Shown: piece after piece, positions 1 to 64,000 of the stretch
How the letters are laid out: the number at the start of each line of letters is the position of its first letter
Numbering within the stretch: position 1 is the first letter of the stretch
NCBI RefSeq assembly: GCF_016102005.1
Contig: NZ_JACFPL010000003.1
Coordinates: 1 to 64,000, forward strand
Reading direction: 5' to 3'
Source: Bifidobacterium choladohabitans
Lineage (GTDB): Bacteria; Actinomycetota; Actinomycetes; Actinomycetales; Bifidobacteriaceae
Length of the DNA stretch: 64,000 nt
Made by a program: the position numbers and the translations under genes
Notes under the pieces: model-generated
What the model saw: the letters and a program-made list of their open reading frames with translations, nothing else
The model's database searches: none
What the model was told of the DNA's origin: nothing

Positions 1-50
1 ACCCCGCAAGGGGCGGAGCCGACCGGCACTAATGGTCGAGGACAACACAA
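1..50 (+). rRNA. rrl: 23S rRNA, 3' end (partial)
   Basis: The first bases carry the conserved end of bacterial 23S rRNA: a gggcggagccgaccggcac tract followed by taatggtcgagg, the usual helix 98 to 101 region just before the mature 3' end. The rest of the gene lies upstream of the window. The exact mature end is not visible, so the right border is approximate. It is followed by a 5S gene and a terminator, which fits the distal end of an rRNA operon. Confidence 0.85.
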
Positions 51-222
51 CACCCACCCCCCTGGAGGGGTGGCGGCATCAACCCTACTGCGGATACGAC
101 CTGCGGCAATGAGCATGGAACGGCCACAGGCGATCGACAACGGAACACGCGTCCACCATCCGGTCCCCGAACCACCAGAAGACCCCGGACCCCCGGAAGG
201 GGGGACGGCAGAATTGAAGATT

Positions 223-339
223 CGCGGCGGTCATGGCCTGGGGGAGACGCCCGGTCCCATTCCGAACCCGGAAGCTAAGACCCAGCACGGCAATGGTACT
301 GCACCCGGAAGAGTGTGGGAGAGTAGCACACCGCCGCCA
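223..339 (+). rRNA. rrf: 5S rRNA
   Basis: The segment starts with gcggcggt and ends with the complementary ccgccgc, giving helix I. Inside are the 5S hallmarks: the cccggtcccattccgaaccc loop region, gaagctaag, and the gggagagtag tract near the 3' end. Its length of about 117 nt is normal. It lies about 170 nt after the 23S end and just before a strong terminator, so it is the last gene of the rRNA operon. The borders may be off by one or two bases. Confidence 0.93.
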
Positions 340-354
340 TTACACGGAAATATC

Positions 355-397
355 GGAGGCATCTTCAGGAGGAAATCCTGAAGATGCCTCCTTTTTT
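355..397 (+). terminator. Rho-independent terminator of the rRNA operon
   Basis: A perfect 16-bp stem (355-370 with 376-391) around a 5-nt ggaaa loop is followed directly by six T residues (392-397). This is a textbook intrinsic terminator 16 nt after the 5S gene. The 260 nt between it and the next gene (398-657) show no other feature I can support. Confidence 0.95.
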
Positions 398-663
398 CAT
401 ATTTGCATTTGCCACAGGCCTTAAGAGTCTTCCTCATTACACGATTCTCAAAGAAAATCCATGGAATCTGGTTTAACGGAATACGAAAGGCACGCACGTA
501 CCCAGGCTGTCTTGCACGTAACCGGTCTGCGATTTGATATTCGAAAGCATTGATCCGGAACCCCTGGTTTGCTTTGCCGCCTGTTGTTCACGGCCCGGGA
601 CACCTAGAATGAAAAGCAGCCAAATCAGGCATGCAAACACATAGACAACGAAAGTGGATGAGC

Positions 664-1323
664 ATGAGCACAAGAATCATTCTTGTAGGAGCCACCGGCA
701 GAGTGGGTGCATTGGTCCTCGAGGACCTGGTCCGTGCCGGACATGAGGTAGTGGCATGCGCACGAGGAGCCTCGAAGATTCCGGCCAGCCAGCAGGTGGA
801 GTCCATGACACTGGACCTGCGCGACCCGCTCTCCCAGATAACCGACGCATTCCGTAAGACGCAAGCGGATGCCGTTGTCTTCACCGCAGGCTCGCGCGGC
901 AAGGACATCAACCAGATCGACGCCCTGGGAGCCATGAAGACCATAGAGGCCGCCAAAGCGGTCGGCATTACTAGGTACGTCATGCTGGGAGCCATGTACG
1001 CAGCCGACTGGCTGCGCTGGGAGCAGCCCCAGGTCAAGCCCGCCATTGACGCCCTCGCTGATTACTACGTGACCAAGAACATGGCCGACCAGTACCTGAT
1101 CAGTTCCGGACTGGCCTACACCATCATCGAGCCAGGCAGCCTGACCGAACAGGACGGCACAGGAGCCATCCAGGTAGAGCCGGACGGCCCCGGACCCATA
1201 CCGATCGCGGATGTTGCACAATGTTTGGCCGACTGCGTCGACCTCCCCCAGACCACAGGCAGGGTCTACAACATCATCGCAGGCGGCACGCCCATCAGAC
1301 AGGCCCTGACCGCGACGCGGTGA
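664..1323 (+). CDS. NAD(P)-binding (atypical SDR, NAD-dependent epimerase-like) protein
   Basis: A 219-residue protein with an N-terminal Rossmann fold: after the first beta strand it shows GATGRVG (residues 9-15), the GxxGxxG dinucleotide motif of atypical short-chain dehydrogenases of the YwnB/NmrA type. It lacks the YxxxK catalytic pair of classical SDRs, so it may act as a flavin/biliverdin-reductase-like enzyme or a redox sensor; the substrate is unknown. The ATG at 664 was chosen because an AGTGG element sits 6 nt upstream and the Rossmann strand begins directly after it; in-frame ATGs at 658 and 631 are possible. It stands alone, followed by 195 nt with no gene. Confidence 0.85.
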   Translation: MSTRIILVGATGRVGALVLEDLVRAGHEVVACARGASKIPASQQVESMTLDLRDPLSQITDAFRKTQADAVVFTAGSRGKDINQIDALGAMKTIEAAKAVGITRYVMLGAMYAADWLRWEQPQVKPAIDALADYYVTKNMADQYLISSGLAYTIIEPGSLTEQDGTGAIQVEPDGPGPIPIADVAQCLADCVDLPQTTGRVYNIIAGGTPIRQALTATR

Positions 1324-1518
1324 CAGACCCTGCCAATTCTTCAAGAGCAGCTCGGACGCCGGACGACGCCAAGCCGAAACGTGTATATACAGTAACGGTA
1401 ATGGTACCTTGGTTGCAATGCTTGTCGCTGCTGATCGCGCGCTTGCACACTGCGCCCCTGTGATCTTCGGGAAGATGCGGTTGGCTTGGATACAGGGAGG
1501 ATCTTAAGGAGGTCGTCG

Positions 1519-2271
1519 ATGAACATCACCAATTTTCGGGATCTGGGTGGCATGCGGACCATCCATGGCCGCCGGGTCCGTCCCCACGGGTTCATCCGGT
1601 CCGGGCAGCTGGTCGGCCTGGACGAGGAGACCAGGAGGGATCTGGTCGACCGCTACCGGGTGACGCAGGTCGTGGACTTCCGAAGGCCCTTCGAGATACA
1701 GGAAAGTCCGGACGACAGGATCGACGGTGTGACCTTTACCAACATTGATCTGCTGGAGCAAAGTGGTACCAACGGCGCTAGCTTGGACGATTTCGCCTCG
1801 CTGGGTTTAGCGGATCAGGTCAACGGCCACATGCTGAATGTCTACCATGACCTAGTCATGAATTCTGCGGCCCAGCAGGGGTATGGGAAGTTCCTGCGCA
1901 TTGTCGTGGGCAACACCCAGGGGGCCACGCTCTTCCACTGCTTTGCCGGCAAGGACCGGACCGGGTTCGCCGCGGCCCTGGTGCTCTGGCTGCTGGAGGT
2001 GGACGACGACCGGATATTCGCTGACTATCTGAAGACCAACCAGGAGAGGGTCGCGGCCAACAATCAATTGCTGGACCAGTTCCGCGCCAAAGGCTTCGAC
2101 CAGGATTCACTGGACGCACTGCAGATTGCGCTCTGCGTCAAGAAAGAATACCTGGCTCATGCCCAACAGACCATGCTCGAGGCATACGGCGATGTCTTCG
2201 CCTACGCCCAGCAGGCTCTAGGGTTCGGACCCGACCAGGTGGAGGCCCTGCGCAGCAACCTGCTGGAATAA
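1519..2271 (+). CDS. Tyrosine-protein phosphatase (IphP/PTP-like)
   Basis: A 250-residue cytoplasmic protein. It opens with NFRDLGGM, the strand typical of IphP-like dual-specificity phosphatases, and carries the P-loop signature HCFAGKDRTG with nucleophilic Cys141 and phosphate-binding Arg147 (CX5R). The family removes phosphate from phosphotyrosine or, in some members, phosphoinositides; the target here is unknown. The ATG at 1519 follows a strong AAGGAGG at 1506-1512, which decides the start over an upstream in-frame codon. The aldo/keto reductase begins about 70 nt downstream on the same strand, so co-transcription is possible. Identification of the family is firm, the substrate is not. 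Confidence 0.92.
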   Translation: MNITNFRDLGGMRTIHGRRVRPHGFIRSGQLVGLDEETRRDLVDRYRVTQVVDFRRPFEIQESPDDRIDGVTFTNIDLLEQSGTNGASLDDFASLGLADQVNGHMLNVYHDLVMNSAAQQGYGKFLRIVVGNTQGATLFHCFAGKDRTGFAAALVLWLLEVDDDRIFADYLKTNQERVAANNQLLDQFRAKGFDQDSLDALQIALCVKKEYLAHAQQTMLEAYGDVFAYAQQALGFGPDQVEALRSNLLE

Positions 2272-2339
2272 CCGCACAGGGCTTGAGCTGGCTGGGACGG
2301 GTAGACTCGAGCCTAGACGTCTATTACGAGGAGGACATT

Positions 2340-3278
2340 GTGCGATACATGAATTTAGGACGGTCAGGATTCCGGGCCTCCCGTGTGGCCCTGGGGGTCA
2401 TGCGGATCGATCAGAAGAGCCGCGAGGAAGCGCGGACCATTGTGGAGACGGCCATGAATGCGGGCGTGGACTTCTTCGACACGGCAGATTGCTACCACGC
2501 CGGGGCCAGCAGCCGTGCCTTGGGACAAGCTTTGAAGGATCTGAGCGTAGACCGGGACAGCGTGGGCATCCAGACCAAGTTCGGCATCTTCCGCAACCCG
2601 GACAGCGACCAGATCACCCGCTATGACTTCTCCAAGGATCATCTGCTGAAGGCCCTGGATGAGGAGCTGGTCAACCTGCAGACCGACCACGTCGACTTCG
2701 TGCTCCTGCACCGGCCCGACACCCTGGTCGACTTGGATGATCTGGCAGAAGCTTTCAATGAACTGCAGTCCAGCGGGAAGGTTCGACACTTCGGCGTCAG
2801 CAATGTCAACCCCATGCAGGTGGAGCTGCTGCAGAGCGCTGTAAGTCAGCGGCTGGAGGTCAACCAGCTGCAGTTCGGTCTGGGACATACCGGCATGGTC
2901 GACCAGGAGATTCACGTCAATATGGGCGACGACCCCAGCCTGGACCATGATGGCGGTCTTCTGGCCTATTCGCGGCTCAAGTCCATGACCATTCAGGCCT
3001 GGAGCCCCTTCCAGACCGGATACTTCGACGGTGTCTTCCTGGACAATCCCCGCTATCCTGAACTCAACGCCGAGCTGGACAAACTGGCCAAGCAGCATGG
3101 AGTGGCCAAGAGCGCTATTGCTGTGGCCTGGATTCTGCGGCATCCCGCCGGCATACAGGTACTCCTGGGATCCATGAACCCTGAGCGCATCACCCAGATG
3201 GCCGCTGGTGCGGATGTGGATCTGACAGCTCAGGAATGGTACGACCTCTATCTCAGCGCAGGTCACGACCTGCCCTGA
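2340..3278 (+). CDS. Aldo/keto reductase (YdhF-like)
   Basis: A 312-residue NADPH-dependent oxidoreductase of the aldo/keto reductase superfamily, a cytoplasmic TIM barrel. The catalytic tetrad can be read: Asp47 and Tyr52 (FFDTADCYH), Lys80 (QTKFG) and His124 (LLHRPD). The C-terminal part has LLGSMNPERI, the phosphate-binding region for the nicotinamide cofactor. The layout and the DDPSLDHDGGLLAYSR stretch resemble Escherichia coli YdhF and relatives, whose physiological substrate is unknown. A GAGGAGG at 2328-2334 stands 5 nt before the GTG at 2340 and too far from the ATG at 2349, so GTG is preferred. Confidence 0.92.
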   Translation: MRYMNLGRSGFRASRVALGVMRIDQKSREEARTIVETAMNAGVDFFDTADCYHAGASSRALGQALKDLSVDRDSVGIQTKFGIFRNPDSDQITRYDFSKDHLLKALDEELVNLQTDHVDFVLLHRPDTLVDLDDLAEAFNELQSSGKVRHFGVSNVNPMQVELLQSAVSQRLEVNQLQFGLGHTGMVDQEIHVNMGDDPSLDHDGGLLAYSRLKSMTIQAWSPFQTGYFDGVFLDNPRYPELNAELDKLAKQHGVAKSAIAVAWILRHPAGIQVLLGSMNPERITQMAAGADVDLTAQEWYDLYLSAGHDLP

Positions 3279-3484
3279 TCCCCTTGCATGGTCGCTCACG
3301 TCCGCCCGGGGTCTGCCTGGGTTTACCGTTTCAGGTTATGAAGGATTGTGCCCTGCCAGTCTGATCTTGCATTGATTTTCTCGCGTCATCTGGCAGGGCT
3401 TGCCTGTCTGGGCATCGGGCGCCGTGAGTGCAAAAGTTGCACAGAAGGATAGTCGGATCGGTTTCGAGGTAGTCGTACGCTGTC

Positions 3485-3736
3485 ATGCATTATTTCACCC
3501 CACGACGTTGCGCTGTTACGTCCAAGATCATGTATCACGATCGGGTCAAGGCCCAGCAGGCCGCCGACCGCAGCATGGTCGAACGCGACGTTCTTCTATG
3601 GGTCTACCGCTGTGACTACTGCGGTAGCTGGCATCTGACCAGCCACGAGCCGGGCTCCTACCAGCGCATGAGGGCAGTCTCGCGAGCTTCGAAACCACAC
3701 AGCCGCAAACGTGGGTACAAGCCTCGTCGCAGGTGA
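3485..3736 (+). CDS. Small basic CxxC protein, hypothetical
   Basis: An 83-residue, strongly basic protein. Residues 41-53 read YRCDYCGSWHLTS, with Cys43, Cys46 and His50, a short zinc-ribbon-like knuckle that I recognise from many small actinobacterial and phage hypothetical proteins. The C terminus is rich in Arg and Lys (SRKRGYKPRRR), suggesting nucleic-acid contact. No strong ribosome site precedes the ATG (a GAGG lies about 17 nt upstream). Function unknown; that it is a real gene rests on the conserved CxxCxxxHLTS pattern. Confidence 0.65.
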   Translation: MHYFTPRRCAVTSKIMYHDRVKAQQAADRSMVERDVLLWVYRCDYCGSWHLTSHEPGSYQRMRAVSRASKPHSRKRGYKPRRR

Positions 3737-3812
3737 GGCAGTCATTGCCCTGCAGCCCATGCATTCCTGGTGATTACCAAGCTGATTCTGGTTGATTCTG
3801 GTTGATTCCGCC

Positions 3813-3860
3813 GGCCCCGAGCAGCAAGATTGGATTCCGTTGATCTCGCTGCTCGGGGCC
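3813..3860. terminator. Bidirectional terminator-like hairpin between convergent genes
   Basis: A perfect 13-bp inverted repeat (ggccccgagcagc at 3813-3825, gctgctcggggcc at 3848-3860) with a 22-nt loop lies between the rightward CxxC gene and the leftward nitroreductase. There is no long T run, but the place and strength fit a shared transcription end. Just before it (3781-3808) the 10-base unit gattctggtt is repeated in tandem. Confidence 0.6.
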
Positions 3861-3945
3861 GATCGGACTTTATCCCTCCACCAACCAGGCCGGTGAGCTT
3901 GTCGGGTGGGCCATACGCCTGTGCGGCTGGCAGGGATTTCGTTGC

Positions 3946-4764
3946 CTAGCAGGCCGGGTCGAAGCCCTGCCGGCGGATCGAATCCAGCATGGGTTCATGG
4001 CCGGAGGCAGGGTTACGAACCTTGTCGGCCATTATGGCGCTGAATGAGCGGTGGGGATCGTCCATGTGCCGGATGTCGCGATAATAGCGGGTGACCGTCT
4101 GGTCGAAGTCGGCCAGGGCATCCTTCATGTCTGCATCATCTTCGGCCAGCTGATAGGTGTTGGTAAAGATTTGTGCCTGACGAGGCATCCTTGGCTTGGG
4201 ATCCGGATCCTGGGCCGGGTGACCGATGGCAAGACCCAGCACCGGATAGACCAGTTTGGGTAGTTTCAGCAAATCGATCAATTTGTTCGTGTCATTGATG
4301 ACGCTGCCCAGAATGACTCCGCCCAGGCCCAGCGCGTTGGCGGCGGTCTCCATGGCATGCAGGGCCAGGACAGCATCGTTCTGCGACTGCAGGAAGACAT
4401 AACCGGAGTTGAGCAGGGTGGTATCCGGGTCCAGATCATCGGCGAATCGTCGGACCAGGTCGGCATTGCGACGCTGGTCCGCCAGGAAGATGTAGAGCAG
4501 CGGGGCTTCGGCTACATAGCGCTGATGGGCCATGTCGGCGATGGCAAGTGCCTCATCATGATCCGTTACTCTGATGGCCGACCATTCATGGAAGTAGCGG
4601 CTGGTCGCAGCGTGTTGGGCCGCCTGCTCAAGCAGGGCGACGGTCTGTTCGTCAACGGGTTCGTCTGTGAATCCGCGGATGGAACGTCGCTCTAGCAAGG
4701 TCCGTATGGTGGGATTGTCGGCCGGATTCGTGGCCGGGGTTTTCTGCGCGTTTGATAAGGTCAT
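3946..4764 (-). CDS. NADPH-dependent nitroreductase/FMN reductase (NfsA-like)
   Basis: A 272-residue flavoprotein of the nitroreductase superfamily. The N terminus has TLLERRSIRGFTDEPV, the FMN-phosphate-binding RRSxRxF motif, and the middle has ALGLGGVILGSV followed by VLGLAIGHPAQ, the second FMN contact and the start of the extended C-terminal part seen in NfsA/NfsB-type NADPH oxidoreductases. It probably reduces quinones, flavins or nitro compounds in the cytoplasm. The ATG at 4764 was chosen; an in-frame TTG at 4794 would add ten residues, and neither has a convincing ribosome site. It converges on the gene to its left across a hairpin. Confidence 0.88.
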   Translation of the reverse strand: MTLSNAQKTPATNPADNPTIRTLLERRSIRGFTDEPVDEQTVALLEQAAQHAATSRYFHEWSAIRVTDHDEALAIADMAHQRYVAEAPLLYIFLADQRRNADLVRRFADDLDPDTTLLNSGYVFLQSQNDAVLALHAMETAANALGLGGVILGSVINDTNKLIDLLKLPKLVYPVLGLAIGHPAQDPDPKPRMPRQAQIFTNTYQLAEDDADMKDALADFDQTVTRYYRDIRHMDDPHRSFSAIMADKVRNPASGHEPMLDSIRRQGFDPAC

Positions 4765-4869
4765 TTTGACATTCTGACCGTCAATGCCTTCCAATGCAAG
4801 ACCTTGTCGTCAAAATCACGCAATCAGCGTTATCAGGCCCATCCTGGCGTCAGTCAGCAGCCTGTGCTT

Positions 4870-5235
4870 TCAGCGCTGATGGCGGCGATCGATCAGAGCC
4901 TGGGAACCACGCTCGAACAGGCCGGAGACCAGCGCGGTGACGGCTGCCGACAGAACGCCGAAGAGTAGGCCGGCGGTAGCGCTCTCCTGTTCCTCTTCGG
5001 GGTTGTCCACGCCTCCGTTGCGCTTGCGGACCAGTCCGCTCCAGAAGGCCTGGAAGAGTTTGCCTGCCAGCAATGCAGCGATGCTGGGAAGCGCGAACTT
5101 GACCAACTTGTCTGTCAGCGAGTCCGGGTCCGATTCAATCGAGTTGCGCATGTCATTCACCTTGCCGTCCACCTGATGAAGCATGCCGACCACTTGGTCG
5201 GCCATCCCGCCAGGTTCCCGTCCTGAGTCCGTCAT
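4870..5235 (-). CDS. DUF4235 membrane protein
   Basis: A 121-residue protein with a soluble N-terminal half and two predicted membrane segments: around LPSIAALLAGKLFQAFWSGL and around TAGLLFGVLSAAVTALVSGLF, separated by an acidic loop (NPEEEQES). This arrangement, with VRKRNG after the first segment, is that of DUF4235, common in actinobacteria and of unknown function. The ATG at 5235 was preferred over upstream codons because the longer reading would run into the divergent histidine phosphatase gene, whose start lies 40 nt away; the two probably share a promoter region. Confidence 0.8.
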   Translation of the reverse strand: MTDSGREPGGMADQVVGMLHQVDGKVNDMRNSIESDPDSLTDKLVKFALPSIAALLAGKLFQAFWSGLVRKRNGGVDNPEEEQESATAGLLFGVLSAAVTALVSGLFERGSQALIDRRHQR

Positions 5236-5275
5236 AGGTCCATTATCCCACACGCATGGGGTTAAAATACCATGC

Positions 5276-5986
5276 ATGGATACTGTGAAAAACGCGGCGG
5301 GCAATGATGCCTCGGCTGAGAGTGAGGGCTACGCCGTGCTGTTACGGCATGGTCAGACTATTTGGAGCAAAACAGGACAGTATACGGGACGCACTGATAT
5401 TCCCTTGACTGACCAAGGGTGTGAGCAAGCTAGAGAGGCTGGTCGGAGGCTGGCCAAAGCCTTCCCCAAGGGCTTTGATGCTGGTTGTGTTTTTTCAAGC
5501 CCCCTGCAACGTGCCAGGCAGACAGCCGAACTGGCCGGCTTTCCTGATCCGACACCGATGGACGAGATTCTGGAGTGGGATTATGGTCCGGCCGAAGGGC
5601 ATCGTCCTCAAGATGTGGTGGCTAGTCTCGGCCGTGACTGGAAACTGTGGGTCGACGGCCCTCAGGCCTTGGGCATCAACGAACTGACTGGTGACCGAGT
5701 GGTCGTTCTGCCTTCAGGCAATCGTGTTCCAGTGCACGTGACCCGCGGTGAAAGTCTGGATCAGGTGGCCGCTCGTGCGCGAGAGATAGTCAAATGGCTT
5801 GAACCCCAGGTATACGCGGGGCGGCATGTGCTCCTGGTGGCGCACGCCCATATCCTGCGCATCCTGACCACGCAGTGGTTGGCCCTGGACCCAAGCAAGG
5901 CCCAGTTGTTCAGGATGAATACGGCGCGTTACGGTGTTCTTGGCATCTACCAGGGAGAACGCGTGCTCAGGCAGTGGAATGTGTGA
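5276..5986 (+). CDS. Histidine phosphatase family protein (phosphoglycerate mutase-like)
   Basis: A 236-residue cytoplasmic phosphatase/mutase. It shows LLRHGQT with catalytic His25 (RHG, residues 24-26), the downstream GRTDIPLTDQG and SSPLQRARQTAELAG patterns with the second phosphate-binding Arg, and the distal HAHILRIL block with His190. The order is that of the branch-1 histidine phosphatase family; the sequence is closer to CobC/PhoE-type broad phosphatases than to glycolytic GpmA. The substrate cannot be told from sequence. The ATG at 5276 follows the short divergent intergenic space with the DUF4235 gene. Confidence 0.88.
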   Translation: MDTVKNAAGNDASAESEGYAVLLRHGQTIWSKTGQYTGRTDIPLTDQGCEQAREAGRRLAKAFPKGFDAGCVFSSPLQRARQTAELAGFPDPTPMDEILEWDYGPAEGHRPQDVVASLGRDWKLWVDGPQALGINELTGDRVVVLPSGNRVPVHVTRGESLDQVAARAREIVKWLEPQVYAGRHVLLVAHAHILRILTTQWLALDPSKAQLFRMNTARYGVLGIYQGERVLRQWNV

Positions 5987-6255
5987 GTCATCATCCGAAT
6001 GGGACTCTCTCGAATATTTGATGCTTCTAGTCTGTTGTCCAGATAGATGCGGTGTGCACAGAACCCGATAAGCTTGTTAGTGCGAGGGCATGTCATCGAT
6101 GGACGGGGACGAAAGACAGGTCGGACACCGCTATCGACCGGTATCATTGCAACTTCAACAATTCAATGATATGAGATGCTGATGCATCCACTGATGTTTC
6201 GGTTGTTGTGACGATTAAGCCCTATGACCGCACAGGATCATTAGGATGGACTGGG

Positions 6256-7317
6256 ATGGTTACATTGCAAGATGTCGCACACGCGGCAGGGGTGTCGATC
6301 GCGACCGCTTCGTGGGCTGTCAATGACAATAAGGATGTCAGAATTCCTGAGGAGACCAAGAAGCGCGTAAGGCGTATAGCGAAGAGCATGGGGTACAGAA
6401 GAAACGCCCTGGCAAGCGGCTTGGCGCGTGGGCGGTCCGACTCAATCGGATTCATCAGTGATGGTGTTGCTACTTCTCCGTTTGCAGGTCAGGTCATCCG
6501 TGGTGCTCAGGATGAGGCTTGGCGCAATGGCAAAATACTGTTGGTGGTCGATACCAACGGCGATTCGCGTATAGAGCACAGCGCGCTTTCATTCATGCTG
6601 GAGAGGCAGGTTGAAGGCATCGTCTATTCCAGTTGGGTGCATCACGAAGTAGTCCCTCCTAAAGAATTAAGGCAGGTCAATTCGGTTCTGGTAAATTGCT
6701 ATGACCGTGACAGTACATACCCGGCAGTCGTGCCAGATGAGGTACAGGGTGGTTTGACCGCAACCAATCTGCTCATTGCTGCGGGTCATAAACGGATAGC
6801 GTTCATCAATCAGTCGGAATCTTCACCTGCTTCGGTTGGGCGTTTGCGGGGATATCGTCAGGCATTGGAACAGGCGCAGATTTCCTTCGACCCCTCCTTG
6901 GTGATTCTTGCCAAGGCCGATCAAGAGGGTGGGTATGGAGCGGTGGACGCGCTGATGAAGACAGGGGCTACTGCGGTATTCTGCCATAACGATAGAACGG
7001 CCATGGGCCTGTACGACGCTTTGAGGGAGCGTGGAGTGCGTGTTCCCGATCATCTTTCGGTCGTTGGGTTCGACAACCAGGAAGTGATTGCGGCCCACCT
7101 TCATCCTGGCCTGACAACCGTGGCTCTTCCCCAATACGATCTCGGTGTACTTGGAGTGCGCATGCTGCTTGAGCCGTCGTCGGACAGGAAACACTCAAAG
7201 GATGCGGAAAGTGTCCCCGCTGTAAGACCAGGGCCCAAGGATTTGCAGGAATATCAGCCGGTGCATGTCTCTTGCCCCTCAGTGGTCAGGCGCTCTATTG
7301 CCGTGCCGGCGCGCTGA
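6256..7317 (+). CDS. LacI-family transcriptional regulator (first)
   Basis: A 353-residue repressor. Residues 1-22 form the LacI helix-turn-helix (VTLQDVAHAAGVSIATAS) followed by the hinge-helix region; the rest is a periplasmic-binding-like sugar sensor domain (SIGFISDGVATSPFAGQVIRG, and later VVGFDNQEVIAAHLHPGLTTV). The ATG at 6256 has AGGATGG about 6 nt upstream; the long upstream in-frame extension is not needed by the domain. It sits ahead of a GH32-like gene and an ABC importer, each preceded by a similar LacI-type operator, so it most likely represses both in the absence of their sugar. The recognition helix reads IATASWAV rather than the common IATVSRAL, a slightly unusual form. Confidence 0.92.
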   Translation: MVTLQDVAHAAGVSIATASWAVNDNKDVRIPEETKKRVRRIAKSMGYRRNALASGLARGRSDSIGFISDGVATSPFAGQVIRGAQDEAWRNGKILLVVDTNGDSRIEHSALSFMLERQVEGIVYSSWVHHEVVPPKELRQVNSVLVNCYDRDSTYPAVVPDEVQGGLTATNLLIAAGHKRIAFINQSESSPASVGRLRGYRQALEQAQISFDPSLVILAKADQEGGYGAVDALMKTGATAVFCHNDRTAMGLYDALRERGVRVPDHLSVVGFDNQEVIAAHLHPGLTTVALPQYDLGVLGVRMLLEPSSDRKHSKDAESVPAVRPGPKDLQEYQPVHVSCPSVVRRSIAVPAR

Positions 7318-7384
7318 CGGTTTTACTTAATAAGTAGGCCTTGCACTCAGCAACACATCCGCCTGCGACAGGCTGGACCGTGAT

Positions 7385-7412
7385 TTGACAAAAACAGGGA
7401 AGCAGCTATTCT
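7385..7412 (+). promoter_or_regulatory. Sigma-70-type promoter of the GH32-like gene
   Basis: TTGACA (7385-7390), a 16-nt spacer and TATTCT (7407-7412). A LacI-type operator begins 7 nt after the -10 box, over the expected transcription start, an arrangement that gives simple repression by blocking RNA polymerase. Confidence 0.65.
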
Positions 7413-7418
7413 GGATAG

Positions 7419-7436
7419 TGCTTAAGCGATTAAACA
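7419..7436. promoter_or_regulatory. LacI-type operator (cluster 1, site A)
   Basis: TGCTTAAGCGATTAAACA contains the imperfect palindrome TTAAGCGATTAA with a central CG, the usual LacI-family form. Its first ten bases are identical to site B at 8958-8975, in front of the ABC genes. Its likely ligand is the LacI regulator encoded just upstream. Confidence 0.65.
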
Positions 7437-7504
7437 AGGGAGAATAATCGCAGATTCATCGATCACGGCTGATCGAAACGACAAGAACAGATTGGATTGA
7501 CTCA

Positions 7505-8896
7505 GTGAACACGCTATACTATCAAGCCCCGGGATATTGGGTGGGGGATTGTATGCCTTTCGGCGAGGGCGACACCTTTTACATCTTCCACCAACGCGAC
7601 GATAGGGATCCTGAGCCGTTAGGAAAGCCGTTCGGGTGGTCCCTGGTTACTACAAAGGACTTCATCCATTATGAAGATCATGGCGTGGTAATCCCACACG
7701 GTGGTGAGCATGATCAGGATCAGTTCATTTATGCCGGCTCTGTTTGCAAAGTCGATGATCGCTACCACATCATTTACACCGGCTACAACAGAAATATCGA
7801 GAACGAAGGAGGGCTTTCTCAGGTTCCGATGCATGCTGTCAGCAGCGACCTGTATCACTGGCGCAAAGTGGGCGAACCATTGCCCTTCCTGCCTCAAGAT
7901 GGGTATGACCCTTCTGATTGGAGAGATCCTTGGGTGACCAGGGATGATGAGCAAGACCGGTATCTGGTCTTGCTGGGCGCTCGACAGCCCGGTCCGAAGA
8001 CAAGACGAACCGGCAGGACAGTCTGCTTTTCATCGCCGGATTTCGTGAACTGGAAATTCGAGGGCGATTTTTGGGCCCCGGACTTGTATACGATGCACGA
8101 GATGCCGGACCTGTTCAAAATGGGAGACTGGTGGTATCACATAGTCACCGAGTACAGCGATAGGCACGGGATGACCTATAGGATGTCGAGGAGCTTGAAC
8201 GGGCCTTGGCTGCAGCCGCCGGACGACGGTCTGGAAGGAAGCGCATATTATGCCGCACGAACCTTCGCACTGAACGGCCATCGTATACTGTTCGGCTGGG
8301 TTGGGACCAAGGAAGGGGATCAGGACACTGGCAATTATGAATGGGGCGGCACATTCGTGCCTCATGAAATCTTCCAGCGGCCGGATCATACTTTAGGCGT
8401 TAAGCCAGTCAATACGCTCTGGGACGGTTTTGTCGATCGGAAGCCCATCGATGACTTTGCCATGCAAGGTGACGATGGCAGAGTGCAACATAGGATTGCC
8501 GACCATCTTGGCAGTCCTTTTGCCTTTGAAGCCGATGTCAGATTCGCCCCTTCCACTCGCTCCTTCGGGGTCGTCTTGGAGGAGGATCCGGAGACCGAAG
8601 CAGGCTATCAGTTCCTGTGCAAGGTTGACGAGAACCGATGCACGTTTGAGGGAAGTCCGAACTTTCCCTGGTTCAACACTATGAATATAGGTCTGACCAG
8701 ACCTGTGCGCCTGGATGCAGGCAGCACCCATCACTTGCAAGTCGTTGTGGACGATACGATTGCCACCTTATACATTGACGGGGTGGCCTTGAGCACCAGA
8801 ATGTACCGGTCCAGCGGTGGGTCCGTCGGTATGTTCGTAACCGACGGTTCTCTCAAACTCTCGAATGCTTGGATATCAAATACGGTAAGGAGATGA
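7505..8896 (+). CDS. GH32-like glycoside hydrolase (clan GH-J)
   Basis: A 463-residue intracellular enzyme without signal peptide. The five-bladed propeller motifs of clan GH-J can be followed: Asp15 in YWVGDCMPFGEGDTFYIFHQ at the nucleophile position (the usual form is WMNDPNG), WRDPWV with Asp141 (RDP transition-state stabiliser) and HEMPDLF with Glu199 (acid/base). Residues from about 340 on form a beta-sandwich resembling the GH32 C-terminal domain (LYIDGVALSTRMY). It would hydrolyse a fructoside or a related furanoside brought in by the adjacent ABC importer; the altered first motif means sucrose activity should not be assumed. The GTG start has only a weak ribosome site. Confidence 0.75.
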   Translation: MNTLYYQAPGYWVGDCMPFGEGDTFYIFHQRDDRDPEPLGKPFGWSLVTTKDFIHYEDHGVVIPHGGEHDQDQFIYAGSVCKVDDRYHIIYTGYNRNIENEGGLSQVPMHAVSSDLYHWRKVGEPLPFLPQDGYDPSDWRDPWVTRDDEQDRYLVLLGARQPGPKTRRTGRTVCFSSPDFVNWKFEGDFWAPDLYTMHEMPDLFKMGDWWYHIVTEYSDRHGMTYRMSRSLNGPWLQPPDDGLEGSAYYAARTFALNGHRILFGWVGTKEGDQDTGNYEWGGTFVPHEIFQRPDHTLGVKPVNTLWDGFVDRKPIDDFAMQGDDGRVQHRIADHLGSPFAFEADVRFAPSTRSFGVVLEEDPETEAGYQFLCKVDENRCTFEGSPNFPWFNTMNIGLTRPVRLDAGSTHHLQVVVDDTIATLYIDGVALSTRMYRSSGGSVGMFVTDGSLKLSNAWISNTVRR

Positions 8897-8957
8897 TGGT
8901 TGTGGAACGGTAAAGGCGTATGCGATGACGGGGAACATCGTTGAGGCTGATAACAAT

Positions 8958-8975
8958 TGCTTAAGCGCTTATGCT
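8958..8975. promoter_or_regulatory. LacI-type operator (cluster 1, site B)
   Basis: TGCTTAAGCGCTTATGCT includes the perfect 10-bp palindrome TAAGCGCTTA (8962-8971). It shares the first ten bases and the following TTA with site A before the GH32-like gene and lies 53 nt ahead of the binding-protein gene. The two sites together point to one LacI regulon. I could not assign a clear -35/-10 pair here. Confidence 0.65.
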
Positions 8976-9027
8976 AAGCATGCACACAGGATGTGATGAT
9001 GAGTCAAGGCTTCCAATGGAGGAAGGC

Positions 9028-10350
9028 ATGAATACAGTCAGGAAAACGACGGCCGTAATCGCAGCCGCGGTACTCACAATGGGCGTTCTCTCGGGTTGTG
9101 GAGGAACAGGATCCAGTAGCAGCTCGCAAGGTCGGGTCTACTACATGAATCAGAAAGGCGAAAACAATGAACAGTTCGTCCAGCTAGGAAAGCTGTTCAC
9201 TAAGGATACAGGCATACCATTCGATATTACGACCGCTTCCCCAGGCAATTATGGACAAACCCTGAAAAGCGAACTCGCCAAGACAAATGCACCGACGCTT
9301 ATTGGCCTGGACAACAATGACTTTCCCAACTGGGTGGATTATTGCGATGATCTTTCCGGGACGCGCATGTACAAGGATCTGCAGAACCGTGATTATGTGC
9401 TCAAAGATGGCGATACAGTCAAGGCCATTCCTTTTGTGCTTGACCGGTATGGCATTATCTACAATCGTGCGATTCTGAAAAAATATTTCGCCGCAGACTG
9501 GGCGAGCATTCACTCCGAACAGGAAGTCCGAGGATTTGATGCTCTCAAAAAAATGGTCGAAGAGATTCAGGCTCATAAAAGCGATCTAGGCATCAAAGGA
9601 GCATTCACCTCTGCTGGATTCGAGGCCAGTTCACGGCCTAGGTACGGCGACATGCTGCCGCATATACCGGTGTTTTACGAATATCGAGATCAGAACACGA
9701 CGGTGATTCCTTCAAAGGTATCGGGCAAGTATGTGCCTAATCTCAAGAAGATATTCGATTTGATGATCAAGAACGAGACGGTTGCGCCAACACAGCTTTC
9801 AGGCGCGACCCTGGACGATGCTATTTCGGAATTTGCGCTTGGTGATGCGGCTTTCATCGAGATGGGATCGTGGGCGTATCCACAGCTGCGCGGCAAGAAA
9901 GTCTCGGATAAGGATATGGGAGTTTTTCCGCTGTATATGGGAATCCCGGGTGAGGAAAACTCCGGGTTAACGATCAGCTCCAACTATTTCGCCATTAACA
10001 GCAAAGCCTCGCAAAAAGACAAAGACGCTACCAAGAAGTTTCTGGACTGGATGCTCGATAACGATGGAGCCAGAAAAATCGTCACTGACACCATGGGCTT
10101 CGAGACTCCTTTCAAATCCTATGCCAAGGCGGGTTTCAAAACGAAGAATCCCATACTGCGTGCCAATGATGTTTATGCCAAGCGGAACTGTTATGACTTG
10201 GTCATCCGCCCGCTTCCCACGGCTCAATGGGCTTTGACCATGGCCGATGCGATGTTGGAATACGCACAGGGGACTGGACCATGGTCCAAGGTTGAATCGT
10301 CCTTCGTCGATGGGTGGACATCCGAGTACAACACGGTTCACAAGTCGTGA
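9028..10350 (+). CDS. ABC sugar importer, solute-binding lipoprotein (cluster 1)
   Basis: A 440-residue extracellular binding protein of the family 1 (MalE-type) class. The signal peptide ends in the lipobox LSGC with acylated Cys24, followed by a short Gly/Ser linker, so it is anchored to the outer face of the membrane. Motifs such as VKAIPFVLDRYGIIYNRAIL and DAAFIEMGSWAYPQL are typical of sugar-binding proteins. The ATG at 9028 follows GGAGGAAGG. Two permease genes follow, and no ATPase gene. It is a paralogue of the protein encoded at 16705; both share the GVKGAFTSAGF / IKGAFTSAGF block and the C-terminal LEYAQGTGPW/NW block. Ligand unknown; a fructoside or gluco-oligosaccharide is suggested by the neighbours. 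Confidence 0.92.
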   Translation: MNTVRKTTAVIAAAVLTMGVLSGCGGTGSSSSSQGRVYYMNQKGENNEQFVQLGKLFTKDTGIPFDITTASPGNYGQTLKSELAKTNAPTLIGLDNNDFPNWVDYCDDLSGTRMYKDLQNRDYVLKDGDTVKAIPFVLDRYGIIYNRAILKKYFAADWASIHSEQEVRGFDALKKMVEEIQAHKSDLGIKGAFTSAGFEASSRPRYGDMLPHIPVFYEYRDQNTTVIPSKVSGKYVPNLKKIFDLMIKNETVAPTQLSGATLDDAISEFALGDAAFIEMGSWAYPQLRGKKVSDKDMGVFPLYMGIPGEENSGLTISSNYFAINSKASQKDKDATKKFLDWMLDNDGARKIVTDTMGFETPFKSYAKAGFKTKNPILRANDVYAKRNCYDLVIRPLPTAQWALTMADAMLEYAQGTGPWSKVESSFVDGWTSEYNTVHKS

Positions 10351-10507
10351 GGGAAGCTTGACTGCGCCGTAATCGGAGTGGAACTGGCGCGGTTGTGCAT
10401 GAGTAAAGGATATACACGGTACGCATGCCGCGCGAACACGGGATGTCTGTTCGGCGGGATGCGCACCGGTATGGATGAATCATTGGATTCTGTCTCGGAG
10501 GTTGATA

Positions 10508-11362
10508 ATGATATCGATGGCCGGCAAGACGATTTCCCGTTGGTGGGCCTTGTTCGTCTTGCCTACGTTTGTGGCATTCGTGATTGGATTCGTCATCCCC
10601 TTCATATTGGGGATTTGGCTGAGTCTATGTCGTTTCACGACTATTGCAGAGGCCAATTTCATAGGAACGAAAAACTACGCTGCAGCCATATCGGATCCTG
10701 AATTCTGGCATGCTTTGTGGTACACGGCCTTGTTTACGGTGGTCACTACGGTAATCGTCAATGTGTGTGCCTTCGCGATCGCCAGTCTGCTAACGAAGGC
10801 GATAAGGGGAGCGAATCTTTTCCGGTCGATCTTCTTCATGCCCAATCTGATAGGTGGCATCGTGCTCGGCTATATCTGGATGCTGTTGCTCAACGGTGTC
10901 CTCCAGCATTGGGGTAAGTCCATCACCTTTTCAGGTACGTACGGATTCTGGGGAATGGTATTGCTGATGTGCTGGCAGCAGATCGGTTACATGATGATTA
11001 TCTACATCGCCGGGTTGCAGACCCTGCCCGGTGATGTCATCGAAGCTGCATCGGTTGATGGAGCAAGCGGCGCCCAGACCCTGTTCCATATCACCATTCC
11101 GCTGATGATGCCATCAATAACCGTTTGTACGTTTTTGTCGATCACCAATGGCTTTAAAATGTTCGATCAGAATTTGGCTCTGACCAATGGAGCACCGTCC
11201 AATTCTTCAGAACTGGTTGCGTTGAACATTTATAGGACATTTTACGGACGGGCTGGGTTCGAGGGAGCAGGCCAGGCCAAGGCGGTTATTTTCTTCGTCA
11301 TCGTGGCCCTTGTCGCTATCCTGCAGAACAGGCTTACCGCTCGCAAGGAGGTAACCGCATGA
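10508..11362 (+). CDS. ABC sugar importer, permease (MalF-type, cluster 1)
   Basis: A 284-residue inner-membrane protein with about six membrane segments, starting with FVLPTFVAFVIGFVIPFILG. The ATPase-contact EAA loop is clear: EAASVDGASGAQTLFHITIP, close to the C terminus. GGAGG at 10497-10501 stands 6 nt before the ATG at 10508, which sets the start. Its last codons overlap the next permease gene by the ATGA sequence, showing translational coupling. It is closely similar to the permease at 18180. Confidence 0.93.
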   Translation: MISMAGKTISRWWALFVLPTFVAFVIGFVIPFILGIWLSLCRFTTIAEANFIGTKNYAAAISDPEFWHALWYTALFTVVTTVIVNVCAFAIASLLTKAIRGANLFRSIFFMPNLIGGIVLGYIWMLLLNGVLQHWGKSITFSGTYGFWGMVLLMCWQQIGYMMIIYIAGLQTLPGDVIEAASVDGASGAQTLFHITIPLMMPSITVCTFLSITNGFKMFDQNLALTNGAPSNSSELVALNIYRTFYGRAGFEGAGQAKAVIFFVIVALVAILQNRLTARKEVTA

Positions 11363-12195
11363 GTGCCAAAGCCAAACATTCAGGCTGGTGGACACTGTTC
11401 TTCACACTGGTGTGCCTACTGTGGGTATTCCCGATAGTGCTGGTGGGTATCAATTCCTTCAAGGACAAAGTCTATATCACTCATGATGCCTTCTCCCTTC
11501 CGCTGGGCGACATGTTCGCGGGCCTCGACAATTACCGAAAGGGCATTGAACAGACCAACTTCTTTGCCAGTTTTGGATGGACGGTAGTGGTAACGGTAGG
11601 ATCTGTCGCACTGATTCTGCTATGTACTTCGATGTGTGCCTGGTGGATCGTCCGGGTGAACAATCGTACGGCAAAATCGCTGTATCTGGTCTTCCTCTTC
11701 AACATGATCGTTCCCTTCCAGATGGTGATGTTCACCCTGTCCAAGATGGCCGACATTATAGGGCTCAACACGCCTTGGGGCCTGTGGATCATATATCTTG
11801 GGTTCGGCTCCGGACTTCCGGTGTTCATATTCACCGGAGTGGTCAAGGGAATCCCCCAAGAGCTGGAGGAGTCGGCCATGATTGACGGGGCGAGTGTCCC
11901 CAGGACCTTTTTTGAGATTGTTGTGCCCATCATGAAACCCTCCATAGTGTCAGTGGCGATTCTGGAAGCCATGGGAATCTGGAATGACTTCCTGCTGCCC
12001 TATTTGACCTTGGACCTGCGGAAATATCGGACCATCAGCATTGCAGTGCAATATCTCAAAGGCGGTTACGGGACTGTCGACATGGGAGCGATGATGGGAT
12101 GTCTGGTCATGGCTATCATTCCCATAGTCATTTTTTATGTGATCTGTCAGAAGTACATCATCAGTGGAGTGTTGGCTGGTGCTGTAAAGGGCTGA
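11359..12195 (+). CDS. ABC sugar importer, permease (MalG-type, cluster 1)
   Basis: A 278-residue inner-membrane protein with six predicted segments, beginning WTLFFTLVCLLWVFPIVLVG. The EAA loop EESAMIDGASVPRTFFEIVV marks the contact with the ATPase. It starts inside the stop of the previous gene (ATGA) behind AAGGAGG and ends just before a terminator, so the unit is binding protein, MalF-type and MalG-type permease. No ATP-binding subunit is encoded here; a shared MsmK-like ATPase from another locus must serve it. Confidence 0.93.
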   Translation: MSAKAKHSGWWTLFFTLVCLLWVFPIVLVGINSFKDKVYITHDAFSLPLGDMFAGLDNYRKGIEQTNFFASFGWTVVVTVGSVALILLCTSMCAWWIVRVNNRTAKSLYLVFLFNMIVPFQMVMFTLSKMADIIGLNTPWGLWIIYLGFGSGLPVFIFTGVVKGIPQELEESAMIDGASVPRTFFEIVVPIMKPSIVSVAILEAMGIWNDFLLPYLTLDLRKYRTISIAVQYLKGGYGTVDMGAMMGCLVMAIIPIVIFYVICQKYIISGVLAGAVKG

Positions 12196-12210
12196 AACTG
12201 CAATTCCTCC

Positions 12211-12250
12211 ATGGTCCCTGGGCTGCTTTCTTAGGCCCGGGGACCATTTT
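12211..12250 (+). terminator. Rho-independent terminator after ABC cluster 1
   Basis: Stem atggtccctgggc (12211-12223) with gcccggggaccat (12235-12247), one mismatch, followed by a short T-rich tract. It lies 15 nt after the second permease gene and closes the operon. Confidence 0.85.
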
Positions 12251-12667
12251 CATTCCTCCGACAGGCTGTTTGGCTAGCCTGGTTGCAATACCGCGGACGG
12301 TATGTGCTGAGCAGGAGCCTCAGTCTGCCTGTCTGCATCATCGGAGGATTTTGTGACAGTAGAGCTGATTTTGAATTGCAAACGGTGTCATTAATATATG
12401 TCATCTCTTCGTCTCTAAGACTTGCCGCAGATTGAAGGATAGTTGCTGTTTCTCCAGTGATCGTAAAGGCTGAGTAATGATTTGCAGGCAAACAAGTTTC
12501 TTATTATGATAACGTGTGCAATACAAGTAGTCGCTTGGCGCTATGTCATTGATGGCGATTCGGTGTTGGTAATGGCCTTTCCGGGCAAGGACGGGGAAGG
12601 CCACTGTCAAAGCAGACCGGGCCGAGGCGAGGTTTGGCATCAATGGCGAGAATGGAGGAACTGCCCA
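12251..12667 (+). other. 417-nt intergenic region before glgP
   Basis: No convincing gene was found in this AT-richer stretch. It holds one promoter candidate (12482-12510) and therefore a possible 5' leader of about 150 nt before the phosphorylase start. An open frame running upstream of the phosphorylase from 12482 is not supported by a ribosome site or by family length. Confidence 0.5.
12482..12510 (+). promoter_or_regulatory. Candidate promoter of glgP
   Basis: TTGCAG (12482-12487), a 17-nt spacer and TATGAT (12505-12510) match the sigma-70 consensus in 4 and 5 of 6 positions. It is the best such pair in the intergenic region, but is not backed by an operator. Confidence 0.4.
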
Positions 12668-15121
12668 ATGACGGAATTGACTGAGCCAAGAGCATCAATA
12701 TCAGCAGCCGAGTTTGCTGAGGGGGTTCGCAAACGACTGGTTCAACGCTGGGGAGTCGATGAGGCTGCAGCATCGCCGGTTCAGATTTATCAAGCAGCTT
12801 CTCAGCTGGTACGCGATCGTATGGCAACATCTTGGAAGTGCAGCAATCGACGCATGGCCGAAGGCACGACCAGGACTGTGGGCTACTTGAGCGCAGAGTA
12901 TCTGCTGGGGCGGCAATTGCCCAATGCTCTTCTGGACGCAGGGATGACTGATCAATTTAATGAAGCCATGCGGGAATTGGGTTTTGACCCCGATGACGTC
13001 ATCGAAGCAGAGCATGAGCCCGGTTTGGGCAACGGCGGATTGGGCAGACTGGCAGCCTGCTTTATGGATTCTTTGGCCTCGCTTGATCTGCCGGCCATCG
13101 GGTATGGTATTCGGTACCGCTATGGCATATTCGAGCAGGTCTTCGATGCAAATGGCAGACAGTCGGAAAAGCCCGATGACTGGTTGTCTGCCGGCGATGC
13201 CTGGGGATATCGACAGATGGAGAGAGCGCAACGGGTTGCTTTTGGAGGACAGGTTACGGGGCAGGATGGCCACAGGGTTTGGCGCCCGGCCTGGTCGGTT
13301 CAGGCGGTTCCTTATGACTATCCGATCCCTGGTTATGCATCCGGGCGTATAAATACGCTTCGTCTCTGGCAGTCTGAAGCATATGACGGCTTTGATCTGC
13401 AACGCTTCAACCAGTCAGACTATGGCGGTGCGGTACAGGCTCAGGTGCGAGCGAATACCATCAGCGCGATCCTTTATCCCGAGGATTCCACTGCGGACGG
13501 CAAGCGTCTCAGATTAGAGCAGCAGTATTTCTTTGTCGCTGCATCCTTGGGCGATGCCATAGCGACCTTCTACCATGGTCAGGATCATCCTGATCTGAGC
13601 ACTCTGCCTGATCATATTTGCTTCCAGTTGAACGATACGCATCCGGTCATTGGCATCGCCGAACTGATGCGCATCCTTTTGGATGACTTCGGCTATGAAT
13701 GGACGCAGGCGTGGGAAATCACACAGAGGACTTTCAACTATACTTGTCATACCCTCTTGCCAGAGGCTTTGGAGGAGTGGCCGCGCTCGCTTCTTGCGGA
13801 ATTGTTGCCCAGGCATATGGAGATCATCGAGCGCATCGATGCTGATTTTGTCAAATATTTGAGGGACGAACAGGTTGATCAGGAGCGGATTGATGCCATG
13901 CGTATCATCACGCAAGGTGAGGATCCTACAATCCGCATGGCCTATCTGGCTACGGTTGGGTCCACCAAGGTCAACGGTGTTGCACAACTGCATTCCCGAC
14001 TTCTGCAAGAGGTCACGCTCAGGGACTTTCACACAGTTTATCCCGGCAAATTCACCAACGTAACCAATGGAGTGACTCCTAGACGCTTCATGCGATTGGC
14101 CAATCCGCGGCTCTCGGATCTGATTACGGAAGGTTTGGGAACTGATTCTTGGGTTGCCGACCTTTCCAAGCTGTCTGGTTTGGAACCGCTGGCCGATGAT
14201 GACGACTTCGTGGCGCGCTTCATACGCGTCAAGGATGACAATAAAAGGGATTTTGCTCTCTACGCTCAACGACGGTATGGCTTCAGCCCCGACCCCTCAA
14301 CCATGTTCGATGTCATGGTCAAGCGCCTGCATGAGTACAAGCGGCAGTCGTTGAAAATACTGGCCGTTATTGCTGATTACGCCGATATGATCGCCGGAAG
14401 ATCCGACAATGATCGGGTGCAACCAAGAACGGTTATTTTCGGTGCAAAAGCAGCTCCTGGTTACGCCATGGCCAAGCTGACCATCCAGCTGATCAACAAT
14501 GTGGCCAGAGTCATCAATGCGGATCCAAGGACCGATGGACTGCTTAAGGTGTATTTCCCGGCAAACTACAACATCAGCATGGCAGAACACCTGATTCCCG
14601 CCACTGACCTTGATGAGCAGATTTCGCAGGCCGGCAAGGAGGCCAGTGGAACAAGCAACATGAAATTCGCGCTCAATGGGGCTCTGACTGTCGGAACTTT
14701 GGACGGGGCAAATGTGGAGATACGCGAGAAGGTGGGTGCAGAGAACTTCTTTGCTTTCGGGCTGAACGTGGATCAGGTGCATGCTTTGGATGCTGAGGGA
14801 TATGCTCCTATGGCATATTATGACAAGGATGCTCGTCTGAGAGCTGCTATTGATATGGTGGCATCAGGAGCCTTTTCGCATGGTGATCGTGATACTTATC
14901 GCAAGCTTGTCCAGGATTGGCTGAAGCACGATCAATTCATGGTCATGGCTGACTTCGGAGCCTACATGGATGCTCAGCGCAGGATTGACCAAGCATACAG
15001 ACAGCCCGATCAGTGGGCTCGCAAAGCCATACTCAATATCGCCCGATGTGGCTCTTTCAGTTCCGATCGGGCAGTGGAGGATTATCTGACCCGGATTTGG
15101 ATGCCAGGGACACGCAGATAA
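12668..15121 (+). CDS. glgP: Glycogen/maltodextrin phosphorylase
   Basis: An 817-residue GT35 enzyme that phosphorolyses alpha-1,4-glucans to glucose 1-phosphate. The N-terminal half has EHEPGLGNGGLGRLAACFMDS and later QLNDTHP; near the C terminus the pyridoxal phosphate signature EASGTSNMKFALNGA contains the cofactor lysine (Lys666) and is followed by LTVGTLDGANVEI. Length fits the bacterial GlgP/MalP family (about 800). The ATG at 12668 is chosen because GGAGG lies upstream and the family begins here. Beside two ABC importers and malQ, it probably degrades imported or stored maltodextrin without spending ATP. Confidence 0.97.
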   Translation: MTELTEPRASISAAEFAEGVRKRLVQRWGVDEAAASPVQIYQAASQLVRDRMATSWKCSNRRMAEGTTRTVGYLSAEYLLGRQLPNALLDAGMTDQFNEAMRELGFDPDDVIEAEHEPGLGNGGLGRLAACFMDSLASLDLPAIGYGIRYRYGIFEQVFDANGRQSEKPDDWLSAGDAWGYRQMERAQRVAFGGQVTGQDGHRVWRPAWSVQAVPYDYPIPGYASGRINTLRLWQSEAYDGFDLQRFNQSDYGGAVQAQVRANTISAILYPEDSTADGKRLRLEQQYFFVAASLGDAIATFYHGQDHPDLSTLPDHICFQLNDTHPVIGIAELMRILLDDFGYEWTQAWEITQRTFNYTCHTLLPEALEEWPRSLLAELLPRHMEIIERIDADFVKYLRDEQVDQERIDAMRIITQGEDPTIRMAYLATVGSTKVNGVAQLHSRLLQEVTLRDFHTVYPGKFTNVTNGVTPRRFMRLANPRLSDLITEGLGTDSWVADLSKLSGLEPLADDDDFVARFIRVKDDNKRDFALYAQRRYGFSPDPSTMFDVMVKRLHEYKRQSLKILAVIADYADMIAGRSDNDRVQPRTVIFGAKAAPGYAMAKLTIQLINNVARVINADPRTDGLLKVYFPANYNISMAEHLIPATDLDEQISQAGKEASGTSNMKFALNGALTVGTLDGANVEIREKVGAENFFAFGLNVDQVHALDAEGYAPMAYYDKDARLRAAIDMVASGAFSHGDRDTYRKLVQDWLKHDQFMVMADFGAYMDAQRRIDQAYRQPDQWARKAILNIARCGSFSSDRAVEDYLTRIWMPGTRR

Positions 15122-15146
15122 GCGGGGCCTGACGATTGCAGGAAGG

Positions 15147-16154
15147 TCACCGGGGAGGTTTGGTTGTATCCCTGAGGATCAGGTGCGTGGGGAACATTTG
15201 GTAAAGTTCCCCAGCGTCCTTTCCGGTGATCAGGCTGAGTATCTTGTCTGCTGCCGCCCGGCCCATGGCGTAAGGATCCTGTTGTATGGTGGTCAGTCCG
15301 ATTGCGTCGCTGTAGGTGCTGTCGTCAAAACCGATAACGGATAGATCGTCAGGAACTTCTCGGCCATAGCGATGAAGACGGTAGAGAATTGGTATAGCCA
15401 ATTCATCAGTTTGGAAGCATACAGCTGTCGGCGCTGGTTCCAGCGCCAGGAGTTGGGACAAGGCTGAGTTGTAGACATCCTGCCCGAGAGGACATTGTAT
15501 GGCCGTGGCTTCATCCTGAATGTCCGCCCTGCGACAGGCATCCATAAAGCCTTCAAGCCGCTCGTCAGCCCTATAGCGGAAGGGCGAACCGTGCCCTGCC
15601 CTAATGAATGCTATTCGTCGATGGCCTAGGCCGATCAGATGGTTGACAGCCAGACGCATGGAGTCGTGATCGTCGATATAAACGGCTGCGTCAAATTCCT
15701 TGATGGCCGGGATGTTGATGCCTACGATAGGCACATCCATGTTTCCCAGCCTGGCGATTTCATCCGGTTCTATGTTGAATGAACAAACCACTACTGCATC
15801 CGCGTTCCGGCGAACCGGCAAATCGGAGAAAAATCGGCTGCGTGCTTCAAATGTATTCATTGTGTAAATGGAGATATCGTAGCCCGATTGTTGAAGAACG
15901 TCATTGAGGCCCGCGAAGACAAGGCTGTTGAACCATTTGGTCACACTGTCGCTTATGAGCATGGCAATGCGCATGGATTGTCCTGACTTCAGCGCTGCTG
16001 CCGATCTTGATATGCTAAAGTCCAACTGGCTGGCGATTTTAAGGACTTTTGCGCGGGTTTTCGCGGAAACCAGCTGTGGACGAGTGAAAGATCGGGATAC
16101 GGTGGAGACCGATACGCCAGCTTTCCTGGCAACGTCCTGGATGGTGGATTTCAC
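15147..16154 (-). CDS. LacI-family transcriptional regulator (second)
   Basis: A 335-residue repressor. It starts STIQDVARKAGVSVSTVSRSF, a standard LacI helix-turn-helix, and continues into a sugar-binding domain (MRIAMLISDSVTKWFNSLVFAG; LSVIGFDDSTYSDAIGLTTI). The GTG at 16154 is chosen because GGAGG stands about 7 nt upstream; an ATG at 16235 would add 27 residues not seen in the family. It is divergent from the ABC cluster at 16705 and converges on glgP. Matching operators lie in front of both this gene and the ABC cluster, so self-control and control of the importer are likely. Confidence 0.92.
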   Translation of the reverse strand: MKSTIQDVARKAGVSVSTVSRSFTRPQLVSAKTRAKVLKIASQLDFSISRSAAALKSGQSMRIAMLISDSVTKWFNSLVFAGLNDVLQQSGYDISIYTMNTFEARSRFFSDLPVRRNADAVVVCSFNIEPDEIARLGNMDVPIVGINIPAIKEFDAAVYIDDHDSMRLAVNHLIGLGHRRIAFIRAGHGSPFRYRADERLEGFMDACRRADIQDEATAIQCPLGQDVYNSALSQLLALEPAPTAVCFQTDELAIPILYRLHRYGREVPDDLSVIGFDDSTYSDAIGLTTIQQDPYAMGRAAADKILSLITGKDAGELYQMFPTHLILRDTTKPPR

Positions 16155-16275
16155 TGGGCGCCTCCGATTGCCGAAGAGGAGGCGTCCGCTGGGGATGCCG
16201 TTATGGTGCAGCACCTCATTCGAATCCTCCTCCATGATCCAGTTCGATGTGACGGAGCTTGCCCTCTTACCTTAT

Positions 16276-16289
16276 AGATAACGATAGCA
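16276..16289 (-). promoter_or_regulatory. LacI-type operator (cluster 2, site A)
   Basis: Read on the minus strand this is TGCTATCGTTATCT, sharing TTGCTATCGTT with site B 300 nt away. It lies between a perfect minus-strand TATAAT box (16317-16322) and the regulator's start, a position suited to autorepression. Confidence 0.6.
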
Positions 16290-16316
16290 ATTTCCTTCTT
16301 CATCTACTTCATCTTT

Positions 16317-16322
16317 ATTATA
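16317..16322 (-). promoter_or_regulatory. -10 box of the second LacI gene
   Basis: A perfect TATAAT on the minus strand about 160 nt ahead of the GTG start. No good -35 hexamer is seen at 16-18 nt, so the promoter may be activator-dependent or the call may be chance in AT-rich DNA. Confidence 0.35.
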
Positions 16323-16536
16323 GAACCCAGGACGCAGATCTAATCTGTCATAGATGTGATATCTGGGAAATAGCGAGTTTGCAATCTTTATACCGCTTTT
16401 GGAATCGATCGCACGAACGCTGTTGATGCCACCGTATGAAAAGGTGGCGCGTAGATGACAACGGTTGAATTATAGAGAATGCTGCGTCTTGTTGGCTCAA
16501 AAGATTCATGTTGAGCCGAATCATTGGACGAAGATT

Positions 16537-16566
16537 TTGATGGAATGACTTGGTGAACCGTATTCT
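16537..16566 (+). promoter_or_regulatory. Candidate promoter of ABC cluster 2
   Basis: TTGATG (16537-16542), 18-nt spacer, TATTCT (16561-16566). The -10 box is identical to that of the GH32-like gene, and as there, a LacI-type operator starts 12 nt behind it. The rest of the region 16155-16704 shows no gene. Confidence 0.5.
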
Positions 16567-16578
16567 GCCATCCCTGAT

Positions 16579-16592
16579 TGCTATCGTTTGCA
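16579..16592 (+). promoter_or_regulatory. LacI-type operator (cluster 2, site B)
   Basis: TGCTATCGTTTGCA is an imperfect palindrome around a central CG (10 of 14 positions symmetrical), the classic LacI-family form. It repeats, in the opposite orientation, the 11-base core of site A. It covers the expected transcription start of the ABC operon. Confidence 0.65.
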
Positions 16593-16704
16593 TTTTTCCT
16601 TTTTTTGTGGACAATAGAAGTAGGTCGAATTTCAGTTCGGTACGAGTCGCTGGCTGGACACAAGTGACAGCGAGGAATTCGACTGAACAAGAAAGAAAGG
16701 TTCG

Positions 16705-18054
16705 ATGATGAATCATACGATAACCAAGGGAATTGGTCTATTGGCGGCTCTGACTTTGTCCGCCGGAGCCTTGGGCGCCTGCGGATCGGCTCAATCGGCT
16801 GATGGTGGTAAGACAGCCGCTGGCAAGGTCTTCTTCCTGAATTTCAAACCAGAAGCAGCGGACCAGTGGAAAGCGATCGCTGAAGAATATACCAAGGAAA
16901 CCGGCGTCAAGGTTGATGTGCAAACGGCGGCTTCCAATACATACGAACAGACGCTGAAGTCGGAGATGGCCAAATCACAGGCTCCGACCTTATTCCAGGT
17001 GAATGGGCCCGTGGGCCTAGCCAGTTGGAAGTCTTATACGGCAGACATGTCCAAAAGCGAAGTGTATCGCCAGCTGACCAATCAAGACCTGGCGCTCAAG
17101 TCGGATGACGGTCAGCAGGTCCTGGGAGTTCCTTATGCCATGGAGACCTATGGGCTGATTTACAACAAAGACATCATGGGCAAGTACATGAAGTTGTCTG
17201 ATGCCAAGGTCAAGTCCGTGAAGGAGATAAATTCATTTGACAAGCTCAAGGCGGTTGCTGATGGCATTCAGCAGCACAAGGATGAGCTTGGCGTCAAGGG
17301 TGCCTTTACCTCGGCGGGGTTCGACTCTAGCTCCGATTGGCGCTTCAAGACGCATTTGGCCAATATTCCTCTCTATTACGAACTCAAGGAAGATAAGATC
17401 ACCACTCAGCCAGAATCCGTCAAGGGAACTTATCTGCCTCAGTTCAAGCAAATCTTCGATCTTTATCTGAAGGATTCCACCACTGATCCCAAGCAGCTGA
17501 GCTCCAAGACCGGTGATGACGCCAATTCGGAATTTGCTCTTGGAGAGGCCGCTCTATATCAGAACGGAACCTGGGCATGGACTGATTTGGAGAAAGCAGG
17601 TATGTCCAAGGATCAGATCGGCATGATGCCCATCTACATCGGCGCTCCCGGCGAGAAGGATCAGGGTCTGGCGACAGGTTCGGAGAATTACTGGTGCATC
17701 AACAAGAAGGCCTCCAAGGATGATCAGCAGGCGACGGAGAAATTCCTGGCTTGGATGATAACCTCCGAAAAGGGCAAGAAAGCCATGAGCAGCGACATGG
17801 GCTTTACCACCCCCTTCAAGAGCTTTGATGATGTAAAATCCGACAATCCTCTGGTTCAGGAGGCAGTCGAAGACTCCAAGTCCGGCAAGACCCAGGTTAG
17901 CTGGAACTTCACCATGATGCCCTCCGAGCAGTGGAAGAATGACCTGGGCAACGCCCTTCTGGAGTACGCTCAGGGCACCGGCAACTGGGATAAGGTCAAG
18001 TCGGCGTTCGTAGACAATTGGGCCAAGGAGTATCAGGCCAATCGTCAGGCCTGA
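16705..18054 (+). CDS. ABC sugar importer, solute-binding lipoprotein (cluster 2)
   Basis: A 449-residue MalE-type binding protein with a signal peptide ending in the lipobox LGAC (Cys26). The mature part begins KVFFLNFKPEAADQWKAIAEEYTKETGVKVDV, a standard opening for this family. It is paralogous to the protein encoded at 9028. AAAGG stands just upstream; ATG at 16705 or 16708 is possible. It is followed by two permeases and, further on, by a YesL-type gene and malQ, so maltose/maltodextrin or another alpha-glucoside is the likely ligand. Confidence 0.92.
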   Translation: MMNHTITKGIGLLAALTLSAGALGACGSAQSADGGKTAAGKVFFLNFKPEAADQWKAIAEEYTKETGVKVDVQTAASNTYEQTLKSEMAKSQAPTLFQVNGPVGLASWKSYTADMSKSEVYRQLTNQDLALKSDDGQQVLGVPYAMETYGLIYNKDIMGKYMKLSDAKVKSVKEINSFDKLKAVADGIQQHKDELGVKGAFTSAGFDSSSDWRFKTHLANIPLYYELKEDKITTQPESVKGTYLPQFKQIFDLYLKDSTTDPKQLSSKTGDDANSEFALGEAALYQNGTWAWTDLEKAGMSKDQIGMMPIYIGAPGEKDQGLATGSENYWCINKKASKDDQQATEKFLAWMITSEKGKKAMSSDMGFTTPFKSFDDVKSDNPLVQEAVEDSKSGKTQVSWNFTMMPSEQWKNDLGNALLEYAQGTGNWDKVKSAFVDNWAKEYQANRQA

Positions 18055-18179
18055 TATATAGAGCGTCGGCTCTTCCATTCGCTTGCTGAAATGAGCAGCT
18101 GCCCGTCATGGACTTGTCCGAATTTCTGAGGAATGGTCATGGCGGGCTTGGATGGAGTCGGGGAAGGAATGGACGACCC

Positions 18180-19025
18180 ATGGTAGTCAGATCGATACGG
18201 CGTTGGTGGGTCCTTTTTACCGTGCCCACAGTAGTGGCCTTCATAGTCGGATTTATTGTCCCCTTTCTTATGGGTGTGTGGTTGAGCCTGTGTCGTTTTA
18301 CTACGGTGACTGATGCACGATTCATCGGGTTGACCAATTACCGTGCAGCGCTGGCTGACGGGGAATTCTGGCACGCTTTGGTCTATACCGTCGCTTTCAC
18401 CATAGTGACGACTGTTGTTGTCAACGTAGCTGGATTCGCGGTGGCCTACATGCTGACAAAGGCGATTCGAGGGGCGAATGTGTTCCGCTCCGTCTTCTTC
18501 ATGCCGAACCTGATCGGCGGCATCGTTCTTGGATACATTTGGCTGCTGCTGCTCAACGGCGTGCTCTCCCGATGGGGCCGATCCATCACCTACTCGGGAA
18601 TGTACGGATTCTGGGGAATGGTGCTCCTGTACTGCTGGCAGCAAATCGGATACATGATGATCATCTATATTGCCGGTCTGCAGGCTCTTCCCGGTGATGT
18701 GCTGGAAGCCGCCTCGGTCGATGGTGCCAATAGTCGGCAACGGCTGATGTTGATTACGCTACCCCTGATGATGCCGTCGATAACTGTGTGCACCTTCCTG
18801 ACAGTGACCAACGGGTTCAAGATGTTCGATCAGAACCTGGCATTGACCAATGGCGCGCCTTCGAACACCTCTGAGCTTCTGGCGCTGAACATTTACCGGA
18901 CGTTTTATGGCAGGACCGGGTTTGAGGGCGTCGGGCAGGCGAAGGCGGTGGTGTTCTTCGTTATCGTGGCGTTGATTGCGCTGATACAGAACCGGCTTAC
19001 CACCAGCAAGGAGGTGACGGCATGA
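18180..19025 (+). CDS. ABC sugar importer, permease (MalF-type, cluster 2)
   Basis: A 281-residue inner-membrane permease, closely similar to that at 10508 (for example, shared FRSIFFMPNLIGGIVLGYIW-type stretch and the NGFKMFDQNLALTNGAPSN block). EAA loop: EAASVDGANSRQRLMLITLP. The ATG at 18180 follows GGGGAAGGA and best fits the paralogue's length; an in-frame ATG at 18108 has no ribosome site. It is coupled to the next gene by an ATGA overlap. Confidence 0.92.
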   Translation: MVVRSIRRWWVLFTVPTVVAFIVGFIVPFLMGVWLSLCRFTTVTDARFIGLTNYRAALADGEFWHALVYTVAFTIVTTVVVNVAGFAVAYMLTKAIRGANVFRSVFFMPNLIGGIVLGYIWLLLLNGVLSRWGRSITYSGMYGFWGMVLLYCWQQIGYMMIIYIAGLQALPGDVLEAASVDGANSRQRLMLITLPLMMPSITVCTFLTVTNGFKMFDQNLALTNGAPSNTSELLALNIYRTFYGRTGFEGVGQAKAVVFFVIVALIALIQNRLTTSKEVTA

Positions 19026-19858
19026 GTGAGAAAACGAAAAGATCCGGCTTATGGAGCGTCTTTTTCACTCTGGTATCCATACTGTGGGTGTTTCCTCTTG
19101 TGCTGGTGCTGGTCAATTCCTTCAAAAACAAGGCATATATATCGCGCAATGCCTTCTCGATACCTGTAGGTAGGGCATTCGTTGGTTTGGAGAATTACCG
19201 GCGTGGCATCGAACGGACCGACTTGATTGCCAGTTTTGGATGGACGGTGCTCATTACGGTTGGATCGGTGCTGTTGATTCTGATCTGCACCTCCATGTGT
19301 GCATGGTGGATCGTCCGCGTCGATAATTGGGCGGCCAGAACCTTGTATGTCCTGTTCCTGTTCAACATGGTCGTGCCCTTCCAGATGGTCATGTTTACGC
19401 TGTCCAAGCTGGCGGACATGCTGGGACTTAATACACCTTGGGGATTGTGCCTTGTCTATCTTGGATTCGGCGCTGGTCTGGCCGTTTTCATTTTCACCGG
19501 CGTCATCAAGGGCATTCCCCGGGAGCTGGAGGAGTCAGCCATGATTGATGGAGCAAGTATTCCACGTACTTTCTTTGGAATCGTGGTGCCAATCATGCGG
19601 CCCTCGATCGTTTCAGTCGCCATCCTCGAGGCTATGTGGATATGGAATGACTTCCTCTTGCCATATTTGACCTTGGACATGCGCAGGTTCAAAACGATGA
19701 GCATAGCCATTCAGTATCTAAAAGGCGGTTATGGCAGTGTGGATATGGGTGCCATGATGGGATGCCTGGTGTTGGCAATCATCCCGATTGTTATCTTCTA
19801 TCTGATTTGCCAGAAGTACATAATCAAAGGTGTGCTTGCCGGAGCAGTGAAGGGGTAG
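19022..19858 (+). CDS. ABC sugar importer, permease (MalG-type, cluster 2)
   Basis: A 278-residue permease of the same length as its cluster-1 paralogue at 11359, with which it shares most of its sequence, including RNAFSIPVGRAF/HDAFSLPLGDMF and the EAA loop EESAMIDGASIPRTFFGIVV. Six membrane segments are predicted. It ends the importer set; again no ATPase is present. Confidence 0.93.
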   Translation: MSEKTKRSGLWSVFFTLVSILWVFPLVLVLVNSFKNKAYISRNAFSIPVGRAFVGLENYRRGIERTDLIASFGWTVLITVGSVLLILICTSMCAWWIVRVDNWAARTLYVLFLFNMVVPFQMVMFTLSKLADMLGLNTPWGLCLVYLGFGAGLAVFIFTGVIKGIPRELEESAMIDGASIPRTFFGIVVPIMRPSIVSVAILEAMWIWNDFLLPYLTLDMRRFKTMSIAIQYLKGGYGSVDMGAMMGCLVLAIIPIVIFYLICQKYIIKGVLAGAVKG

Positions 19859-19872
19859 GCCGATGTTTCAGA

Positions 19873-19915
19873 CACGGGGGCCTGCCCGGATCTTCTTCCC
19901 TGGCGGGCTCCCGTG
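19873..19915 (+). terminator. Hairpin between permease and yesL-like gene
   Basis: Inverted repeat with outer arms cacggg/cccgtg and a further interrupted GC-rich stem inside. No T run follows, so it may be an attenuator or an mRNA-stability element within the operon rather than a full terminator. Confidence 0.45.
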
Positions 19916-19940
19916 CTGAGCATCATTGCATGGAGGTTTG

Positions 19941-20555
19941 ATGGGTTTTCTCTCTCCCGATTCAGGGTTGATGCGCGGATTGTCGGATCTGGCGGATGCC
20001 ATCTGGATCAACATGCTCATGCTGGTTACGGGCCTGCCCTTGGTTACCATTGGTGCGGCTTTGTCGGCAGGACATTACGCTGCTCGAAGGTCCCTTCAGG
20101 GGCGAGGCCATGTAACTGCCGATTTTTTCCATGCCTTTCGAGTGGAATTTATGCAGTCCACGTGCATATGGCTGATATTGGGTCCGATCGGTTGCCTGCT
20201 GATATGCGGATGGCTCCTGGTGCGCGTACCCCTCTTGCTGATACCTGGATTCGCCCTGGGGCTGCTATGGGCCATCGTCTTCGAATGGGTCTGGTCGCTG
20301 CAAGCCGGTTTTGAAAATACTGTCCTGAGGACCATGCTGAATGCACTGGTCATTGGCGTTGTCAATTGGCCGCGCACAGCGGCTTTGGTCGTCATGGACT
20401 TGGCGTATTTACTGCTTTTGGCCGTCTGCTGGCTTCGTCTTCCCCAGGGGCTTTTTCTTCTCGTGGTTCTAGGGTATGGAACACTTGTCATGCTCCATAC
20501 GCCGATCCAGAAACCCACCCTTGACAGGTATCGGACCGGCAATTCGCAATCCTGA
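19941..20555 (+). CDS. YesL-family (DUF624) membrane protein
   Basis: A 204-residue protein with about five membrane segments. It opens with a short FLSPDSGLMRGLSDLADAIW helix and NMLMLVTGLPLVTIGAALSAGHYA, the DUF624 signature also seen in Bacillus subtilis YesL. Members stand beside sugar ABC importers, but their role is unknown. GGAGG at 19932-19936 precedes the ATG at 19941. A second member is encoded at 45884-46534 beside another importer. Confidence 0.87.
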   Translation: MGFLSPDSGLMRGLSDLADAIWINMLMLVTGLPLVTIGAALSAGHYAARRSLQGRGHVTADFFHAFRVEFMQSTCIWLILGPIGCLLICGWLLVRVPLLLIPGFALGLLWAIVFEWVWSLQAGFENTVLRTMLNALVIGVVNWPRTAALVVMDLAYLLLLAVCWLRLPQGLFLLVVLGYGTLVMLHTPIQKPTLDRYRTGNSQS

Positions 20556-20571
20556 TGGCCGTGAAATACCT

Positions 20572-20591
20572 GTATACATAAACATGTATAC
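20572..20591. repeat. Perfect 8-bp inverted repeat before malQ
   Basis: GTATACAT and ATGTATAC are separated by 4 nt, 240 nt upstream of malQ in a 274-nt gene-free stretch. It could be an operator or an RNA hairpin. It does not match the LacI-type sites in this window, which have a CG centre. Confidence 0.5.
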
Positions 20592-20829
20592 GATTCCATC
20601 AAATTGACTCGGATGTAAATGAAAAGGCGATGCAATGCCAATTAAGGAATGACAACGATTGCAAGAACAATCTTGGTGGCCGTTGAACCTCGTGCGATTG
20701 CTCCCGGTATTCGACCTGCTGCCAAAGTAAGCAAAGGAGATCAACTATGTCACGGGGCGACGGTCCGGGGGTAATGCCATTGGGACGCCAGGAAGGTACA
20801 CGTTGCGCAGGGTGGAATGAGGTCGAATC

Positions 20830-22980
20830 ATGAGTGCGAAAGCAGTGCAGTCATTGCCTGACACTACAGGCGCATTGGCACGTCTTGCCGCTTTGTGCGG
20901 TGTCGCTGCTGAATATGAGGATCAGCAAGGCGAATTGCAGCATATAGATGCCGATGTGCTCGTCAGGGTGCTGGGGGCAATGGGCGTTCCCGCCAAGAGC
21001 GATGCTCAGATCGATCTATCGCTGAAGCGCATACTTCGTGACCGGAATGAACAGCTGTGTCCGCCGACCATCGTGCAGACCGTGGGCAATGCTGTCAGGG
21101 TGCCGCTTCGTGCAGCTGCAGGTTCCGTGCGAGCTTCGTTGAAGCTCGAGGACGGAACAGATCAATCATCGTCGCTGGTCATCACGTCGGGAGGCGGCCC
21201 GGATGACGGTCGATCCCTCTTTCTGGTTTTGGACGGCAGGATTCCGATTGGGTACCACGAGCTCACCGTATCGGACGGCATGCGGAGCGCAGTGTCGACG
21301 GTGATTGCTGCGCCGGGACATATTGATCTGCCGGCTGCGGTTGCCGAGCATCCACGATGGGGCTGGATGGTTCAGCTGTATTCGGTGCGCTCGCCGCAAT
21401 CCTGGGGTGTCGGCGATTTCGGGGATCTACGTAGGCTTCTTGTGGATGCTGCTGATAAGACCAAGGCTGATTTCATGCTGATAAATCCCATCCATGCCGC
21501 CGAGCCAGTGCCTCCAATGACGCCTTCGCCGTATTTCCCGGCCTCTCGTGTGTTTATCAATCCCCTCTATATTCGACCTGAGCTGATCGACGAATACCAG
21601 AATCTGTCGGCAGGGGATAAGCATGGTATCCGTGCGCTCCTGAAACAGGTATCAATGGATGACACCAATCCCGACGTCATTGACAGGGATCATAGCTGGA
21701 AGTGCAAAGAGGCAGCCTTGCGGATCATCTATGACAAGGGTGAGCTGAGTCAGGAACGTGCTGGACAGCTGGAACAGTTTATTGATTCCGGTGGCGTTGA
21801 GCTCAAGGACTTCGCCTTGTGGTGCTTGGCATACCAATGCTGGGGCAGACCTGAGTCCGGACCCGACTCATGGTTTCATAGACTCGGCCCGGATTCTGTC
21901 GCCGTCAGTAACCTGCTGCAGGAGCATCATGACGACTTCGATTTCTATGTCTGGATGCAATGGGTTGCTGATCAGCAGCTGGAACGGGCGCAGAGGGCTG
22001 CCCGGGATGCTGGCATGGCTATTGGTCTGATGGAAGACATGGCTGTTGGTGTCAATCCTCTTGGAGCCGATGTCTGGACCCATCCGGAATCTTATGCATC
22101 CGGTGCCACGGTGGGCGCCCCGCCAGATGATTTCAATCAGCAGGGGCAGAATTGGATGCAGCCGCCGCTTGACCCGATGAGCTTGCAGCGAACCGGGTTT
22201 CTGGCCTATAGGCAATTGGTCCATGCCATGTTCGCTCATTGCGGGGCCGTCCGCATCGATCATGCCTTGGGCTTGTTCCGACTTTGGTGGATTCCTGACG
22301 GGTTGCCTGCGAGCCAGGGAGCCTACGTGTCCTATGATCAGGATGCCATGCTGGCGGTCTGGGCCATTGAAGCGACTCGTTCCGGGGGGATGGTCATCGG
22401 GGAGGATCTGGGTGTCGTTCCCCGTTACGCTTCGCAGGCTCTGGCTGAACGTGGCATTCTGGGCACCGTCATTGAGTGGTTTGAGCAGCAAGATGGACGG
22501 TTTACAGATCCGGCACAGTACCGTCAGTGTGCATTGGCGGCCGTGACTACGCATGATCTGCCTCCCACGGCTGGATATCTTCGTTATGAGCATGTGCGAC
22601 TCAGAGAGAAGCTGCACCTGCTGAACACGTCGCCCGCCAGTTTTGAACATGCCGCCAAGCAGGAGCATGCGGCCATGCTGCGCTTTCTGCAGGACCATGG
22701 CTGGTTGGATAAGGCAGCTGCCAGTGATGAGGACGGCCATATGCAGGAAATTGTGCAGGCTATGCACCGTGCCATTGCCGAGTCCCCCTGCCTGCTCAAG
22801 GTCGCTGCGTTGGTTGATGGAGTGGGCGAGGCTCGTTCGCAGAATCAGCCTGGCACAGTCGATGAATACCCCAATTGGCGCGTTCCATTGGCTGATGAAC
22901 ATGGGCAAGCAGTGAGTGCTGACAAGGTGTTCGATATGGCCCGTGTCCGCGCACTTGCCGGGATTATGCAGAAAGGGTGA
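20830..22980 (+). CDS. malQ: 4-alpha-glucanotransferase (amylomaltase)
   Basis: A 716-residue GH77 enzyme that transfers alpha-1,4-glucan segments and releases glucose, working with GlgP on maltodextrins. Key blocks are WGVGDFGDLRRL, the nucleophile region VRIDHALGLFRLWWIP (Asp477), VIGEDLGVVP with acid/base Glu525, and TTHDLPPTAGY. The extra N-terminal part of about 150 residues is usual for actinobacterial MalQ (about 700 residues, longer than the 500-residue amylomaltases). The ATG at 20830 has a GAGG upstream. The gene ends 240 nt before dnaK. Confidence 0.96.
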   Translation: MSAKAVQSLPDTTGALARLAALCGVAAEYEDQQGELQHIDADVLVRVLGAMGVPAKSDAQIDLSLKRILRDRNEQLCPPTIVQTVGNAVRVPLRAAAGSVRASLKLEDGTDQSSSLVITSGGGPDDGRSLFLVLDGRIPIGYHELTVSDGMRSAVSTVIAAPGHIDLPAAVAEHPRWGWMVQLYSVRSPQSWGVGDFGDLRRLLVDAADKTKADFMLINPIHAAEPVPPMTPSPYFPASRVFINPLYIRPELIDEYQNLSAGDKHGIRALLKQVSMDDTNPDVIDRDHSWKCKEAALRIIYDKGELSQERAGQLEQFIDSGGVELKDFALWCLAYQCWGRPESGPDSWFHRLGPDSVAVSNLLQEHHDDFDFYVWMQWVADQQLERAQRAARDAGMAIGLMEDMAVGVNPLGADVWTHPESYASGATVGAPPDDFNQQGQNWMQPPLDPMSLQRTGFLAYRQLVHAMFAHCGAVRIDHALGLFRLWWIPDGLPASQGAYVSYDQDAMLAVWAIEATRSGGMVIGEDLGVVPRYASQALAERGILGTVIEWFEQQDGRFTDPAQYRQCALAAVTTHDLPPTAGYLRYEHVRLREKLHLLNTSPASFEHAAKQEHAAMLRFLQDHGWLDKAAASDEDGHMQEIVQAMHRAIAESPCLLKVAALVDGVGEARSQNQPGTVDEYPNWRVPLADEHGQAVSADKVFDMARVRALAGIMQKG

Positions 22981-23058
22981 GCCGGACTCCTGCCATCCCG
23001 GTATTTGCTCGTTTTTCAGTAGCGTTCTTGATAATGGGAATAATATTTGCCAGAAGAA

Positions 23059-23079
23059 GTTGAGTGATGTAGGCTCAAG
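23059..23079. promoter_or_regulatory. HAIR-like HspR operator before dnaK
   Basis: GTTGAGT-N7-GCTCAAG fits the HspR inverted repeat CTTGAGT-N7-ACTCAAG with one mismatch in each arm and the exact 7-nt spacing. It lies 140 nt ahead of dnaK. An HspR gene is present at the end of the operon, so feedback control with DnaK as co-repressor is expected from the known actinobacterial model. Confidence 0.8.
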
Positions 23080-23219
23080 TTTCGGAGTGGTCATGATGGC
23101 TGCTTGTCCGGGTCGACGGAAGTCGGCCATCGGGACCACGAACGAAGCGCGAGCGGAGAACGTGAACGTCGAGGTGCGGGGTCAGACCCTACGCCCCATT
23201 TCATCAGGAGGTAACGAGT

Positions 23220-25118
23220 ATGGCACGTGCAGTTGGCATCGATCTGGGAACCACAAATTCCTGCATTGCAACCCTGGAGGGCGGCGAGCCCACCGTAATC
23301 GTCAATGCTGAGGGCGCGCGGACCACGCCGTCGGTGGTGGCATTCAGCAAGTCCGGCGAGATTCTGGTCGGTGAGGTGGCCAAGCGCCAGGCGGTCACCA
23401 ACGTGGACCGGACCATCAGCTCGGTCAAGCGTCACATGGGCACCGACTGGTCCGTCGAGATCGACGGCAAGAAGTGGACCCCGCAGGAGATTTCGGCCCA
23501 GATCCTCATGAAGCTCAAGAGGGATGCCGAGTCCTACCTGGGCGAACCCGTCACTGACGCGGTCATCACCTGCCCTGCATACTTCAACGACGCTCAGCGC
23601 CAGGCCACCAAGGATGCCGGCAAGATCGCCGGTCTGAACGTCCTGCGTATCATCAACGAGCCCACCGCTGCAGCTCTGGCCTACGGTCTGGAGAAGGGCA
23701 AGGAGGATGAGCGCATCCTGGTCTTCGATCTGGGCGGCGGCACCTTCGATGTCTCCCTGCTGGAGATCGGCAAGGATGACGACGGCTTCTCCACCATCCA
23801 GGTCCAGGCCACCAACGGCGACAACAAGCTGGGCGGCGATGACTGGGATCAGAAGATCATCGACTGGCTGGTCACCGAGGTCAAGAACAAGTACAACGTC
23901 GATCTGTCCAAGGACAAGATCGCCCTGCAGCGGCTCAAGGAGGCCGCCGAGCAGGCCAAGAAGGAGCTGAGCTCCTCCTCGTCCACCAGCATTTCCATGC
24001 AGTACCTGGCCATGACCCCCGACGGGACCCCGGTCCACCTGGACGAGACCCTGACCCGGGCGCACTTCGAAGAGATGACCTCCGACCTGTTGGGCCGCTG
24101 CCGCACGCCCTTCAACAACGTGCTGCACGATGCCGGCATTTCGGTTCAGGACATCGATCATGTGGTGCTGGTCGGCGGCTCCACCCGTATGCCCGCCGTC
24201 AAGGACCTGGTCAAGGAACTGACCGGCGGCAAGGAAGCCAACCAGACCGTCAACCCCGATGAGGTCGTGGCTGTCGGTGCTGCCGTGCAGTCCGGCGTCA
24301 TCAAGGGCGACCGCAAGGACGTGCTGCTGATCGACGTGACCCCGCTCTCCCTGGGCATCGAGACCAAGGGCGGCATCATGACCAAGCTGATCGACCGCAA
24401 CACCGCCATCCCCACCAAGCGGTCCGAGGTCTTCTCGACCGCCGAGGACAACCAGCCCTCCGTGCTGATCCAGGTCTACCAGGGCGAGCGTGAGTTCGCC
24501 CGCGACAACAAGCCTCTGGGGACCTTTGAGCTGACCGGCATCGCTCCGGCCCCGCGTGGCGTTCCTCAGATCGAGGTCACCTTCGACATCGACGCCAACG
24601 GCATTGTGCACGTCTCCGCCAAGGACAAGGGCACCGGCAAGGAGCAGTCCATGACCATCACCGGTGGCTCCGCCCTGCCCAAGGACGAGATTGATCGCAT
24701 GGTCAAGGAGGCCGAGGCTCACGAGGCCGAGGACAAGCAGCGTCGTGAGGATGCCGACACCCGCAACGCCGCCGAGTCCGCTGCCTACCAGACCGAAAAG
24801 CTGGTCAACGACAACAAGGACAAGATCTCCGACGAGGTGGCCAAGGAGGTCACCGACAAGGTCAACGCTCTGAAAGAGGCTCTGAAGGGCGAGGACATGG
24901 ACAAGATCAAGAACGCCCAAAGCGAGCTGATGACCTCTGCCCAGAAGATCGGCCAGGCCCTCTACGCCCAGCAGGGCTCCGCTGACGGTGCAGGCGCTCA
25001 GGGCGCTGCAGGTGCCGCCGGTGCTGCCTCGGGTGCAGGCTCTTCCTCGTCCGCCGATGACGACGTGGTGGATGCCGAGGTCGTGGACGACGACGACAAG
25101 AAGAAGGACGGCGAGTGA
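23220..25118 (+). CDS. dnaK: Molecular chaperone DnaK (Hsp70)
   Basis: A 632-residue Hsp70. The ATPase domain starts [21 protein letters not shown] and contains [15 protein letters not shown] and [17 protein letters not shown]; the substrate-binding domain has [17 protein letters not shown]; the lid ends in a Gly/Ala-rich tail and an acidic [16 protein letters not shown] tip. The tag ends in acidic and lysine residues as in other actinobacteria. AGGAGGTAACGAGT directly precedes the ATG. It opens the operon dnaK-grpE-dnaJ-hspR and lies behind a HAIR-like operator. It folds cytoplasmic proteins with GrpE and DnaJ. Confidence 0.99.
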
Positions 25119-25119
25119 C

Positions 25120-25845
25120 ATGTCGGCCTTCGACAAGGATGATGCCGGGCCACTGAAGGGTGACCCGGCCGCCGCCGGCGGACCGGACGGGAACGAGGCC
25201 AAGGCCTCTGACGCCGCCTCGACACCAGAGCAGGAAGCGGCTCGCGGACATCACGCCGACAAGAGCGCAGTAGACGAGGGCCAGGCGGCCGGCCAGACCA
25301 CGTCGGATTCCTCCGCCAAGGACGCGTCGTCAGCGGATGCTCAGGCTGATGACAAGACTGATGCCGACTCGGCCAAGGAGGAGAGCACCGACAAGGGATC
25401 AGACGGGCTGACTCCTCTGGGCCAGGCCAAGAAGGAGGCCGCCGATTATCTGGAGGCCCTCCAGCGCGAGCGGGCCGAGTTCGTCAACTTCCGCAACCGT
25501 GCCAAGAAGGAGCAGGACATCTTCCGCCAGCACGGCATCGTGGATGTGCTGACCGCCCTTCTTCCGGCCCTTGATGACATTGACCGAATCAAGGAGCACG
25601 GGCAGATGGACGACTCCTTCCAGGCCGTGGCCAAGAAGATCGACAAGACCTTCGAGAAGTTCGGTGTCGAGAAGTTCGGTGAAAAAGGCGAGGACTTCGA
25701 CCCCACCAAGCATGAGGCCATCCTGCACAAGCCGGACCCCGATGCCAAGAAAGAGACCGTTGACACGGTTGTCGAGGCAGGCTATCGGATCGGCGACAGG
25801 GTGATCCGGGCCGCCAGGGTAGTGGTGACCTCGCCCGGGCAGTAG
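25120..25845 (+). CDS. grpE: Nucleotide exchange factor GrpE
   Basis: A 241-residue partner of DnaK that releases ADP. The first 95 or so residues are a disordered Asp/Glu/Ala/Ser-rich tail, longer than usual. Then comes the coiled-coil (YLEALQRERAEFVNFRNRAKKEQ) and the beta domain with FEKFGVEKFGEKGEDFDPTKHEAI and RAARVVVTSPG, the family signature. It starts one base after the dnaK stop, so translation is probably coupled. Confidence 0.97.
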   Translation: MSAFDKDDAGPLKGDPAAAGGPDGNEAKASDAASTPEQEAARGHHADKSAVDEGQAAGQTTSDSSAKDASSADAQADDKTDADSAKEESTDKGSDGLTPLGQAKKEAADYLEALQRERAEFVNFRNRAKKEQDIFRQHGIVDVLTALLPALDDIDRIKEHGQMDDSFQAVAKKIDKTFEKFGVEKFGEKGEDFDPTKHEAILHKPDPDAKKETVDTVVEAGYRIGDRVIRAARVVVTSPGQ

Positions 25846-25990
25846 CAGGGACGGTGATTGCGGACCTTCCGCAGGCTGAATCGACGCCTTCGCATGCGGC
25901 GGCTGGTGGGTATGGTCCTGCCCGCCGCCGCACGCGAAAGGGCGGATTCCAATTCGATATATTCGTAGCTTATGAGGAAAGGAGACATGG

Positions 25991-26995
25991 ATGGCTGAGA
26001 ATGAATGGCTGAGCAAGGACTATTACAAGGTCCTTGGTGTCTCCAAGGACGCCAGCGAAGCGGAGATCACCAAGGCCTACCGCAAGCTTGCCCGCAAATA
26101 CCATCCCGATCTCAATAAGACCAAGGAGGCCGAGGAGAAGTTCAAGGACATCTCCGAGGCCTACGACGTGCTCAGCAACAAGGAGCAGCGTCAGAAGTAC
26201 GATGCCATCCGCCAGTTCGGCATGGGGGGAGCCCGGTTCGCCGGAGGCTCAGGCCAGGGCGGCTTCAACACCGATGCGTTCTCGGACATCTTCGGCTCCA
26301 TGTTCGGTGGGGCCGGGGCGCCTGGAAGCACCCGCATCCGTTTCGGCGACGGTTCGGGGCAGCCGGACTTCGCTGATATCTTCTCCTCCTTCGGTGGAGG
26401 TGCCGGCAGTGGCGGTCGGACCGCCTACCAGGAGAGCAGGCCCAGGCCCGTCAAGGGTGAGGATCGCAACTCGAAAATCGGCCTGTCCTTCCGTCAGGCG
26501 GTCAAGGGGGCCACGGTCTCCCTGAGCGTGGGCGGCAAGCGCTTCAAGACGCATATCCCCGCTGGGGTGCGTAACGGCCAGCGGATCAGGTTGGCTGGCA
26601 AGGGTCGGCCCGGCAGGGACGGGGGCGCCAATGGCGACCTCTACCTGCAGATCAGCGTCCAGCCCAGCCAGCGGTTCGCCATGAAGGACAGGGACTTGGT
26701 CATGACCCTGCCGGTGACGGTCTCCGAGGCTGCCCTGGGGGCCAAGGTCCAGGCCCGGGACATCGACGACCAGGTCGTCACCTTCAAGATCCCGGCCGGC
26801 TCCTCCAGCGGCGACGAGATCCGCATCGCCGGCAAGGGGGTTCAGGACCGGCGCGGCAAGGGCGACCTGGTGGGGCGGCTTGAGATCCGCATGCCCGGTC
26901 GGTTGGGCATGGCCCAGAAGAAGGCCATGCGTGACTTTGCCAAGTCCAGCGGTGACTTCGACGAGCGGATCGCCGGTGAGCGCATGAAGATATGA
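25991..26995 (+). CDS. dnaJ: Co-chaperone DnaJ, type II (no zinc finger)
   Basis: A 334-residue J protein. The J domain spans about residues 9-75 with the HPD motif at 38-40 (ARKYHPDLN). A Gly/Phe-rich linker ([15 protein letters not shown]) follows, and then the two C-terminal beta domains ([34 protein letters not shown]). The four CxxCxGxG zinc motifs of type I DnaJ are absent, and the protein appears free of cysteine, so it is of the CbpA-like type. AAGGAG precedes the ATG at 25991. It stimulates the DnaK ATPase. Confidence 0.95.
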
Positions 26996-27047
26996 CGATC
27001 CGAACGCGGGATCAAGTCGGAGCGAACAGCGGGAAGGAGTGATGATC

Positions 27048-27578
27048 ATGGTCAGGGTGGATCCCGAGACCAGGCGGATTTATCTGGCCTGCGCTCGCGG
27101 CCTGGTGGCCGGGCGCATCAGTCTGGATGCTGCCGATGATGCCGGATTGGACATCGAGTTGCCGGTCTTCACCGTCGGCCAGGTCGGGCAGTTGGCCAAC
27201 ATCCATCCGCAGACCCTGCGCCAATACGACCGGCTGGGTCTGATTGTGCCGGAACGGACCGAGGGGGGTGCGCGCCGATACTCCCTGCGGGATCTGGACC
27301 GGCTGGGCCAGGCCCAGCATCTGAGTCAGGACGAGTCCATCAACCTGGCCGGTGTGACCAGGATCCTGGCCCTGGCAGAGGAGAATCGCCAGCTGAGGCG
27401 CCAGCTGCGGCGCTCCCACCAGTCACAGGGGTCCAGTATGTTCGCAGCCGCTGCCGACGGTCGGGTTGTCGAAGTCAGGCGGTCCAGCAGGGCCCGGCTC
27501 TGGCGGCAGGATACGACGCATGACGAGGCTGATCCGACTGATTCCAAATCGCTGATCGTCTGGAGCGTACGCTCCTGA
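27048..27578 (+). CDS. hspR: Heat-shock repressor HspR (MerR family)
   Basis: A 176-residue regulator. A MerR-type winged helix lies in the middle: PVFTVGQVGQLANIHPQTLRQYDRLGLIVP with GGARRYSLRDLDRL behind it, then a coiled-coil (ALAEENRQLRRQLRRS). This is the HspR form of the MerR family, but the N terminus carries about 45 extra residues (VDPETRRIYLACARGLVAG) before the helix-turn-helix. AAGGAG at 27034-27039 is 8 nt from the ATG at 27048 and too close to those at 27039/27042. It should bind the HAIR-like site before dnaK. Confidence 0.93.
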   Translation: MVRVDPETRRIYLACARGLVAGRISLDAADDAGLDIELPVFTVGQVGQLANIHPQTLRQYDRLGLIVPERTEGGARRYSLRDLDRLGQAQHLSQDESINLAGVTRILALAEENRQLRRQLRRSHQSQGSSMFAAAADGRVVEVRRSSRARLWRQDTTHDEADPTDSKSLIVWSVRS

Positions 27579-27765
27579 GACAGGTGAGGGGCCTGTGCTA
27601 TGGTGTACAGGTTGGCCGCTCGCCCAAGAGCTGCGGCTGACTGTCGCCTGAATGCTTTGAGTACGGGGAAACCGCTTGCGCGAAATTCGTCATTCTCTGC
27701 TTTGCACGCGGCCTGCGAACTGTCGACCGACAGTACCGTTTTCTTCCCTGTTGTGAAAGGTCATT

Positions 27766-29475
27766 GTGACTGCTTCATCCATGCCCGATTCCAATTCATC
27801 CAATTCCGGACAACCCGCCGCGGAGCCCGTGACCTTCGACCAGCTGGGTGTACCTGAACCCTTGGTCCGCGTCCTGCGCAAGGACGGCAAGACCAGCGCC
27901 TTCCCCATCCAGCGGGATACCTTGCCCGATGCCCTGGCTGGCCGTGACATCCTGGGCCGGGGCCGGACCGGTTCCGGCAAGACCCTGGCCTTCAGCATCC
28001 CTCTGGTGGCTCGACTGGCTGCCGACGAGGGAGGACGGGCCACCCATGGTCGCGGTGGAGCCGCTGGATCAGGCAGTCTGCCACGCCCGCGCGGTCTTGT
28101 CCTGGCTCCCACCCGCGAGCTGGCCAATCAGATTGATGAGGTTCTCAATCCGCTGGCCCAGGCCTACGGCATGCGGACCTGCACTGTCTATGGCGGGGTA
28201 GGCCAGGGCCGTCAGGTCGATGCGCTTCGGCGCGGTGCCAAGATCGTGGTGGCTTGCCCCGGTCGCCTGGAGGATTTGCTCCGCCAGCGCAAGCTCAGCC
28301 TGGAGGACGTGGAGATCGCCGTGCTGGACGAGGCCGACGAGATGGCCGACATGGGCTTCCTGCCTGCCGTGGAGCGGATTCTGGCCCAGGTCAGACCGGG
28401 CGGTCAACGCATGCTCTTCTCGGCCACTCTGGATCATGGAGTGGATGCCGTGGTCAAGCGTTTCCTCAAGGATCCCAAGATTCACGAGGTGGATTCCGCC
28501 ACCCAGCATGTGGATCTGATGACCCACCACATCTTCGAGACGACGCAGGCTGCTAAGCACGACCTGGTCCGCACGCTGGCCGCAGGGCAGGGCAAGAGGA
28601 TCCTGTTTACCCGGACCAAGTTCCAAGCCAAGAAGCTGGCAAAGAATCTGATTGACAATGGCATCCCTGCCGTCCAGTTGCATGGCAACCTCTCCCAGGG
28701 GCAGAGGGACCGGAACCTCAAGGCTTTCTCGGAGGGCCTGGTCCGGGTCATGGTGGCCACCGATGTGGCGGCCAGAGGCATGGATGTCAGCGGGGTGGAT
28801 CTGGTGGTCCAGGTGGACCCTCCGGCCGACTACAAGTCTTTCCTCCACCGTTCCGGGCGCACGGCAAGGGCTGGCCACTCCGGCGACGTGGTGACGGTCG
28901 TCCTGCCCGATCAGCGGCGAGATACCCGGCGGATGCTGCGTATGGCCCATATAGATGCCAAGCCGGTCGGGGTCACGGCCAACTCCCAGGAGGTGGGCGA
29001 TCTTGTGGGACCCCATGCCCCCCTGGTTGAGGGCTGGTCCTTGGAGGCCGCCATAGCGGAAACCCGAGGATCACAGGACGGCAAGCAGGCCGGTTCTCGT
29101 GGTCGTCGATCCGGCGGGCCCGCCCGTAGGAGACGGGGGTACGATCGGTTCGACAGGCGGCCGAGGGGCTCTGGCCGGGGACGTGACGGTGATGGAAGGA
29201 ATCCCCATCGCAAGTGGGCTGACGGGCTTGACGAGGATCGCCCCTTCGACGGGCGTAGGCGGCACGGGCATGCCGACTCCGATCAAGCCGTCCAAGCCGG
29301 TGGCCATCGAGGCAGGGGCAATCGTGGCCGTGCGGGCACAGCTCGTGGGCGGGGTCGCCACGATGGCGGTCGTTTCGACGACGGCGGTCGCACCTACCGC
29401 AACGGTGATCACAGGCACCGCGGAGGCAGACGGAGACGGGACAATAATCCCTTCCGTCAGGTCAAGTCCCGCTGA
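27766..29475 (+). CDS. DEAD-box ATP-dependent RNA helicase
   Basis: A 569-residue cytoplasmic RNA helicase. Visible motifs are the Q-motif region (VTFDQLGVPEPLVRVL), motif I GRTGSGKT with Lys72, PTRELANQ, motif II DEAD at 188-191, SAT, and motif VI HRSGRTARAG. The tail of about 130 residues is rich in Arg, Gly and Asp, as in RNA-binding tails of DeaD/RhlE-like helicases. The GTG start follows AAAGG at 27755. It is convergent with the LacI gene downstream, only 18 nt away. It may help with cold or ribosome assembly; this is inferred from the family. Confidence 0.95.
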   Translation: MTASSMPDSNSSNSGQPAAEPVTFDQLGVPEPLVRVLRKDGKTSAFPIQRDTLPDALAGRDILGRGRTGSGKTLAFSIPLVARLAADEGGRATHGRGGAAGSGSLPRPRGLVLAPTRELANQIDEVLNPLAQAYGMRTCTVYGGVGQGRQVDALRRGAKIVVACPGRLEDLLRQRKLSLEDVEIAVLDEADEMADMGFLPAVERILAQVRPGGQRMLFSATLDHGVDAVVKRFLKDPKIHEVDSATQHVDLMTHHIFETTQAAKHDLVRTLAAGQGKRILFTRTKFQAKKLAKNLIDNGIPAVQLHGNLSQGQRDRNLKAFSEGLVRVMVATDVAARGMDVSGVDLVVQVDPPADYKSFLHRSGRTARAGHSGDVVTVVLPDQRRDTRRMLRMAHIDAKPVGVTANSQEVGDLVGPHAPLVEGWSLEAAIAETRGSQDGKQAGSRGRRSGGPARRRRGYDRFDRRPRGSGRGRDGDGRNPHRKWADGLDEDRPFDGRRRHGHADSDQAVQAGGHRGRGNRGRAGTARGRGRHDGGRFDDGGRTYRNGDHRHRGGRRRRDNNPFRQVKSR

Positions 29476-29493
29476 CCGGTCAGACCGCATGGG

Positions 29494-30606
29494 TCAGGCC
29501 ATGTTCCCTTCGCAGCTCTCCCGGAGTTGGACCTTCACGGGGAGTTCGGTGGAAATGGGCGGTTCCTCCGGTGAGTTCAGGCGCCTGACCAGGGTGGAGA
29601 CGGCGGCCCGGCCCAGTTCGACCATGGGCTGTCGGACCGTGGTCAGGCGGGGCTGGGAGACGGAGGCCTCCTTGATTCCGTCGAACCCGGTGACGATGAC
29701 CTGGTCGGGAACGCTTACACCCGCATCAGACAGGGCCCTCAGTACCCCAAGTCCCATCTGGTCGTTGGCGCACACCAGGGCCTGGGGGAGGGTGCCCTGC
29801 CTGACCAGGCTGGCAGCGATCTGATAGGCGACGGACTGCGAGAATTGCCCTCTGTAGATCGGCGCGGCCGAGGGTTCCAACCCCTCTGACCTCAGACCCT
29901 CACAGAACCCTTCGTAGCGTTTGCCATTGTCTGGGGAATCATCCATGCCCGCCATGTAGGCCATCCGCTGTACCCGGTGTTTCTCGAACAGGTGCCTGAC
30001 CAGGGTGTACATGCCCTTGCGGTTGCTCACGCGGACCAGATCGAATTCGCTTTCCTGGTTGAATGGAGCATTGGCGATCATGACAACGGGCAGGCGTTTG
30101 CGCAGGAAGGCCAGGACGCTGTCAGGCACGGACCTTGCCAGGACAATCAGACCATCCACCTTTTCCGACATGGTGCTGATCAGCTGGGGGATGTCGTCAC
30201 CCTTCCCCCTCAGGCCGATGCTGACCATGAGGCTGAGGCCCTGCCGCCAGGACTCCAGTTCGCACCCCCTTAACACCTCGTCGAAGTAGAGGGAATCCGT
30301 ATTGTCTTTCTGATCGTGGGGTGGATCGACGACGATGTCGGCGGCATCCTCGCTGACCAGTTCGAAGTCGCTGATCTGGTCCAATTGATCGATGTTTGGC
30401 AGAAAAAGGCCTATGGTGTTGGTCCGCCGGGCGGCCAGGCTCCGTGCGCTGCCGCTGGGGAGGTAGCCCAGGAGGTTTATGGCTTTGAGCACAGTCTGTC
30501 TGGTCTCGGGCCTCACCATCTCCGGTGTGCGCAGGACCCTGGAGACGGTGGCTATGGATACGCCGGCCTCGCGGGCGACATCGTATACGGTCGGTTTCCT
30601 TGCCAT
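29494..30606 (-). CDS. LacI-family transcriptional regulator (third)
   Basis: A 370-residue repressor. The helix-turn-helix reads PTVYDVAREAGVSIATVSRVL (residues 5-25), followed by the sensor domain (TIGLFLPN; PDQVIVTGFDGIKEASVSQPRLTTV). An acidic insertion of about 30 residues (ELVSEDAADIVVDPPHDQKDN) after the first sensor strand is not usual for the family. It is divergent from the ABC/GH94/GH1 cluster and two LacI-type operators lie between, so it probably controls that cluster and itself. Confidence 0.93.
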   Translation of the reverse strand: MARKPTVYDVAREAGVSIATVSRVLRTPEMVRPETRQTVLKAINLLGYLPSGSARSLAARRTNTIGLFLPNIDQLDQISDFELVSEDAADIVVDPPHDQKDNTDSLYFDEVLRGCELESWRQGLSLMVSIGLRGKGDDIPQLISTMSEKVDGLIVLARSVPDSVLAFLRKRLPVVMIANAPFNQESEFDLVRVSNRKGMYTLVRHLFEKHRVQRMAYMAGMDDSPDNGKRYEGFCEGLRSEGLEPSAAPIYRGQFSQSVAYQIAASLVRQGTLPQALVCANDQMGLGVLRALSDAGVSVPDQVIVTGFDGIKEASVSQPRLTTVRQPMVELGRAAVSTLVRRLNSPEEPPISTELPVKVQLRESCEGNMA

Positions 30607-30672
30607 CCGCTTTCCTTTCTTTCATACATCCCATACAGCATACCATCGAAACGTGCAGTTGATTGCAAGATT

Positions 30673-30686
30673 TGATAGCGCTAACA
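30673..30686. promoter_or_regulatory. LacI-type operator (cluster 3, site A)
   Basis: TGATAGCGCTAACA holds the perfect 8-bp palindrome TAGCGCTA with symmetrical TG/CA ends (12 of 14 positions). It is 67 nt before the regulator's start, fitting autorepression. Confidence 0.75.
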
Positions 30687-30770
30687 TCAATGCTCCTTAT
30701 CTGGGAATGTAGGTAACTATATAAGTAAATAAAGGAATCTCCACGCTTAAAAACTCCTGATGGGAATGAT

Positions 30771-30799
30771 TTGCACATTTAAATGTAAGCGCATACAGT
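30771..30799 (+). promoter_or_regulatory. Promoter of the beta-glucoside ABC cluster
   Basis: TTGCAC (30771-30776), exact 17-nt spacer, TACAGT (30794-30799). Operator site B overlaps the spacer and the -10 box. The remaining part of the 334-nt divergent region (30607-30940) holds only site A and an AT-rich stretch. Confidence 0.6.
30784..30797. promoter_or_regulatory. LacI-type operator (cluster 3, site B)
   Basis: TGTAAGCGCATACA is palindromic at its TGTA/TACA arms and central GCGC. It covers the -10 region of the promoter and would block polymerase when bound. It shares AGCGC and the TG...CA frame with site A about 110 nt away; the two could be bridged by a LacI tetramer or act separately. 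Confidence 0.7.
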
Positions 30800-30940
30800 A
30801 GAGAGCACGATGGTTGATCCGGTCCGGTCAGAGGATGCCGTGCAGGTCCGGGAACCCACCCGTGCATGCGCGTGCCGACTACACCCCGATAGCAGAGGAC
30901 GGATTTGGCCCGTGAATGTCAATGCAGACAAAGGAGACAT

Positions 30941-32587
30941 ATGAGACGGAAAACAGTGGCGGTGAGGATCCTCGCAACATTGGTTGCAGGGGCCACCCTC
31001 CTGGGACTGGGGGCATGCGGAAGTAAGTCCGAAGCAACGCAGGAGGCTGCCGCAGGCAATCAGATCCTCTTCGGCGGTGACAGTGGCAGTCCAACTTTCA
31101 CCCGTAATTTCAACCCATTCTCGACCAGCAAGAGGATAGGCATCAACTTCATCTACGAACCCCTCGAAGTAGTCAACAGCCTCGATGGGACCTCAACCCC
31201 CTTCCTGGCCAGCGGGCACAAGATCGTGGACCCCAAGACGGTCGAGTTCCAGATTCGTGACGGGGTCAAGTGGAGCGACGGCAAGCCCTTCTCGGCGCAG
31301 GACGTGGTCTTCACCTTCAATCTGGTCAAGAAGGATGCGGCCATGGACTCCCTGGGGGTCTGGCAGCATATCTCCTCCCTTGAGGCCTCAGGGTCCAAAG
31401 TGACCTTCCAGTTCAAGGACAACGATGTGCCTGCGGTGTCGATTGTCAGCCAGCAGAACATCGTCCCGGAGCACATCTGGAAGGATGTGAAGGATCCCCT
31501 CAAGTGGACCAATGAGAACCCCGTCGGGACCGGCCCCTACAAGTTGGGCACCTTCAAGCCCAATCAGTACACCCTGGCGAAGAACAAGGACTACTGGCAG
31601 GCCGGGAAGGTTGCGGCCGACACCATCGTCCTTCCCGCCTCCAACAAGCAGCTGGACCTGGTCAATAAGAAGTATGACTGGGCCTACTCCTTCATCAACA
31701 ACGTGGACAAGACATGGGTGGGCGCCGACAAGCAGCACAACCACTACTGGTTCCCCCCGGGGGGCACGGTCTCCCTTTATCCGAACCTGACCAAAGCCCC
31801 CTTCAGCGACGTGAACTTCCGCAAGGGCCTCAGCTATGCCCTTGATCGCGACAAGATCGCCAAGGACGCCGAGGAAGGCTATGTGGATGGTGCCACCCAG
31901 ACCGGCCTCATCCTGCCCAACCATGACAAGTGGGTCAATGATTCCATTCCCAACAAGGGAAAGGTCTCCCAGGACGAGGCCCAGTCCCTGGAGTACTTCG
32001 CCAAGGCCGGCTACAAGAAGCAGGGCGACCAGTTGGTGGACTCCAACGGCAAGCAGCTCGAGGTCAACATCACCGTGCCCAGCGGCTACACCGACTGGCT
32101 GCGCGGGGTGCAGACCATGCAGGGCCAGTTGACCAAGCTGGGTATAGCCGTCAAGCTCACCCAGCCCCAGCCGGCCGCATACACGCAGGCGCAGAACAAC
32201 GGCGACTATGATCTCCTGATCTCCTCCTTCGGAGGCACCGGCAGCGTCTTCCAGGACTACAACGGCCTGCTCAACAGTGAGTTCGCGGTTCCCGTGGGTC
32301 AGTCAGCCAACGCCAACTTCGAGCGTTACAAGAACCCCAAGGCCGATGAACTCCTGGCCCAGCTCAAGCAGGCGGCCGATGAGAAGTCCCAGAAGGCCAT
32401 AGTCGACCAGCTCCAGCAGATCGTCTACGACGATGTGCCGGTGATCGGTCTCTTCTACGGCGGTCTCTGGGGCCTGTTCAGTACACGGAACTACACGGGT
32501 TGGCCCAGTGAGGACGACCCCTACACCTCACCCAGCACCTGGACCCAGTCGGTTCTCATGGTGGTAACCCATATCAAGAAGGCCTGA
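30941..32587 (+). CDS. ABC importer, family 5 solute-binding lipoprotein (oligosaccharide/peptide type)
   Basis: A 548-residue binding protein with signal peptide and lipobox LGAC (Cys26). The sequence is that of the family 5 (DppA/OppA-type) class: FEYEPLEV-like INFIYEPLEVVNSLDG, then FQIRDGVKWSDGKPFSAQDVVFTFN, and GTGPYKLGTFKPN. Such proteins bind peptides, but in several bacteria also cello- or other beta-gluco-oligosaccharides. GH94 and GH1 genes in the same cluster favour a beta-glucan oligosaccharide here. AAGGAG lies 5 nt before the ATG at 30941. Confidence 0.93.
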   Translation: MRRKTVAVRILATLVAGATLLGLGACGSKSEATQEAAAGNQILFGGDSGSPTFTRNFNPFSTSKRIGINFIYEPLEVVNSLDGTSTPFLASGHKIVDPKTVEFQIRDGVKWSDGKPFSAQDVVFTFNLVKKDAAMDSLGVWQHISSLEASGSKVTFQFKDNDVPAVSIVSQQNIVPEHIWKDVKDPLKWTNENPVGTGPYKLGTFKPNQYTLAKNKDYWQAGKVAADTIVLPASNKQLDLVNKKYDWAYSFINNVDKTWVGADKQHNHYWFPPGGTVSLYPNLTKAPFSDVNFRKGLSYALDRDKIAKDAEEGYVDGATQTGLILPNHDKWVNDSIPNKGKVSQDEAQSLEYFAKAGYKKQGDQLVDSNGKQLEVNITVPSGYTDWLRGVQTMQGQLTKLGIAVKLTQPQPAAYTQAQNNGDYDLLISSFGGTGSVFQDYNGLLNSEFAVPVGQSANANFERYKNPKADELLAQLKQAADEKSQKAIVDQLQQIVYDDVPVIGLFYGGLWGLFSTRNYTGWPSEDDPYTSPSTWTQSVLMVVTHIKKA

Positions 32588-32720
32588 GAGGCCGGGCCCA
32601 TCAGGGCAGAAGAGGAGCGGGCTGGTTCGGTGGCGGTCCTGCCGGGCCGTCGGGACGGCCGGTCCCTCCTTGTCTGCCTACTGGGCCGCCCCCCGCCCCT
32701 GACGGATGAAAGGTCGTCAC

Positions 32721-33701
32721 GTGCGATATTTTTTCGGGAAAATTGGTCTATTCTTCGTTACCCTCTGGGCGGCCATAACCGTCAACTTCCTACTGCCCAG
32801 GATGATGCCTGGATCACCTGCCGACGCGGCCATAGCCAAGTTGTCCCAGAACGGGCCGGTCACCCCTGAGGTCAGGGCTTCCATAGAAGCCCAGCTGGGC
32901 ATGCCCAAGGGCAACCTGCTCAGCCAGTACTGGCAGTATCTAGGGGATGTGGTCCACCTGAACTTCGGCGTCTCATACAGCAACTTCCCGCAGAATGTAT
33001 CGGACCTGGTGGGGGCTGCCCTTCCTTGGACCCTGACACTGGTGGGGCTGGTCACGATCATCTCCTTCATCATCGGGACTGCACTCGGGGCCCTCATGGC
33101 CTGGAAGCGGGGGACCGCCGTGGATGTGACCGGTACGATTTCCAGCTCCTTCCTCTCGGCCTTCCCCTCCTTCTGGCTGGCCCTCATGCTCCTTTTCTTC
33201 CTCGGTTACAGGGCCGGCATCTTCCCGACCTCCGGCGCCTACTCGTCCACCGCGATACCCAACTTCTCGATGGACTTCATATCTGACGCCGTGGAGCACT
33301 CCATACTGCCGGCACTGACCATCCTGCTGACCTCCCTGGGCAGCTATGTGATGGGCATGCGCAACACCATGATCAACACATTGGGGGACGATTACGTCAC
33401 CTTTGCCGAAGCCAACGGCCTGCGCCAGCGGACGGTCATGCTCAAGTACGCGGCCAGGAACGCCCTCCTTCCCAACCTGACCTCCTTTGGTCTGGTCCTG
33501 GGCGGCGTGGTCGGCGGTTCCCTCCTGGTCGAGCAGGTCTTCAACTATCCTGGGGTCGGCCTCCTGCTCTATCAGGCCGTGACCAACCAGGACTACCCCC
33601 TGATGCAGGCCATCTTCCTGATGATCACCATCAGCGTGCTTGTGGCCAACTTCATCGTGGACATTCTTTACGGGGTCCTTGACCCGAGGACGAGGAGGTG
33701 A
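32721..33701 (+). CDS. ABC importer, permease (DppB-type)
   Basis: A 326-residue inner-membrane permease: first membrane segment IGLFFVTLWAAITVNFLLPRMMPG, a typical DppB opening, and the EAA-type loop in VTFAEANGLRQRTVMLKYAARNALLPN. The GTG at 32721 stands 7 nt behind AAAGG; an in-frame ATG at 32706 has no ribosome site. It belongs to the family 5 importer with the neighbours on both sides. Confidence 0.92.
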   Translation: MRYFFGKIGLFFVTLWAAITVNFLLPRMMPGSPADAAIAKLSQNGPVTPEVRASIEAQLGMPKGNLLSQYWQYLGDVVHLNFGVSYSNFPQNVSDLVGAALPWTLTLVGLVTIISFIIGTALGALMAWKRGTAVDVTGTISSSFLSAFPSFWLALMLLFFLGYRAGIFPTSGAYSSTAIPNFSMDFISDAVEHSILPALTILLTSLGSYVMGMRNTMINTLGDDYVTFAEANGLRQRTVMLKYAARNALLPNLTSFGLVLGGVVGGSLLVEQVFNYPGVGLLLYQAVTNQDYPLMQAIFLMITISVLVANFIVDILYGVLDPRTRR

Positions 33702-33706
33702 GGGCG

Positions 33707-34675
33707 ATGACGAACAGCATCGTCAGCACAGGGATGCAGACTTCCGCACACGGGAATGGGAATGACCCTCAAGGGCCGCAGGCCCCTACCGCCAGGGACC
33801 AGAATCCTGTCCTCCGGGCCCTGGAGGTGATAGGCAAGGGGTTCAAGACGGTCTGGGAGGTGCCCAAGGCCAGGTTCGGCCTGGTCCTGTTGGCTCTGAT
33901 CGTCCTTTCGGCCCTGTTTGCCCCTTGGCTCAGCCCCTATGATCCAAAGGCCGGCGATTTCGAGGCCAGCATCGGACCCAGCGCCCAGCACTGGCTGGGT
34001 ACCACCAGCAACGGGCAGGACGTCCTCTCCCAGCTCCTGTGGGGCGGGAGGGTCTCCGTCATGGTGGCCATGGTCTCCGGCCTCCTATCCACCTGCATAG
34101 CCGTGTTGGTGGGCCTGAGCTGGGGTTACATCCGCTCATTCGCCGGGGAGTTCGTCGGTTTCATCGTCAACCTCTTCCTGGTCATCCCCTCCCTCCCCCT
34201 GATGATCATCATCGCAGCCTACCTCCAGAACGGAGGCATGGGCGTAATCATACTGGTCATCGTCCTGACCGGATGGGCCTGGGGGTCCCGGGTCCTGCGC
34301 TCGCAGACCCAGTCCCTGCGTTCCAGGGACTTCGTCACTGCAGCGGCCTTCAGCGGGGACAGCTCTTGGCGGATCATCTTCCATGAAATCTTCCCCAACA
34401 TGCTCTCCCTGATCATCAACAACTTCTTCGGTGCGGCCACCTCCGGCGCCCTGTCGGAAGCAGGCCTGGAATTCCTGGGCCTGGGTGACTCGACCACGGT
34501 CAGCTGGGGCACCATGCTCTACTGGGCCCAGAACAACAATGTGATCCTGACCGGCCAGTGGGCACTCCTGCTGGCGCCAGGTCTCATGGTCGCCCTCCTG
34601 GCGGTCTCCATGACCTTCATCAACTTCGGTGTGGACCGCCTGAGCAACCCCCGTCTGCGTGAAGGGAAGGCATGA
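33707..34675 (+). CDS. ABC importer, permease (DppC-type)
   Basis: A 322-residue inner-membrane permease. About 60 soluble residues precede the first segment (FGLVLLALIVLSALFAPWLSPYDP). The DppC landmarks WLGTTSNGQDVLSQLLWGGRVS and the loop RDFVTAAAFSGDSSWRIIFHEIFPN are present. AGGAGG at 33693-33698 is 8 nt ahead of the ATG at 33707. Its end overlaps the ATPase gene by ATGA. Confidence 0.93.
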   Translation: MTNSIVSTGMQTSAHGNGNDPQGPQAPTARDQNPVLRALEVIGKGFKTVWEVPKARFGLVLLALIVLSALFAPWLSPYDPKAGDFEASIGPSAQHWLGTTSNGQDVLSQLLWGGRVSVMVAMVSGLLSTCIAVLVGLSWGYIRSFAGEFVGFIVNLFLVIPSLPLMIIIAAYLQNGGMGVIILVIVLTGWAWGSRVLRSQTQSLRSRDFVTAAAFSGDSSWRIIFHEIFPNMLSLIINNFFGAATSGALSEAGLEFLGLGDSTTVSWGTMLYWAQNNNVILTGQWALLLAPGLMVALLAVSMTFINFGVDRLSNPRLREGKA

Positions 34676-36342
34676 TGGAACTGCTACGTGTCGAGAATCT
34701 GTCCGTCGAATATGACAGCCCCGACCAGGAACCGGTCAAGGCGGTCGAGGACGTGAGTTTTTCGCTGGACCAGGGTGAATTCGTGGGCCTGGTCGGTGAG
34801 TCGGGGTCGGGCAAGTCCACCCTGGGCTTCGCCGTCACACGACTCTCAAAGCCGCCGGCCCGGATCAGCAAGGGGCGTGTGCTTTTCGGGGGCAAGGACA
34901 TCACCACCCTCAGCCAGGAGGAGCTCCGCAGACAGCGGTGCGGCGGATTCGCCATGGTCCTCCAGTCGGGCATGAACGCCTTGAACCCGGTGCGGACCGT
35001 ACGCAAGCACTTCGTGGACATCTACAAGGCCCACGGGAACGTGGAGAAGAAGGATTACGAGGCGCATTCCAGGCAGCTCGTAGAGAAGGTAGGTCTGCAG
35101 GACTCCGTGCTTGACGCCTACCCGGGCGAACTGTCGGGCGGCATGAGGCAGAGGGTCTCCATATCCCTGGCCCTGGCCTTGGAGCCCAAGCTCATGGTCT
35201 TCGACGAGCCGACCACCGCACTGGACGTCCTGGTCCAGCACGAGGTGATGGGGACCATCCGGGAGCTGCAGAAACAGGAGGGCTTCACCGCCATCCTGAT
35301 CAGCCACGACCTCGGTGTGGTCCTTGAGTCCACCCAAAGGGTCCTGGTCATGCACAACGGACGGATCGTGGAGGATGCCCCCAGCGAGCGGATCCTGACC
35401 GATCCCCAGGACGACTACACCAAGATGCTCCTCAGCCATTATGGTGATCCCAGAGCCGAACACGTTTCAGTGCCCGGCTTGAAGCCTCGCGATGAGGCCG
35501 AGGCCTCCGGCTCGGTTGGTGGAACCACTTCGCAGGCCGACGATGAGGAAGACATGACGGTCACGGTGACCGGCGTCTCCAAAATCTACCCCGCCCGCAA
35601 GCGGGGTGAGGATTCGGTGACCGCCGTCGACAATGTCTCCTTCACCCTCTCCCCGGGTCAGTCCTTGGCCCTGGTCGGGGCATCCGGATCCGGCAAGTCC
35701 ACCATAGCCAAAATGCTCACCGGGGTGGAAAGGCCGACCTCAGGCAACATCACCCTGGGCGGCAGGCGGGTTGATCAGATGAAGCGGCGCAAGGAGCTGA
35801 GGTCCCTGCGTTCCGACATCCAGATGATCTTCCAGGATCCCTATTCGGCCCTCAACCCCCTCCACACGGTGGAGTACACGCTGACCAGGCCCATCCTCAA
35901 TTACACGGACCTGAGGGGGGACGATGCGCGCAGACGGATGTTGGAACTGCTGGAAACGGTGGGCTTGACCCCTGTGGAACAGTATGCCGCCAAACTCCCC
36001 CACCAGCTGTCGGGAGGGCAACGCCAAAGGGTGGTCATAGCCCGGGCGCTGGCCAGCAACCCCCACGTCCTGGTGGCCGATGAACCGGTCTCCATGCTGG
36101 ACATGACCCTGAGGGCCGGAATCCTGGCCCTCCTTGACGACCTGAGGGTCCGGTTGAACGTGAGCATGCTCTACATCACCCACGACCTCCTGTCGGCCCG
36201 ACTGATCACCGATTCGATCATGGTACTCAACAAGGGCACCGTGGTGGAGCGGGGACGGACGGCCCAGGTTCTTCAGCACCCTGAAAACGACTACACGATC
36301 AAGCTGCTCGACGCCATCCCCAGCCTGCGCACGCAGGCCTGA
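34672..36342 (+). CDS. ABC importer, fused double ATPase (DppD-DppF type)
   Basis: A 556-residue protein with two complete nucleotide-binding domains. The first has Walker A GESGSGKST (42-50) and LSGGMRQR; the second has Walker A GASGSGKS with Lys342 and LSGGQRQR. A Ser/Glu-rich linker (residues about 265-300) joins them. Most family 5 importers use two separate ATPases; fusion fixes a 1:1 ratio. It energises the importer formed with the two preceding permeases and the lipoprotein. It is the only importer ATPase in this window. Confidence 0.95.
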   Translation: MMELLRVENLSVEYDSPDQEPVKAVEDVSFSLDQGEFVGLVGESGSGKSTLGFAVTRLSKPPARISKGRVLFGGKDITTLSQEELRRQRCGGFAMVLQSGMNALNPVRTVRKHFVDIYKAHGNVEKKDYEAHSRQLVEKVGLQDSVLDAYPGELSGGMRQRVSISLALALEPKLMVFDEPTTALDVLVQHEVMGTIRELQKQEGFTAILISHDLGVVLESTQRVLVMHNGRIVEDAPSERILTDPQDDYTKMLLSHYGDPRAEHVSVPGLKPRDEAEASGSVGGTTSQADDEEDMTVTVTGVSKIYPARKRGEDSVTAVDNVSFTLSPGQSLALVGASGSGKSTIAKMLTGVERPTSGNITLGGRRVDQMKRRKELRSLRSDIQMIFQDPYSALNPLHTVEYTLTRPILNYTDLRGDDARRRMLELLETVGLTPVEQYAAKLPHQLSGGQRQRVVIARALASNPHVLVADEPVSMLDMTLRAGILALLDDLRVRLNVSMLYITHDLLSARLITDSIMVLNKGTVVERGRTAQVLQHPENDYTIKLLDAIPSLRTQA

Positions 36343-36366
36343 GGGCAGAAAGCCACAGGAGAAACA

Positions 36367-37260
36367 ATGATATCCCACCATGTCGTGGACAGGGGTGTGC
36401 CCTTTGGGGACCTACCCCTGCCGGAGAACATCGAGCCCATGGTCATACATGCCCCCGTGGGCGACCTGACCGCCCTCCATGCCCCCAAGGGGGTAAGGGG
36501 GACGCGGGGAGTGGCCATGATGATTCCCGGCTTCACAGGTTCCAAGGAGGACTTCTACCAGATCAGTTCCATCCTGGGAGAGGATGGTTGGGATGTCTGG
36601 TCCTACTCGCAGAGGGGGCAGGCAGACTCGGTGGCCCCTGAAGGGAGGAAGGCCTATGACAGGGGGGCCACGGCCGGTGATGCCTTGGATGTAGCCCGTA
36701 TCCTGATCGAGCACACCGGGGCCAAACGGGTCCACCTCCTGGGACACAGCTTCGGCGGGGTGGTGGCCCAGGCGACCCTCCTGGCCGACCCTGACCTCTT
36801 TGCCAGCCTTACCCTCATGTCGTCCGGCCCCCACGGTTGGCCGGGCCGGAAGGCGGACCTGCGTCAGCGACTCCTGGACCACCCTGGTGGGGATCTGTGG
36901 AGGCTGGATAACCCGGACAGGGCCAGCCTGCCGGACGAGGAGCTGAATCCACAAGACAGATTCCAGCGTCTTCGGGCAGAGCGGACCAGCCGGGACCAGC
37001 TCATCGGGACCATAGACCAGCTGGCCGACCTGCATGACAGAACCGAACAGCTGGCTGCCACCGGCCTGCCCATGATGGTTTTCCATGGCGAGCACGACGA
37101 CTTCTCCTGGCCCCAGGACTGGCAGGCCAGGATGGCCCGCCTGCTGGGCGCGCGCTACGAGGTGATTGCGGGTGCCGGCCACTGTCCCAACATCGACAGG
37201 CCTGAGGAGACGGCGGCCCTCCTGGACGACTTCTGGACTTCTGCACAGAACGAACGGTGA
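36367..37260 (+). CDS. Alpha/beta hydrolase
   Basis: A 297-residue cytoplasmic hydrolase. The oxyanion region is MMIPGFTGSKEDFYQ, the nucleophile elbow is GHSFGG with Ser128, and the acid and His appear in HGEHDDFSWP and AGAGHCPNIDRPEE. It lies between the importer and the GH94 gene on the same strand, with AGGAG before the ATG, so it may remove an acyl group from the imported glycoside. Monoacylglycerol lipase/lysophospholipase activity cannot be ruled out from sequence. Confidence 0.87.
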   Translation: MISHHVVDRGVPFGDLPLPENIEPMVIHAPVGDLTALHAPKGVRGTRGVAMMIPGFTGSKEDFYQISSILGEDGWDVWSYSQRGQADSVAPEGRKAYDRGATAGDALDVARILIEHTGAKRVHLLGHSFGGVVAQATLLADPDLFASLTLMSSGPHGWPGRKADLRQRLLDHPGGDLWRLDNPDRASLPDEELNPQDRFQRLRAERTSRDQLIGTIDQLADLHDRTEQLAATGLPMMVFHGEHDDFSWPQDWQARMARLLGARYEVIAGAGHCPNIDRPEETAALLDDFWTSAQNER

Positions 37261-37287
37261 ATTTCAGCAGGAACAAGCCCATCAGCA

Positions 37288-40200
37288 ATGAAAGCGGGGA
37301 AGATGAACACAGAGACTCCACGCGGCAAGTCTCCCGATCGGGGCGCAGGTGACGGCGAGGGAGACGGGGACCGGATGCGGCGGCCCCAAGGCATGACCGT
37401 CGAGAGAGGGGACTTCTCGGCTTCGTTCAACTTCAACGGGGACCTGACACTGATCAATGCGGGGGGCATCCAGGTCACCCAGTTCAGGCCAGGTATCCAT
37501 GACCGTCCCCTTGCCGGTCTCTGGCTCCGCCGCCATCGGGAGGGGCGGATCGATTCCATCCAACTGACCGGATCAAGTTCCCGGGCCTCCTTCGATCCAG
37601 CAGCCGGCAGCCCAGTCTGGGAGGGGAGGGACATGGGCGTCCGTTGGCGGGTTCGACTTGTTCCAAGTGCCATATCTCCTGCGCTTTCCCTGGCTCTTCC
37701 ATCAGGTGGCGAAGGTGGCGGGACTGGCAGGGGGGCGTCCTGGACCTGGGAGGTGTCGGTCACGATCGACCAGGGTGGCTCGACTTCTGGTATTGAGAGG
37801 CAGGAATGTGATGACGCCGTCTTGTCTGACGATTTGTGGGACCTGGTTTCCGCCCAGGACCTGGCCTTGGTGGAGCCGTCCATGGCTGCCGGCGCCGAGT
37901 CCTACATCTCCCAGTACATCGCCTACCATGTGCAGGACGTCCCCGATTCTGGCAACGTCCTGTCAGCCCGGCAGACGATGGGTTGCGCCCCTCGGCTCCC
38001 CCTGTACGTCACGGGAATCTCACAGGGGTGCAGGGCATTCATGACTGACGGTTACGACTTCTACGGGCTTGGTGCGCGTCTGGACGGTCAGCCCGCGGCC
38101 CTCGGCGATGCCGACTGGGACCGGGGGGGCGTAGACCAGTATGAGTTCGCCATGGCCTGCCTCCTCTCTCCCAGGGCGCCGTTGACCCGGGGAGGCCTCA
38201 CCTGGCAGGTGTGGAACACGGCACTGTCCGATTACAGGGGTGACCTGGGCAAGGCCTGCGCCGCCTGTGCAGAGGCCTTTGAGCAAAGTCGGAGTCGTGC
38301 AGACAAGACCGAGGCCGATGACGGTCCGTCCACCGGCTCCCACGACACCTTACCTGCCTCTCCCGTTGCCCCGCAGGCTGAGCCGGCAACCTCATTCCTG
38401 GTCTCTTCCGCACTGCTGAATGGCGACTCTCTGCCTGAGGATGAGTTCAGTCAACTGGGCGGAGGGCCCGTCCGCCAGCCGGAGGCGGACCAGACAGGTC
38501 ATCTGCTCTCTTACTTCGGAGATGATGCCTGCCATGTGGTAAGCGCACGCAAGGAACTGGAGGTGGACCGCTCCCACGGGCAGATTCTCCTGTCCGGCAA
38601 CCCGGATACCGACCCGTCACGGCCCACCATGGCCGCCACCACCTACGCCGGGGGTGTCTTCGCTTCCCAGGTGGTCCTGGGCAACACCAACATGAACCTG
38701 CTGGTTTCCGTCCAGAAGACCGGTCTGGGCCTCCTGCGCTCCCGGGGGGTCCGCATCCTGGTCCAGGTGGATGGGACCTGGCGCCTTCTGGGTGTTCCTT
38801 CGGCCTACATCATGGATTTGGGCGGATCCCGCTGGGTCTACCGTCTGGAAGGCAGGACCCTGACGGTGTCCACCATCGCCCACCTGGACAGGGCCGCCAT
38901 CGACATCCATTTGGAGGCCGACGGTCCGATCCGGGCTCTGTTGACCGTCAGCCTGGACGATCCATCCACCTGGATCCGGAGGTTCGCTCCTGCCGATGTC
39001 GCCCGGGGGATGGTGGGGGCCATTTCCCTTACCCCTGCACCGGGCAGCCTGACGGCTGAACGTTGTCCGGGACTGAGCTATGTCATCTCATCGCCCGATG
39101 CAAGGGCCGGGGATGACGGTCCCCTCTTCGAGCCGGGCGCAGGGGTCCACACCACCGATCCGGCCATGGTCACCTTCCTGTCGGACGGGGGCCGGGCCCT
39201 GTCCGTCACCATCGCCGGATCCATGAATGGTGGCGCAAGCGAGGAGAGCACACCCGATACGGCCCCCGCCCCCTCCGAACGGGAGCTCCTCCATGCCCAT
39301 TACCTGGCCATGACCTCTTTCATGCAGGGACTGCATGTGGCAGGGGAGGGAAGATTCGCCGAATTCAACGACCTCCTGCCCTGGCTGGTGCAGAACGCCC
39401 TGGTTCATTTTCTGTCACCCCACGGGCTGGAACAGTATGGGGGCGCCGCCTGGGGTACACGGGATGTCTGCCAGGGGCCTCTTGAACTGGCCCTGACCTT
39501 CGGTCATACCGATCTGGCCCGGACCATCCTCCTCAAGGTCTTCGCCCACCAGAACCCCGACGGCTCCCTGCCGCAGTGGTTCATGTTCGACCAGTATGCG
39601 GACTTCTACCAGCACGATTCCCACGGGGACATCCCCGTCTGGCCCCTGCTGGCGCTGGCTGAGTACGTCGAAGCAGGCGGTAGGTTGGACATCCTGGATG
39701 AGCCCGTGGCTTTCTGGCGGGATGATGCCACCCACCCCTGCGCATCAGTGGGACCAGTTGGAGATGCAAGCCCGGTCAGTCAAGGTAGCCCCTCTTCCGG
39801 CCTGCCCACGGTGGCCGACCATCTTGCCCGGACGCTGGACTATATCCAGTCGCATAGGGTCCCGGACACCGACCTCTTCTGTTATGGCGAGGGGGATTGG
39901 GACGATACCCTGCAACCGGCCCAGGAGTCCATGAAAAGACAGATGGCCTCCACATGGACCATCGCCCTCCTCTACCAGGCCTGCTGCGGACTGCAACCGC
40001 TCCTTGAGGCCGCCGGCCGGACCGACCTGGCCTCCCGCTTTGCCGGGGAGGCCGGCAGAATCAAGGACGACTTCGCCGATAACTTTATATTCCAAGGGGT
40101 CCTGGCTGGATACGTCAATTTCGTCGATGGGCAACCCCGCCCGGTCATACACCCCTCAGATACCAGGACCAAGATACGGTACAGGTTGATTCCTATGACT

Positions 40201-41019
40201 CGCTCCATCATCGCTGGCCTGCTCACACCTGACCAGGAGGCGGACCATGAGAGAATCATCGAAGGCAATCTTCATTATCCGGACGGAGTCAGGCTCATGG
40301 ATTGCCCGGCCTCCTTCCATGACGGAGTGACCAGGGTTTTCAAGAGGGCCGAACAGGCCGCCAACGTGGGCCGGGAGATCGGCCTGATGTATACGCACGC
40401 CCATGTGCGTTACACGGAGGCCCTGGGCCTACTGGGCAGGACCCGCCTGGGTAGGGAACTCCTAAGAATCAGCCCGGTGGGCCAATTCCGCCGCCTGCCT
40501 ACAAGCGAGCCCAGGCAACGCAACTGCTATTTCGCTTCGTCGGATGCCGACTTCCCCGACCGATACACGGCCGCCTCCCAATGGTCGAGACTCAAGGAGG
40601 GGGCCAAGGACCCCGTAGGTGTGAGGGGAGGATGGAGGATTTATTCCTCCGGCCCCGGCATCTACTGCCGACAAGTGGTCCAGCACCTCTTCGGCCTCCA
40701 GCTGCACGATGGGCTGGTTGTCTTCGACCCGGTCCTGTCCCAGGAAGATGACGGACTGGAGGTGACCATGACCCTATTCGGCCAGCCGCGTACCATCCGC
40801 TACCATGTGGCTGGTGGGCCGATCGCTGGACCAGGGGACACCGGCTCAGAGGGTACAGGTTCGGACCGCTTGAGGGTTGAGGCCGATGGACACAGGCTTG
40901 AGGGCCGGATCCTGGATCTGCCTTACCGCAAGGGCGGATTGGTTGTGACGCAGGGCCAGTTGGCCGGAGCTGACCATATCGACATCTTCCTCACAGTCGA
41001 CGGACAGACCGTAAAGTAA
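37288..41019 (+). CDS. GH94 glycoside phosphorylase-like protein, long type
   Basis: A 1243-residue intracellular protein, no signal peptide. Order: N-terminal beta-sandwich (1-about 340), a hydrophilic linker rich in Asp, Ser and Pro (about 335-370), a second beta region with LEVDRSHGQILLSG and VVLGNTNMNLL, then the alpha/alpha barrel with LEQYGGAAWGTRDVCQGPLE, SHGDIPVWPLLALAEYVE and GEGDWDDTL, where Asp870 corresponds to the catalytic acid. These barrel motifs are those of GH94. Cellobiose phosphorylases have about 800 residues; this size and the VVLGNTNMN/AAWGTRDVCQGP blocks resemble 1,2-beta-oligoglucan (sophoro-oligosaccharide) or cellodextrin phosphorylases. It would yield glucose 1-phosphate from an imported beta-glucan. 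The substrate is inferred. Confidence 0.82.
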   Translation: MKAGKMNTETPRGKSPDRGAGDGEGDGDRMRRPQGMTVERGDFSASFNFNGDLTLINAGGIQVTQFRPGIHDRPLAGLWLRRHREGRIDSIQLTGSSSRASFDPAAGSPVWEGRDMGVRWRVRLVPSAISPALSLALPSGGEGGGTGRGASWTWEVSVTIDQGGSTSGIERQECDDAVLSDDLWDLVSAQDLALVEPSMAAGAESYISQYIAYHVQDVPDSGNVLSARQTMGCAPRLPLYVTGISQGCRAFMTDGYDFYGLGARLDGQPAALGDADWDRGGVDQYEFAMACLLSPRAPLTRGGLTWQVWNTALSDYRGDLGKACAACAEAFEQSRSRADKTEADDGPSTGSHDTLPASPVAPQAEPATSFLVSSALLNGDSLPEDEFSQLGGGPVRQPEADQTGHLLSYFGDDACHVVSARKELEVDRSHGQILLSGNPDTDPSRPTMAATTYAGGVFASQVVLGNTNMNLLVSVQKTGLGLLRSRGVRILVQVDGTWRLLGVPSAYIMDLGGSRWVYRLEGRTLTVSTIAHLDRAAIDIHLEADGPIRALLTVSLDDPSTWIRRFAPADVARGMVGAISLTPAPGSLTAERCPGLSYVISSPDARAGDDGPLFEPGAGVHTTDPAMVTFLSDGGRALSVTIAGSMNGGASEESTPDTAPAPSERELLHAHYLAMTSFMQGLHVAGEGRFAEFNDLLPWLVQNALVHFLSPHGLEQYGGAAWGTRDVCQGPLELALTFGHTDLARTILLKVFAHQNPDGSLPQWFMFDQYADFYQHDSHGDIPVWPLLALAEYVEAGGRLDILDEPVAFWRDDATHPCASVGPVGDASPVSQGSPSSGLPTVADHLARTLDYIQSHRVPDTDLFCYGEGDWDDTLQPAQESMKRQMASTWTIALLYQACCGLQPLLEAAGRTDLASRFAGEAGRIKDDFADNFIFQGVLAGYVNFVDGQPRPVIHPSDTRTKIRYRLIPMTRSIIAGLLTPDQEADHERIIEGNLHYPDGVRLMDCPASFHDGVTRVFKRAEQAANVGREIGLMYTHAHVRYTEALGLLGRTRLGRELLRISPVGQFRRLPTSEPRQRNCYFASSDADFPDRYTAASQWSRLKEGAKDPVGVRGGWRIYSSGPGIYCRQVVQHLFGLQLHDGLVVFDPVLSQEDDGLEVTMTLFGQPRTIRYHVAGGPIAGPGDTGSEGTGSDRLRVEADGHRLEGRILDLPYRKGGLVVTQGQLAGADHIDIFLTVDGQTVK

Positions 41020-41276
41020 GTGCCGACACCCATCTCTACAAGGGAGGTGGCTGGGCGGTCAGCTGTTCGGCAGCAGGTCGTCCGCCTGCCTTTCTCGGCC
41101 AAGTGGGCAGGGTGTCTGTACACGCAGAGCGACAGTCTGCGATTTGCGGGGAAGTCGGTGTCGCTATCTTCGCGGCGTCGTGCACCTACCGGCAATCGAA
41201 TCGCGTAAGGGAATCCAGCTGTCTGGAAGGTGCCGGCAGGGTCAGCCCGCCAAATCCAACAAGGAAGGTACATAAC

Positions 41277-42464
41277 ATGCCAAGGCCTACATACACGTTT
41301 CCACAGGACTTCCTCTGGGGGGCGGCCACGGCTGCCCACCAGATAGAGGGCAACAATATCAATGCCGACTGGTGGGAGCGTGAGCACCGGCCGGACAGCG
41401 ACCTCAGCGAGCCTTCGGGGGATGCTGACGACAGCTACAACCGTTACGCGGAAGACATATCCCTCCTGGCCGACAGCGGATTGAACACCTACCGCTTCTC
41501 AGTGGAGTGGGCCAGGGTGGAGCCTGAGGAGGGGTTCTTCTCCCAGGCCCAGCTCCTACACTACCGGGCCATGATCAAAGCCTGCCTCCAGGCCGGGGTG
41601 ACCCCCATGGTCACCCTGAACCACATGACCCTGCCCCGCTGGCTGGCCAGGCGGGGGGGCTGGCGCGATCCTGCCTCCGCAGACCTCTTCGGCCGGTACG
41701 TGGAGCACCTCATCCCCATTCTGGAAGGTGTCACCTGGATCTGCACGATCAACGAGCCCAATATGGTGGCTCTGACCCAAGGGGGGCAGGAGGGCAGCGA
41801 CATGGCTGCCGCCTCCCTGCCCACCCCCGACCCGGTCATCTCCGAATCCCTGGTCAAGGCCCACAGGAAGGCTCGGGCAGTCCTTTCCCGCCGACCGGGA
41901 ATCAAGTCCGGTTGGACCATTGCCTGTCAGGATTTCCAGGCCCTGCCGGGCTGTGATCAGGACATGGAGGAGTATCGCTACCCTCGTGAGGACTTTTTCA
42001 CCCAGGCCGCACGAGGCGACGACTTCATAGGGGTGCAGGCCTACCTGCGCACCTTCATCGGCCACGACGGCCCCCGGCCGGTCCCGGAGGATGCGGAGAA
42101 GACCCTGACCGGCTGGGAGTATTATCCTGCCGCCCTGGGGGAGGCCGTGCGCCATACTTGGCGGACCGCCGGGCACATCCCCATCGTGGTCACCGAGAAT
42201 GGGATCGCCACAGCCGATGACAGTCGGAGGATCGACTATACCTTTGACGCCTTGGCCGGCCTTCATCAGGTCATGGATGAGGGTGTGCGCGTGGAGGGTT
42301 ACCTACACTGGTCACTCCTGGACAACTACGAGTGGGGGTCCTACAAACCCACCTTCGGCCTGGTATCCGTGGACCACGAGACCTTCGAGCGTCATCCCAA
42401 GCCCTCCCTGGCCTGGCTGGGTCAGGTGGCCCGTTCCGGCATCCTCGCCCATCCCCGAGGCTAA
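41277..42464 (+). CDS. GH1 beta-glucosidase
   Basis: A 395-residue enzyme of glycoside hydrolase family 1. The opening FPQDFLWGAATAAHQIEG is diagnostic; Glu160 in TINEPN is the acid/base and Glu307 in VTENG the nucleophile; the end reads YLHWSLLDNYEW. The family usually has 440-480 residues, so it is on the short side, missing some loops. No signal peptide. AAGGAAGG lies before the ATG at 41277. The 257 nt before it hold nothing I can name. It probably hydrolyses beta-glucosides or the disaccharides left by GH94. Confidence 0.95.
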   Translation: MPRPTYTFPQDFLWGAATAAHQIEGNNINADWWEREHRPDSDLSEPSGDADDSYNRYAEDISLLADSGLNTYRFSVEWARVEPEEGFFSQAQLLHYRAMIKACLQAGVTPMVTLNHMTLPRWLARRGGWRDPASADLFGRYVEHLIPILEGVTWICTINEPNMVALTQGGQEGSDMAAASLPTPDPVISESLVKAHRKARAVLSRRPGIKSGWTIACQDFQALPGCDQDMEEYRYPREDFFTQAARGDDFIGVQAYLRTFIGHDGPRPVPEDAEKTLTGWEYYPAALGEAVRHTWRTAGHIPIVVTENGIATADDSRRIDYTFDALAGLHQVMDEGVRVEGYLHWSLLDNYEWGSYKPTFGLVSVDHETFERHPKPSLAWLGQVARSGILAHPRG

Positions 42465-42486
42465 TACAGGCATGAGCACCAACGTT

Positions 42487-42521
42487 CGGCCCCGAACCGA
42501 CTTCGTATCGGTCCGGGGCCG
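42487..42521. terminator. Bidirectional terminator between GH1 and GH5
   Basis: Arms cggccccg (42487-42494) and cggggccg (42514-42521) with a further ccga/tcgg inside, interrupted by a 2-nt mismatch. Placed in the 83-nt space between two converging genes, it can end both. Confidence 0.75.
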
Positions 42522-42547
42522 GACGCTACCACATACCGCTCTTGTGC

Positions 42548-44437
42548 CTACTGGTCTGCCGGGCGCGATGCCCCTGCCTGTACGGAGCCAGATGAAATGG
42601 TCATCGGGATGATGATCGAGGAGCCGTTGAAGAACTCGATGGTCACTTCTACGGTTCCATCAGTCACGCTGGGGTCGGCGAAGAAGTTCCCATTCAGGGT
42701 GAAGGTGCCGGCCCTCCTGTCACTGGAGAAGGCTGAACCGGCTTGGAGATAGGACCACCAGGAGGAGTTGGGGCCGACGGCCCGCCCGTATTCCTTGGCG
42801 GAGACCCTGCGGACGGCGTTCCCTTCATAGTCCATGGGGAGTGTGATTCCGCTGCGCTGGCCCACGGCGGGCGAGGAGGTGGCCTGCCCTGCTCGAACCA
42901 GATACTCATGCCAGTCGGCGCCGGCGGTGAACGTGAGGGTCAGATCGGCCAGCTGACCGTAGGCCGGTGCCTTAGGGGCAGACAGGATCCGGTTCAGGTA
43001 GGAGGCGGTCAGGGTCACCGTCTGGGAGGAAGCGTCGTAGGTGTAGTCGGAACCGGCCTTCAGGCCCTTGATCGAGTTGAAGGAGTTCCCGTTCAGGGTC
43101 AGGGGAATGGTCAGTCCCGATTGAGCCTTGGAGGCAAGATAAACAGTGTCGGAGCCTGTGGCATAGGAGGAGGTGGCACTCATGGCTGCCTGGAGTTCGG
43201 AGCCGATCCGAGCGCTCTTCCACCCATATGGGGCCTGACGTGAAATCATGGAGCCGTTGTCCCAGAGCATGAGCCCAATTCCGTCTTGGCGGGCCATCTG
43301 GTTCATGTAGTCGTAGTACTTGAGTTCCTCCCCTTCCTGGAGCACGTCGCTGCCCGTGTCATAACCCAGGAGGCCGTACTCGCCAATGACCGTGCCGATG
43401 CCCTGACTGGTCAGGTTGTCCTGGATGGTCTTGAAGGTGGCGGCGGCCGAGGTTCTGGCCGTGGTCGGGCGGCCCTGGTTGTCGGTGCCGATCCTCTCGT
43501 CGAAGCCGGTGATCCCCAGGTTGGCGCTGTAGAGCCACTCACTGTAGTAGTGGACCGTGGCAGCGAGGTATGGGTCGTTGAAGCCCTTGATCAGGGAGGC
43601 CAGATGCCTGGTGTACTCGTCGGAAGGGGTGGTGGAAGGGGTGGGCATGACGATCATGCGGTGCTCGTTGCCGGGCACGGAGCGGATGATGGAGCGTGCC
43701 TCCGTGTTCAATCTGTCCAACTTTTCCTGGGCGGACGGGTAGTCCCAGGTGTTGAACTGGGGTTCGTTGATGGTCTCGAAGGCCACCTTGTCCGACTCGT
43801 CGGCGAAGGTTCTGGCCAGCTGTTTCCAGAAATCCGAGAACATGACCTCCTCCTTGGCCCCGACCTGACCATTCCACTGCTTCAGCCAGATCCAGGAGTC
43901 ATGGTGGATGTTGACCAGGACGTGCATCCCCAGTCCGGTCGCCTGGTCGACCACCTGGCGATACCGATTGAGCCAATCCTTATTGATCAGGTAACGGTAG
44001 CCGTCCTTGTTGGCCGAGCCCAGGTCCTGGTATCGCCGGTAGACGGTCATGGGAATCCGGATGCTGGTGTAGCCCTTGTCCTTGACGGCCTTGAGCAGGT
44101 CGGGGGTCACCTTGGGGTTCCCCCAGGCCTGTTCGCCCTGATCGGGGGAGGACCAGTTGGTGTCCACTGCATCGAAGGAATTGCCCAGGTTCCATCCCCT
44201 GCCCATCTCCCTGGCGAACTGGAGAGAGGGCGTCTGCCCGGTCTTCGGCAGGATGGTAGTCGAGGCCGCGACGTTCTTTGGGGCAATTCCAGAGCGGGGT
44301 TGGGTGTCCGCACTGGCCGCAGGTGCCAGGACCAGCCCCATGGCGGTCAGAGCCGTCGTGACCGCGGTCAGGGCCGGACCCCACCCTGTCGTTCCCGTCT
44401 TGCATGTCTTCGTGATAAATGATCTGAACCGCTTCAT
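42548..44437 (-). CDS. Secreted GH5 endoglucanase/xyloglucanase with X2 modules
   Basis: A 629-residue secreted enzyme. A long signal peptide ends near VLAPAASADT. The catalytic GH5 domain begins REMGRGWNLGNSFDAV; Glu225 in FETINEPQF is the acid/base and Glu353 in VIGEYGLLG the nucleophile, as in subfamily 4-type endo-beta-1,4-glucanases that often cut xyloglucan. About residues 430-520 form an X2 (CBM_X2) module (LKAGSDYTY...TVTLTASYLNRIL) and residues 525-620 a similar second module. No LPxTG or membrane anchor is seen. Start ATG 44437; an in-frame ATG at 44536 would lengthen the signal sequence. A divergent promoter lies between it and the tRNA. Confidence 0.9.
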   Translation of the reverse strand: MKRFRSFITKTCKTGTTGWGPALTAVTTALTAMGLVLAPAASADTQPRSGIAPKNVAASTTILPKTGQTPSLQFAREMGRGWNLGNSFDAVDTNWSSPDQGEQAWGNPKVTPDLLKAVKDKGYTSIRIPMTVYRRYQDLGSANKDGYRYLINKDWLNRYRQVVDQATGLGMHVLVNIHHDSWIWLKQWNGQVGAKEEVMFSDFWKQLARTFADESDKVAFETINEPQFNTWDYPSAQEKLDRLNTEARSIIRSVPGNEHRMIVMPTPSTTPSDEYTRHLASLIKGFNDPYLAATVHYYSEWLYSANLGITGFDERIGTDNQGRPTTARTSAAATFKTIQDNLTSQGIGTVIGEYGLLGYDTGSDVLQEGEELKYYDYMNQMARQDGIGLMLWDNGSMISRQAPYGWKSARIGSELQAAMSATSSYATGSDTVYLASKAQSGLTIPLTLNGNSFNSIKGLKAGSDYTYDASSQTVTLTASYLNRILSAPKAPAYGQLADLTLTFTAGADWHEYLVRAGQATSSPAVGQRSGITLPMDYEGNAVRRVSAKEYGRAVGPNSSWWSYLQAGSAFSSDRRAGTFTLNGNFFADPSVTDGTVEVTIEFFNGSSIIIPMTISSGSVQAGASRPADQ

Positions 44438-44598
44438 CGTCAATTCAATCCCCCGTTCCCTGACTGGGCAGGCTCTGCCTGCAGGGCAGGACCTGCCGGG
44501 TGTCTCTTGCGTGCTGCTCTGAGCATGCAGTTGCACGGCATAATCCGTATCATGCCGCCTCTGTGAGCCCGCCAGCTGCGGCGGAATCTCTTATGAAT

Positions 44599-44604
44599 AT
44601 TATA
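44599..44604 (-). promoter_or_regulatory. -10 box for the secreted GH5 gene
   Basis: A perfect TATAAT (minus strand) about 160 nt before the GH5 start, in an AT-rich patch of otherwise GC-rich DNA. No canonical -35 at the proper spacing is seen. The region 44438-44683 shows no other feature. Confidence 0.4.
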
Positions 44605-44683
44605 GTTCAATCATTAGAATAAATAGCGGAGGCTGAACCAACTGACGGACCAGGCATGCATGCCCGGAATCACCGTTGAAAAG

Positions 44684-44756
44684 TGGAGCTGAGGGTAGTC
44701 GAAACCCCGACCTCTTCGATGCGAACGAAGCGCTCTACCAACTGAGCTACAGCCCC
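44684..44756 (-). tRNA. tRNA-Ala (CGC)
   Basis: Reading the minus strand gives a 73-nt cloverleaf: acceptor arm GGGGCTG/CAGCTCC, D arm AGCTCAGTTGGTAGAGC, anticodon stem CTTCG/CGAAG around the loop TTCGCAT (anticodon CGC), T arm GTCGGGGTTTCGACTAC-like, and discriminator A. The acceptor has the G3:U70 wobble pair, the identity element for alanyl-tRNA synthetase. CCA is not encoded. Confidence 0.95.
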
Positions 44757-44896
44757 ATTCGTTGCCCGACCGTAGCCGAACAACAGACTGTACCATATCG
44801 CAGGGTGGGCACAAACGCAATTTGGACGGTCTGTGCCAGACCCCGTGTTACAAACCCATGGCTCGGTTTCCGCGGCTGCCGGATGGGTTGTCGTAT

Positions 44897-45622
44897 TCAG
44901 TCGCTGAGGTTCCCGTCCTGCTTGCTTTCCCCGAGATCGTCCCGGTCAGCGGCAGTCTGCGCGGATTCGGCCCTTTTGCCCTTGCCTGCCCTGGCCTTGA
45001 TCAGTCCGATGACGGTCGGCATGACGGATATGAGCAGAATAAGGATGATGACCAGCTCGAAATGCTCCTGGACGGCCGGAATGCCGCCGAAGAAGTAACC
45101 CAGGAGGGTGAAGAGGGTGGACCAGACCAGGCCCCCCAGAACGCTGAAGGGGGTGAACCGGCTCCACTTCATCCCCGAGATTCCCGAGATGAAGGGCATG
45201 AAGGTCCTGATGAAGGGGAAGAAGCGGCCCAGGAATACGGCCAAGGGCCCCCACTTGTCTATCATTCCCTCGGTTTTGGCCAGCCGCTCCGGGGTCAAGG
45301 CCTTCACCCTGCCTGACCTGATGATGGCCCGTCCGAAAAAGTGTCCTATGAAGTAGTTGCTCTGGTCACCAAGGATCGGAGCCAGGCAGACGACCGGCAG
45401 GAGGATGTCCAATGCCATCCCGCTGGTGGGGTCGTGTGCGAAGACGCCGGCTGCGAACAGGAGGGAGTCGCCGGGCAGAAAGGGCATGAAGACCACGCCC
45501 GTCTCGATGAAGATGATCAGGAAGATGAATGCATATGTGGGCACCAGTCCCATGGCAATCCACCCTGCGATGGCGCTGCGTGGATCCTTGAGTAGGTTGA
45601 TGAGCCAGTGTATGAATCCCAT
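44897..45622 (-). CDS. DedA-family membrane protein
   Basis: A 241-residue inner-membrane protein with the DedA/VTT core: IETGVVFMPFLPGDSLLFAAG, then the glycine/arginine block FLGRFFPFIRTFMPFISGISGMKW that is the most conserved part of the family, and a C-terminal hydrophobic stretch with a charged tail. Family members are undecaprenyl- or phospholipid-flipping transporters needed for envelope stability. The tRNA lies downstream. The 261 nt to the next gene (45623-45883) have no clear content. Confidence 0.93.
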   Translation of the reverse strand: MGFIHWLINLLKDPRSAIAGWIAMGLVPTYAFIFLIIFIETGVVFMPFLPGDSLLFAAGVFAHDPTSGMALDILLPVVCLAPILGDQSNYFIGHFFGRAIIRSGRVKALTPERLAKTEGMIDKWGPLAVFLGRFFPFIRTFMPFISGISGMKWSRFTPFSVLGGLVWSTLFTLLGYFFGGIPAVQEHFELVIILILLISVMPTVIGLIKARAGKGKRAESAQTAADRDDLGESKQDGNLSD

Positions 45623-45883
45623 TTGCCAAAGACCGTCCTGTTATGTTGGAGCACGAACCGTTCCAAACTGTAGCAAGCCTGGACCACAGCAGGTTGGTCT
45701 TCGCCAGACCCTTGCGAGGAAGACACAACCGTTGCGCATCTCGGCTTATGCGCGGACAATCCATATGAAGTGTGCCCTGCCGTTTGGAGGGTCGGGTGGC
45801 GGTGTGATGGCACCGTCCCGACCGTGCCCTGTGCGTATTCCGTCTCGAAGGGGTGTCAGCCAGAAGCCTACTTCTTCACGGCC

Positions 45884-46534
45884 TCACAGTGAACCGTTCT
45901 TGTAGGTAGTCTTGGTGTCGCCCTTGGTTCCGCGTTCGAAACGGTCGAAGGCCCGCAGATAGATCAGTGACTTGGCGTATGCCAGCCAGGAGAAACCGAA
46001 GATGATGACCAGGACCCGCAGGAAGGGCACAGAGTAGATGAGGAAGGCGAAGGCCACGTCGATGGCCAGGAGGCAGACGGCGTAGAGGGGGATCCCCATG
46101 GGAACACCGACGGAGAGTTTGAAGAAACCCCAGACTGTATTGGTGTAGCGGGATTGCAGGGGGTAGAAGAACTCGTATGAGAGGACCAGCAGGACGGTTC
46201 CGATGATAAGGATAATGAGGGCGAGATAGGTCATCGCCCCTTTCATGTTCAGCCAGAAGGCCAGTGAGTAAATGACGATGGCACCCAGCGCCAGGTGGAT
46301 GATGAAGGCGATGATGGACTGCTTGAACTCCCGGATGAAGCGTTGCAGGTACTGTCGGCAGAGGGGTATGTCCTCGTGGTCGTCATAGGCGAAGACCGTT
46401 CCATACAGGGCGCTGCGGGCGGGTCCTATCGTGACCAGGGGTATGCAGGTGACGACGAAGAGCAGGTTCAGGGCTGTGAATCTGAGCAGGGTGTTCACGA
46501 ACTGCCAGAAGGGGCTTTCGAGGTTGAAGTGCAT
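45884..46534 (-). CDS. YesL-family (DUF624) membrane protein (second)
   Basis: A 216-residue protein with about five membrane segments. FTALNLLFVVTCIPLVTIGPARSALYGTVFAY is the DUF624 signature. It is divergent from the LplB-type importer at 46945, the neighbourhood where YesL is usually found; the other copy in this window is at 19941. Its function is unknown. GAGAGGAAAGG precedes the ATG on the minus strand. Confidence 0.88.
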   Translation of the reverse strand: MHFNLESPFWQFVNTLLRFTALNLLFVVTCIPLVTIGPARSALYGTVFAYDDHEDIPLCRQYLQRFIREFKQSIIAFIIHLALGAIVIYSLAFWLNMKGAMTYLALIILIIGTVLLVLSYEFFYPLQSRYTNTVWGFFKLSVGVPMGIPLYAVCLLAIDVAFAFLIYSVPFLRVLVIIFGFSWLAYAKSLIYLRAFDRFERGTKGDTKTTYKNGSL

Positions 46535-46944
46535 GATCCGCCTTTCCTCTCTTCGACTCTACCCGCCGATCCTCCCGGCAGGGGCGGTGGCACGCAGGCA
46601 GGAGAGTGGGGCCGGCATTCCGTGACGTTGTGTCTGTCTGCTGCACCGCGGTTGCTGGGCCATTTGCCGGATTTGCCGGACCGGCCTGTCAGGAGGGTGC
46701 CCGGACCTGCCCAACCTGGACAATCTGTTGGATTGACGGGTGACGGTTCGGTCCTGTCTTACGTGGTGACATGCCTTGCAGCATACCGTGGCTTGACAGC
46801 TAAGTTAAATCGGTGTACTAATCTATTTACAAACATATAAATAAGCCTACTACGGTCTACACGGCGCCGAAAAGTAGTGGAAGCATACGGCGCATGGCTG
46901 GCAACGCAAGGGAGCGGGCTTATAGGGAAAGACAGGAGGGCAGG
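46535..46944 (+). other. 410-nt divergent intergenic region before the xyloglucan-type importer
   Basis: No gene is supported here. The right half is AT-rich and carries the promoter at 46793-46821, then ATTTA...TAAAT as an imperfect inverted repeat at about 46824-46846, a possible regulator site. No CG-centred LacI palindrome like those elsewhere in the window is evident. Confidence 0.5.
46793..46821 (+). promoter_or_regulatory. Candidate promoter of the decorated-glucan importer operon
   Basis: A perfect TTGACA (46793-46798), 17-nt spacer, then TACTAA(T) (46816-46822). About 120 nt of leader would follow before the first permease. Confidence 0.5.
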
Positions 46945-47916
46945 ATGTCAACTGGCGACATTCCTTTAAAGGCCACCCGGCGGGGTAAGCCTAAACGCCA
47001 AGGGGGCATAAGCGGCAAGAAGAAGCACAGTATCAACCTCTTCCTTTTGACCGTCCCCTTTCTGATACTGGTCATCCTCTTCAGTTACTATCCCCTGCTC
47101 GGCTGGGTATATGCCTTCTATGACTACCAGCCCCCCATACCCCTGTCGGAGAGCGAGTTCGTCGGCTTCCAGTGGTTCAAGATGATTGTCCAGAACCCGG
47201 CCCAGCTGCACACGGTCGGCCAGGTCCTGATCAACACCTTCGTTATGAGTGGCTTGGGCATTCTTACCTCGTTCTTCCCGCTGTTCTTCGCCATCGGCCT
47301 CAATGAGATTCGCAACAAGCACTTCAAGAACGTCATTCAGACCCTGACCACCCTGCCCAACTTCATCAGCTGGGTCCTGGTCTACGCCGTGGCATTCGCC
47401 ATGTTCTCCTCCACCGGCATGGTCAATGAGCTCCTGCAGAACATCCACCTGATCTCACAGCCCATCCACTTCCTGGATTCCGACAGCGGGACCTATTTCA
47501 AGATGCTCCTGTGGAGCCTGTGGAAGGGGCTGGGCTGGGGGTCCATCCTCTATCTGGCCGGCATATCCGGCATCGACCCCGAACTCTATGAGGCCGCTCA
47601 GGTGGATGGGGCAAACCGCTTCCAGCAGATCATCCATGTCACGGTCCCACAGCTCATGCCCACCTACCTGGTCATGCTGATGCTGAGCGTCTCCAACTTC
47701 CTGAACAACGGGATGGATCAGTACTTCGTCTTCCAGAACGCCTTCAATCTCAAGCACATCCAGGTGCTTGACCTGTATGTCTACAACGTGGGCATGGGCC
47801 AGAACAGCCTCTCTCTGGCTACGGCCATATCGATGCTGAAATCCCTGGTCAGTGTGGTCCTCCTGTTCCTGGTCAATTGGGCCTCGAAGCGGACCCGTGG
47901 CGAGTCAATTATCTGA
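46945..47916 (+). CDS. ABC polysaccharide importer, permease (LplB-type)
   Basis: A 323-residue inner-membrane permease with about six segments. The N-terminal cytoplasmic tail is basic (KATRRGKPKRQGGISGKKK), followed by FLLTVPFLILVILFSYYPLLGWVYAFYDY, the opening of the LplB subgroup. The EAA loop is YEAAQVDGANRFQQIIHVTVPQLMP. AGGAGG (46934-46939) stands 5 nt before the ATG. LplB/YtcP importers carry large plant-polysaccharide oligosaccharides. No ATPase gene follows. Confidence 0.94.
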   Translation: MSTGDIPLKATRRGKPKRQGGISGKKKHSINLFLLTVPFLILVILFSYYPLLGWVYAFYDYQPPIPLSESEFVGFQWFKMIVQNPAQLHTVGQVLINTFVMSGLGILTSFFPLFFAIGLNEIRNKHFKNVIQTLTTLPNFISWVLVYAVAFAMFSSTGMVNELLQNIHLISQPIHFLDSDSGTYFKMLLWSLWKGLGWGSILYLAGISGIDPELYEAAQVDGANRFQQIIHVTVPQLMPTYLVMLMLSVSNFLNNGMDQYFVFQNAFNLKHIQVLDLYVYNVGMGQNSLSLATAISMLKSLVSVVLLFLVNWASKRTRGESII

Positions 47917-47935
47917 GCGTGAGGGGAAAACAATC

Positions 47936-48877
47936 ATGAGTGACAGCATGGCAATCGAATCGAAGGGTGTCTCCCCCCTCCTGCAGCGGACCAAGGGCGA
48001 GAAGGTGTTCAATGTCTTCAACATCGCCTTCTTCATCCTTTTCGCCTTCATCTGCGTCTACCCGTTCTATTACCTGATCATCAACAGCATCTCCGACAAC
48101 ACCTTGAGTGCCGCCGGCAAGATCACCGTCCTGCCCAAGGGGGTCCACTGGAGCAACTATGTGGAGGTCTTCAAGCTGGAGGGTCTGGGCACAGCCGCCA
48201 TGGTCTCCCTGGGACGTACCGTGATCGGCGCGACCCTGACCGTACTGGCCAGTGCCTTCCTGGGCTTTCTCTTCACCCAGCAGGGCATGTGGCACCGCAA
48301 GTTCTGGTACCGCTTCATCATCGTGACCATGTACTTCAATGCTGGCTTGATTCCCATGTTCATCACGATGAAGAACCTGGGGCTGACCAACAACTTCTGG
48401 GTGTACATCCTGCCGGCCATCGTGCAGCCCTTCAACATCATCCTGGTGAAGACCTACATCGAGTCCATTCCCAAGTCCCTCCAGGAGGCGGCCGAGGTGG
48501 ACGGTGCCGGCACCCTGACGGTCTTCTTCAAAATCGTCCTGCCCATGTGCACGCCGATTCTGGCCACGGTGGCCATCTTCTCGGCCGTGGGGCAGTGGAA
48601 CTCCTTCCAGGACACCTTGATCTACATGACTGACTCCAAGCTCTACTCCCTGCAGTACCTGCTTTATCAGTACATCAACCAGGCAAGCTCCCTGGCCAGT
48701 GCAGTCAAGGCCAGCGCTGGTGGGGCCCTGAACATGGCGGCCCTGGCCACCCAGCAGACCCCGTCGTCGATCAGGATGACCGTCTCGGTCATCGTGGTCC
48801 TGCCCATCCTCTTCATCTACCCGCTCTTCCAGCGTTACTTCGTCAAGGGCATGATGCTCGGCGCCGTCAAGGGCTGA
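47936..48877 (+). CDS. ABC polysaccharide importer, permease (YtcP/LplC-type)
   Basis: A 313-residue permease. VFNIAFFILFAFICVYPFYYLIINSIS is the typical first segment of the YtcP subgroup; the EAA loop reads LQEAAEVDGAGTLTVFFKIVLP and the C terminus MMLGAVKG. The ATG at 47936 follows GAGGGGAAA. It pairs with the LplB-type permease 19 nt upstream. Confidence 0.94.
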   Translation: MSDSMAIESKGVSPLLQRTKGEKVFNVFNIAFFILFAFICVYPFYYLIINSISDNTLSAAGKITVLPKGVHWSNYVEVFKLEGLGTAAMVSLGRTVIGATLTVLASAFLGFLFTQQGMWHRKFWYRFIIVTMYFNAGLIPMFITMKNLGLTNNFWVYILPAIVQPFNIILVKTYIESIPKSLQEAAEVDGAGTLTVFFKIVLPMCTPILATVAIFSAVGQWNSFQDTLIYMTDSKLYSLQYLLYQYINQASSLASAVKASAGGALNMAALATQQTPSSIRMTVSVIVVLPILFIYPLFQRYFVKGMMLGAVKG

Positions 48878-48897
48878 TCGAGAGGGGGTACAACCTC

Positions 48898-48929
48898 GCC
48901 GCCGTATGGACTTGATTCCACGCGGCGGC
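48898..48929 (+). terminator. GC-rich hairpin after the permeases
   Basis: GCCGCC arms pair with GGCGGC (48898-48929) with a 15- to 20-nt loop, 20 nt after the second permease. No T run follows. It may partly end or stabilise the permease transcript relative to the downstream binding-protein genes. Confidence 0.4.
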
Positions 48930-48969
48930 CAGGAAGCGTTCATGTCGATTCATCAAGGAGGACAAATCG

Positions 48970-49143
48970 ATGAGAGATGCAAGGCCGGCAGTGGCCCCGC
49001 CGGTCCGAAGGAGATCAACCACTGGGTTGACCATCACCGCTCACGGAGTCGTCGGCGGTGGGCAGGGGTCTGAAGGCCGGGCGCATCGACCGAGGAGGAT
49101 CCCGCAGGCCGTTGAGACAGTCGTACGAGCCACAAGTATGTAA
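48970..49143 (+). CDS. Possible 57-residue ORF of unknown function
   Basis: AAGGAGGA followed by 7 nt and an ATG at 48970 is one of the best ribosome sites in the locus. The frame stays open for 57 codons to a TAA at 49141 and encodes a basic, Arg/Gly-rich peptide (starts MRDARPAVAPPVRRR). It matches no family I know. It lies in the 363-nt gap between permease and first binding protein, so it may be a genuine small protein, a regulatory leader, or the relic of a lost binding-protein start. Codon use cannot decide this by eye. Confidence 0.35.
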   Translation: MRDARPAVAPPVRRRSTTGLTITAHGVVGGGQGSEGRAHRPRRIPQAVETVVRATSM

Positions 49144-49240
49144 GCGGAAGTCAGAACCCTACCGATGACCTGCGGTCCGTCGACCTGCCGAAGGTGACAG
49201 GCCGGGCCCAGGAGCCGGACGGTGTCTGGAAAGGGGAAAC

Positions 49241-50986
49241 ATGCAAGCCAGGAAGCTGACGGCGGTGGCTGCCGCTGTCATAACTGTGTCCATGGCCTTG
49301 GCGGGCTGTGGCGGCGGCAACTCCGCCAACGAGAAGGACGACGGGTCGCTCATGCAGGTGGATGTCTTCGATGGCCTGGCCAACTACCAAGGCATCCAGA
49401 AGGGCTGGTTCGCCAAGATGGTCAAGGATAAGTTCAACCTTAAGTTGAACATCGTGGCCCCCAATGTGGCGGGCGGGGGCAACACCCTCTTCGATACCCG
49501 TTCGGCAGCCGGGAATCTGGGCGACATCGTCATCACCGGTTCCGGCTCCGGACAGGCGGCCAAGTTGGTCAAGGCCCATCTGATTGACGACATGACGCCC
49601 TACCTGAAGAATGCCAAGAACATCAAGAAATACAAGTCCGCCACCGACGCCTTCAACAAGGTGGCTGGGCAGACCAGCGGGGTCTGGGGCCTGCCCGGTT
49701 CGGTCACTTCCCTGCCACCTACGGAGCCCTCCGAGGGGCTGGAGCCCACCTTCGGCCCCTACGTGCGGTGGGACATCTACAAGGAGGTGGGCTATCCCAG
49801 GATCGCCGATATGGATGACCTGGTCAATGTCCTCAAGCAGATGCAGGACAAGGCCCGGGCCGAGACCGGCGACAAGAACATCTACGCCATGTCCCTCTTC
49901 AAGGACTGGGACGGCAACATGATGAACAACGCCAAACAGCCCACCTGCTACTACGGTTATGACGAGATGGGCTTCGTCCTGGCCAAGGCCGACGGCTCCG
50001 ACTACCAGTCGATCACCCAAAAGGGCGGAATGTATGAGAAGGCCCTCCAGTTCTTCAACAAGGCATCGCAGGCCGGCCTGGTGGACCCGGAGTCGACCAC
50101 CCAGAACTACGACACCATGTATGCCAAGTACCAGCAGGGCAAGATTCTCTTTTCCTTCTGGCCCTGGCTGGGGCAGGCAGCCTACAACACCACGGACAAC
50201 AAGGCCCAGGGCAAAGGCTTCATGATCGCGCCTCTGGAGGACATGAAGATCTTCTCCTACGGCGCCACGCCTGACGGGGGCAGCACCTTCATCGCCTTGG
50301 GTTCCAAGGCCAAGAACAAGCAACGCCTGGTCAACTTCATCGACTGGCTCTACTCGCCTGAGGGAGTCTACGCCTCCGGCGCCCAGACCGGCGGGTCCGC
50401 TGGCCCCAAGAACCTGAACTGGACGGTCAAGGATGGCAAACCCGAGCTGACCGATTTCGGCGAGAAGGTCCTCTTCGGCAACGGTGCCAACGTACCGGCC
50501 GATTGGGGCGGCGGCACATACAAGGACGGGGTCTCGGCCTTGAACTACCCGACTGTGATCGTTCAGGACAAGGATCCCTCCACGGGCTACCCCTACAACG
50601 CCAGCATGTGGCCCTCGCAGCTGGCCAAGAACACGGACCCGCTGAGCACTGATTGGTCCGCCCACATGGGCGGGGCCAAGACCACCATGGAATATCTGAA
50701 GAAGAACGACAAGATCATGGTGGCCCCCGGTTCCAGCTACGTGACCCCGGACGAGTCCTCCCAGATAAAGACCCTCCGCGGCCAGGTGAAGACCGAGATC
50801 GTCAACGCCTCCTGGAAGGCCTCCTTCGCCAAGGACGACAACGAGTTCAATGCCCTCCTTGATGAGATGCGCTCCAAGGTTGACGGGATGGGCTACAAGC
50901 AGGTTCTCGATGTGGACATGAAGGACGCCAAGGATCAGAACACGGCCCGGGTGGACATCAAGAAGCAGTTCGAAAACAGGAAGTGA
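49241..50986 (+). CDS. ABC polysaccharide importer, solute-binding lipoprotein (first copy)
   Basis: A 581-residue binding protein of the large LplA-type class, longer than common MalE-type proteins. The signal peptide ends in LAGC (Cys23). The mature part begins with NSANEKDDGSLMQVDVFDGLANYQGIQKGWF. It is highly similar to the next gene, with blocks such as MQDKARAETGDKN, KQRLVNFIDWLYS and the C terminus kept almost intact. The upstream ribosome site is AAAGGGG. It probably catches a large branched oligosaccharide for the two permeases before it. Confidence 0.93.
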   Translation: MQARKLTAVAAAVITVSMALAGCGGGNSANEKDDGSLMQVDVFDGLANYQGIQKGWFAKMVKDKFNLKLNIVAPNVAGGGNTLFDTRSAAGNLGDIVITGSGSGQAAKLVKAHLIDDMTPYLKNAKNIKKYKSATDAFNKVAGQTSGVWGLPGSVTSLPPTEPSEGLEPTFGPYVRWDIYKEVGYPRIADMDDLVNVLKQMQDKARAETGDKNIYAMSLFKDWDGNMMNNAKQPTCYYGYDEMGFVLAKADGSDYQSITQKGGMYEKALQFFNKASQAGLVDPESTTQNYDTMYAKYQQGKILFSFWPWLGQAAYNTTDNKAQGKGFMIAPLEDMKIFSYGATPDGGSTFIALGSKAKNKQRLVNFIDWLYSPEGVYASGAQTGGSAGPKNLNWTVKDGKPELTDFGEKVLFGNGANVPADWGGGTYKDGVSALNYPTVIVQDKDPSTGYPYNASMWPSQLAKNTDPLSTDWSAHMGGAKTTMEYLKKNDKIMVAPGSSYVTPDESSQIKTLRGQVKTEIVNASWKASFAKDDNEFNALLDEMRSKVDGMGYKQVLDVDMKDAKDQNTARVDIKKQFENRK

Positions 50987-51058
50987 ACCGGAGGATGAGC
51001 GTCCGGCCCTCGTCGGAGTCCCCGGGGGACCCGGACCTCACATCAAGATTTGCACACT

Positions 51059-51097
51059 CCGGTCGGCCCGTGTCGGGCGACCGCACGGGCCGACCGG
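51059..51097 (+). repeat. Strong hairpin between the two binding-protein genes
   Basis: A perfect 14-bp stem (51059-51072 with 51084-51097) around an 11-nt loop, preceded by another inverted repeat, GTCCGG (51001-51006) with CCGGAC (51031-51036), enclosing gtccccgggggac. No T run follows, so read-through with mRNA processing or stabilisation is more likely than termination. Confidence 0.7.
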
Positions 51098-51143
51098 GGA
51101 GTCTGAAAACCAGACTATGACAGAGAAAGGTAACAAGGAAACC

Positions 51144-52895
51144 ATGAAGAAGAGCAAACTCGCAGTGGTGACGGCAGCGGTGCTGTCAGCCTCGCTGGCC
51201 CTGGCCGGTTGTGGCGGCGGCGGAGGCAACTCCGCCAATGAGAAGGACGACGGCTCCCTGATGAAGGTGGATGTCTATGACGACCTGGCCAACTACCAAG
51301 GCATCCAGAAGGGCTGGTTCGCCAAGATGGTCAAGGACAAGTTCAACATTCAGTTGAACATGATCTCGCCCAATGTGGCCGGTGGCGGCAGCACCCTCTT
51401 CGATACCCGTTCGGCGGCCGGAAACCTGGGTGATCTGGTCATCACCGGGGCCGGCAACGGCAGACTGACCAAGTTGATCAAGGCACACCTGATCGAGGAT
51501 ATGACGCCGTACCTGAAGAATGCCAAGAACATCAAGAAGTACAAGACCGCCACCGACGCCCTCAACAAGTTGTCGGGCCAGAGCAGCGGGGTCTGGGGGG
51601 TGCCGCAGAGTGTCTCCACCAAGAGCCCGACCGACCCTTCCGAGGGCAACGAGCCCGTTTTCGGTCCCTACATCCGCTGGGACTACTACCGTGAGATCGG
51701 CTACCCGAAGTTCAACAACCTGGATGACTTCCTGCAGGTGCTCAAGCAGATGCAGGACAAGGCCCGGGCCGAGACCGGCGACAAGAATGTCTATGCCTTC
51801 TCCCTGTTCAAGGACTGGGACGGCAACATGATGAACAACGCCAAGCAGCCCACGACCTACTTCGGTTATGACGAGATGGGCTTCGTCCTGGCCAAGGCCG
51901 ACGGCTCCGACTACCAGTCGGTCACCCAGAAGGGCGGGATGTACGAGAAGGCCCTCCAGTTCTTCAACAAGGCCAACCAGATGGGCCTGGTCGACCCCGA
52001 GTCCTCCACCCAGAACTACGACACCATGTCGGCCAAGTACCAGCAGGGCAAGATTCTCTTCTCCTTCTGGAGCTATCTGGGGCCTGCCGCTTACAACACC
52101 ACGGAAAACAAGGCCCAGGGCAAGGGCTATATGCTGGCCCCCATGGGTGACATGAAGATCTTCTCCTACGGAGCCACCCCCAATGGCGGCGCCTCCATCA
52201 TTGCCGTCGGGTCCAAGGCCAAGAACAAGCAGCGCCTGGTCAACTTCATCGACTGGCTCTACTCCAGGGAGGGCGTCTATGCCATGGCCGGCAACGTCAA
52301 GGGCATGAACTTCGACATCAAGGACGGCAAGCCCGAGCTGACCGACTTCGGCAAGAAGCTCCAGAGCAACAAGTCCTCCAAGGTCTCCGCCCAGTTCGGT
52401 GGCGGCTCTTACTCCGACGGTGTATCCGCTCTGAACTTCGCCACCGAGCTGGCCACCGACATCGATCCCGACACCAAGGAGCCCTATGACTCCAGCATGT
52501 GGCAATCCACCATCGACCAGTTCAGCAACTCCGCCCTGGACAAGGATTGGTCCGAGCATATGGACGGGGCCAAGACCTCCATGCAGTACCTGGAGAAGGC
52601 GAACAAGCTCATGATCGCCCCCGGTTCCAGCTTCATCCAGCCCGATGAGTCCTCCCAGATCTCCACCTTGCGCGGTCAGGTGAAGACCGAGATCGTCAAC
52701 ACCTCTTGGAAGGCGGTCTTCGCCAAGGACGACAACGAGTTCAACAGCCTGATGGACGAGATGCGTTCCAAGGTCGACGGACTGGGCTTCAAGCAGGTTC
52801 TGGATGTGGACATGAAGAACGCCAAGGACCAGAACACGGCCCGCGTCAACATCAAGAAGCAGTTCGCCAACCGCGAGGCGTCGGAAGGCAACTGA
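51144..52895 (+). CDS. ABC polysaccharide importer, solute-binding lipoprotein (second copy)
   Basis: A 583-residue paralogue of the preceding protein, also with signal peptide and lipobox LAGC (Cys23). The ATG at 51144 with AAGGA upstream is preferred to the ATG at 51117, which would add nine hydrophilic residues before the signal peptide. Differences from copy 1 are gathered in the middle (for example KSPTDPSEGNEPVFGPYIRWDYYREIGYPKF against PPTEPSEG...) and in the region of residues 385-470, where copy 1 has an insertion with GAQTGGSAGPK. Two ligand ranges, or two sizes of one ligand, are possible. Confidence 0.93.
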   Translation: MKKSKLAVVTAAVLSASLALAGCGGGGGNSANEKDDGSLMKVDVYDDLANYQGIQKGWFAKMVKDKFNIQLNMISPNVAGGGSTLFDTRSAAGNLGDLVITGAGNGRLTKLIKAHLIEDMTPYLKNAKNIKKYKTATDALNKLSGQSSGVWGVPQSVSTKSPTDPSEGNEPVFGPYIRWDYYREIGYPKFNNLDDFLQVLKQMQDKARAETGDKNVYAFSLFKDWDGNMMNNAKQPTTYFGYDEMGFVLAKADGSDYQSVTQKGGMYEKALQFFNKANQMGLVDPESSTQNYDTMSAKYQQGKILFSFWSYLGPAAYNTTENKAQGKGYMLAPMGDMKIFSYGATPNGGASIIAVGSKAKNKQRLVNFIDWLYSREGVYAMAGNVKGMNFDIKDGKPELTDFGKKLQSNKSSKVSAQFGGGSYSDGVSALNFATELATDIDPDTKEPYDSSMWQSTIDQFSNSALDKDWSEHMDGAKTSMQYLEKANKLMIAPGSSFIQPDESSQISTLRGQVKTEIVNTSWKAVFAKDDNEFNSLMDEMRSKVDGLGFKQVLDVDMKNAKDQNTARVNIKKQFANREASEGN

Positions 52896-52954
52896 TTCCG
52901 CACCGGACGGTAGGACAGGGAAGCCCTGGTGACCCTGCCCGCCGTCAGGCATGC

Positions 52955-53025
52955 ACCGGTGGGGAGCGTTAGCCGGGAGGGTGGTCAACCACCCTCCTCC
53001 GTTGCGCTCCCCTTGCCATGCCGGT
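52955..53025 (+). terminator. Compound hairpin after the second binding protein
   Basis: Nested inverted repeats: an outer accgg/ccggt, a middle ggggagcg (52961-52968) with cgctcccc (53005-53012), and an inner ggagggtgg/ccaccctcc with a tiny loop. It forms a long stable rod 60 nt after the gene. No T run follows, so it may act as a partial terminator or RNA stabiliser before the hydrolase genes. Confidence 0.6.
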
Positions 53026-53140
53026 GGCACGGTTGATGCGTTTCCGGCCACCGGCTACGAATGCGGCCTTTCCTCCAATCAGGGGGCCGTGCCGCTAATG
53101 ACAGAAAAGACAGAAAAGGAAAACGAGGTGCGAGAGCTAC

Positions 53141-53818
53141 ATGCTCCCATTTGAAAAGAACTCAAGGATCGTCTTCTGTGGGGACTCGGTCACCGATGTC
53201 AACCGTGATTACAAGGCCATTCCTGCCGGCTGGGGCTCCTTCGGCGATGGCTATGTCAACTTGGTCCACGCCCTTCTTACCGCCGTCTACCCCGACCGGG
53301 AACTCATGATCATGAATGAGGGAGTCAGCGGGGACGACATCAAGTTGATGGCAGCCCGGTGGGACAGGGACGTGCTCGACATGAAGCCCGACTATGTCTC
53401 CGTCATGATAGGGATCAACGACGTCTGGCGTCACTTTGACGGTCCCTTCCGCCAGGCGGACCTGGTCTCCCTGGATGAATTCGAACACACCTACGAGGAT
53501 CTGATGGGCAGGACCGAGCCCCGTGTCAAAGGTCTGATTGTCATGAGCCCCTTCATGATGGAGCCCAACAGGGAGGACCCGATGAGGGCCATGGTCGACC
53601 GTTATGCCGAGGTGGCCAGGCAGGTGGCGGACCGGCATGGGGCCACTTACGTGGATGTCCAGGCCGCCATGGATCACTTCCTCGAGAAACAGAGCAGCTA
53701 CATACTCAGCATGGACCGTTGTCACCCCGGGATCGAGGGGCATATGCTGGTGGCCAGGACCTGGCTCCAAGCCGTCGGCTTCGACTGGGGAAGGACCACA
53801 TTCGATGACGAAAAGTGA
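53141..53818 (+). CDS. SGNH/GDSL hydrolase (probable carbohydrate acetylesterase)
   Basis: A 225-residue SGNH enzyme. Block I is IVFCGDSVTD with nucleophile Ser16, block III is MIGINDVWRH (oxyanion Asn) and block V is MDRCHPG with Asp192 and His195. No signal peptide. The form resembles intracellular acetyl-xylan/oligosaccharide esterases of plant-cell-wall operons, which would remove acetyl groups of xyloglucan galactosyl residues after import. It overlaps the start of the fucosidase gene by 14 bp, so the two are translated together. Confidence 0.9.
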   Translation: MLPFEKNSRIVFCGDSVTDVNRDYKAIPAGWGSFGDGYVNLVHALLTAVYPDRELMIMNEGVSGDDIKLMAARWDRDVLDMKPDYVSVMIGINDVWRHFDGPFRQADLVSLDEFEHTYEDLMGRTEPRVKGLIVMSPFMMEPNREDPMRAMVDRYAEVARQVADRHGATYVDVQAAMDHFLEKQSSYILSMDRCHPGIEGHMLVARTWLQAVGFDWGRTTFDDEK

Positions 53819-55328
53819 ACAGGAACCCCGTCCCCTGCGTGAAGACGTGGTCGGGGCCGACGACCTTTCCCGGGTGGATGCCGAGATCAGCCGTGGCGCC
53901 TTCAAGGCCGATTGGGCCTCTCTGTGCGCCATGGAGCCCCCCACCTGGTTCGCCGATGCCAAGTTCGGCATCTTCACCCACTGGGGCCTGTACAGCGTGC
54001 CCGCCTACAACAACGAGTGGTACTCGCGCAACATGTACATCAAGGGATACCCGGAGTTCGACCACCACGTGAAGACCTACGGAGCCCAGAAGGAGTTCGG
54101 TTACAAGGACTTCATCCCCATGTTCAAGGCGGAGCGTTTCAACCCCGACCAGTGGCTGGACCTCTTCCGCCGGGCCGGTGCCCGCTACTACATGCCCGTG
54201 GCCGAGCACCACGATGGATTCCAGATGTACCGCAGCGACCTGTCGGAATGGAACGCCTTCGACAAGGGGCCCCATCGCGACCTGATCGGTGAGCTGCGGC
54301 GGGCCACTCTGGATGAGGGGCTTCACTTCGCTCTGTCCGACCACCGGGCTGAGCACTGGTGGTTCATGGGCCACGGGCAGGAGTTCGACAGCGACGTGCA
54401 TCAGCCCATGAAGAGGGGTGACTTCTACTGGCCCGCCATGCCCGAGCCCGACAACCAGGACCTCTTCAGCAAGCCCTATCCCACCAAGGAGTACCTGGAT
54501 GACTGGCTCCTGCGGGTCTGCGAGGTGATCGACGCCTACCGGCCCGAACTCCTCTACTTCGACTGGTGGGTCCAGCACGAGGCCTTCAAGCCTTATTTAC
54601 AGCGCCTGGCCGCTTACTACTACGACCGGTCAGTCGAGTGGGGGATTCCGACCGCCATCTGTTACAAGATGGACGGCATGGCCTGGGGCTCGGGCATCGT
54701 GGACGTGGAGCGCGGCGGCTTCGCCAACCCCACACCTTTCGTCTGGCAGACGGACACTGCCATCGCCCGCAACTCCTGGTGCCACACGACCACCCTGGAC
54801 CACAAGTCGGTGGCTGAAATCCTGGCCGCCCTCCTTGACGCGGTCAGCAAGAACGGCAATCTCATGCTCAACGTGGGCCCTTGCGCCGACGGGTCCATCG
54901 ACCCCGAGGAGGAGGGGATGTTGGAATCCATCGGTCGGTGGATGGATGTGAATGGGGAGGGGATCTATGGATCCCGCCCCTGGTGGGTCGCCCAGGAGGG
55001 TCCCACCCACCCGGCAGCGGGGTCCTTCGCGGATCAGACCGAGGCCGTCTTCACCTCCGAGGATTTCCGGTTCACCTCGGCATCAGGCGCCATCTACGCC
55101 TACCAGCTCAAGCCGGCCGCAGATGGACGGGCCCTTATCAAGGCCTTTGCCCCACTTGGCAAGGAAGGGTCTGTCTTTCAGGGGATTGTCCGCCAGGTCA
55201 GCCAGTTGGGTGCAGGACCGGTCAGCTACGAGCTGACGGACCGGGGACTGGCGGTTCAGGGCCTCAAGGACCCCGTTGGAGCCACGGCCAGCGGCCTGCC
55301 ACTGGGCATCCGGATCGACGTGGAGTGA
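53805..55328 (+). CDS. GH29 alpha-L-fucosidase
   Basis: A 507-residue enzyme that removes terminal alpha-L-fucose. Family 29 landmarks are WFADAKFGIFTHWGLYSVPAYNNEWYSR, the histidine-rich AEHHDGF, and LLYFDWWVQ with the nucleophile Asp253; NGNLMLNVGPCADGSI is also typical. A C-terminal beta domain follows. No signal peptide, so it works on imported oligosaccharide. In a plant-glucan operon it would attack the alpha-1,2-fucosyl cap of xyloglucan; fucosidase for host glycans is the alternative, less likely in this setting. Confidence 0.95.
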   Translation: MTKSEQEPRPLREDVVGADDLSRVDAEISRGAFKADWASLCAMEPPTWFADAKFGIFTHWGLYSVPAYNNEWYSRNMYIKGYPEFDHHVKTYGAQKEFGYKDFIPMFKAERFNPDQWLDLFRRAGARYYMPVAEHHDGFQMYRSDLSEWNAFDKGPHRDLIGELRRATLDEGLHFALSDHRAEHWWFMGHGQEFDSDVHQPMKRGDFYWPAMPEPDNQDLFSKPYPTKEYLDDWLLRVCEVIDAYRPELLYFDWWVQHEAFKPYLQRLAAYYYDRSVEWGIPTAICYKMDGMAWGSGIVDVERGGFANPTPFVWQTDTAIARNSWCHTTTLDHKSVAEILAALLDAVSKNGNLMLNVGPCADGSIDPEEEGMLESIGRWMDVNGEGIYGSRPWWVAQEGPTHPAAGSFADQTEAVFTSEDFRFTSASGAIYAYQLKPAADGRALIKAFAPLGKEGSVFQGIVRQVSQLGAGPVSYELTDRGLAVQGLKDPVGATASGLPLGIRIDVE

Positions 55329-55404
55329 GATTCGGCCCCTGCGGGATTTCTGTCAGCGGCTCGAGGACTTAGTGACCGACAACAACAAGGAAAGATAGGA
55401 AGAT

Positions 55405-57432
55405 ATGAAGTTCCTCAACGGAGAATGGCTTGTGCGCGACGGTTTCGACGTCAAATATGCGGCCAATATCTACAGCGCGGATATCGAAGAGAAAAGGCTG
55501 ACCCTCTACGCCCCCTTCCAGGTGATCAGGAATCCCGGCATGACCCTGGACGGAGGACTGCTTACCATCGAGGTCACCTCCCCCCGACCCGACATCATCA
55601 CCACCCGGATCATCAACTACAGGCAGGACCACAGCCATGACCCACGGTTCGCGCTTGACCGGACCGATCCCCCGGTGAGGATTGAGGAGGATGAGAGGGG
55701 ATGGACCTTCACCAGTGGCAGGCTGGCCCTGAAGATCGCCAAGGGTGATGCCATCGACTTCGAGTACGAGTATGAGGGCCGTCCGCTGACAAGGTCGGCG
55801 TGGAGGGGCAAGGCCCTGGTGACCGATGACAATGGCAGGCCACATATGGTCGAGTCCCTCAACCTGGGCGTAGGAGAGAAGATCTACGGCCTGGGCGAGC
55901 GCTTCACCAACTTCGTCAAGAATGGGCAGACGGTCACCATCTGGAACCAGGATGGTGGCACAGGCACGGCCCAGGCCTACAAGAACGTCCCCTTCTATAT
56001 GAGCAATCGGGGGTATGGGGTCTTCGTGGATTCCACTGACAAGGTGGAATTCGAGATCGGTTCCGACGAGGTCTCCAAGGTCCAGTTCTCCGTCCCCGGC
56101 CAGGAGCTGACATATTCGGTGATCGGCGGCCAGGACCTCAAAGGGGTGCTCAACACCTATACCGATCTGACAGGCAAACCCCCACTGGTCCCCGACTGGA
56201 GCTTCGGTTTGTGGCTATCGACCTCCTTCACCACCGACTATGACGAGAAGACCGTCAACGAGTTCGTCGACGGCATGGCGGAGCGGGACATCCCCCTGTC
56301 GGTCTTCCACTTCGACTGTCGCTGGATGGACGACCTGGAATGGTGCAACTTCGAGTGGAAACACTCCGCCTTCCCGGACCCCGAAGGGATGCTGGCCCGC
56401 CTCCACCAGAAGGGCCTCAAGGTCTGTGCCTGGATCAACCCCTACATTGCCCAGAAATCCAAACTCTTCAAGGAAGGGGCCGAGAAGGGGTACTTCATCA
56501 AGCGCACCGATGGCCAGGTCTGGCAGTGGGACAAGTGGCAGGCAGGCATGGCCATCGTCGATTTCACCAACCCCGAGGCGACGGCCTGGTACCAGAGTAA
56601 GCTCAGGCACCTGCTGGACCAGGGCGTGGACTGCTTCAAGACCGACTTCGGCGAACGCATCCCCACCGAGGGCGTCGTCTATTACGACGGTTCCGACCCG
56701 GTCAAGATGCACAACTATTACACCCTCCTGTACAACAAGGCCGTCTATGACCTCCTGGTCGAGGTGAAGGGGGCCGACCAGGCCATCCTCTTCGCCCGCT
56801 CGGCGACGGTGGGCGGACAGTGCTATCCGGTCCACTGGGGCGGGGACTGCACCTCCAACTATCCCTCCATGGCCGAAAGCCTGAGGGCCGGTCTCTCCTT
56901 CGGTATGAGCGGATTCGGTTACTGGAGCCATGACATCGCCGGCTTCGAGGACCAGCCCACCCCCGACATCTACAAGCGCTGGACCCAGTTCGGCCTCCTT
57001 TCCTCGCACTCCCGCTACCACGGGTCCACTGCCTACAAGGTTCCTTGGCTATACGGGGATGAGGCCGTCGAGGTCACCCGTGAGTTCGCCAAGCTCAAGC
57101 AGCGTCTTGTGCCCTATCTGATCAAGATGTCGCATGAGACCCATGAGACGGGCCTGCCCATGATGAGGGCCATGGTCCTGGAATTCCCCAGCGACCCGAC
57201 CTGCGAGGACATCGACACCCAGTACATGTTGGGTGACGACATCCTGGTGGCCCCAATCTTCAACGAGGACGGGACCGCCCGCTTCTACGTGCCTGATGAG
57301 GGCACGGGCCGACCCTGGGCCAACATGCTGACAGGAAAGACCTATGAGCCCGGACGCTGGTACCAGGAGACCTACGACTACCACACCCTGCCGGTCCTGG
57401 TCAGACCAGGCACAGACCCCCTCCACGTGTGA
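55405..57432 (+). CDS. GH31 alpha-xylosidase (YicI-like), C terminus short
   Basis: A 675-residue enzyme. YicI-type sites are clear: GLGERFTNFVKNGQTVTIWNQDGG, the catalytic block CFKTDFGERIPTEGV with nucleophile Asp414, and WGGDCTSNYPSM with acid/base Asp481. The KTDFGERIP form separates alpha-xylosidases from alpha-glucosidases, so it should release alpha-1,6-xylose from xyloglucan oligosaccharides. YicI has about 770 residues; here the frame stops after LVRPGTDPLHV, about 90 residues early, lacking most of the distal C-terminal beta-sandwich. There is no signal peptide. Confidence 0.93.
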   Translation: MKFLNGEWLVRDGFDVKYAANIYSADIEEKRLTLYAPFQVIRNPGMTLDGGLLTIEVTSPRPDIITTRIINYRQDHSHDPRFALDRTDPPVRIEEDERGWTFTSGRLALKIAKGDAIDFEYEYEGRPLTRSAWRGKALVTDDNGRPHMVESLNLGVGEKIYGLGERFTNFVKNGQTVTIWNQDGGTGTAQAYKNVPFYMSNRGYGVFVDSTDKVEFEIGSDEVSKVQFSVPGQELTYSVIGGQDLKGVLNTYTDLTGKPPLVPDWSFGLWLSTSFTTDYDEKTVNEFVDGMAERDIPLSVFHFDCRWMDDLEWCNFEWKHSAFPDPEGMLARLHQKGLKVCAWINPYIAQKSKLFKEGAEKGYFIKRTDGQVWQWDKWQAGMAIVDFTNPEATAWYQSKLRHLLDQGVDCFKTDFGERIPTEGVVYYDGSDPVKMHNYYTLLYNKAVYDLLVEVKGADQAILFARSATVGGQCYPVHWGGDCTSNYPSMAESLRAGLSFGMSGFGYWSHDIAGFEDQPTPDIYKRWTQFGLLSSHSRYHGSTAYKVPWLYGDEAVEVTREFAKLKQRLVPYLIKMSHETHETGLPMMRAMVLEFPSDPTCEDIDTQYMLGDDILVAPIFNEDGTARFYVPDEGTGRPWANMLTGKTYEPGRWYQETYDYHTLPVLVRPGTDPLHV

Positions 57433-57615
57433 GCCGGAATCTGCTGCCAGGTGTGGTCTTCCCCGGACCGGCAGGTCGGGGAGGACCTGGATTGCATAAA
57501 TGAAAACGCCAATGGATGCATCTGCCCGTAGGCTTCCCTCCGATTGGGGACCCTGCCGTCAGGTGGTGCATCCCCTATAGATATAGCCTTGTCGGCAGAA
57601 GGAAGTGGATGGTTC

Positions 57616-58695
57616 ATGACGACCGCCCTTGAATTCGTCAGAGAGTTGGGCCTGGGCTGGAACCTGGGCAATACCTTCGATGCTTTTCCCCTCCAAGGAG
57701 AGCATGAGAAGGCCGTGAAGGAGGGTCGGAACTGGACCCCGGAGGATCAGGAGAAGCTCTGGTTCAACCAGCCCTTCACCCCTGGGTGCGCCCGCCTGAT
57801 CAGGCAGGCCGGGTTCGACACCATCCGCATCCCGGTCACCTGGGTGGAGTGGATTGACGGGGAGGGCCACGTGGACTCCATCTGGATGAACGCGGTCCGC
57901 CGGGCCGTCGACTGGAGTCTGGATGCAGGGCTCAAGGTGATCGTCAACGTCCATCATGATGGTGGTGAGGGCGACCTCCCCTGGATCCGCAAGGCGGACA
58001 AGGACCCGGATGGGGTCTGCAGGCGATTCGCCGGTCTCTGGCGTGAGATCGCCGACACGTTCAAGGATTACGGGCAGGACCTCATCCTGGAGGGTGGCAA
58101 CGAGATCGGTTTCGATGACATGGACCGGGACCAGGCCTATGTCCTCCTGGAGAGGCTCAACCAGATCTTCGTCGACACGGTCAGGGCCAGTGGATCGCAC
58201 AACGCCGACCGCTTCCTGCTGATTCCCGGTTACAACACCGACACGGCCATGACCTGTGACTCCCGTTACCACCTGCCCAAGGACAGCACGGCGGACCGGC
58301 TGATCGTATCCATCCACTATTACTCACCGGCCGATTTCGCCCTGGCCACACACGACACCACCTGGTGCAAACCCAGGCAGGTGTGGGGCAGTGAGGCGGA
58401 CATCAAGGCAGTGGAGGCGGATTTCGCCGCCCAGCGCCGCCGCTTTGTCGATGCCGGTATCCCCGTGATCATCGGAGAATACGGTCTGTTGACCGAGGCC
58501 GTGGACGGGAAGGACCATGCCAGTAACCTCAAGTGGATATCGACCGTTCTGAACTGCTGCCGCGAGAACGGATCCTGCCCGGTCCTCTGGGATACCTCCA
58601 CCAAGGAGATGTGTTTCCTGGACCGGACCACCGGCCGCTTCTTCGACCCCGACATGGCCTCCTTATTCGCCCAGGCCAGGGCGGACCGCCAGTAG
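57616..58695 (+). CDS. GH5 endo-beta-1,4-glucanase/xyloglucanase, intracellular
   Basis: A 359-residue GH5 domain without signal peptide or accessory modules. It begins FVRELGLGWNLGNTFDAF; Glu163 in EGGNEIGF is the acid/base and Glu288 in IIGEYGLL the nucleophile. The subfamily looks like GH5_4, as for the secreted GH5 at 42548. GGAAG lies upstream of the ATG at 57616. Located next to the alpha-xylosidase it would cut imported, long xyloglucan oligosaccharides or their debranched cores. Confidence 0.92.
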   Translation: MTTALEFVRELGLGWNLGNTFDAFPLQGEHEKAVKEGRNWTPEDQEKLWFNQPFTPGCARLIRQAGFDTIRIPVTWVEWIDGEGHVDSIWMNAVRRAVDWSLDAGLKVIVNVHHDGGEGDLPWIRKADKDPDGVCRRFAGLWREIADTFKDYGQDLILEGGNEIGFDDMDRDQAYVLLERLNQIFVDTVRASGSHNADRFLLIPGYNTDTAMTCDSRYHLPKDSTADRLIVSIHYYSPADFALATHDTTWCKPRQVWGSEADIKAVEADFAAQRRRFVDAGIPVIIGEYGLLTEAVDGKDHASNLKWISTVLNCCRENGSCPVLWDTSTKEMCFLDRTTGRFFDPDMASLFAQARADRQ

Positions 58696-58707
58696 GGAGG
58701 TGCCGCG

Positions 58708-60210
58708 ATGACCCTGTTCAACTGCAAACCCGCCCGCCGGATCGCCTCAGGATTCCACCCGGACCCGACCATCTGCCGTGCCCCTTCGGGCCGCTACTTC
58801 CTGGTCAACAGCTCTTTCGAGTATTTCCCGGGCCTTCCCGTATACGAGAGTGGCGACGGGAAGCATTGGGCCTTGATAGGGAACGCCATGGACCGACCTT
58901 CCCAGTTCCCCTGCGATGGCATGGGCAACAGCGGGGGCATCTATGCTCCCACCCTGCGCTGGCATGACGGCCTGTTCTACCTGATCGTCACCAACGTCAA
59001 CAAGGGGACCATGATCATGACCACGCCGGACCCCCATCAAGGATGGTCCGATCCTCTGTGGGTCAAGGGGTGGCCTGGTATCGACCCCACCCTCCTCTTC
59101 GATGATGATGGAACCGTCTACATCTGCGGCAACGAAAGCGACCAGGTTGACCAGGAAGGCAATAGGGAGGTCCCCGGTATCTATCTGTCCCGTCTGGATG
59201 TGGGCACGGGGACAGTCCTGTCTCAGAGGGAGAGGATCTGCGGGGGGACCACCGGTGCAAATCCTGAGGGGCCCCACATGTACAAGAGGGATGGCCTCTA
59301 CTATCTGATGTGGGCCGAGGGAGGCACCGAGGCCGGCCACATGGAGAACATGGCCCGTTCCGCCTCGCCTACAGGCCCTTACGAGATGTGTCCGGGCAAC
59401 CCCCTGATCACCAACCGGAGCACCCATCTGACCCTTCAGGCCATCGGCCACTGCGACTGTGCCGGATTCGATGAGGACCGTACTCTGATGGTCTTCCATG
59501 GAACCCGGAACAATCATGAGTATCCCGCCCAGGGTTGGCTGGGCAGGGAGTCCTATGAGGTCTGGTTCGATTGGAAGGATGGATGGCCCACCCTGGCCGA
59601 CCAGTCCTACGATGTCCCTCTTCTGGGCGAGGGGGAGGCCCTTGAGGATCGGATTGACTGGATCACCCCCTCCCTGGACAGGGCAGGTCGTTTCAGCGTG
59701 ACCGGTTCGGGTGACCCGACGGCGGCCCGCATACTGGTGGAGGCAGCCGGTCATGACTTCGGCCTGGACGATGGGGCGCCTATGATCGGGACCCGGCAGA
59801 CCGACTTTCGTTGCACCTTCGAGGCCACCCTCCCCGATCCGGCCCAGTTGACTTATGGTCAGGCCGGATTGGCCGTCTATGCCAATGCCGGCCATTACAT
59901 GGATCTGGCGGTGGAACCTGCGCGGAATGGTCTGGTGCACGTCCGGGGCCAGGTACACAACGCCGGTCTGGTCAGCCTGGTGGGGTCCGCGGACCTGCCT
60001 GCCGGGGCGCCCATAGGCCTTGAGATCAGGGGGGACGAGATGGGTTACGCCTTCCGTGCCTCGGGCCGGGACGGGAATCACAATCTGGGTCATGCCCCGG
60101 GCAAGGTCCTCAGCTTCACCAATGCCGGCGGCTTCACCGGAATCCTTCTGGGGGTCTACGCCCACGGATCAGGACGGGTCACCTTCGATTCGGTGGCCTA
60201 CCGGGTCTGA
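58708..60210 (+). CDS. GH43 glycosidase (arabinofuranosidase/xylosidase)
   Basis: A 500-residue enzyme. The N-terminal five-blade propeller shows SGFHPDPTICR (base Asp), WPGIDPTLLFDDDG, and ANPEGPHMYKRDG (acid Glu), the three carboxylate sites of family 43. From about residue 325 on there is a beta-sandwich (GH43 C2-like). No signal peptide. GGGAGG stands before the ATG. It would release arabinosyl or xylosyl side groups; which of them cannot be told. Confidence 0.92.
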   Translation: MTLFNCKPARRIASGFHPDPTICRAPSGRYFLVNSSFEYFPGLPVYESGDGKHWALIGNAMDRPSQFPCDGMGNSGGIYAPTLRWHDGLFYLIVTNVNKGTMIMTTPDPHQGWSDPLWVKGWPGIDPTLLFDDDGTVYICGNESDQVDQEGNREVPGIYLSRLDVGTGTVLSQRERICGGTTGANPEGPHMYKRDGLYYLMWAEGGTEAGHMENMARSASPTGPYEMCPGNPLITNRSTHLTLQAIGHCDCAGFDEDRTLMVFHGTRNNHEYPAQGWLGRESYEVWFDWKDGWPTLADQSYDVPLLGEGEALEDRIDWITPSLDRAGRFSVTGSGDPTAARILVEAAGHDFGLDDGAPMIGTRQTDFRCTFEATLPDPAQLTYGQAGLAVYANAGHYMDLAVEPARNGLVHVRGQVHNAGLVSLVGSADLPAGAPIGLEIRGDEMGYAFRASGRDGNHNLGHAPGKVLSFTNAGGFTGILLGVYAHGSGRVTFDSVAYRV

Positions 60211-60299
60211 GCAACCTGCATATTCCGCAAAAACGACAAGAGAAGTCGCCCGCTATGGGGCCACTTGGTGCCCGTCGGACGACCTGAAGGAGATCGATC

Positions 60300-62339
60300 A
60301 TGAAACCGACATTCAGCAGCTTCCTGTTCGGGGGCGATTGGAATCCGGAACAGTGGCCGGAGGACACCTGGGAACAGGACATCGAGAAGCTCGAGGACGC
60401 CCACATCAACGAGGCCACCATCAACGTCTTCTCCTGGGCCCTTCTGCAGCCTTCGGAAGAAAGATATGACTTCTCCATGCTGGATAAGATTGTGGCCCTC
60501 CTGGTCAAGCACCGGTTCAACATCGTCATGGCTACGGGGACGGCGGCCCTGCCCGCCTGGATGGTCAGAACCCACCCAGAGGTGATTCGGACCGACCAGG
60601 AGGGAAGGCATCGCGTTTCCGGTGGAAGGCACAACTTCTGCCCCACCAGTGAATACTTCCGACAGGCCTCCGGGGCTCTGGCAGGCCATCTGGCCGAGCG
60701 CTACGCCGACACCCCGGGCCTGGTGGCCTGGCATGTGGGCAACGAGTACGGCGGTGGCGGTGGCCTGTGTTACTGCGGGGGCTGTGCCCGGGCCTTCCGG
60801 GTCTGGCTGAAGGAAAAGTACGGCACGGTCCAGGCCCTCAATCAGGCCTGGTGCGCCAACTTCTGGAGCCACACCATCTACGACTGGGATGACGTGGTAC
60901 CACCCGTGGCCTACGGCGACGGGATTGGTGAAAACAAGTGCGTGATCTCCGGCCTGCAGATGGATTATCGCCGCTTCCAGGAGCAGGCACAGCTGGCCTG
61001 CTTTACCAATGAGCGCGACGCCATCCGCCGCCACGACGGGTCCACGCCAATCACCACCAACCTGATGGGGACCTTCAAGGACCTGGACTACTTCGAGTGG
61101 GCCCAGCAGATGGACCTGGTCAGCTGGGACAACTATCCGGGCATGGACACCCCATCCAGCTTCACGGCAATGTCCCACGACCTCATGCGGGGGGTCGGCG
61201 GAGGCTGTCCCTTCATGCTGATGGAGCAGACACCCAATCAGCAGAACTGGTTCCCCTTCTGCAAGGTCAAGCGGCCCGGCGAGGTCCGCAAGCTCAGTTG
61301 GCAAGCCGTGGCCCATGGGGCCGACACGGTGCAGTTCTTCCAGATGAAACAGTCCCTGGGTGGCTGCGAGCGCTTCCACGGGGCTGTCATAGACCACAGC
61401 GGGAGTGAGGAATCCCGAGTCTTCAAAGAGACCGCCGCCCTGGGGGCCGAACTGGACCGGGTGGGGGCCCGCCTCATGGGTAGCCGAGTGGTGGCCAGGG
61501 CGGCCATCATGTTCGACTGGCAGAGCTACTGGTCCCTGGAAGGTTGTGTGGGCCCCACGGCAGGATTCTCCTACCCCAAGGAGGTCCATCGCTTCTACCG
61601 GCCCCTCTACCGCCGCAACCTGGCCGTGGACTTCATCCCGAGCACGGCCCCGGTCGAGACCATGAAGAAGTACGACCTGATCCTGGCCCCGGCCCTGATC
61701 TCCCTATTGCCTGGTGTGGCAGACCACCTGGAGTCCTATGTATCCGATGGGGGCACTTTCGTCACCGGCTATATGGCCGGTATCCACGACGAACGCGACC
61801 TGGTGGTTCCAGGCGGGTATCCGGGTGCTCTAAGGAAGCTGACCGGTGTCTGGGTCGAGGAGATCGATGCCCTGGCGCCTGATGAAACCATGCCGGTGGA
61901 AGGTCTGGCAGCTGTCGACGGCCATCCTGCCGGTCAGATCGTGGCCTGCCTGATTCATTGCGAGGGAGCCAAGCCCCTTGCCTCCTACGGGGGCGGCGAC
62001 TTCTACGCCGGCAGCCCGGCCCTGACGGTGAACGGTTTCGGCGGGGGAAGGGCCTACTTCGTTGGCACTCCCTTGGACGAGGCCGGCATGGATGCCTTCA
62101 TGGATCCCATCATTGACAGCCTGGGGCTCCCTGCGGTCGACACTCCCAAGGACGTCAGCCTTTCCCTCCGCCAATCGGATGATGGGACCCGGTATGCCAT
62201 CGTGATCAACTCGGCCCGTTCACCAATTACCGCCGACCTCCCCCTCCTGAAGGGCGGTGAGGACCTCCTGGCCGGCGGCCGGGTGTCTGGCCCACTGGAT
62301 CTGCCGCCCTACGGGGTGGCTCTGGTCGCACTGGCCTGA
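60300..62339 (+). CDS. GH42 beta-galactosidase
   Basis: A 679-residue intracellular beta-galactosidase. Opening FLFGGDWNPEQWPEDTWEQDI; acid/base Glu149 in WHVGNEYGGGGGLCYC, where the cysteines form part of the usual zinc site of the family; nucleophile Glu309 in LMEQTPNQQNW. The trimerisation and C-terminal domains follow. AAGGAG precedes the ATG. In this operon it would take off beta-1,2-linked galactose from xyloglucan after the fucosidase has acted. Confidence 0.95.
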   Translation: MKPTFSSFLFGGDWNPEQWPEDTWEQDIEKLEDAHINEATINVFSWALLQPSEERYDFSMLDKIVALLVKHRFNIVMATGTAALPAWMVRTHPEVIRTDQEGRHRVSGGRHNFCPTSEYFRQASGALAGHLAERYADTPGLVAWHVGNEYGGGGGLCYCGGCARAFRVWLKEKYGTVQALNQAWCANFWSHTIYDWDDVVPPVAYGDGIGENKCVISGLQMDYRRFQEQAQLACFTNERDAIRRHDGSTPITTNLMGTFKDLDYFEWAQQMDLVSWDNYPGMDTPSSFTAMSHDLMRGVGGGCPFMLMEQTPNQQNWFPFCKVKRPGEVRKLSWQAVAHGADTVQFFQMKQSLGGCERFHGAVIDHSGSEESRVFKETAALGAELDRVGARLMGSRVVARAAIMFDWQSYWSLEGCVGPTAGFSYPKEVHRFYRPLYRRNLAVDFIPSTAPVETMKKYDLILAPALISLLPGVADHLESYVSDGGTFVTGYMAGIHDERDLVVPGGYPGALRKLTGVWVEEIDALAPDETMPVEGLAAVDGHPAGQIVACLIHCEGAKPLASYGGGDFYAGSPALTVNGFGGGRAYFVGTPLDEAGMDAFMDPIIDSLGLPAVDTPKDVSLSLRQSDDGTRYAIVINSARSPITADLPLLKGGEDLLAGGRVSGPLDLPPYGVALVALA

Positions 62340-62430
62340 CCGGCCGACGGTGAACCTGAGTATCCGGGTCCTGTCATGGCCGGCATCAAGGAGATCCGGG
62401 CCAGGATGGAGCCAGGGGTATGGGCGGGAG

Positions 62431-63270
62431 TCAGGCGGTCGGACCTTCCTGGCCCCTGAAGGTCCGCTTGATCCAGGCGGCCGCGAGACGGGGCCAGATC
62501 TGCACGCAGGGTTCGATTCCATTGGTGCCCTGCCAGGCGGTCTCTTCAGTCCCCAGGCCCAGACCGTGGCCTCCGTGGGGGAAGAGGTGGGCTTCCACGC
62601 TGACCCCAGCCTGCTTGCATGCTTCTACCAGCATGAGGGTGTTCTCCGGAGGGACCAGGCCATCCTCCATGGTGTGCCAGACGAATACGGGCGGGGTCTT
62701 GCTGTCTATGTGCTTCTCGATGGAAACCGCTTCCAGGGCTGCAGGGTCCTCCTTCTTGTCGCCCAGGAGGTGGTCGATGCTCCCCCGGTGTGCGAGGGGG
62801 CCGGAGGTGATGACCGGATAACCCAGCATGAGGCCGTCGGGGCGGACGGCGTCGGGGTCATAGCCGTGGGCCCTGAGGTCCTGGTCTCCGGCGGTCGTGG
62901 CCAGGTTGGCCGCCAGGTGGCCACCGGCTGAGAAGCCCATGATACTGATGGCCTTGGGGTCCACGTGCCACTGGTCGGCGTGCTCACGGATGCGCTTCAT
63001 GGCTTCGGCCGCCTCGACCAGGGCTGTCGGGTACACGGAGGGCCAGCAGGAATAGCGCAGGACGAAGGCATTGCAACCAGCCGCCAGGAACTGTACGGCG
63101 ATGGGTTCGGCCTCCCTGTCGGAGGTCATCTCATAGCCACCCCCGGGGATGACCAGGACCGATGGGCGGACCCGGTCCGGCACTACCTCCTCGCTGTTGT
63201 CCAGGCTGTAGCCGACGAACTTGGCCCGGCTTCCGTCAATCCCCTCAATCTCCTGTTCAAAATACTGCAT
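62431..63270 (-). CDS. Alpha/beta hydrolase, acetyl-esterase-like
   Basis: A 279-residue enzyme of the BD-FAE/Aes-type. PSVLVIPGGGYEMTSDREAEP has the HGGG-type oxyanion hole; the nucleophile elbow is IMGFSAGGH with Ser114; the acid and base appear in TMEDGLVPPEN and FPHGGHGLG. No signal peptide. It is oriented opposite to GH42 and in the same direction as the GH94 gene, from which it is separated by 76 nt. It probably deacetylates imported plant-wall oligosaccharides. Confidence 0.9.
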   Translation of the reverse strand: MQYFEQEIEGIDGSRAKFVGYSLDNSEEVVPDRVRPSVLVIPGGGYEMTSDREAEPIAVQFLAAGCNAFVLRYSCWPSVYPTALVEAAEAMKRIREHADQWHVDPKAISIMGFSAGGHLAANLATTAGDQDLRAHGYDPDAVRPDGLMLGYPVITSGPLAHRGSIDHLLGDKKEDPAALEAVSIEKHIDSKTPPVFVWHTMEDGLVPPENTLMLVEACKQAGVSVEAHLFPHGGHGLGLGTEETAWQGTNGIEPCVQIWPRLAAAWIKRTFRGQEGPTA

Positions 63271-63346
63271 CCGCTCTCATCCTCTTCGATAGTTAGGGCC
63301 CGCAGGCCGTGGCTCATTGTAAATCACCGGATGACCCAGTGTCACT

Positions 63347-64000
63347 TCAGAAGGTCACGGTCACGTCCACCGGATTTTCGCTGGTCTGGGGTGGTACCAT
63401 TCCGCCACTCAGTTCGTGGCCGTCCAGGCTGACCGAACGCCTTCCGGTCCGTTTCATGGAGATCCGATAGGTGACCCCCCTCCAGGTCCTGCCGACGGTC
63501 AGGTCATTGAATTCGGCGGGCAGGTGGGGTTCGATGACCAGTCCGTCCAAGGTGGGCCTGACCCCCAGCAGGTACTGGGAGACATCCACGAAGGACCAGG
63601 CGGCCGTACCTGTCAGCCAGGAGTTCTTTCCTTCGCCGGGGGTGGGGGACTCGGGACCGGCCATCATCTGGCAGTAGACGTAGGGCTCCACCTTGCGGAT
63701 GTCGGACTTCTCCTCCAGGTAGGCCGGGCAGGTACGCCTGTAGACCGCGAAGGCCTCCTCGTCATCGCCGACCATGGCGTTGGCTATGGAGATCCAGGGG
63801 TTGACGTGGCAGAAGATGCCGCCGTTCTCCTTGTACCCCCTGGGATAGGAGGAGATCTCGCCCAGTTCGATCCGGTAGGTGGAATAGGCGGGGGCCAGGA
63901 TGGCCGTACCCCAGGAGGAGGTCAGCCTCTCCTTGACCGAGGTCAGGGCCTGTCGGGCCTTGCCGTCATCGAGACCGATACCGGCCATCACACACATCCC
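63347..64000 (-). CDS. GH94 cellobiose phosphorylase, C-terminal part
   Basis: The 3' portion of a gene that runs past the window edge; about 218 codons remain. It shows FCHVNPWISIANAMVG, QMMAGPESPTPGEGKNSWLTGTAAW and the terminal beta domain (LLGVRPTLDGLVIEPHLPAEFNDLTVGRTWRGVTYRI), all typical of cellobiose/cellodextrin phosphorylases. It would convert cellobiose and phosphate to glucose 1-phosphate and glucose, the last step for the glucan backbone. The start codon is outside the window. Confidence 0.93.
   Translation of the reverse strand, partial: GMCVMAGIGLDDGKARQALTSVKERLTSSWGTAILAPAYSTYRIELGEISSYPRGYKENGGIFCHVNPWISIANAMVGDDEEAFAVYRRTCPAYLEEKSDIRKVEPYVYCQMMAGPESPTPGEGKNSWLTGTAAWSFVDVSQYLLGVRPTLDGLVIEPHLPAEFNDLTVGRTWRGVTYRISMKRTGRRSVSLDGHELSGGMVPPQTSENPVDVTVTF

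Follow-up and report, generated by a model that had tools for sequence, protein, structure and literature searches.

A cluster of genes for the import and trimming of oligosaccharides occupies positions 42548-64000 of the window (the whole stretch of DNA that was analysed, the first 64,000 bases of its contig) and continues past its end. The source organism is a near relative of B. polysaccharolyticum and B. mellis, both from honey bees, and, judging from sequence, the cluster is very probably a xyloglucan-oligosaccharide utilisation locus in a member of the honey-bee gut group of Bifidobacterium, probably regulated by a TetR protein through a palindrome. Pfam matches and lipobox motifs bear out the inventory of an initial annotation of this DNA, all of whose genes are present on 42548-64000: a secreted GH5, the permeases, two lipoproteins, an SGNH enzyme, GH29, GH31, a second GH5, GH43, GH42, an esterase and GH94. 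The features are as follows.

42548..44536, minus strand: secreted GH5-CBM_X2-CBM46 (Pfam; probable start ATG 44437)
45884..46534, minus strand: DUF624 (YesL/MusI-like) membrane protein (PF04854, 50.5 bits), divergent from the ABC operon
46822..46845, plus strand: operator palindrome, copy 1, 48 bp before the permease 1 start used here
46894..47916, plus strand: ABC permease 1 (PF00528)
47936..48877, plus strand: ABC permease 2 (PF00528; start ATG 47936)
49241..50986, plus strand: solute-binding lipoprotein 1 (lipobox LAGC)
51144..52895, plus strand: solute-binding lipoprotein 2 (lipobox LAGC)
53141..53818, plus strand: predicted SGNH acetylesterase, cytoplasmic (PF13472)
53805..55328, plus strand: GH29, candidate alpha-L-fucosidase or alpha-L-galactosidase (PF01120)
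55405..57432, plus strand: GH31, predicted alpha-xylosidase of the YicI type (Pfam; nearest PDB entry YicI)
57544..58695, plus strand: cytoplasmic GH5 (PF00150; start uncertain, TTG 57544 or ATG 57616)
58708..60210, plus strand: GH43, probable alpha-L-arabinofuranosidase (PF04616 and PF17851)
60300..62339, plus strand: GH42, predicted beta-galactosidase (PF02449)
62431..63270, minus strand: alpha/beta-hydrolase esterase (PF20434, BD-FAE)
63347..64000 in the window (whole gene 63347-65848 on the contig), minus strand: GH94, predicted cellobiose phosphorylase (PF17167)
66066-66089 on the contig: operator palindrome, copy 2, between GH94 and tetR
66261-67160 on the contig, beyond the window, plus strand: TetR regulator
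67184-68653 on the contig, beyond the window, plus strand: GH1, predicted beta-glucosidase (TIGR03356)

By eye, the GH5 at 42548-44536 is the only locus enzyme with a signal-peptide-like N-terminus, and a simple hydropathy scan (not a dedicated predictor) found no strongly hydrophobic N-terminal segment in the others, in agreement with the earlier remark that almost all of these enzymes lack signal peptides.

Distribution of the core locus

Of 189 Bifidobacteriaceae genomes, 44 have a YicI-type GH31 with at least 66% identity, and in 30 of these an importer, a binding protein and a GH29 lie beside it. GH31, permease 2, the solute-binding protein (SBP) and GH29 lie together in 34 of the 49 loci examined (the 34 being 30 from Bifidobacteriaceae, five of these from bees, and four from Enterococcus), in much the same order within Bifidobacteriaceae, and this clustering is more than chance. 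The common plan is YesL, permease 1, permease 2, SBP, (SGNH), GH29, (GH3), GH31, (GH5), (GH43) and GH42, then ROK, TetR, esterase and GH94 in varying order. GH42 is found in 28 of the 34 core loci, GH43 in 27 and the esterase in 25, as against only nine with a cytoplasmic GH5 and six with a secreted GH5 within 16 kb, some of the stretches being short. The expectation that such a pathway would be unusual for bifidobacteria did not hold, given these counts and the XG-1 islands published for marmoset strains (PMC8406136). Predicted xyloglucan loci with this layout are common among Bifidobacteriaceae, which makes the bee set a useful variation on a known kind of system, not an oddity.

GH31 alone was rejected as a marker of the locus, since some genomes carry it without the rest of the core. 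Six (G004, G008, G010, G122, G124 and G129) have neither GH29 nor a matching importer; G030 has GH94, TetR and the esterase with its GH31 but lacks the same two elements; G126 has GH31 and importer without GH29; and the second GH31 copy of G011 is followed by a second importer but lacks its own GH29. The locus comparison excludes the second Aeriscardovia aeriphila record (L032), and the core count excludes G027. G143, G061, G078 and G102 were not added, being taken as records of B. tsurumiense, B. choerinum, B. italicum and B. pseudolongum already included; G028 and the broken G065 were not among the loci examined, and G057, G062 and G135 fall short of the core definition, apparently because their stretches were cut.

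Importer, enzymes and proposed substrate

In the 25 non-bee core loci from Bifidobacteriaceae, permease 1 has 68-84% identity. At 581 and 583 amino acids, the two binding proteins are 73% identical to each other; neither has a Pfam match, and lipoprotein 2 matched no PDB sequence. Two membrane domains and a binding protein are thus present, as in the importer of Ruminiclostridium cellulolyticum, and Pfam found no ATPase family among the locus genes scanned, nor the SusC/SusD outer-membrane pair of the Bacteroidetes XyGUL. The DUF624 protein scores 68 bits against NCBIfam MusI_fam, under the cut-off of 160, and has homologues in four of five bee, 15 of 25 other Bifidobacteriaceae and three of four Enterococcus core loci within the stretches compared, the fourth Enterococcus match falling just under threshold.

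The secreted GH5 is predicted to be the outer endo-xyloglucanase. Its best PDB matches are the cellulases 5xrc, 5e09 and 4v2x (264-279 bits, spanning GH5 and both modules), and from these solved relatives we take it to be a member of subfamily GH5_4. The initial annotation had given it X2 modules; the GH5 and the X2 stand, the plural does not, as Pfam finds one CBM_X2 and one CBM46. Homologues occur in 11 of 189 Bifidobacteriaceae genomes, and in eight the distance to the locus GH31 is at most 16 kb; that the gene adjoins the locus in other species too favours our reading, whereas B. polysaccharolyticum (G022), which carries the locus but not this gene, counts against it. Because a motif scan found no operator palindrome at the gene and because a tRNA-Ala and two genes part it from the importer operon, its co-regulation with that operon is putative only, and we count this against our reading. 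Other beta-glucans are also substrates of GH5 enzymes of this type, a further point on that side.

Among the cytoplasmic enzymes, GH31 has YicI as its best PDB match (819 bits over residues 1-670). The motif KTDFGERIP, which the initial annotation had correctly picked out, is present in all 47 GH31s compared, and HFDCRWM in 40; the full-length relation and KTDFGERIP together point to a YicI-type alpha-xylosidase. The SGNH enzyme is closest to the acetyl xylan esterase 4oap (212 bits), and the alpha/beta-hydrolase esterase recurs in 19 of the 25 other Bifidobacteriaceae core loci. GH42 matches 3tts best (719 bits) and GH94 the cellobiose phosphorylase 2cqs (1037 bits). The cytoplasmic GH5 (6xrk, 248 bits, then 3zmr, 162 bits) is present in ten of 189 Bifidobacteriaceae genomes at 56-100% identity. 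GH43 is probably an alpha-L-arabinofuranosidase, with the arabinofuranosidases BoGH43B and BoGH43A (5joz and 5jow, 241 and 238 bits) as its next solved relatives. Its nearest solved relative is the beta-xylosidase 5z5d (321 bits), which counts against our reading of the locus. A xylose isomerase in the genome was counted in its favour.

The GH29 gene, best started at ATG 53805 and overlapping the SGNH gene by 14 bases, bears on the identity of the sugar. Its nearest solved relative is not a fucosidase but the exo-alpha-L-galactosidase 7ljj (417 bits); the next different enzyme, the alpha-L-fucosidase 9lxl, scores 198 bits, and any other solved fucosidase-type chain scores 198 bits or less. Given this relative, the sugar may be fucose or L-galactose, and the earlier epithet "fucosylated" is a candidate description. 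A fucose mutarotase (PF05025) was not found; this and the nearest solved relative of GH29 both count against our reading of the locus. The gap between 417 and 198 bits would suit an enzyme that removes alpha-L-galactose and not fucose, in a locus directed at L-galactose-bearing xyloglucans or another such plant glycan. We consider this unlikely, if worth keeping in view, and two points speak against it. Fucosylated xyloglucan is far commoner in plants. The sequence cluster in question (cluster 2) also holds fucosidases, and those of clusters 2 and 3 free fucose from xyloglucan (PMC11189522).

A second reading takes the locus for a broad one for beta-glucans or cello-oligosaccharides, in which cellulose-like or mixed-linkage glucans would be the targets of the GH5s and GH94, with the debranching enzymes in an accessory role. 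The relatives of the GH5s do include broad endoglucanases and beta-1,3-1,4-glucanases, GH94 is nearest to cellobiose phosphorylase, and regulators of the BgrT type are tied to beta-glucosides (PMC4746261); yet the debranching set, not the GH5 pair, is the constant part of the 34 core loci, which makes this reading quite improbable. Use of host or milk glycans, with GH29 and GH42 acting on insect or milk glycans and GH31 as an alpha-glucosidase, is hardly credible: host-glycan pathways of other bifidobacteria include GH29 and GH42, but the GH31 here is of the YicI type with KTDFGERIP and shares its loci with GH43, GH94 and esterases.

For the preferred reading, use of xyloglucan oligosaccharides, we add to the observed genes, families, gene order, conservation and operator sites an inferred substrate and order of steps. 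Outside the cell, the secreted GH5-X2-CBM46 would cut xyloglucan, and the fragments would be imported by the two lipoproteins and two permeases, with the energy presumably supplied by an ATPase from another part of the genome. In the cytoplasm, acetyl groups would be removed by the SGNH enzyme and the esterase, and terminal L-fucose or L-galactose by GH29; GH42 would release galactose and GH43 would release arabinofuranose, while GH31 would act on alpha-xylose at the non-reducing end. The cytoplasmic GH5, probably with the GH1 behind tetR, would shorten the glucan backbone, and the remaining cellobiose would be phosphorolysed by GH94. Such a locus, with its defined promoter site, offers a concrete explanation for the possible use of one pollen hemicellulose by bifidobacteria of the bee gut. 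Pollen intine contains hemicellulose that reaches the bee hindgut, and a diet test in which hemicellulose and pectin additives, including xyloglucan, left the bee gut community unchanged speaks against our reading (both PMC10198554).

A TetR regulator, its presumed palindrome and a predicted beta-glucosidase

A 24-bp AT-rich palindrome lies at two promoters, that of the importer and that between GH94 and tetR. When the bee genomes were kept out of its training, a matrix ranked exactly these two sites at the top of 82 kb (27.3 and 25.7 bits), and with up to three mismatches they are the only copies in the whole genome, the pattern having been derived from these two. Across 1.34 Mb of loci there are 78 sites of 20 bits or more, 72 of them no more than 500 bp upstream of a locus gene, and three shuffles of the loci gave no site of that strength. 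At least one operator site is present in 28 of the 30 Bifidobacteriaceae core loci; G066 and G163 have none of 20 bits, and B. polysaccharolyticum (G022) lacks the one at permease 1, gaps that count against our reading. G027 was kept in these operator counts. Related gene sets sharing one DNA control site thus occur in many other bifidobacteria. The palindrome adds to the locus, beyond the window, the TetR regulator and, by operon position, the GH1. TetR is the presumed binder; on the predicted operon extents, three units are probably under its repression, namely the importer-enzyme operon, the unit of GH94 and the esterase, and the tetR-GH1 operon itself.

Bifidobacterial TetR-family BgrT regulators with predicted palindromes of 18-22 nt accompany beta-glucoside genes (PMC4746261), and here, too, a TetR-family regulator with a palindromic site stands beside genes for a beta-glucosidase and a phosphorylase. 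The likeness is one of general features, and the available text of that paper has no mention of xyloglucan.

The pathway had been called complete, although no beta-glucosidase was listed and GH3 is absent; from its sequence, the GH1 outside the window (TIGR03356, 559 bits, above the cut-off of 478.5), which lies 20 bp behind tetR, is a likely stand-in. A GH3 beta-glucosidase is found in none of the five bee loci, all of which carry the cytoplasmic GH5, versus 24 of the 25 other Bifidobacteriaceae core loci, and among the matches listed no GH3 of this genome exceeds 41% identity to the GH3 of those loci. A firm claim that the bee lineage lost its GH3 was rejected. In a GH31 tree rooted on Enterococcus, bee sequences branch after G163, outside the group with GH3-bearing loci, so the absence may be ancestral; the node deciding this order has a support of 0.177. 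The idea that the cytoplasmic GH5 simply replaces GH3 is weakened by G067, G069, G091, G051 and G135, which have both. GH1 is present in all five bee stretches, three of four Enterococcus stretches and G163, but a rule that it accompanies loci without GH3 was dropped as evidence: many GH3-bearing stretches are only 20 kb long, and the GH1s differ, those of G163 and Enterococcus being 58-60% identical to each other (three closest) and 33-38% to the bee GH1, with a further E. casseliflavus GH1 at 28%. Tentatively, we propose a bee variant in which no GH3 peels the backbone; after import and partial debranching, the oligosaccharide would be cut inside the cell by the cytoplasmic GH5, giving cellobiose for GH94, with help from a GH1 under the same TetR palindrome, and one widespread TetR regulon may govern bifidobacterial xyloglucan use.

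Comparison with known systems

A 2019 PNAS paper reportedly deals with plant polysaccharide digestion by bee gut bacteria. Among titles and abstract openings on xyloglucan in bifidobacteria or honey bees, on hemicellulose and B. asteroides, or on regulons, the matches listed hold no description of the bee locus, and the available text of a broad bifidobacterial paper names xyloglucan once, in passing (PMC7889515). New here are the palindrome linking the importer and GH94/TetR promoters, the bee loci with a cytoplasmic GH5 and no GH3, and the GH29 nearest to an alpha-L-galactosidase.

The import-then-trim plan that the initial annotation had likened to clostridia agrees well with R. cellulolyticum, where growth on xyloglucan requires an ABC importer, and GH42, GH31 and GH3 convert XXXG-type oligosaccharides to monosaccharides and cellobiose (PMC4780118). 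Shared, here on the basis of sequence, are an importer that combines two membrane domains with a binding protein, the cytoplasmic GH42 and GH31, and a plan in which cellobiose is presumed to go to a phosphorylase. Of the two, R. cellulolyticum alone has cellulosomal xyloglucanases, the GH3 and, in the cluster, two-component system genes (PMC4780118); none of the last was seen among the bee locus genes scanned, which have TetR instead. The bee locus alone has a single secreted GH5-X2-CBM46, a cytoplasmic GH5, GH94 within the locus and no GH3, as well as two SBPs, esterases, GH29, GH43 and TetR with its palindrome.

The XG-1 islands predicted for xyloglucan in the marmoset bifidobacteria MARM_A1, B. 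myosotis and B. hapali have a predicted beta-glucosidase, alpha-xylosidase and alpha-fucosidase, with no enzyme test in the available account (PMC8406136). GH31 and GH29, the latter a candidate fucosidase or L-galactosidase, are likewise adjacent here; no GH3 is present, and the GH1 behind tetR is a candidate beta-glucosidase. Farther afield, E. casseliflavus, E. innesii and two Enterococcus sp. have homologous permease 1, permease 2, SBP, SGNH, GH29 and GH31 genes at 46-74% identity and share a DUF624-like gene. No TetR, GH42 or GH94 lies within the 22 kb examined in these four loci, and their operator-like sites amount to one match, unlinked. All four have a ROK protein, and the locus of Enterococcus sp. 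RIT-PI-f, the one checked for this, also has an AraC-type response regulator and a histidine kinase.

Composition and spread of the locus

Judged by sequence, the region at 42548-64000 is a real and well-conserved xyloglucan locus, and each of the enzyme families proposed for it in the initial annotation was borne out by Pfam and solved-structure searches. In the latter, the GH31 enzyme aligned with E. coli YicI across residues 1-670 (819 bits), with an arginine, within HFDCRWM, at the position of YicI Phe308; in YicI, residues 307 and 308 bear on xylosidase versus glucosidase activity. Across the 47 enzymes compared, this motif was HFDCRWM in 40, HFDCLWM in 3 (Enterococcus) and HFDSRWM in 1, and 3 gave no motif-search match. 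The closest solved relatives were multi-module cellulases (5xrc, 5e09, 4v2x) for the secreted GH5, 6xrk and then 3zmr for the cytoplasmic GH5, cellobiose phosphorylase (1037 bits) for GH94, and the acetyl xylan esterase 4oap for the SGNH enzyme. Beyond the initial annotation, our analysis adds a putative regulon, two further members (TetR and GH1), a missing GH3, a doubt about GH29 and a correction regarding rarity.

The contig, whose first 64000 bases form the window, is 286329 bases long and belongs to a genome of 2.08 Mb. The GH31 shares 98-99% identity with its counterparts in B. polysaccharolyticum W8117, Bifidobacterium sp. 7101 and B. mellis Bin7N, which we take to be honey-bee gut bifidobacteria. 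The set termed bee loci comprises the window (G000) and the loci of G003 (Bifidobacterium sp. 7101), G019 (B. mellis), G022 (B. polysaccharolyticum) and G011, the last classed here by 92-99% protein identity across the locus. The view that such a locus is unusual for bifidobacteria could not be upheld, because both its GH31 and its core are widespread and predicted xyloglucan islands are already in print for marmoset bifidobacteria, as described in the excerpted text of that study (PMC8406136). A GH31 of this type (at least 66% identity) is present in 44 of 189 Bifidobacteriaceae genomes, one of the 44 being partial with an internal stop. The core (GH31, permease 2, binding protein and GH29) was found in 34 of the 49 loci examined: 5 bee, 4 Enterococcus and 25 other Bifidobacteriaceae loci. 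The query proteins for GH3, ROK and LacI were verified by Pfam.

Carriers of each gene among the 25 other Bifidobacteriaceae core loci and the 5 bee loci. Counts are lower bounds where a stretch is short; many stretches are 20 kb.
GH3: 24 other, 0 bee
GH42: 23 other, 5 bee
ROK: 20 other, 0 bee
TetR: 20 other, 5 bee
GH43: 19 other, 5 bee
Esterase: 19 other, 5 bee
DUF624: 15 other, 4 bee
SGNH: 14 other, 5 bee
GH94: 12 other, 5 bee
Cytoplasmic GH5: 4 other, 5 bee
Secreted GH5: 3 other

A shared operator palindrome and its candidate regulator

An AT-rich site common to the upstream regions of permease 1 and tetR/GH94 is part of a 24-bp palindrome with the consensus CTTATTTATAA-N2-TTATAAATAAG. A matrix built from 36 non-bee sites and scanned on 82 kb of the window genome matched at 46822 (27.3 bits) and 66066 (25.7 bits), the next non-overlapping match scoring 0.2 bits. 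A pattern derived from these two sites matched nothing else across the genome with up to 3 mismatches, and a control pattern matched nowhere. Across all stretches (1.34 Mb), 78 matches scored at least 20 bits; of these, 72 fell no more than 500 bp upstream of a locus gene and 6 lay elsewhere. With an all-sites matrix, 28 of 30 Bifidobacteriaceae core loci carried one or more sites of 20 bits (those of G066 and G163 had none). For the non-bee loci these counts are partly circular, as many of their sites went into training the matrix; for the bee loci they are not, but the seed for choosing sites was drawn up once the bee sites were already known. Three shuffles produced no match at 20 bits and a single one at 14. 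The permease 1 site is absent from the bee genome G022.

Two genes lie just beyond the window:
66261-67160 (+), tetR
67184-68653 (+), GH1

LacI genes near some loci make a LacI protein a rival candidate for binding the palindrome. We infer that TetR is the probable binder, because a site lies between tetR and GH94, because no TetR was found in the stretches of the four Enterococcus loci, which hold one operator-like match in total, unlinked, or in that of G163, which likewise has no site, and by analogy with BgrT regulons, whose predicted palindromes are given as 18-22 nt in the excerpted text (PMC4746261). In G003, a LacI regulator and a third binding protein (59%) lie between GH42 and the esterase (stretch L050:208-3126), and similar pairs occur in G093, G115 and G070.

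Backbone glucose and the probable removal of fucose

In R. cellulolyticum, GH31 exposes a glucose that a GH3 enzyme removes before the following xylose can be released (PMC4780118). In the bee loci, the cytoplasmic GH5 and the GH1 beta-glucosidase are two candidates that may be able to perform this step. The GH1 product matches TIGR03356 beta-glucosidase with 559 bits, above its cut-off, and the gene starts 20-28 bp downstream of tetR in all five bee loci. Among 27 genomes of the genus, the cytoplasmic GH5 is found in 5 and an orthologue of the locus GH3 in one (G023, 64%), the other matches listed being at most 41%. The tree does not decide whether GH3 was lost from the bee loci or never present. 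Directly ahead of its xyloglucan locus, G011 has a second GH31 (76%) along with GH3-like stretches and another pair of permeases accompanied by two binding proteins (stretches L042-L043).

The closest solved relative of the GH29 is an exo-alpha-L-galactosidase (417 bits), scoring more than twice as high as the nearest other alpha-L-fucosidase (198 bits). According to the excerpted text of a network study, this galactosidase falls in cluster 2, and fucosidases of clusters 2 and 3 free fucose from xyloglucan (PMC11189522). We consider fucose the likelier sugar, since fucosylated xyloglucan is abundant. The window genome has a xylose isomerase; no fucose mutarotase (PF05025) was detected in it. 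A GH29 of this type (at least 64%) occurs in 7 of the 27 genomes, including G007, where a remnant locus (stretch L069, about 7831-15199) consists of a DUF624 gene together with truncated matches to the permease and SGNH genes, a GH29 at 95% and a match to TetR, with neither a GH31 of this type nor a binding protein.

The secreted GH5 and neighbouring genes

Of the 189 genomes, 11 encode a homologue of the secreted GH5 (47-100% identity), and the placement of these homologues relative to locus genes ties this predicted enzyme to xyloglucan use. In 8 of the 11 (G000, G003, G019, G143, G067, G051, G057 and G062) the homologue is no more than 16 kb away from the locus GH31, and in G011 about 30 kb from it. 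In G029, which lacks a GH31 of this type, the homologue adjoins GH43, esterase, TetR and GH94; in G030 it and GH31 are on different contigs. The matrix scan found no operator upstream of the secreted GH5.

A gene for a DUF624 (YesL/MusI-like) membrane protein (45884-46534, minus strand) adjoins the importer and has a counterpart as far afield as Enterococcus; MusI is a helper of a maltose ABC importer in Corynebacterium. At 30905-42464 (plus strand), an Opp-type ABC importer (SBP_bac_5, two permeases and a fused ATPase) is encoded with an alpha/beta hydrolase, a 1243-aa SOGP-type glycoside phosphorylase and, alongside, a GH1; this looks like a system for phosphorolysis of beta-1,2-gluco-oligosaccharide or similar.
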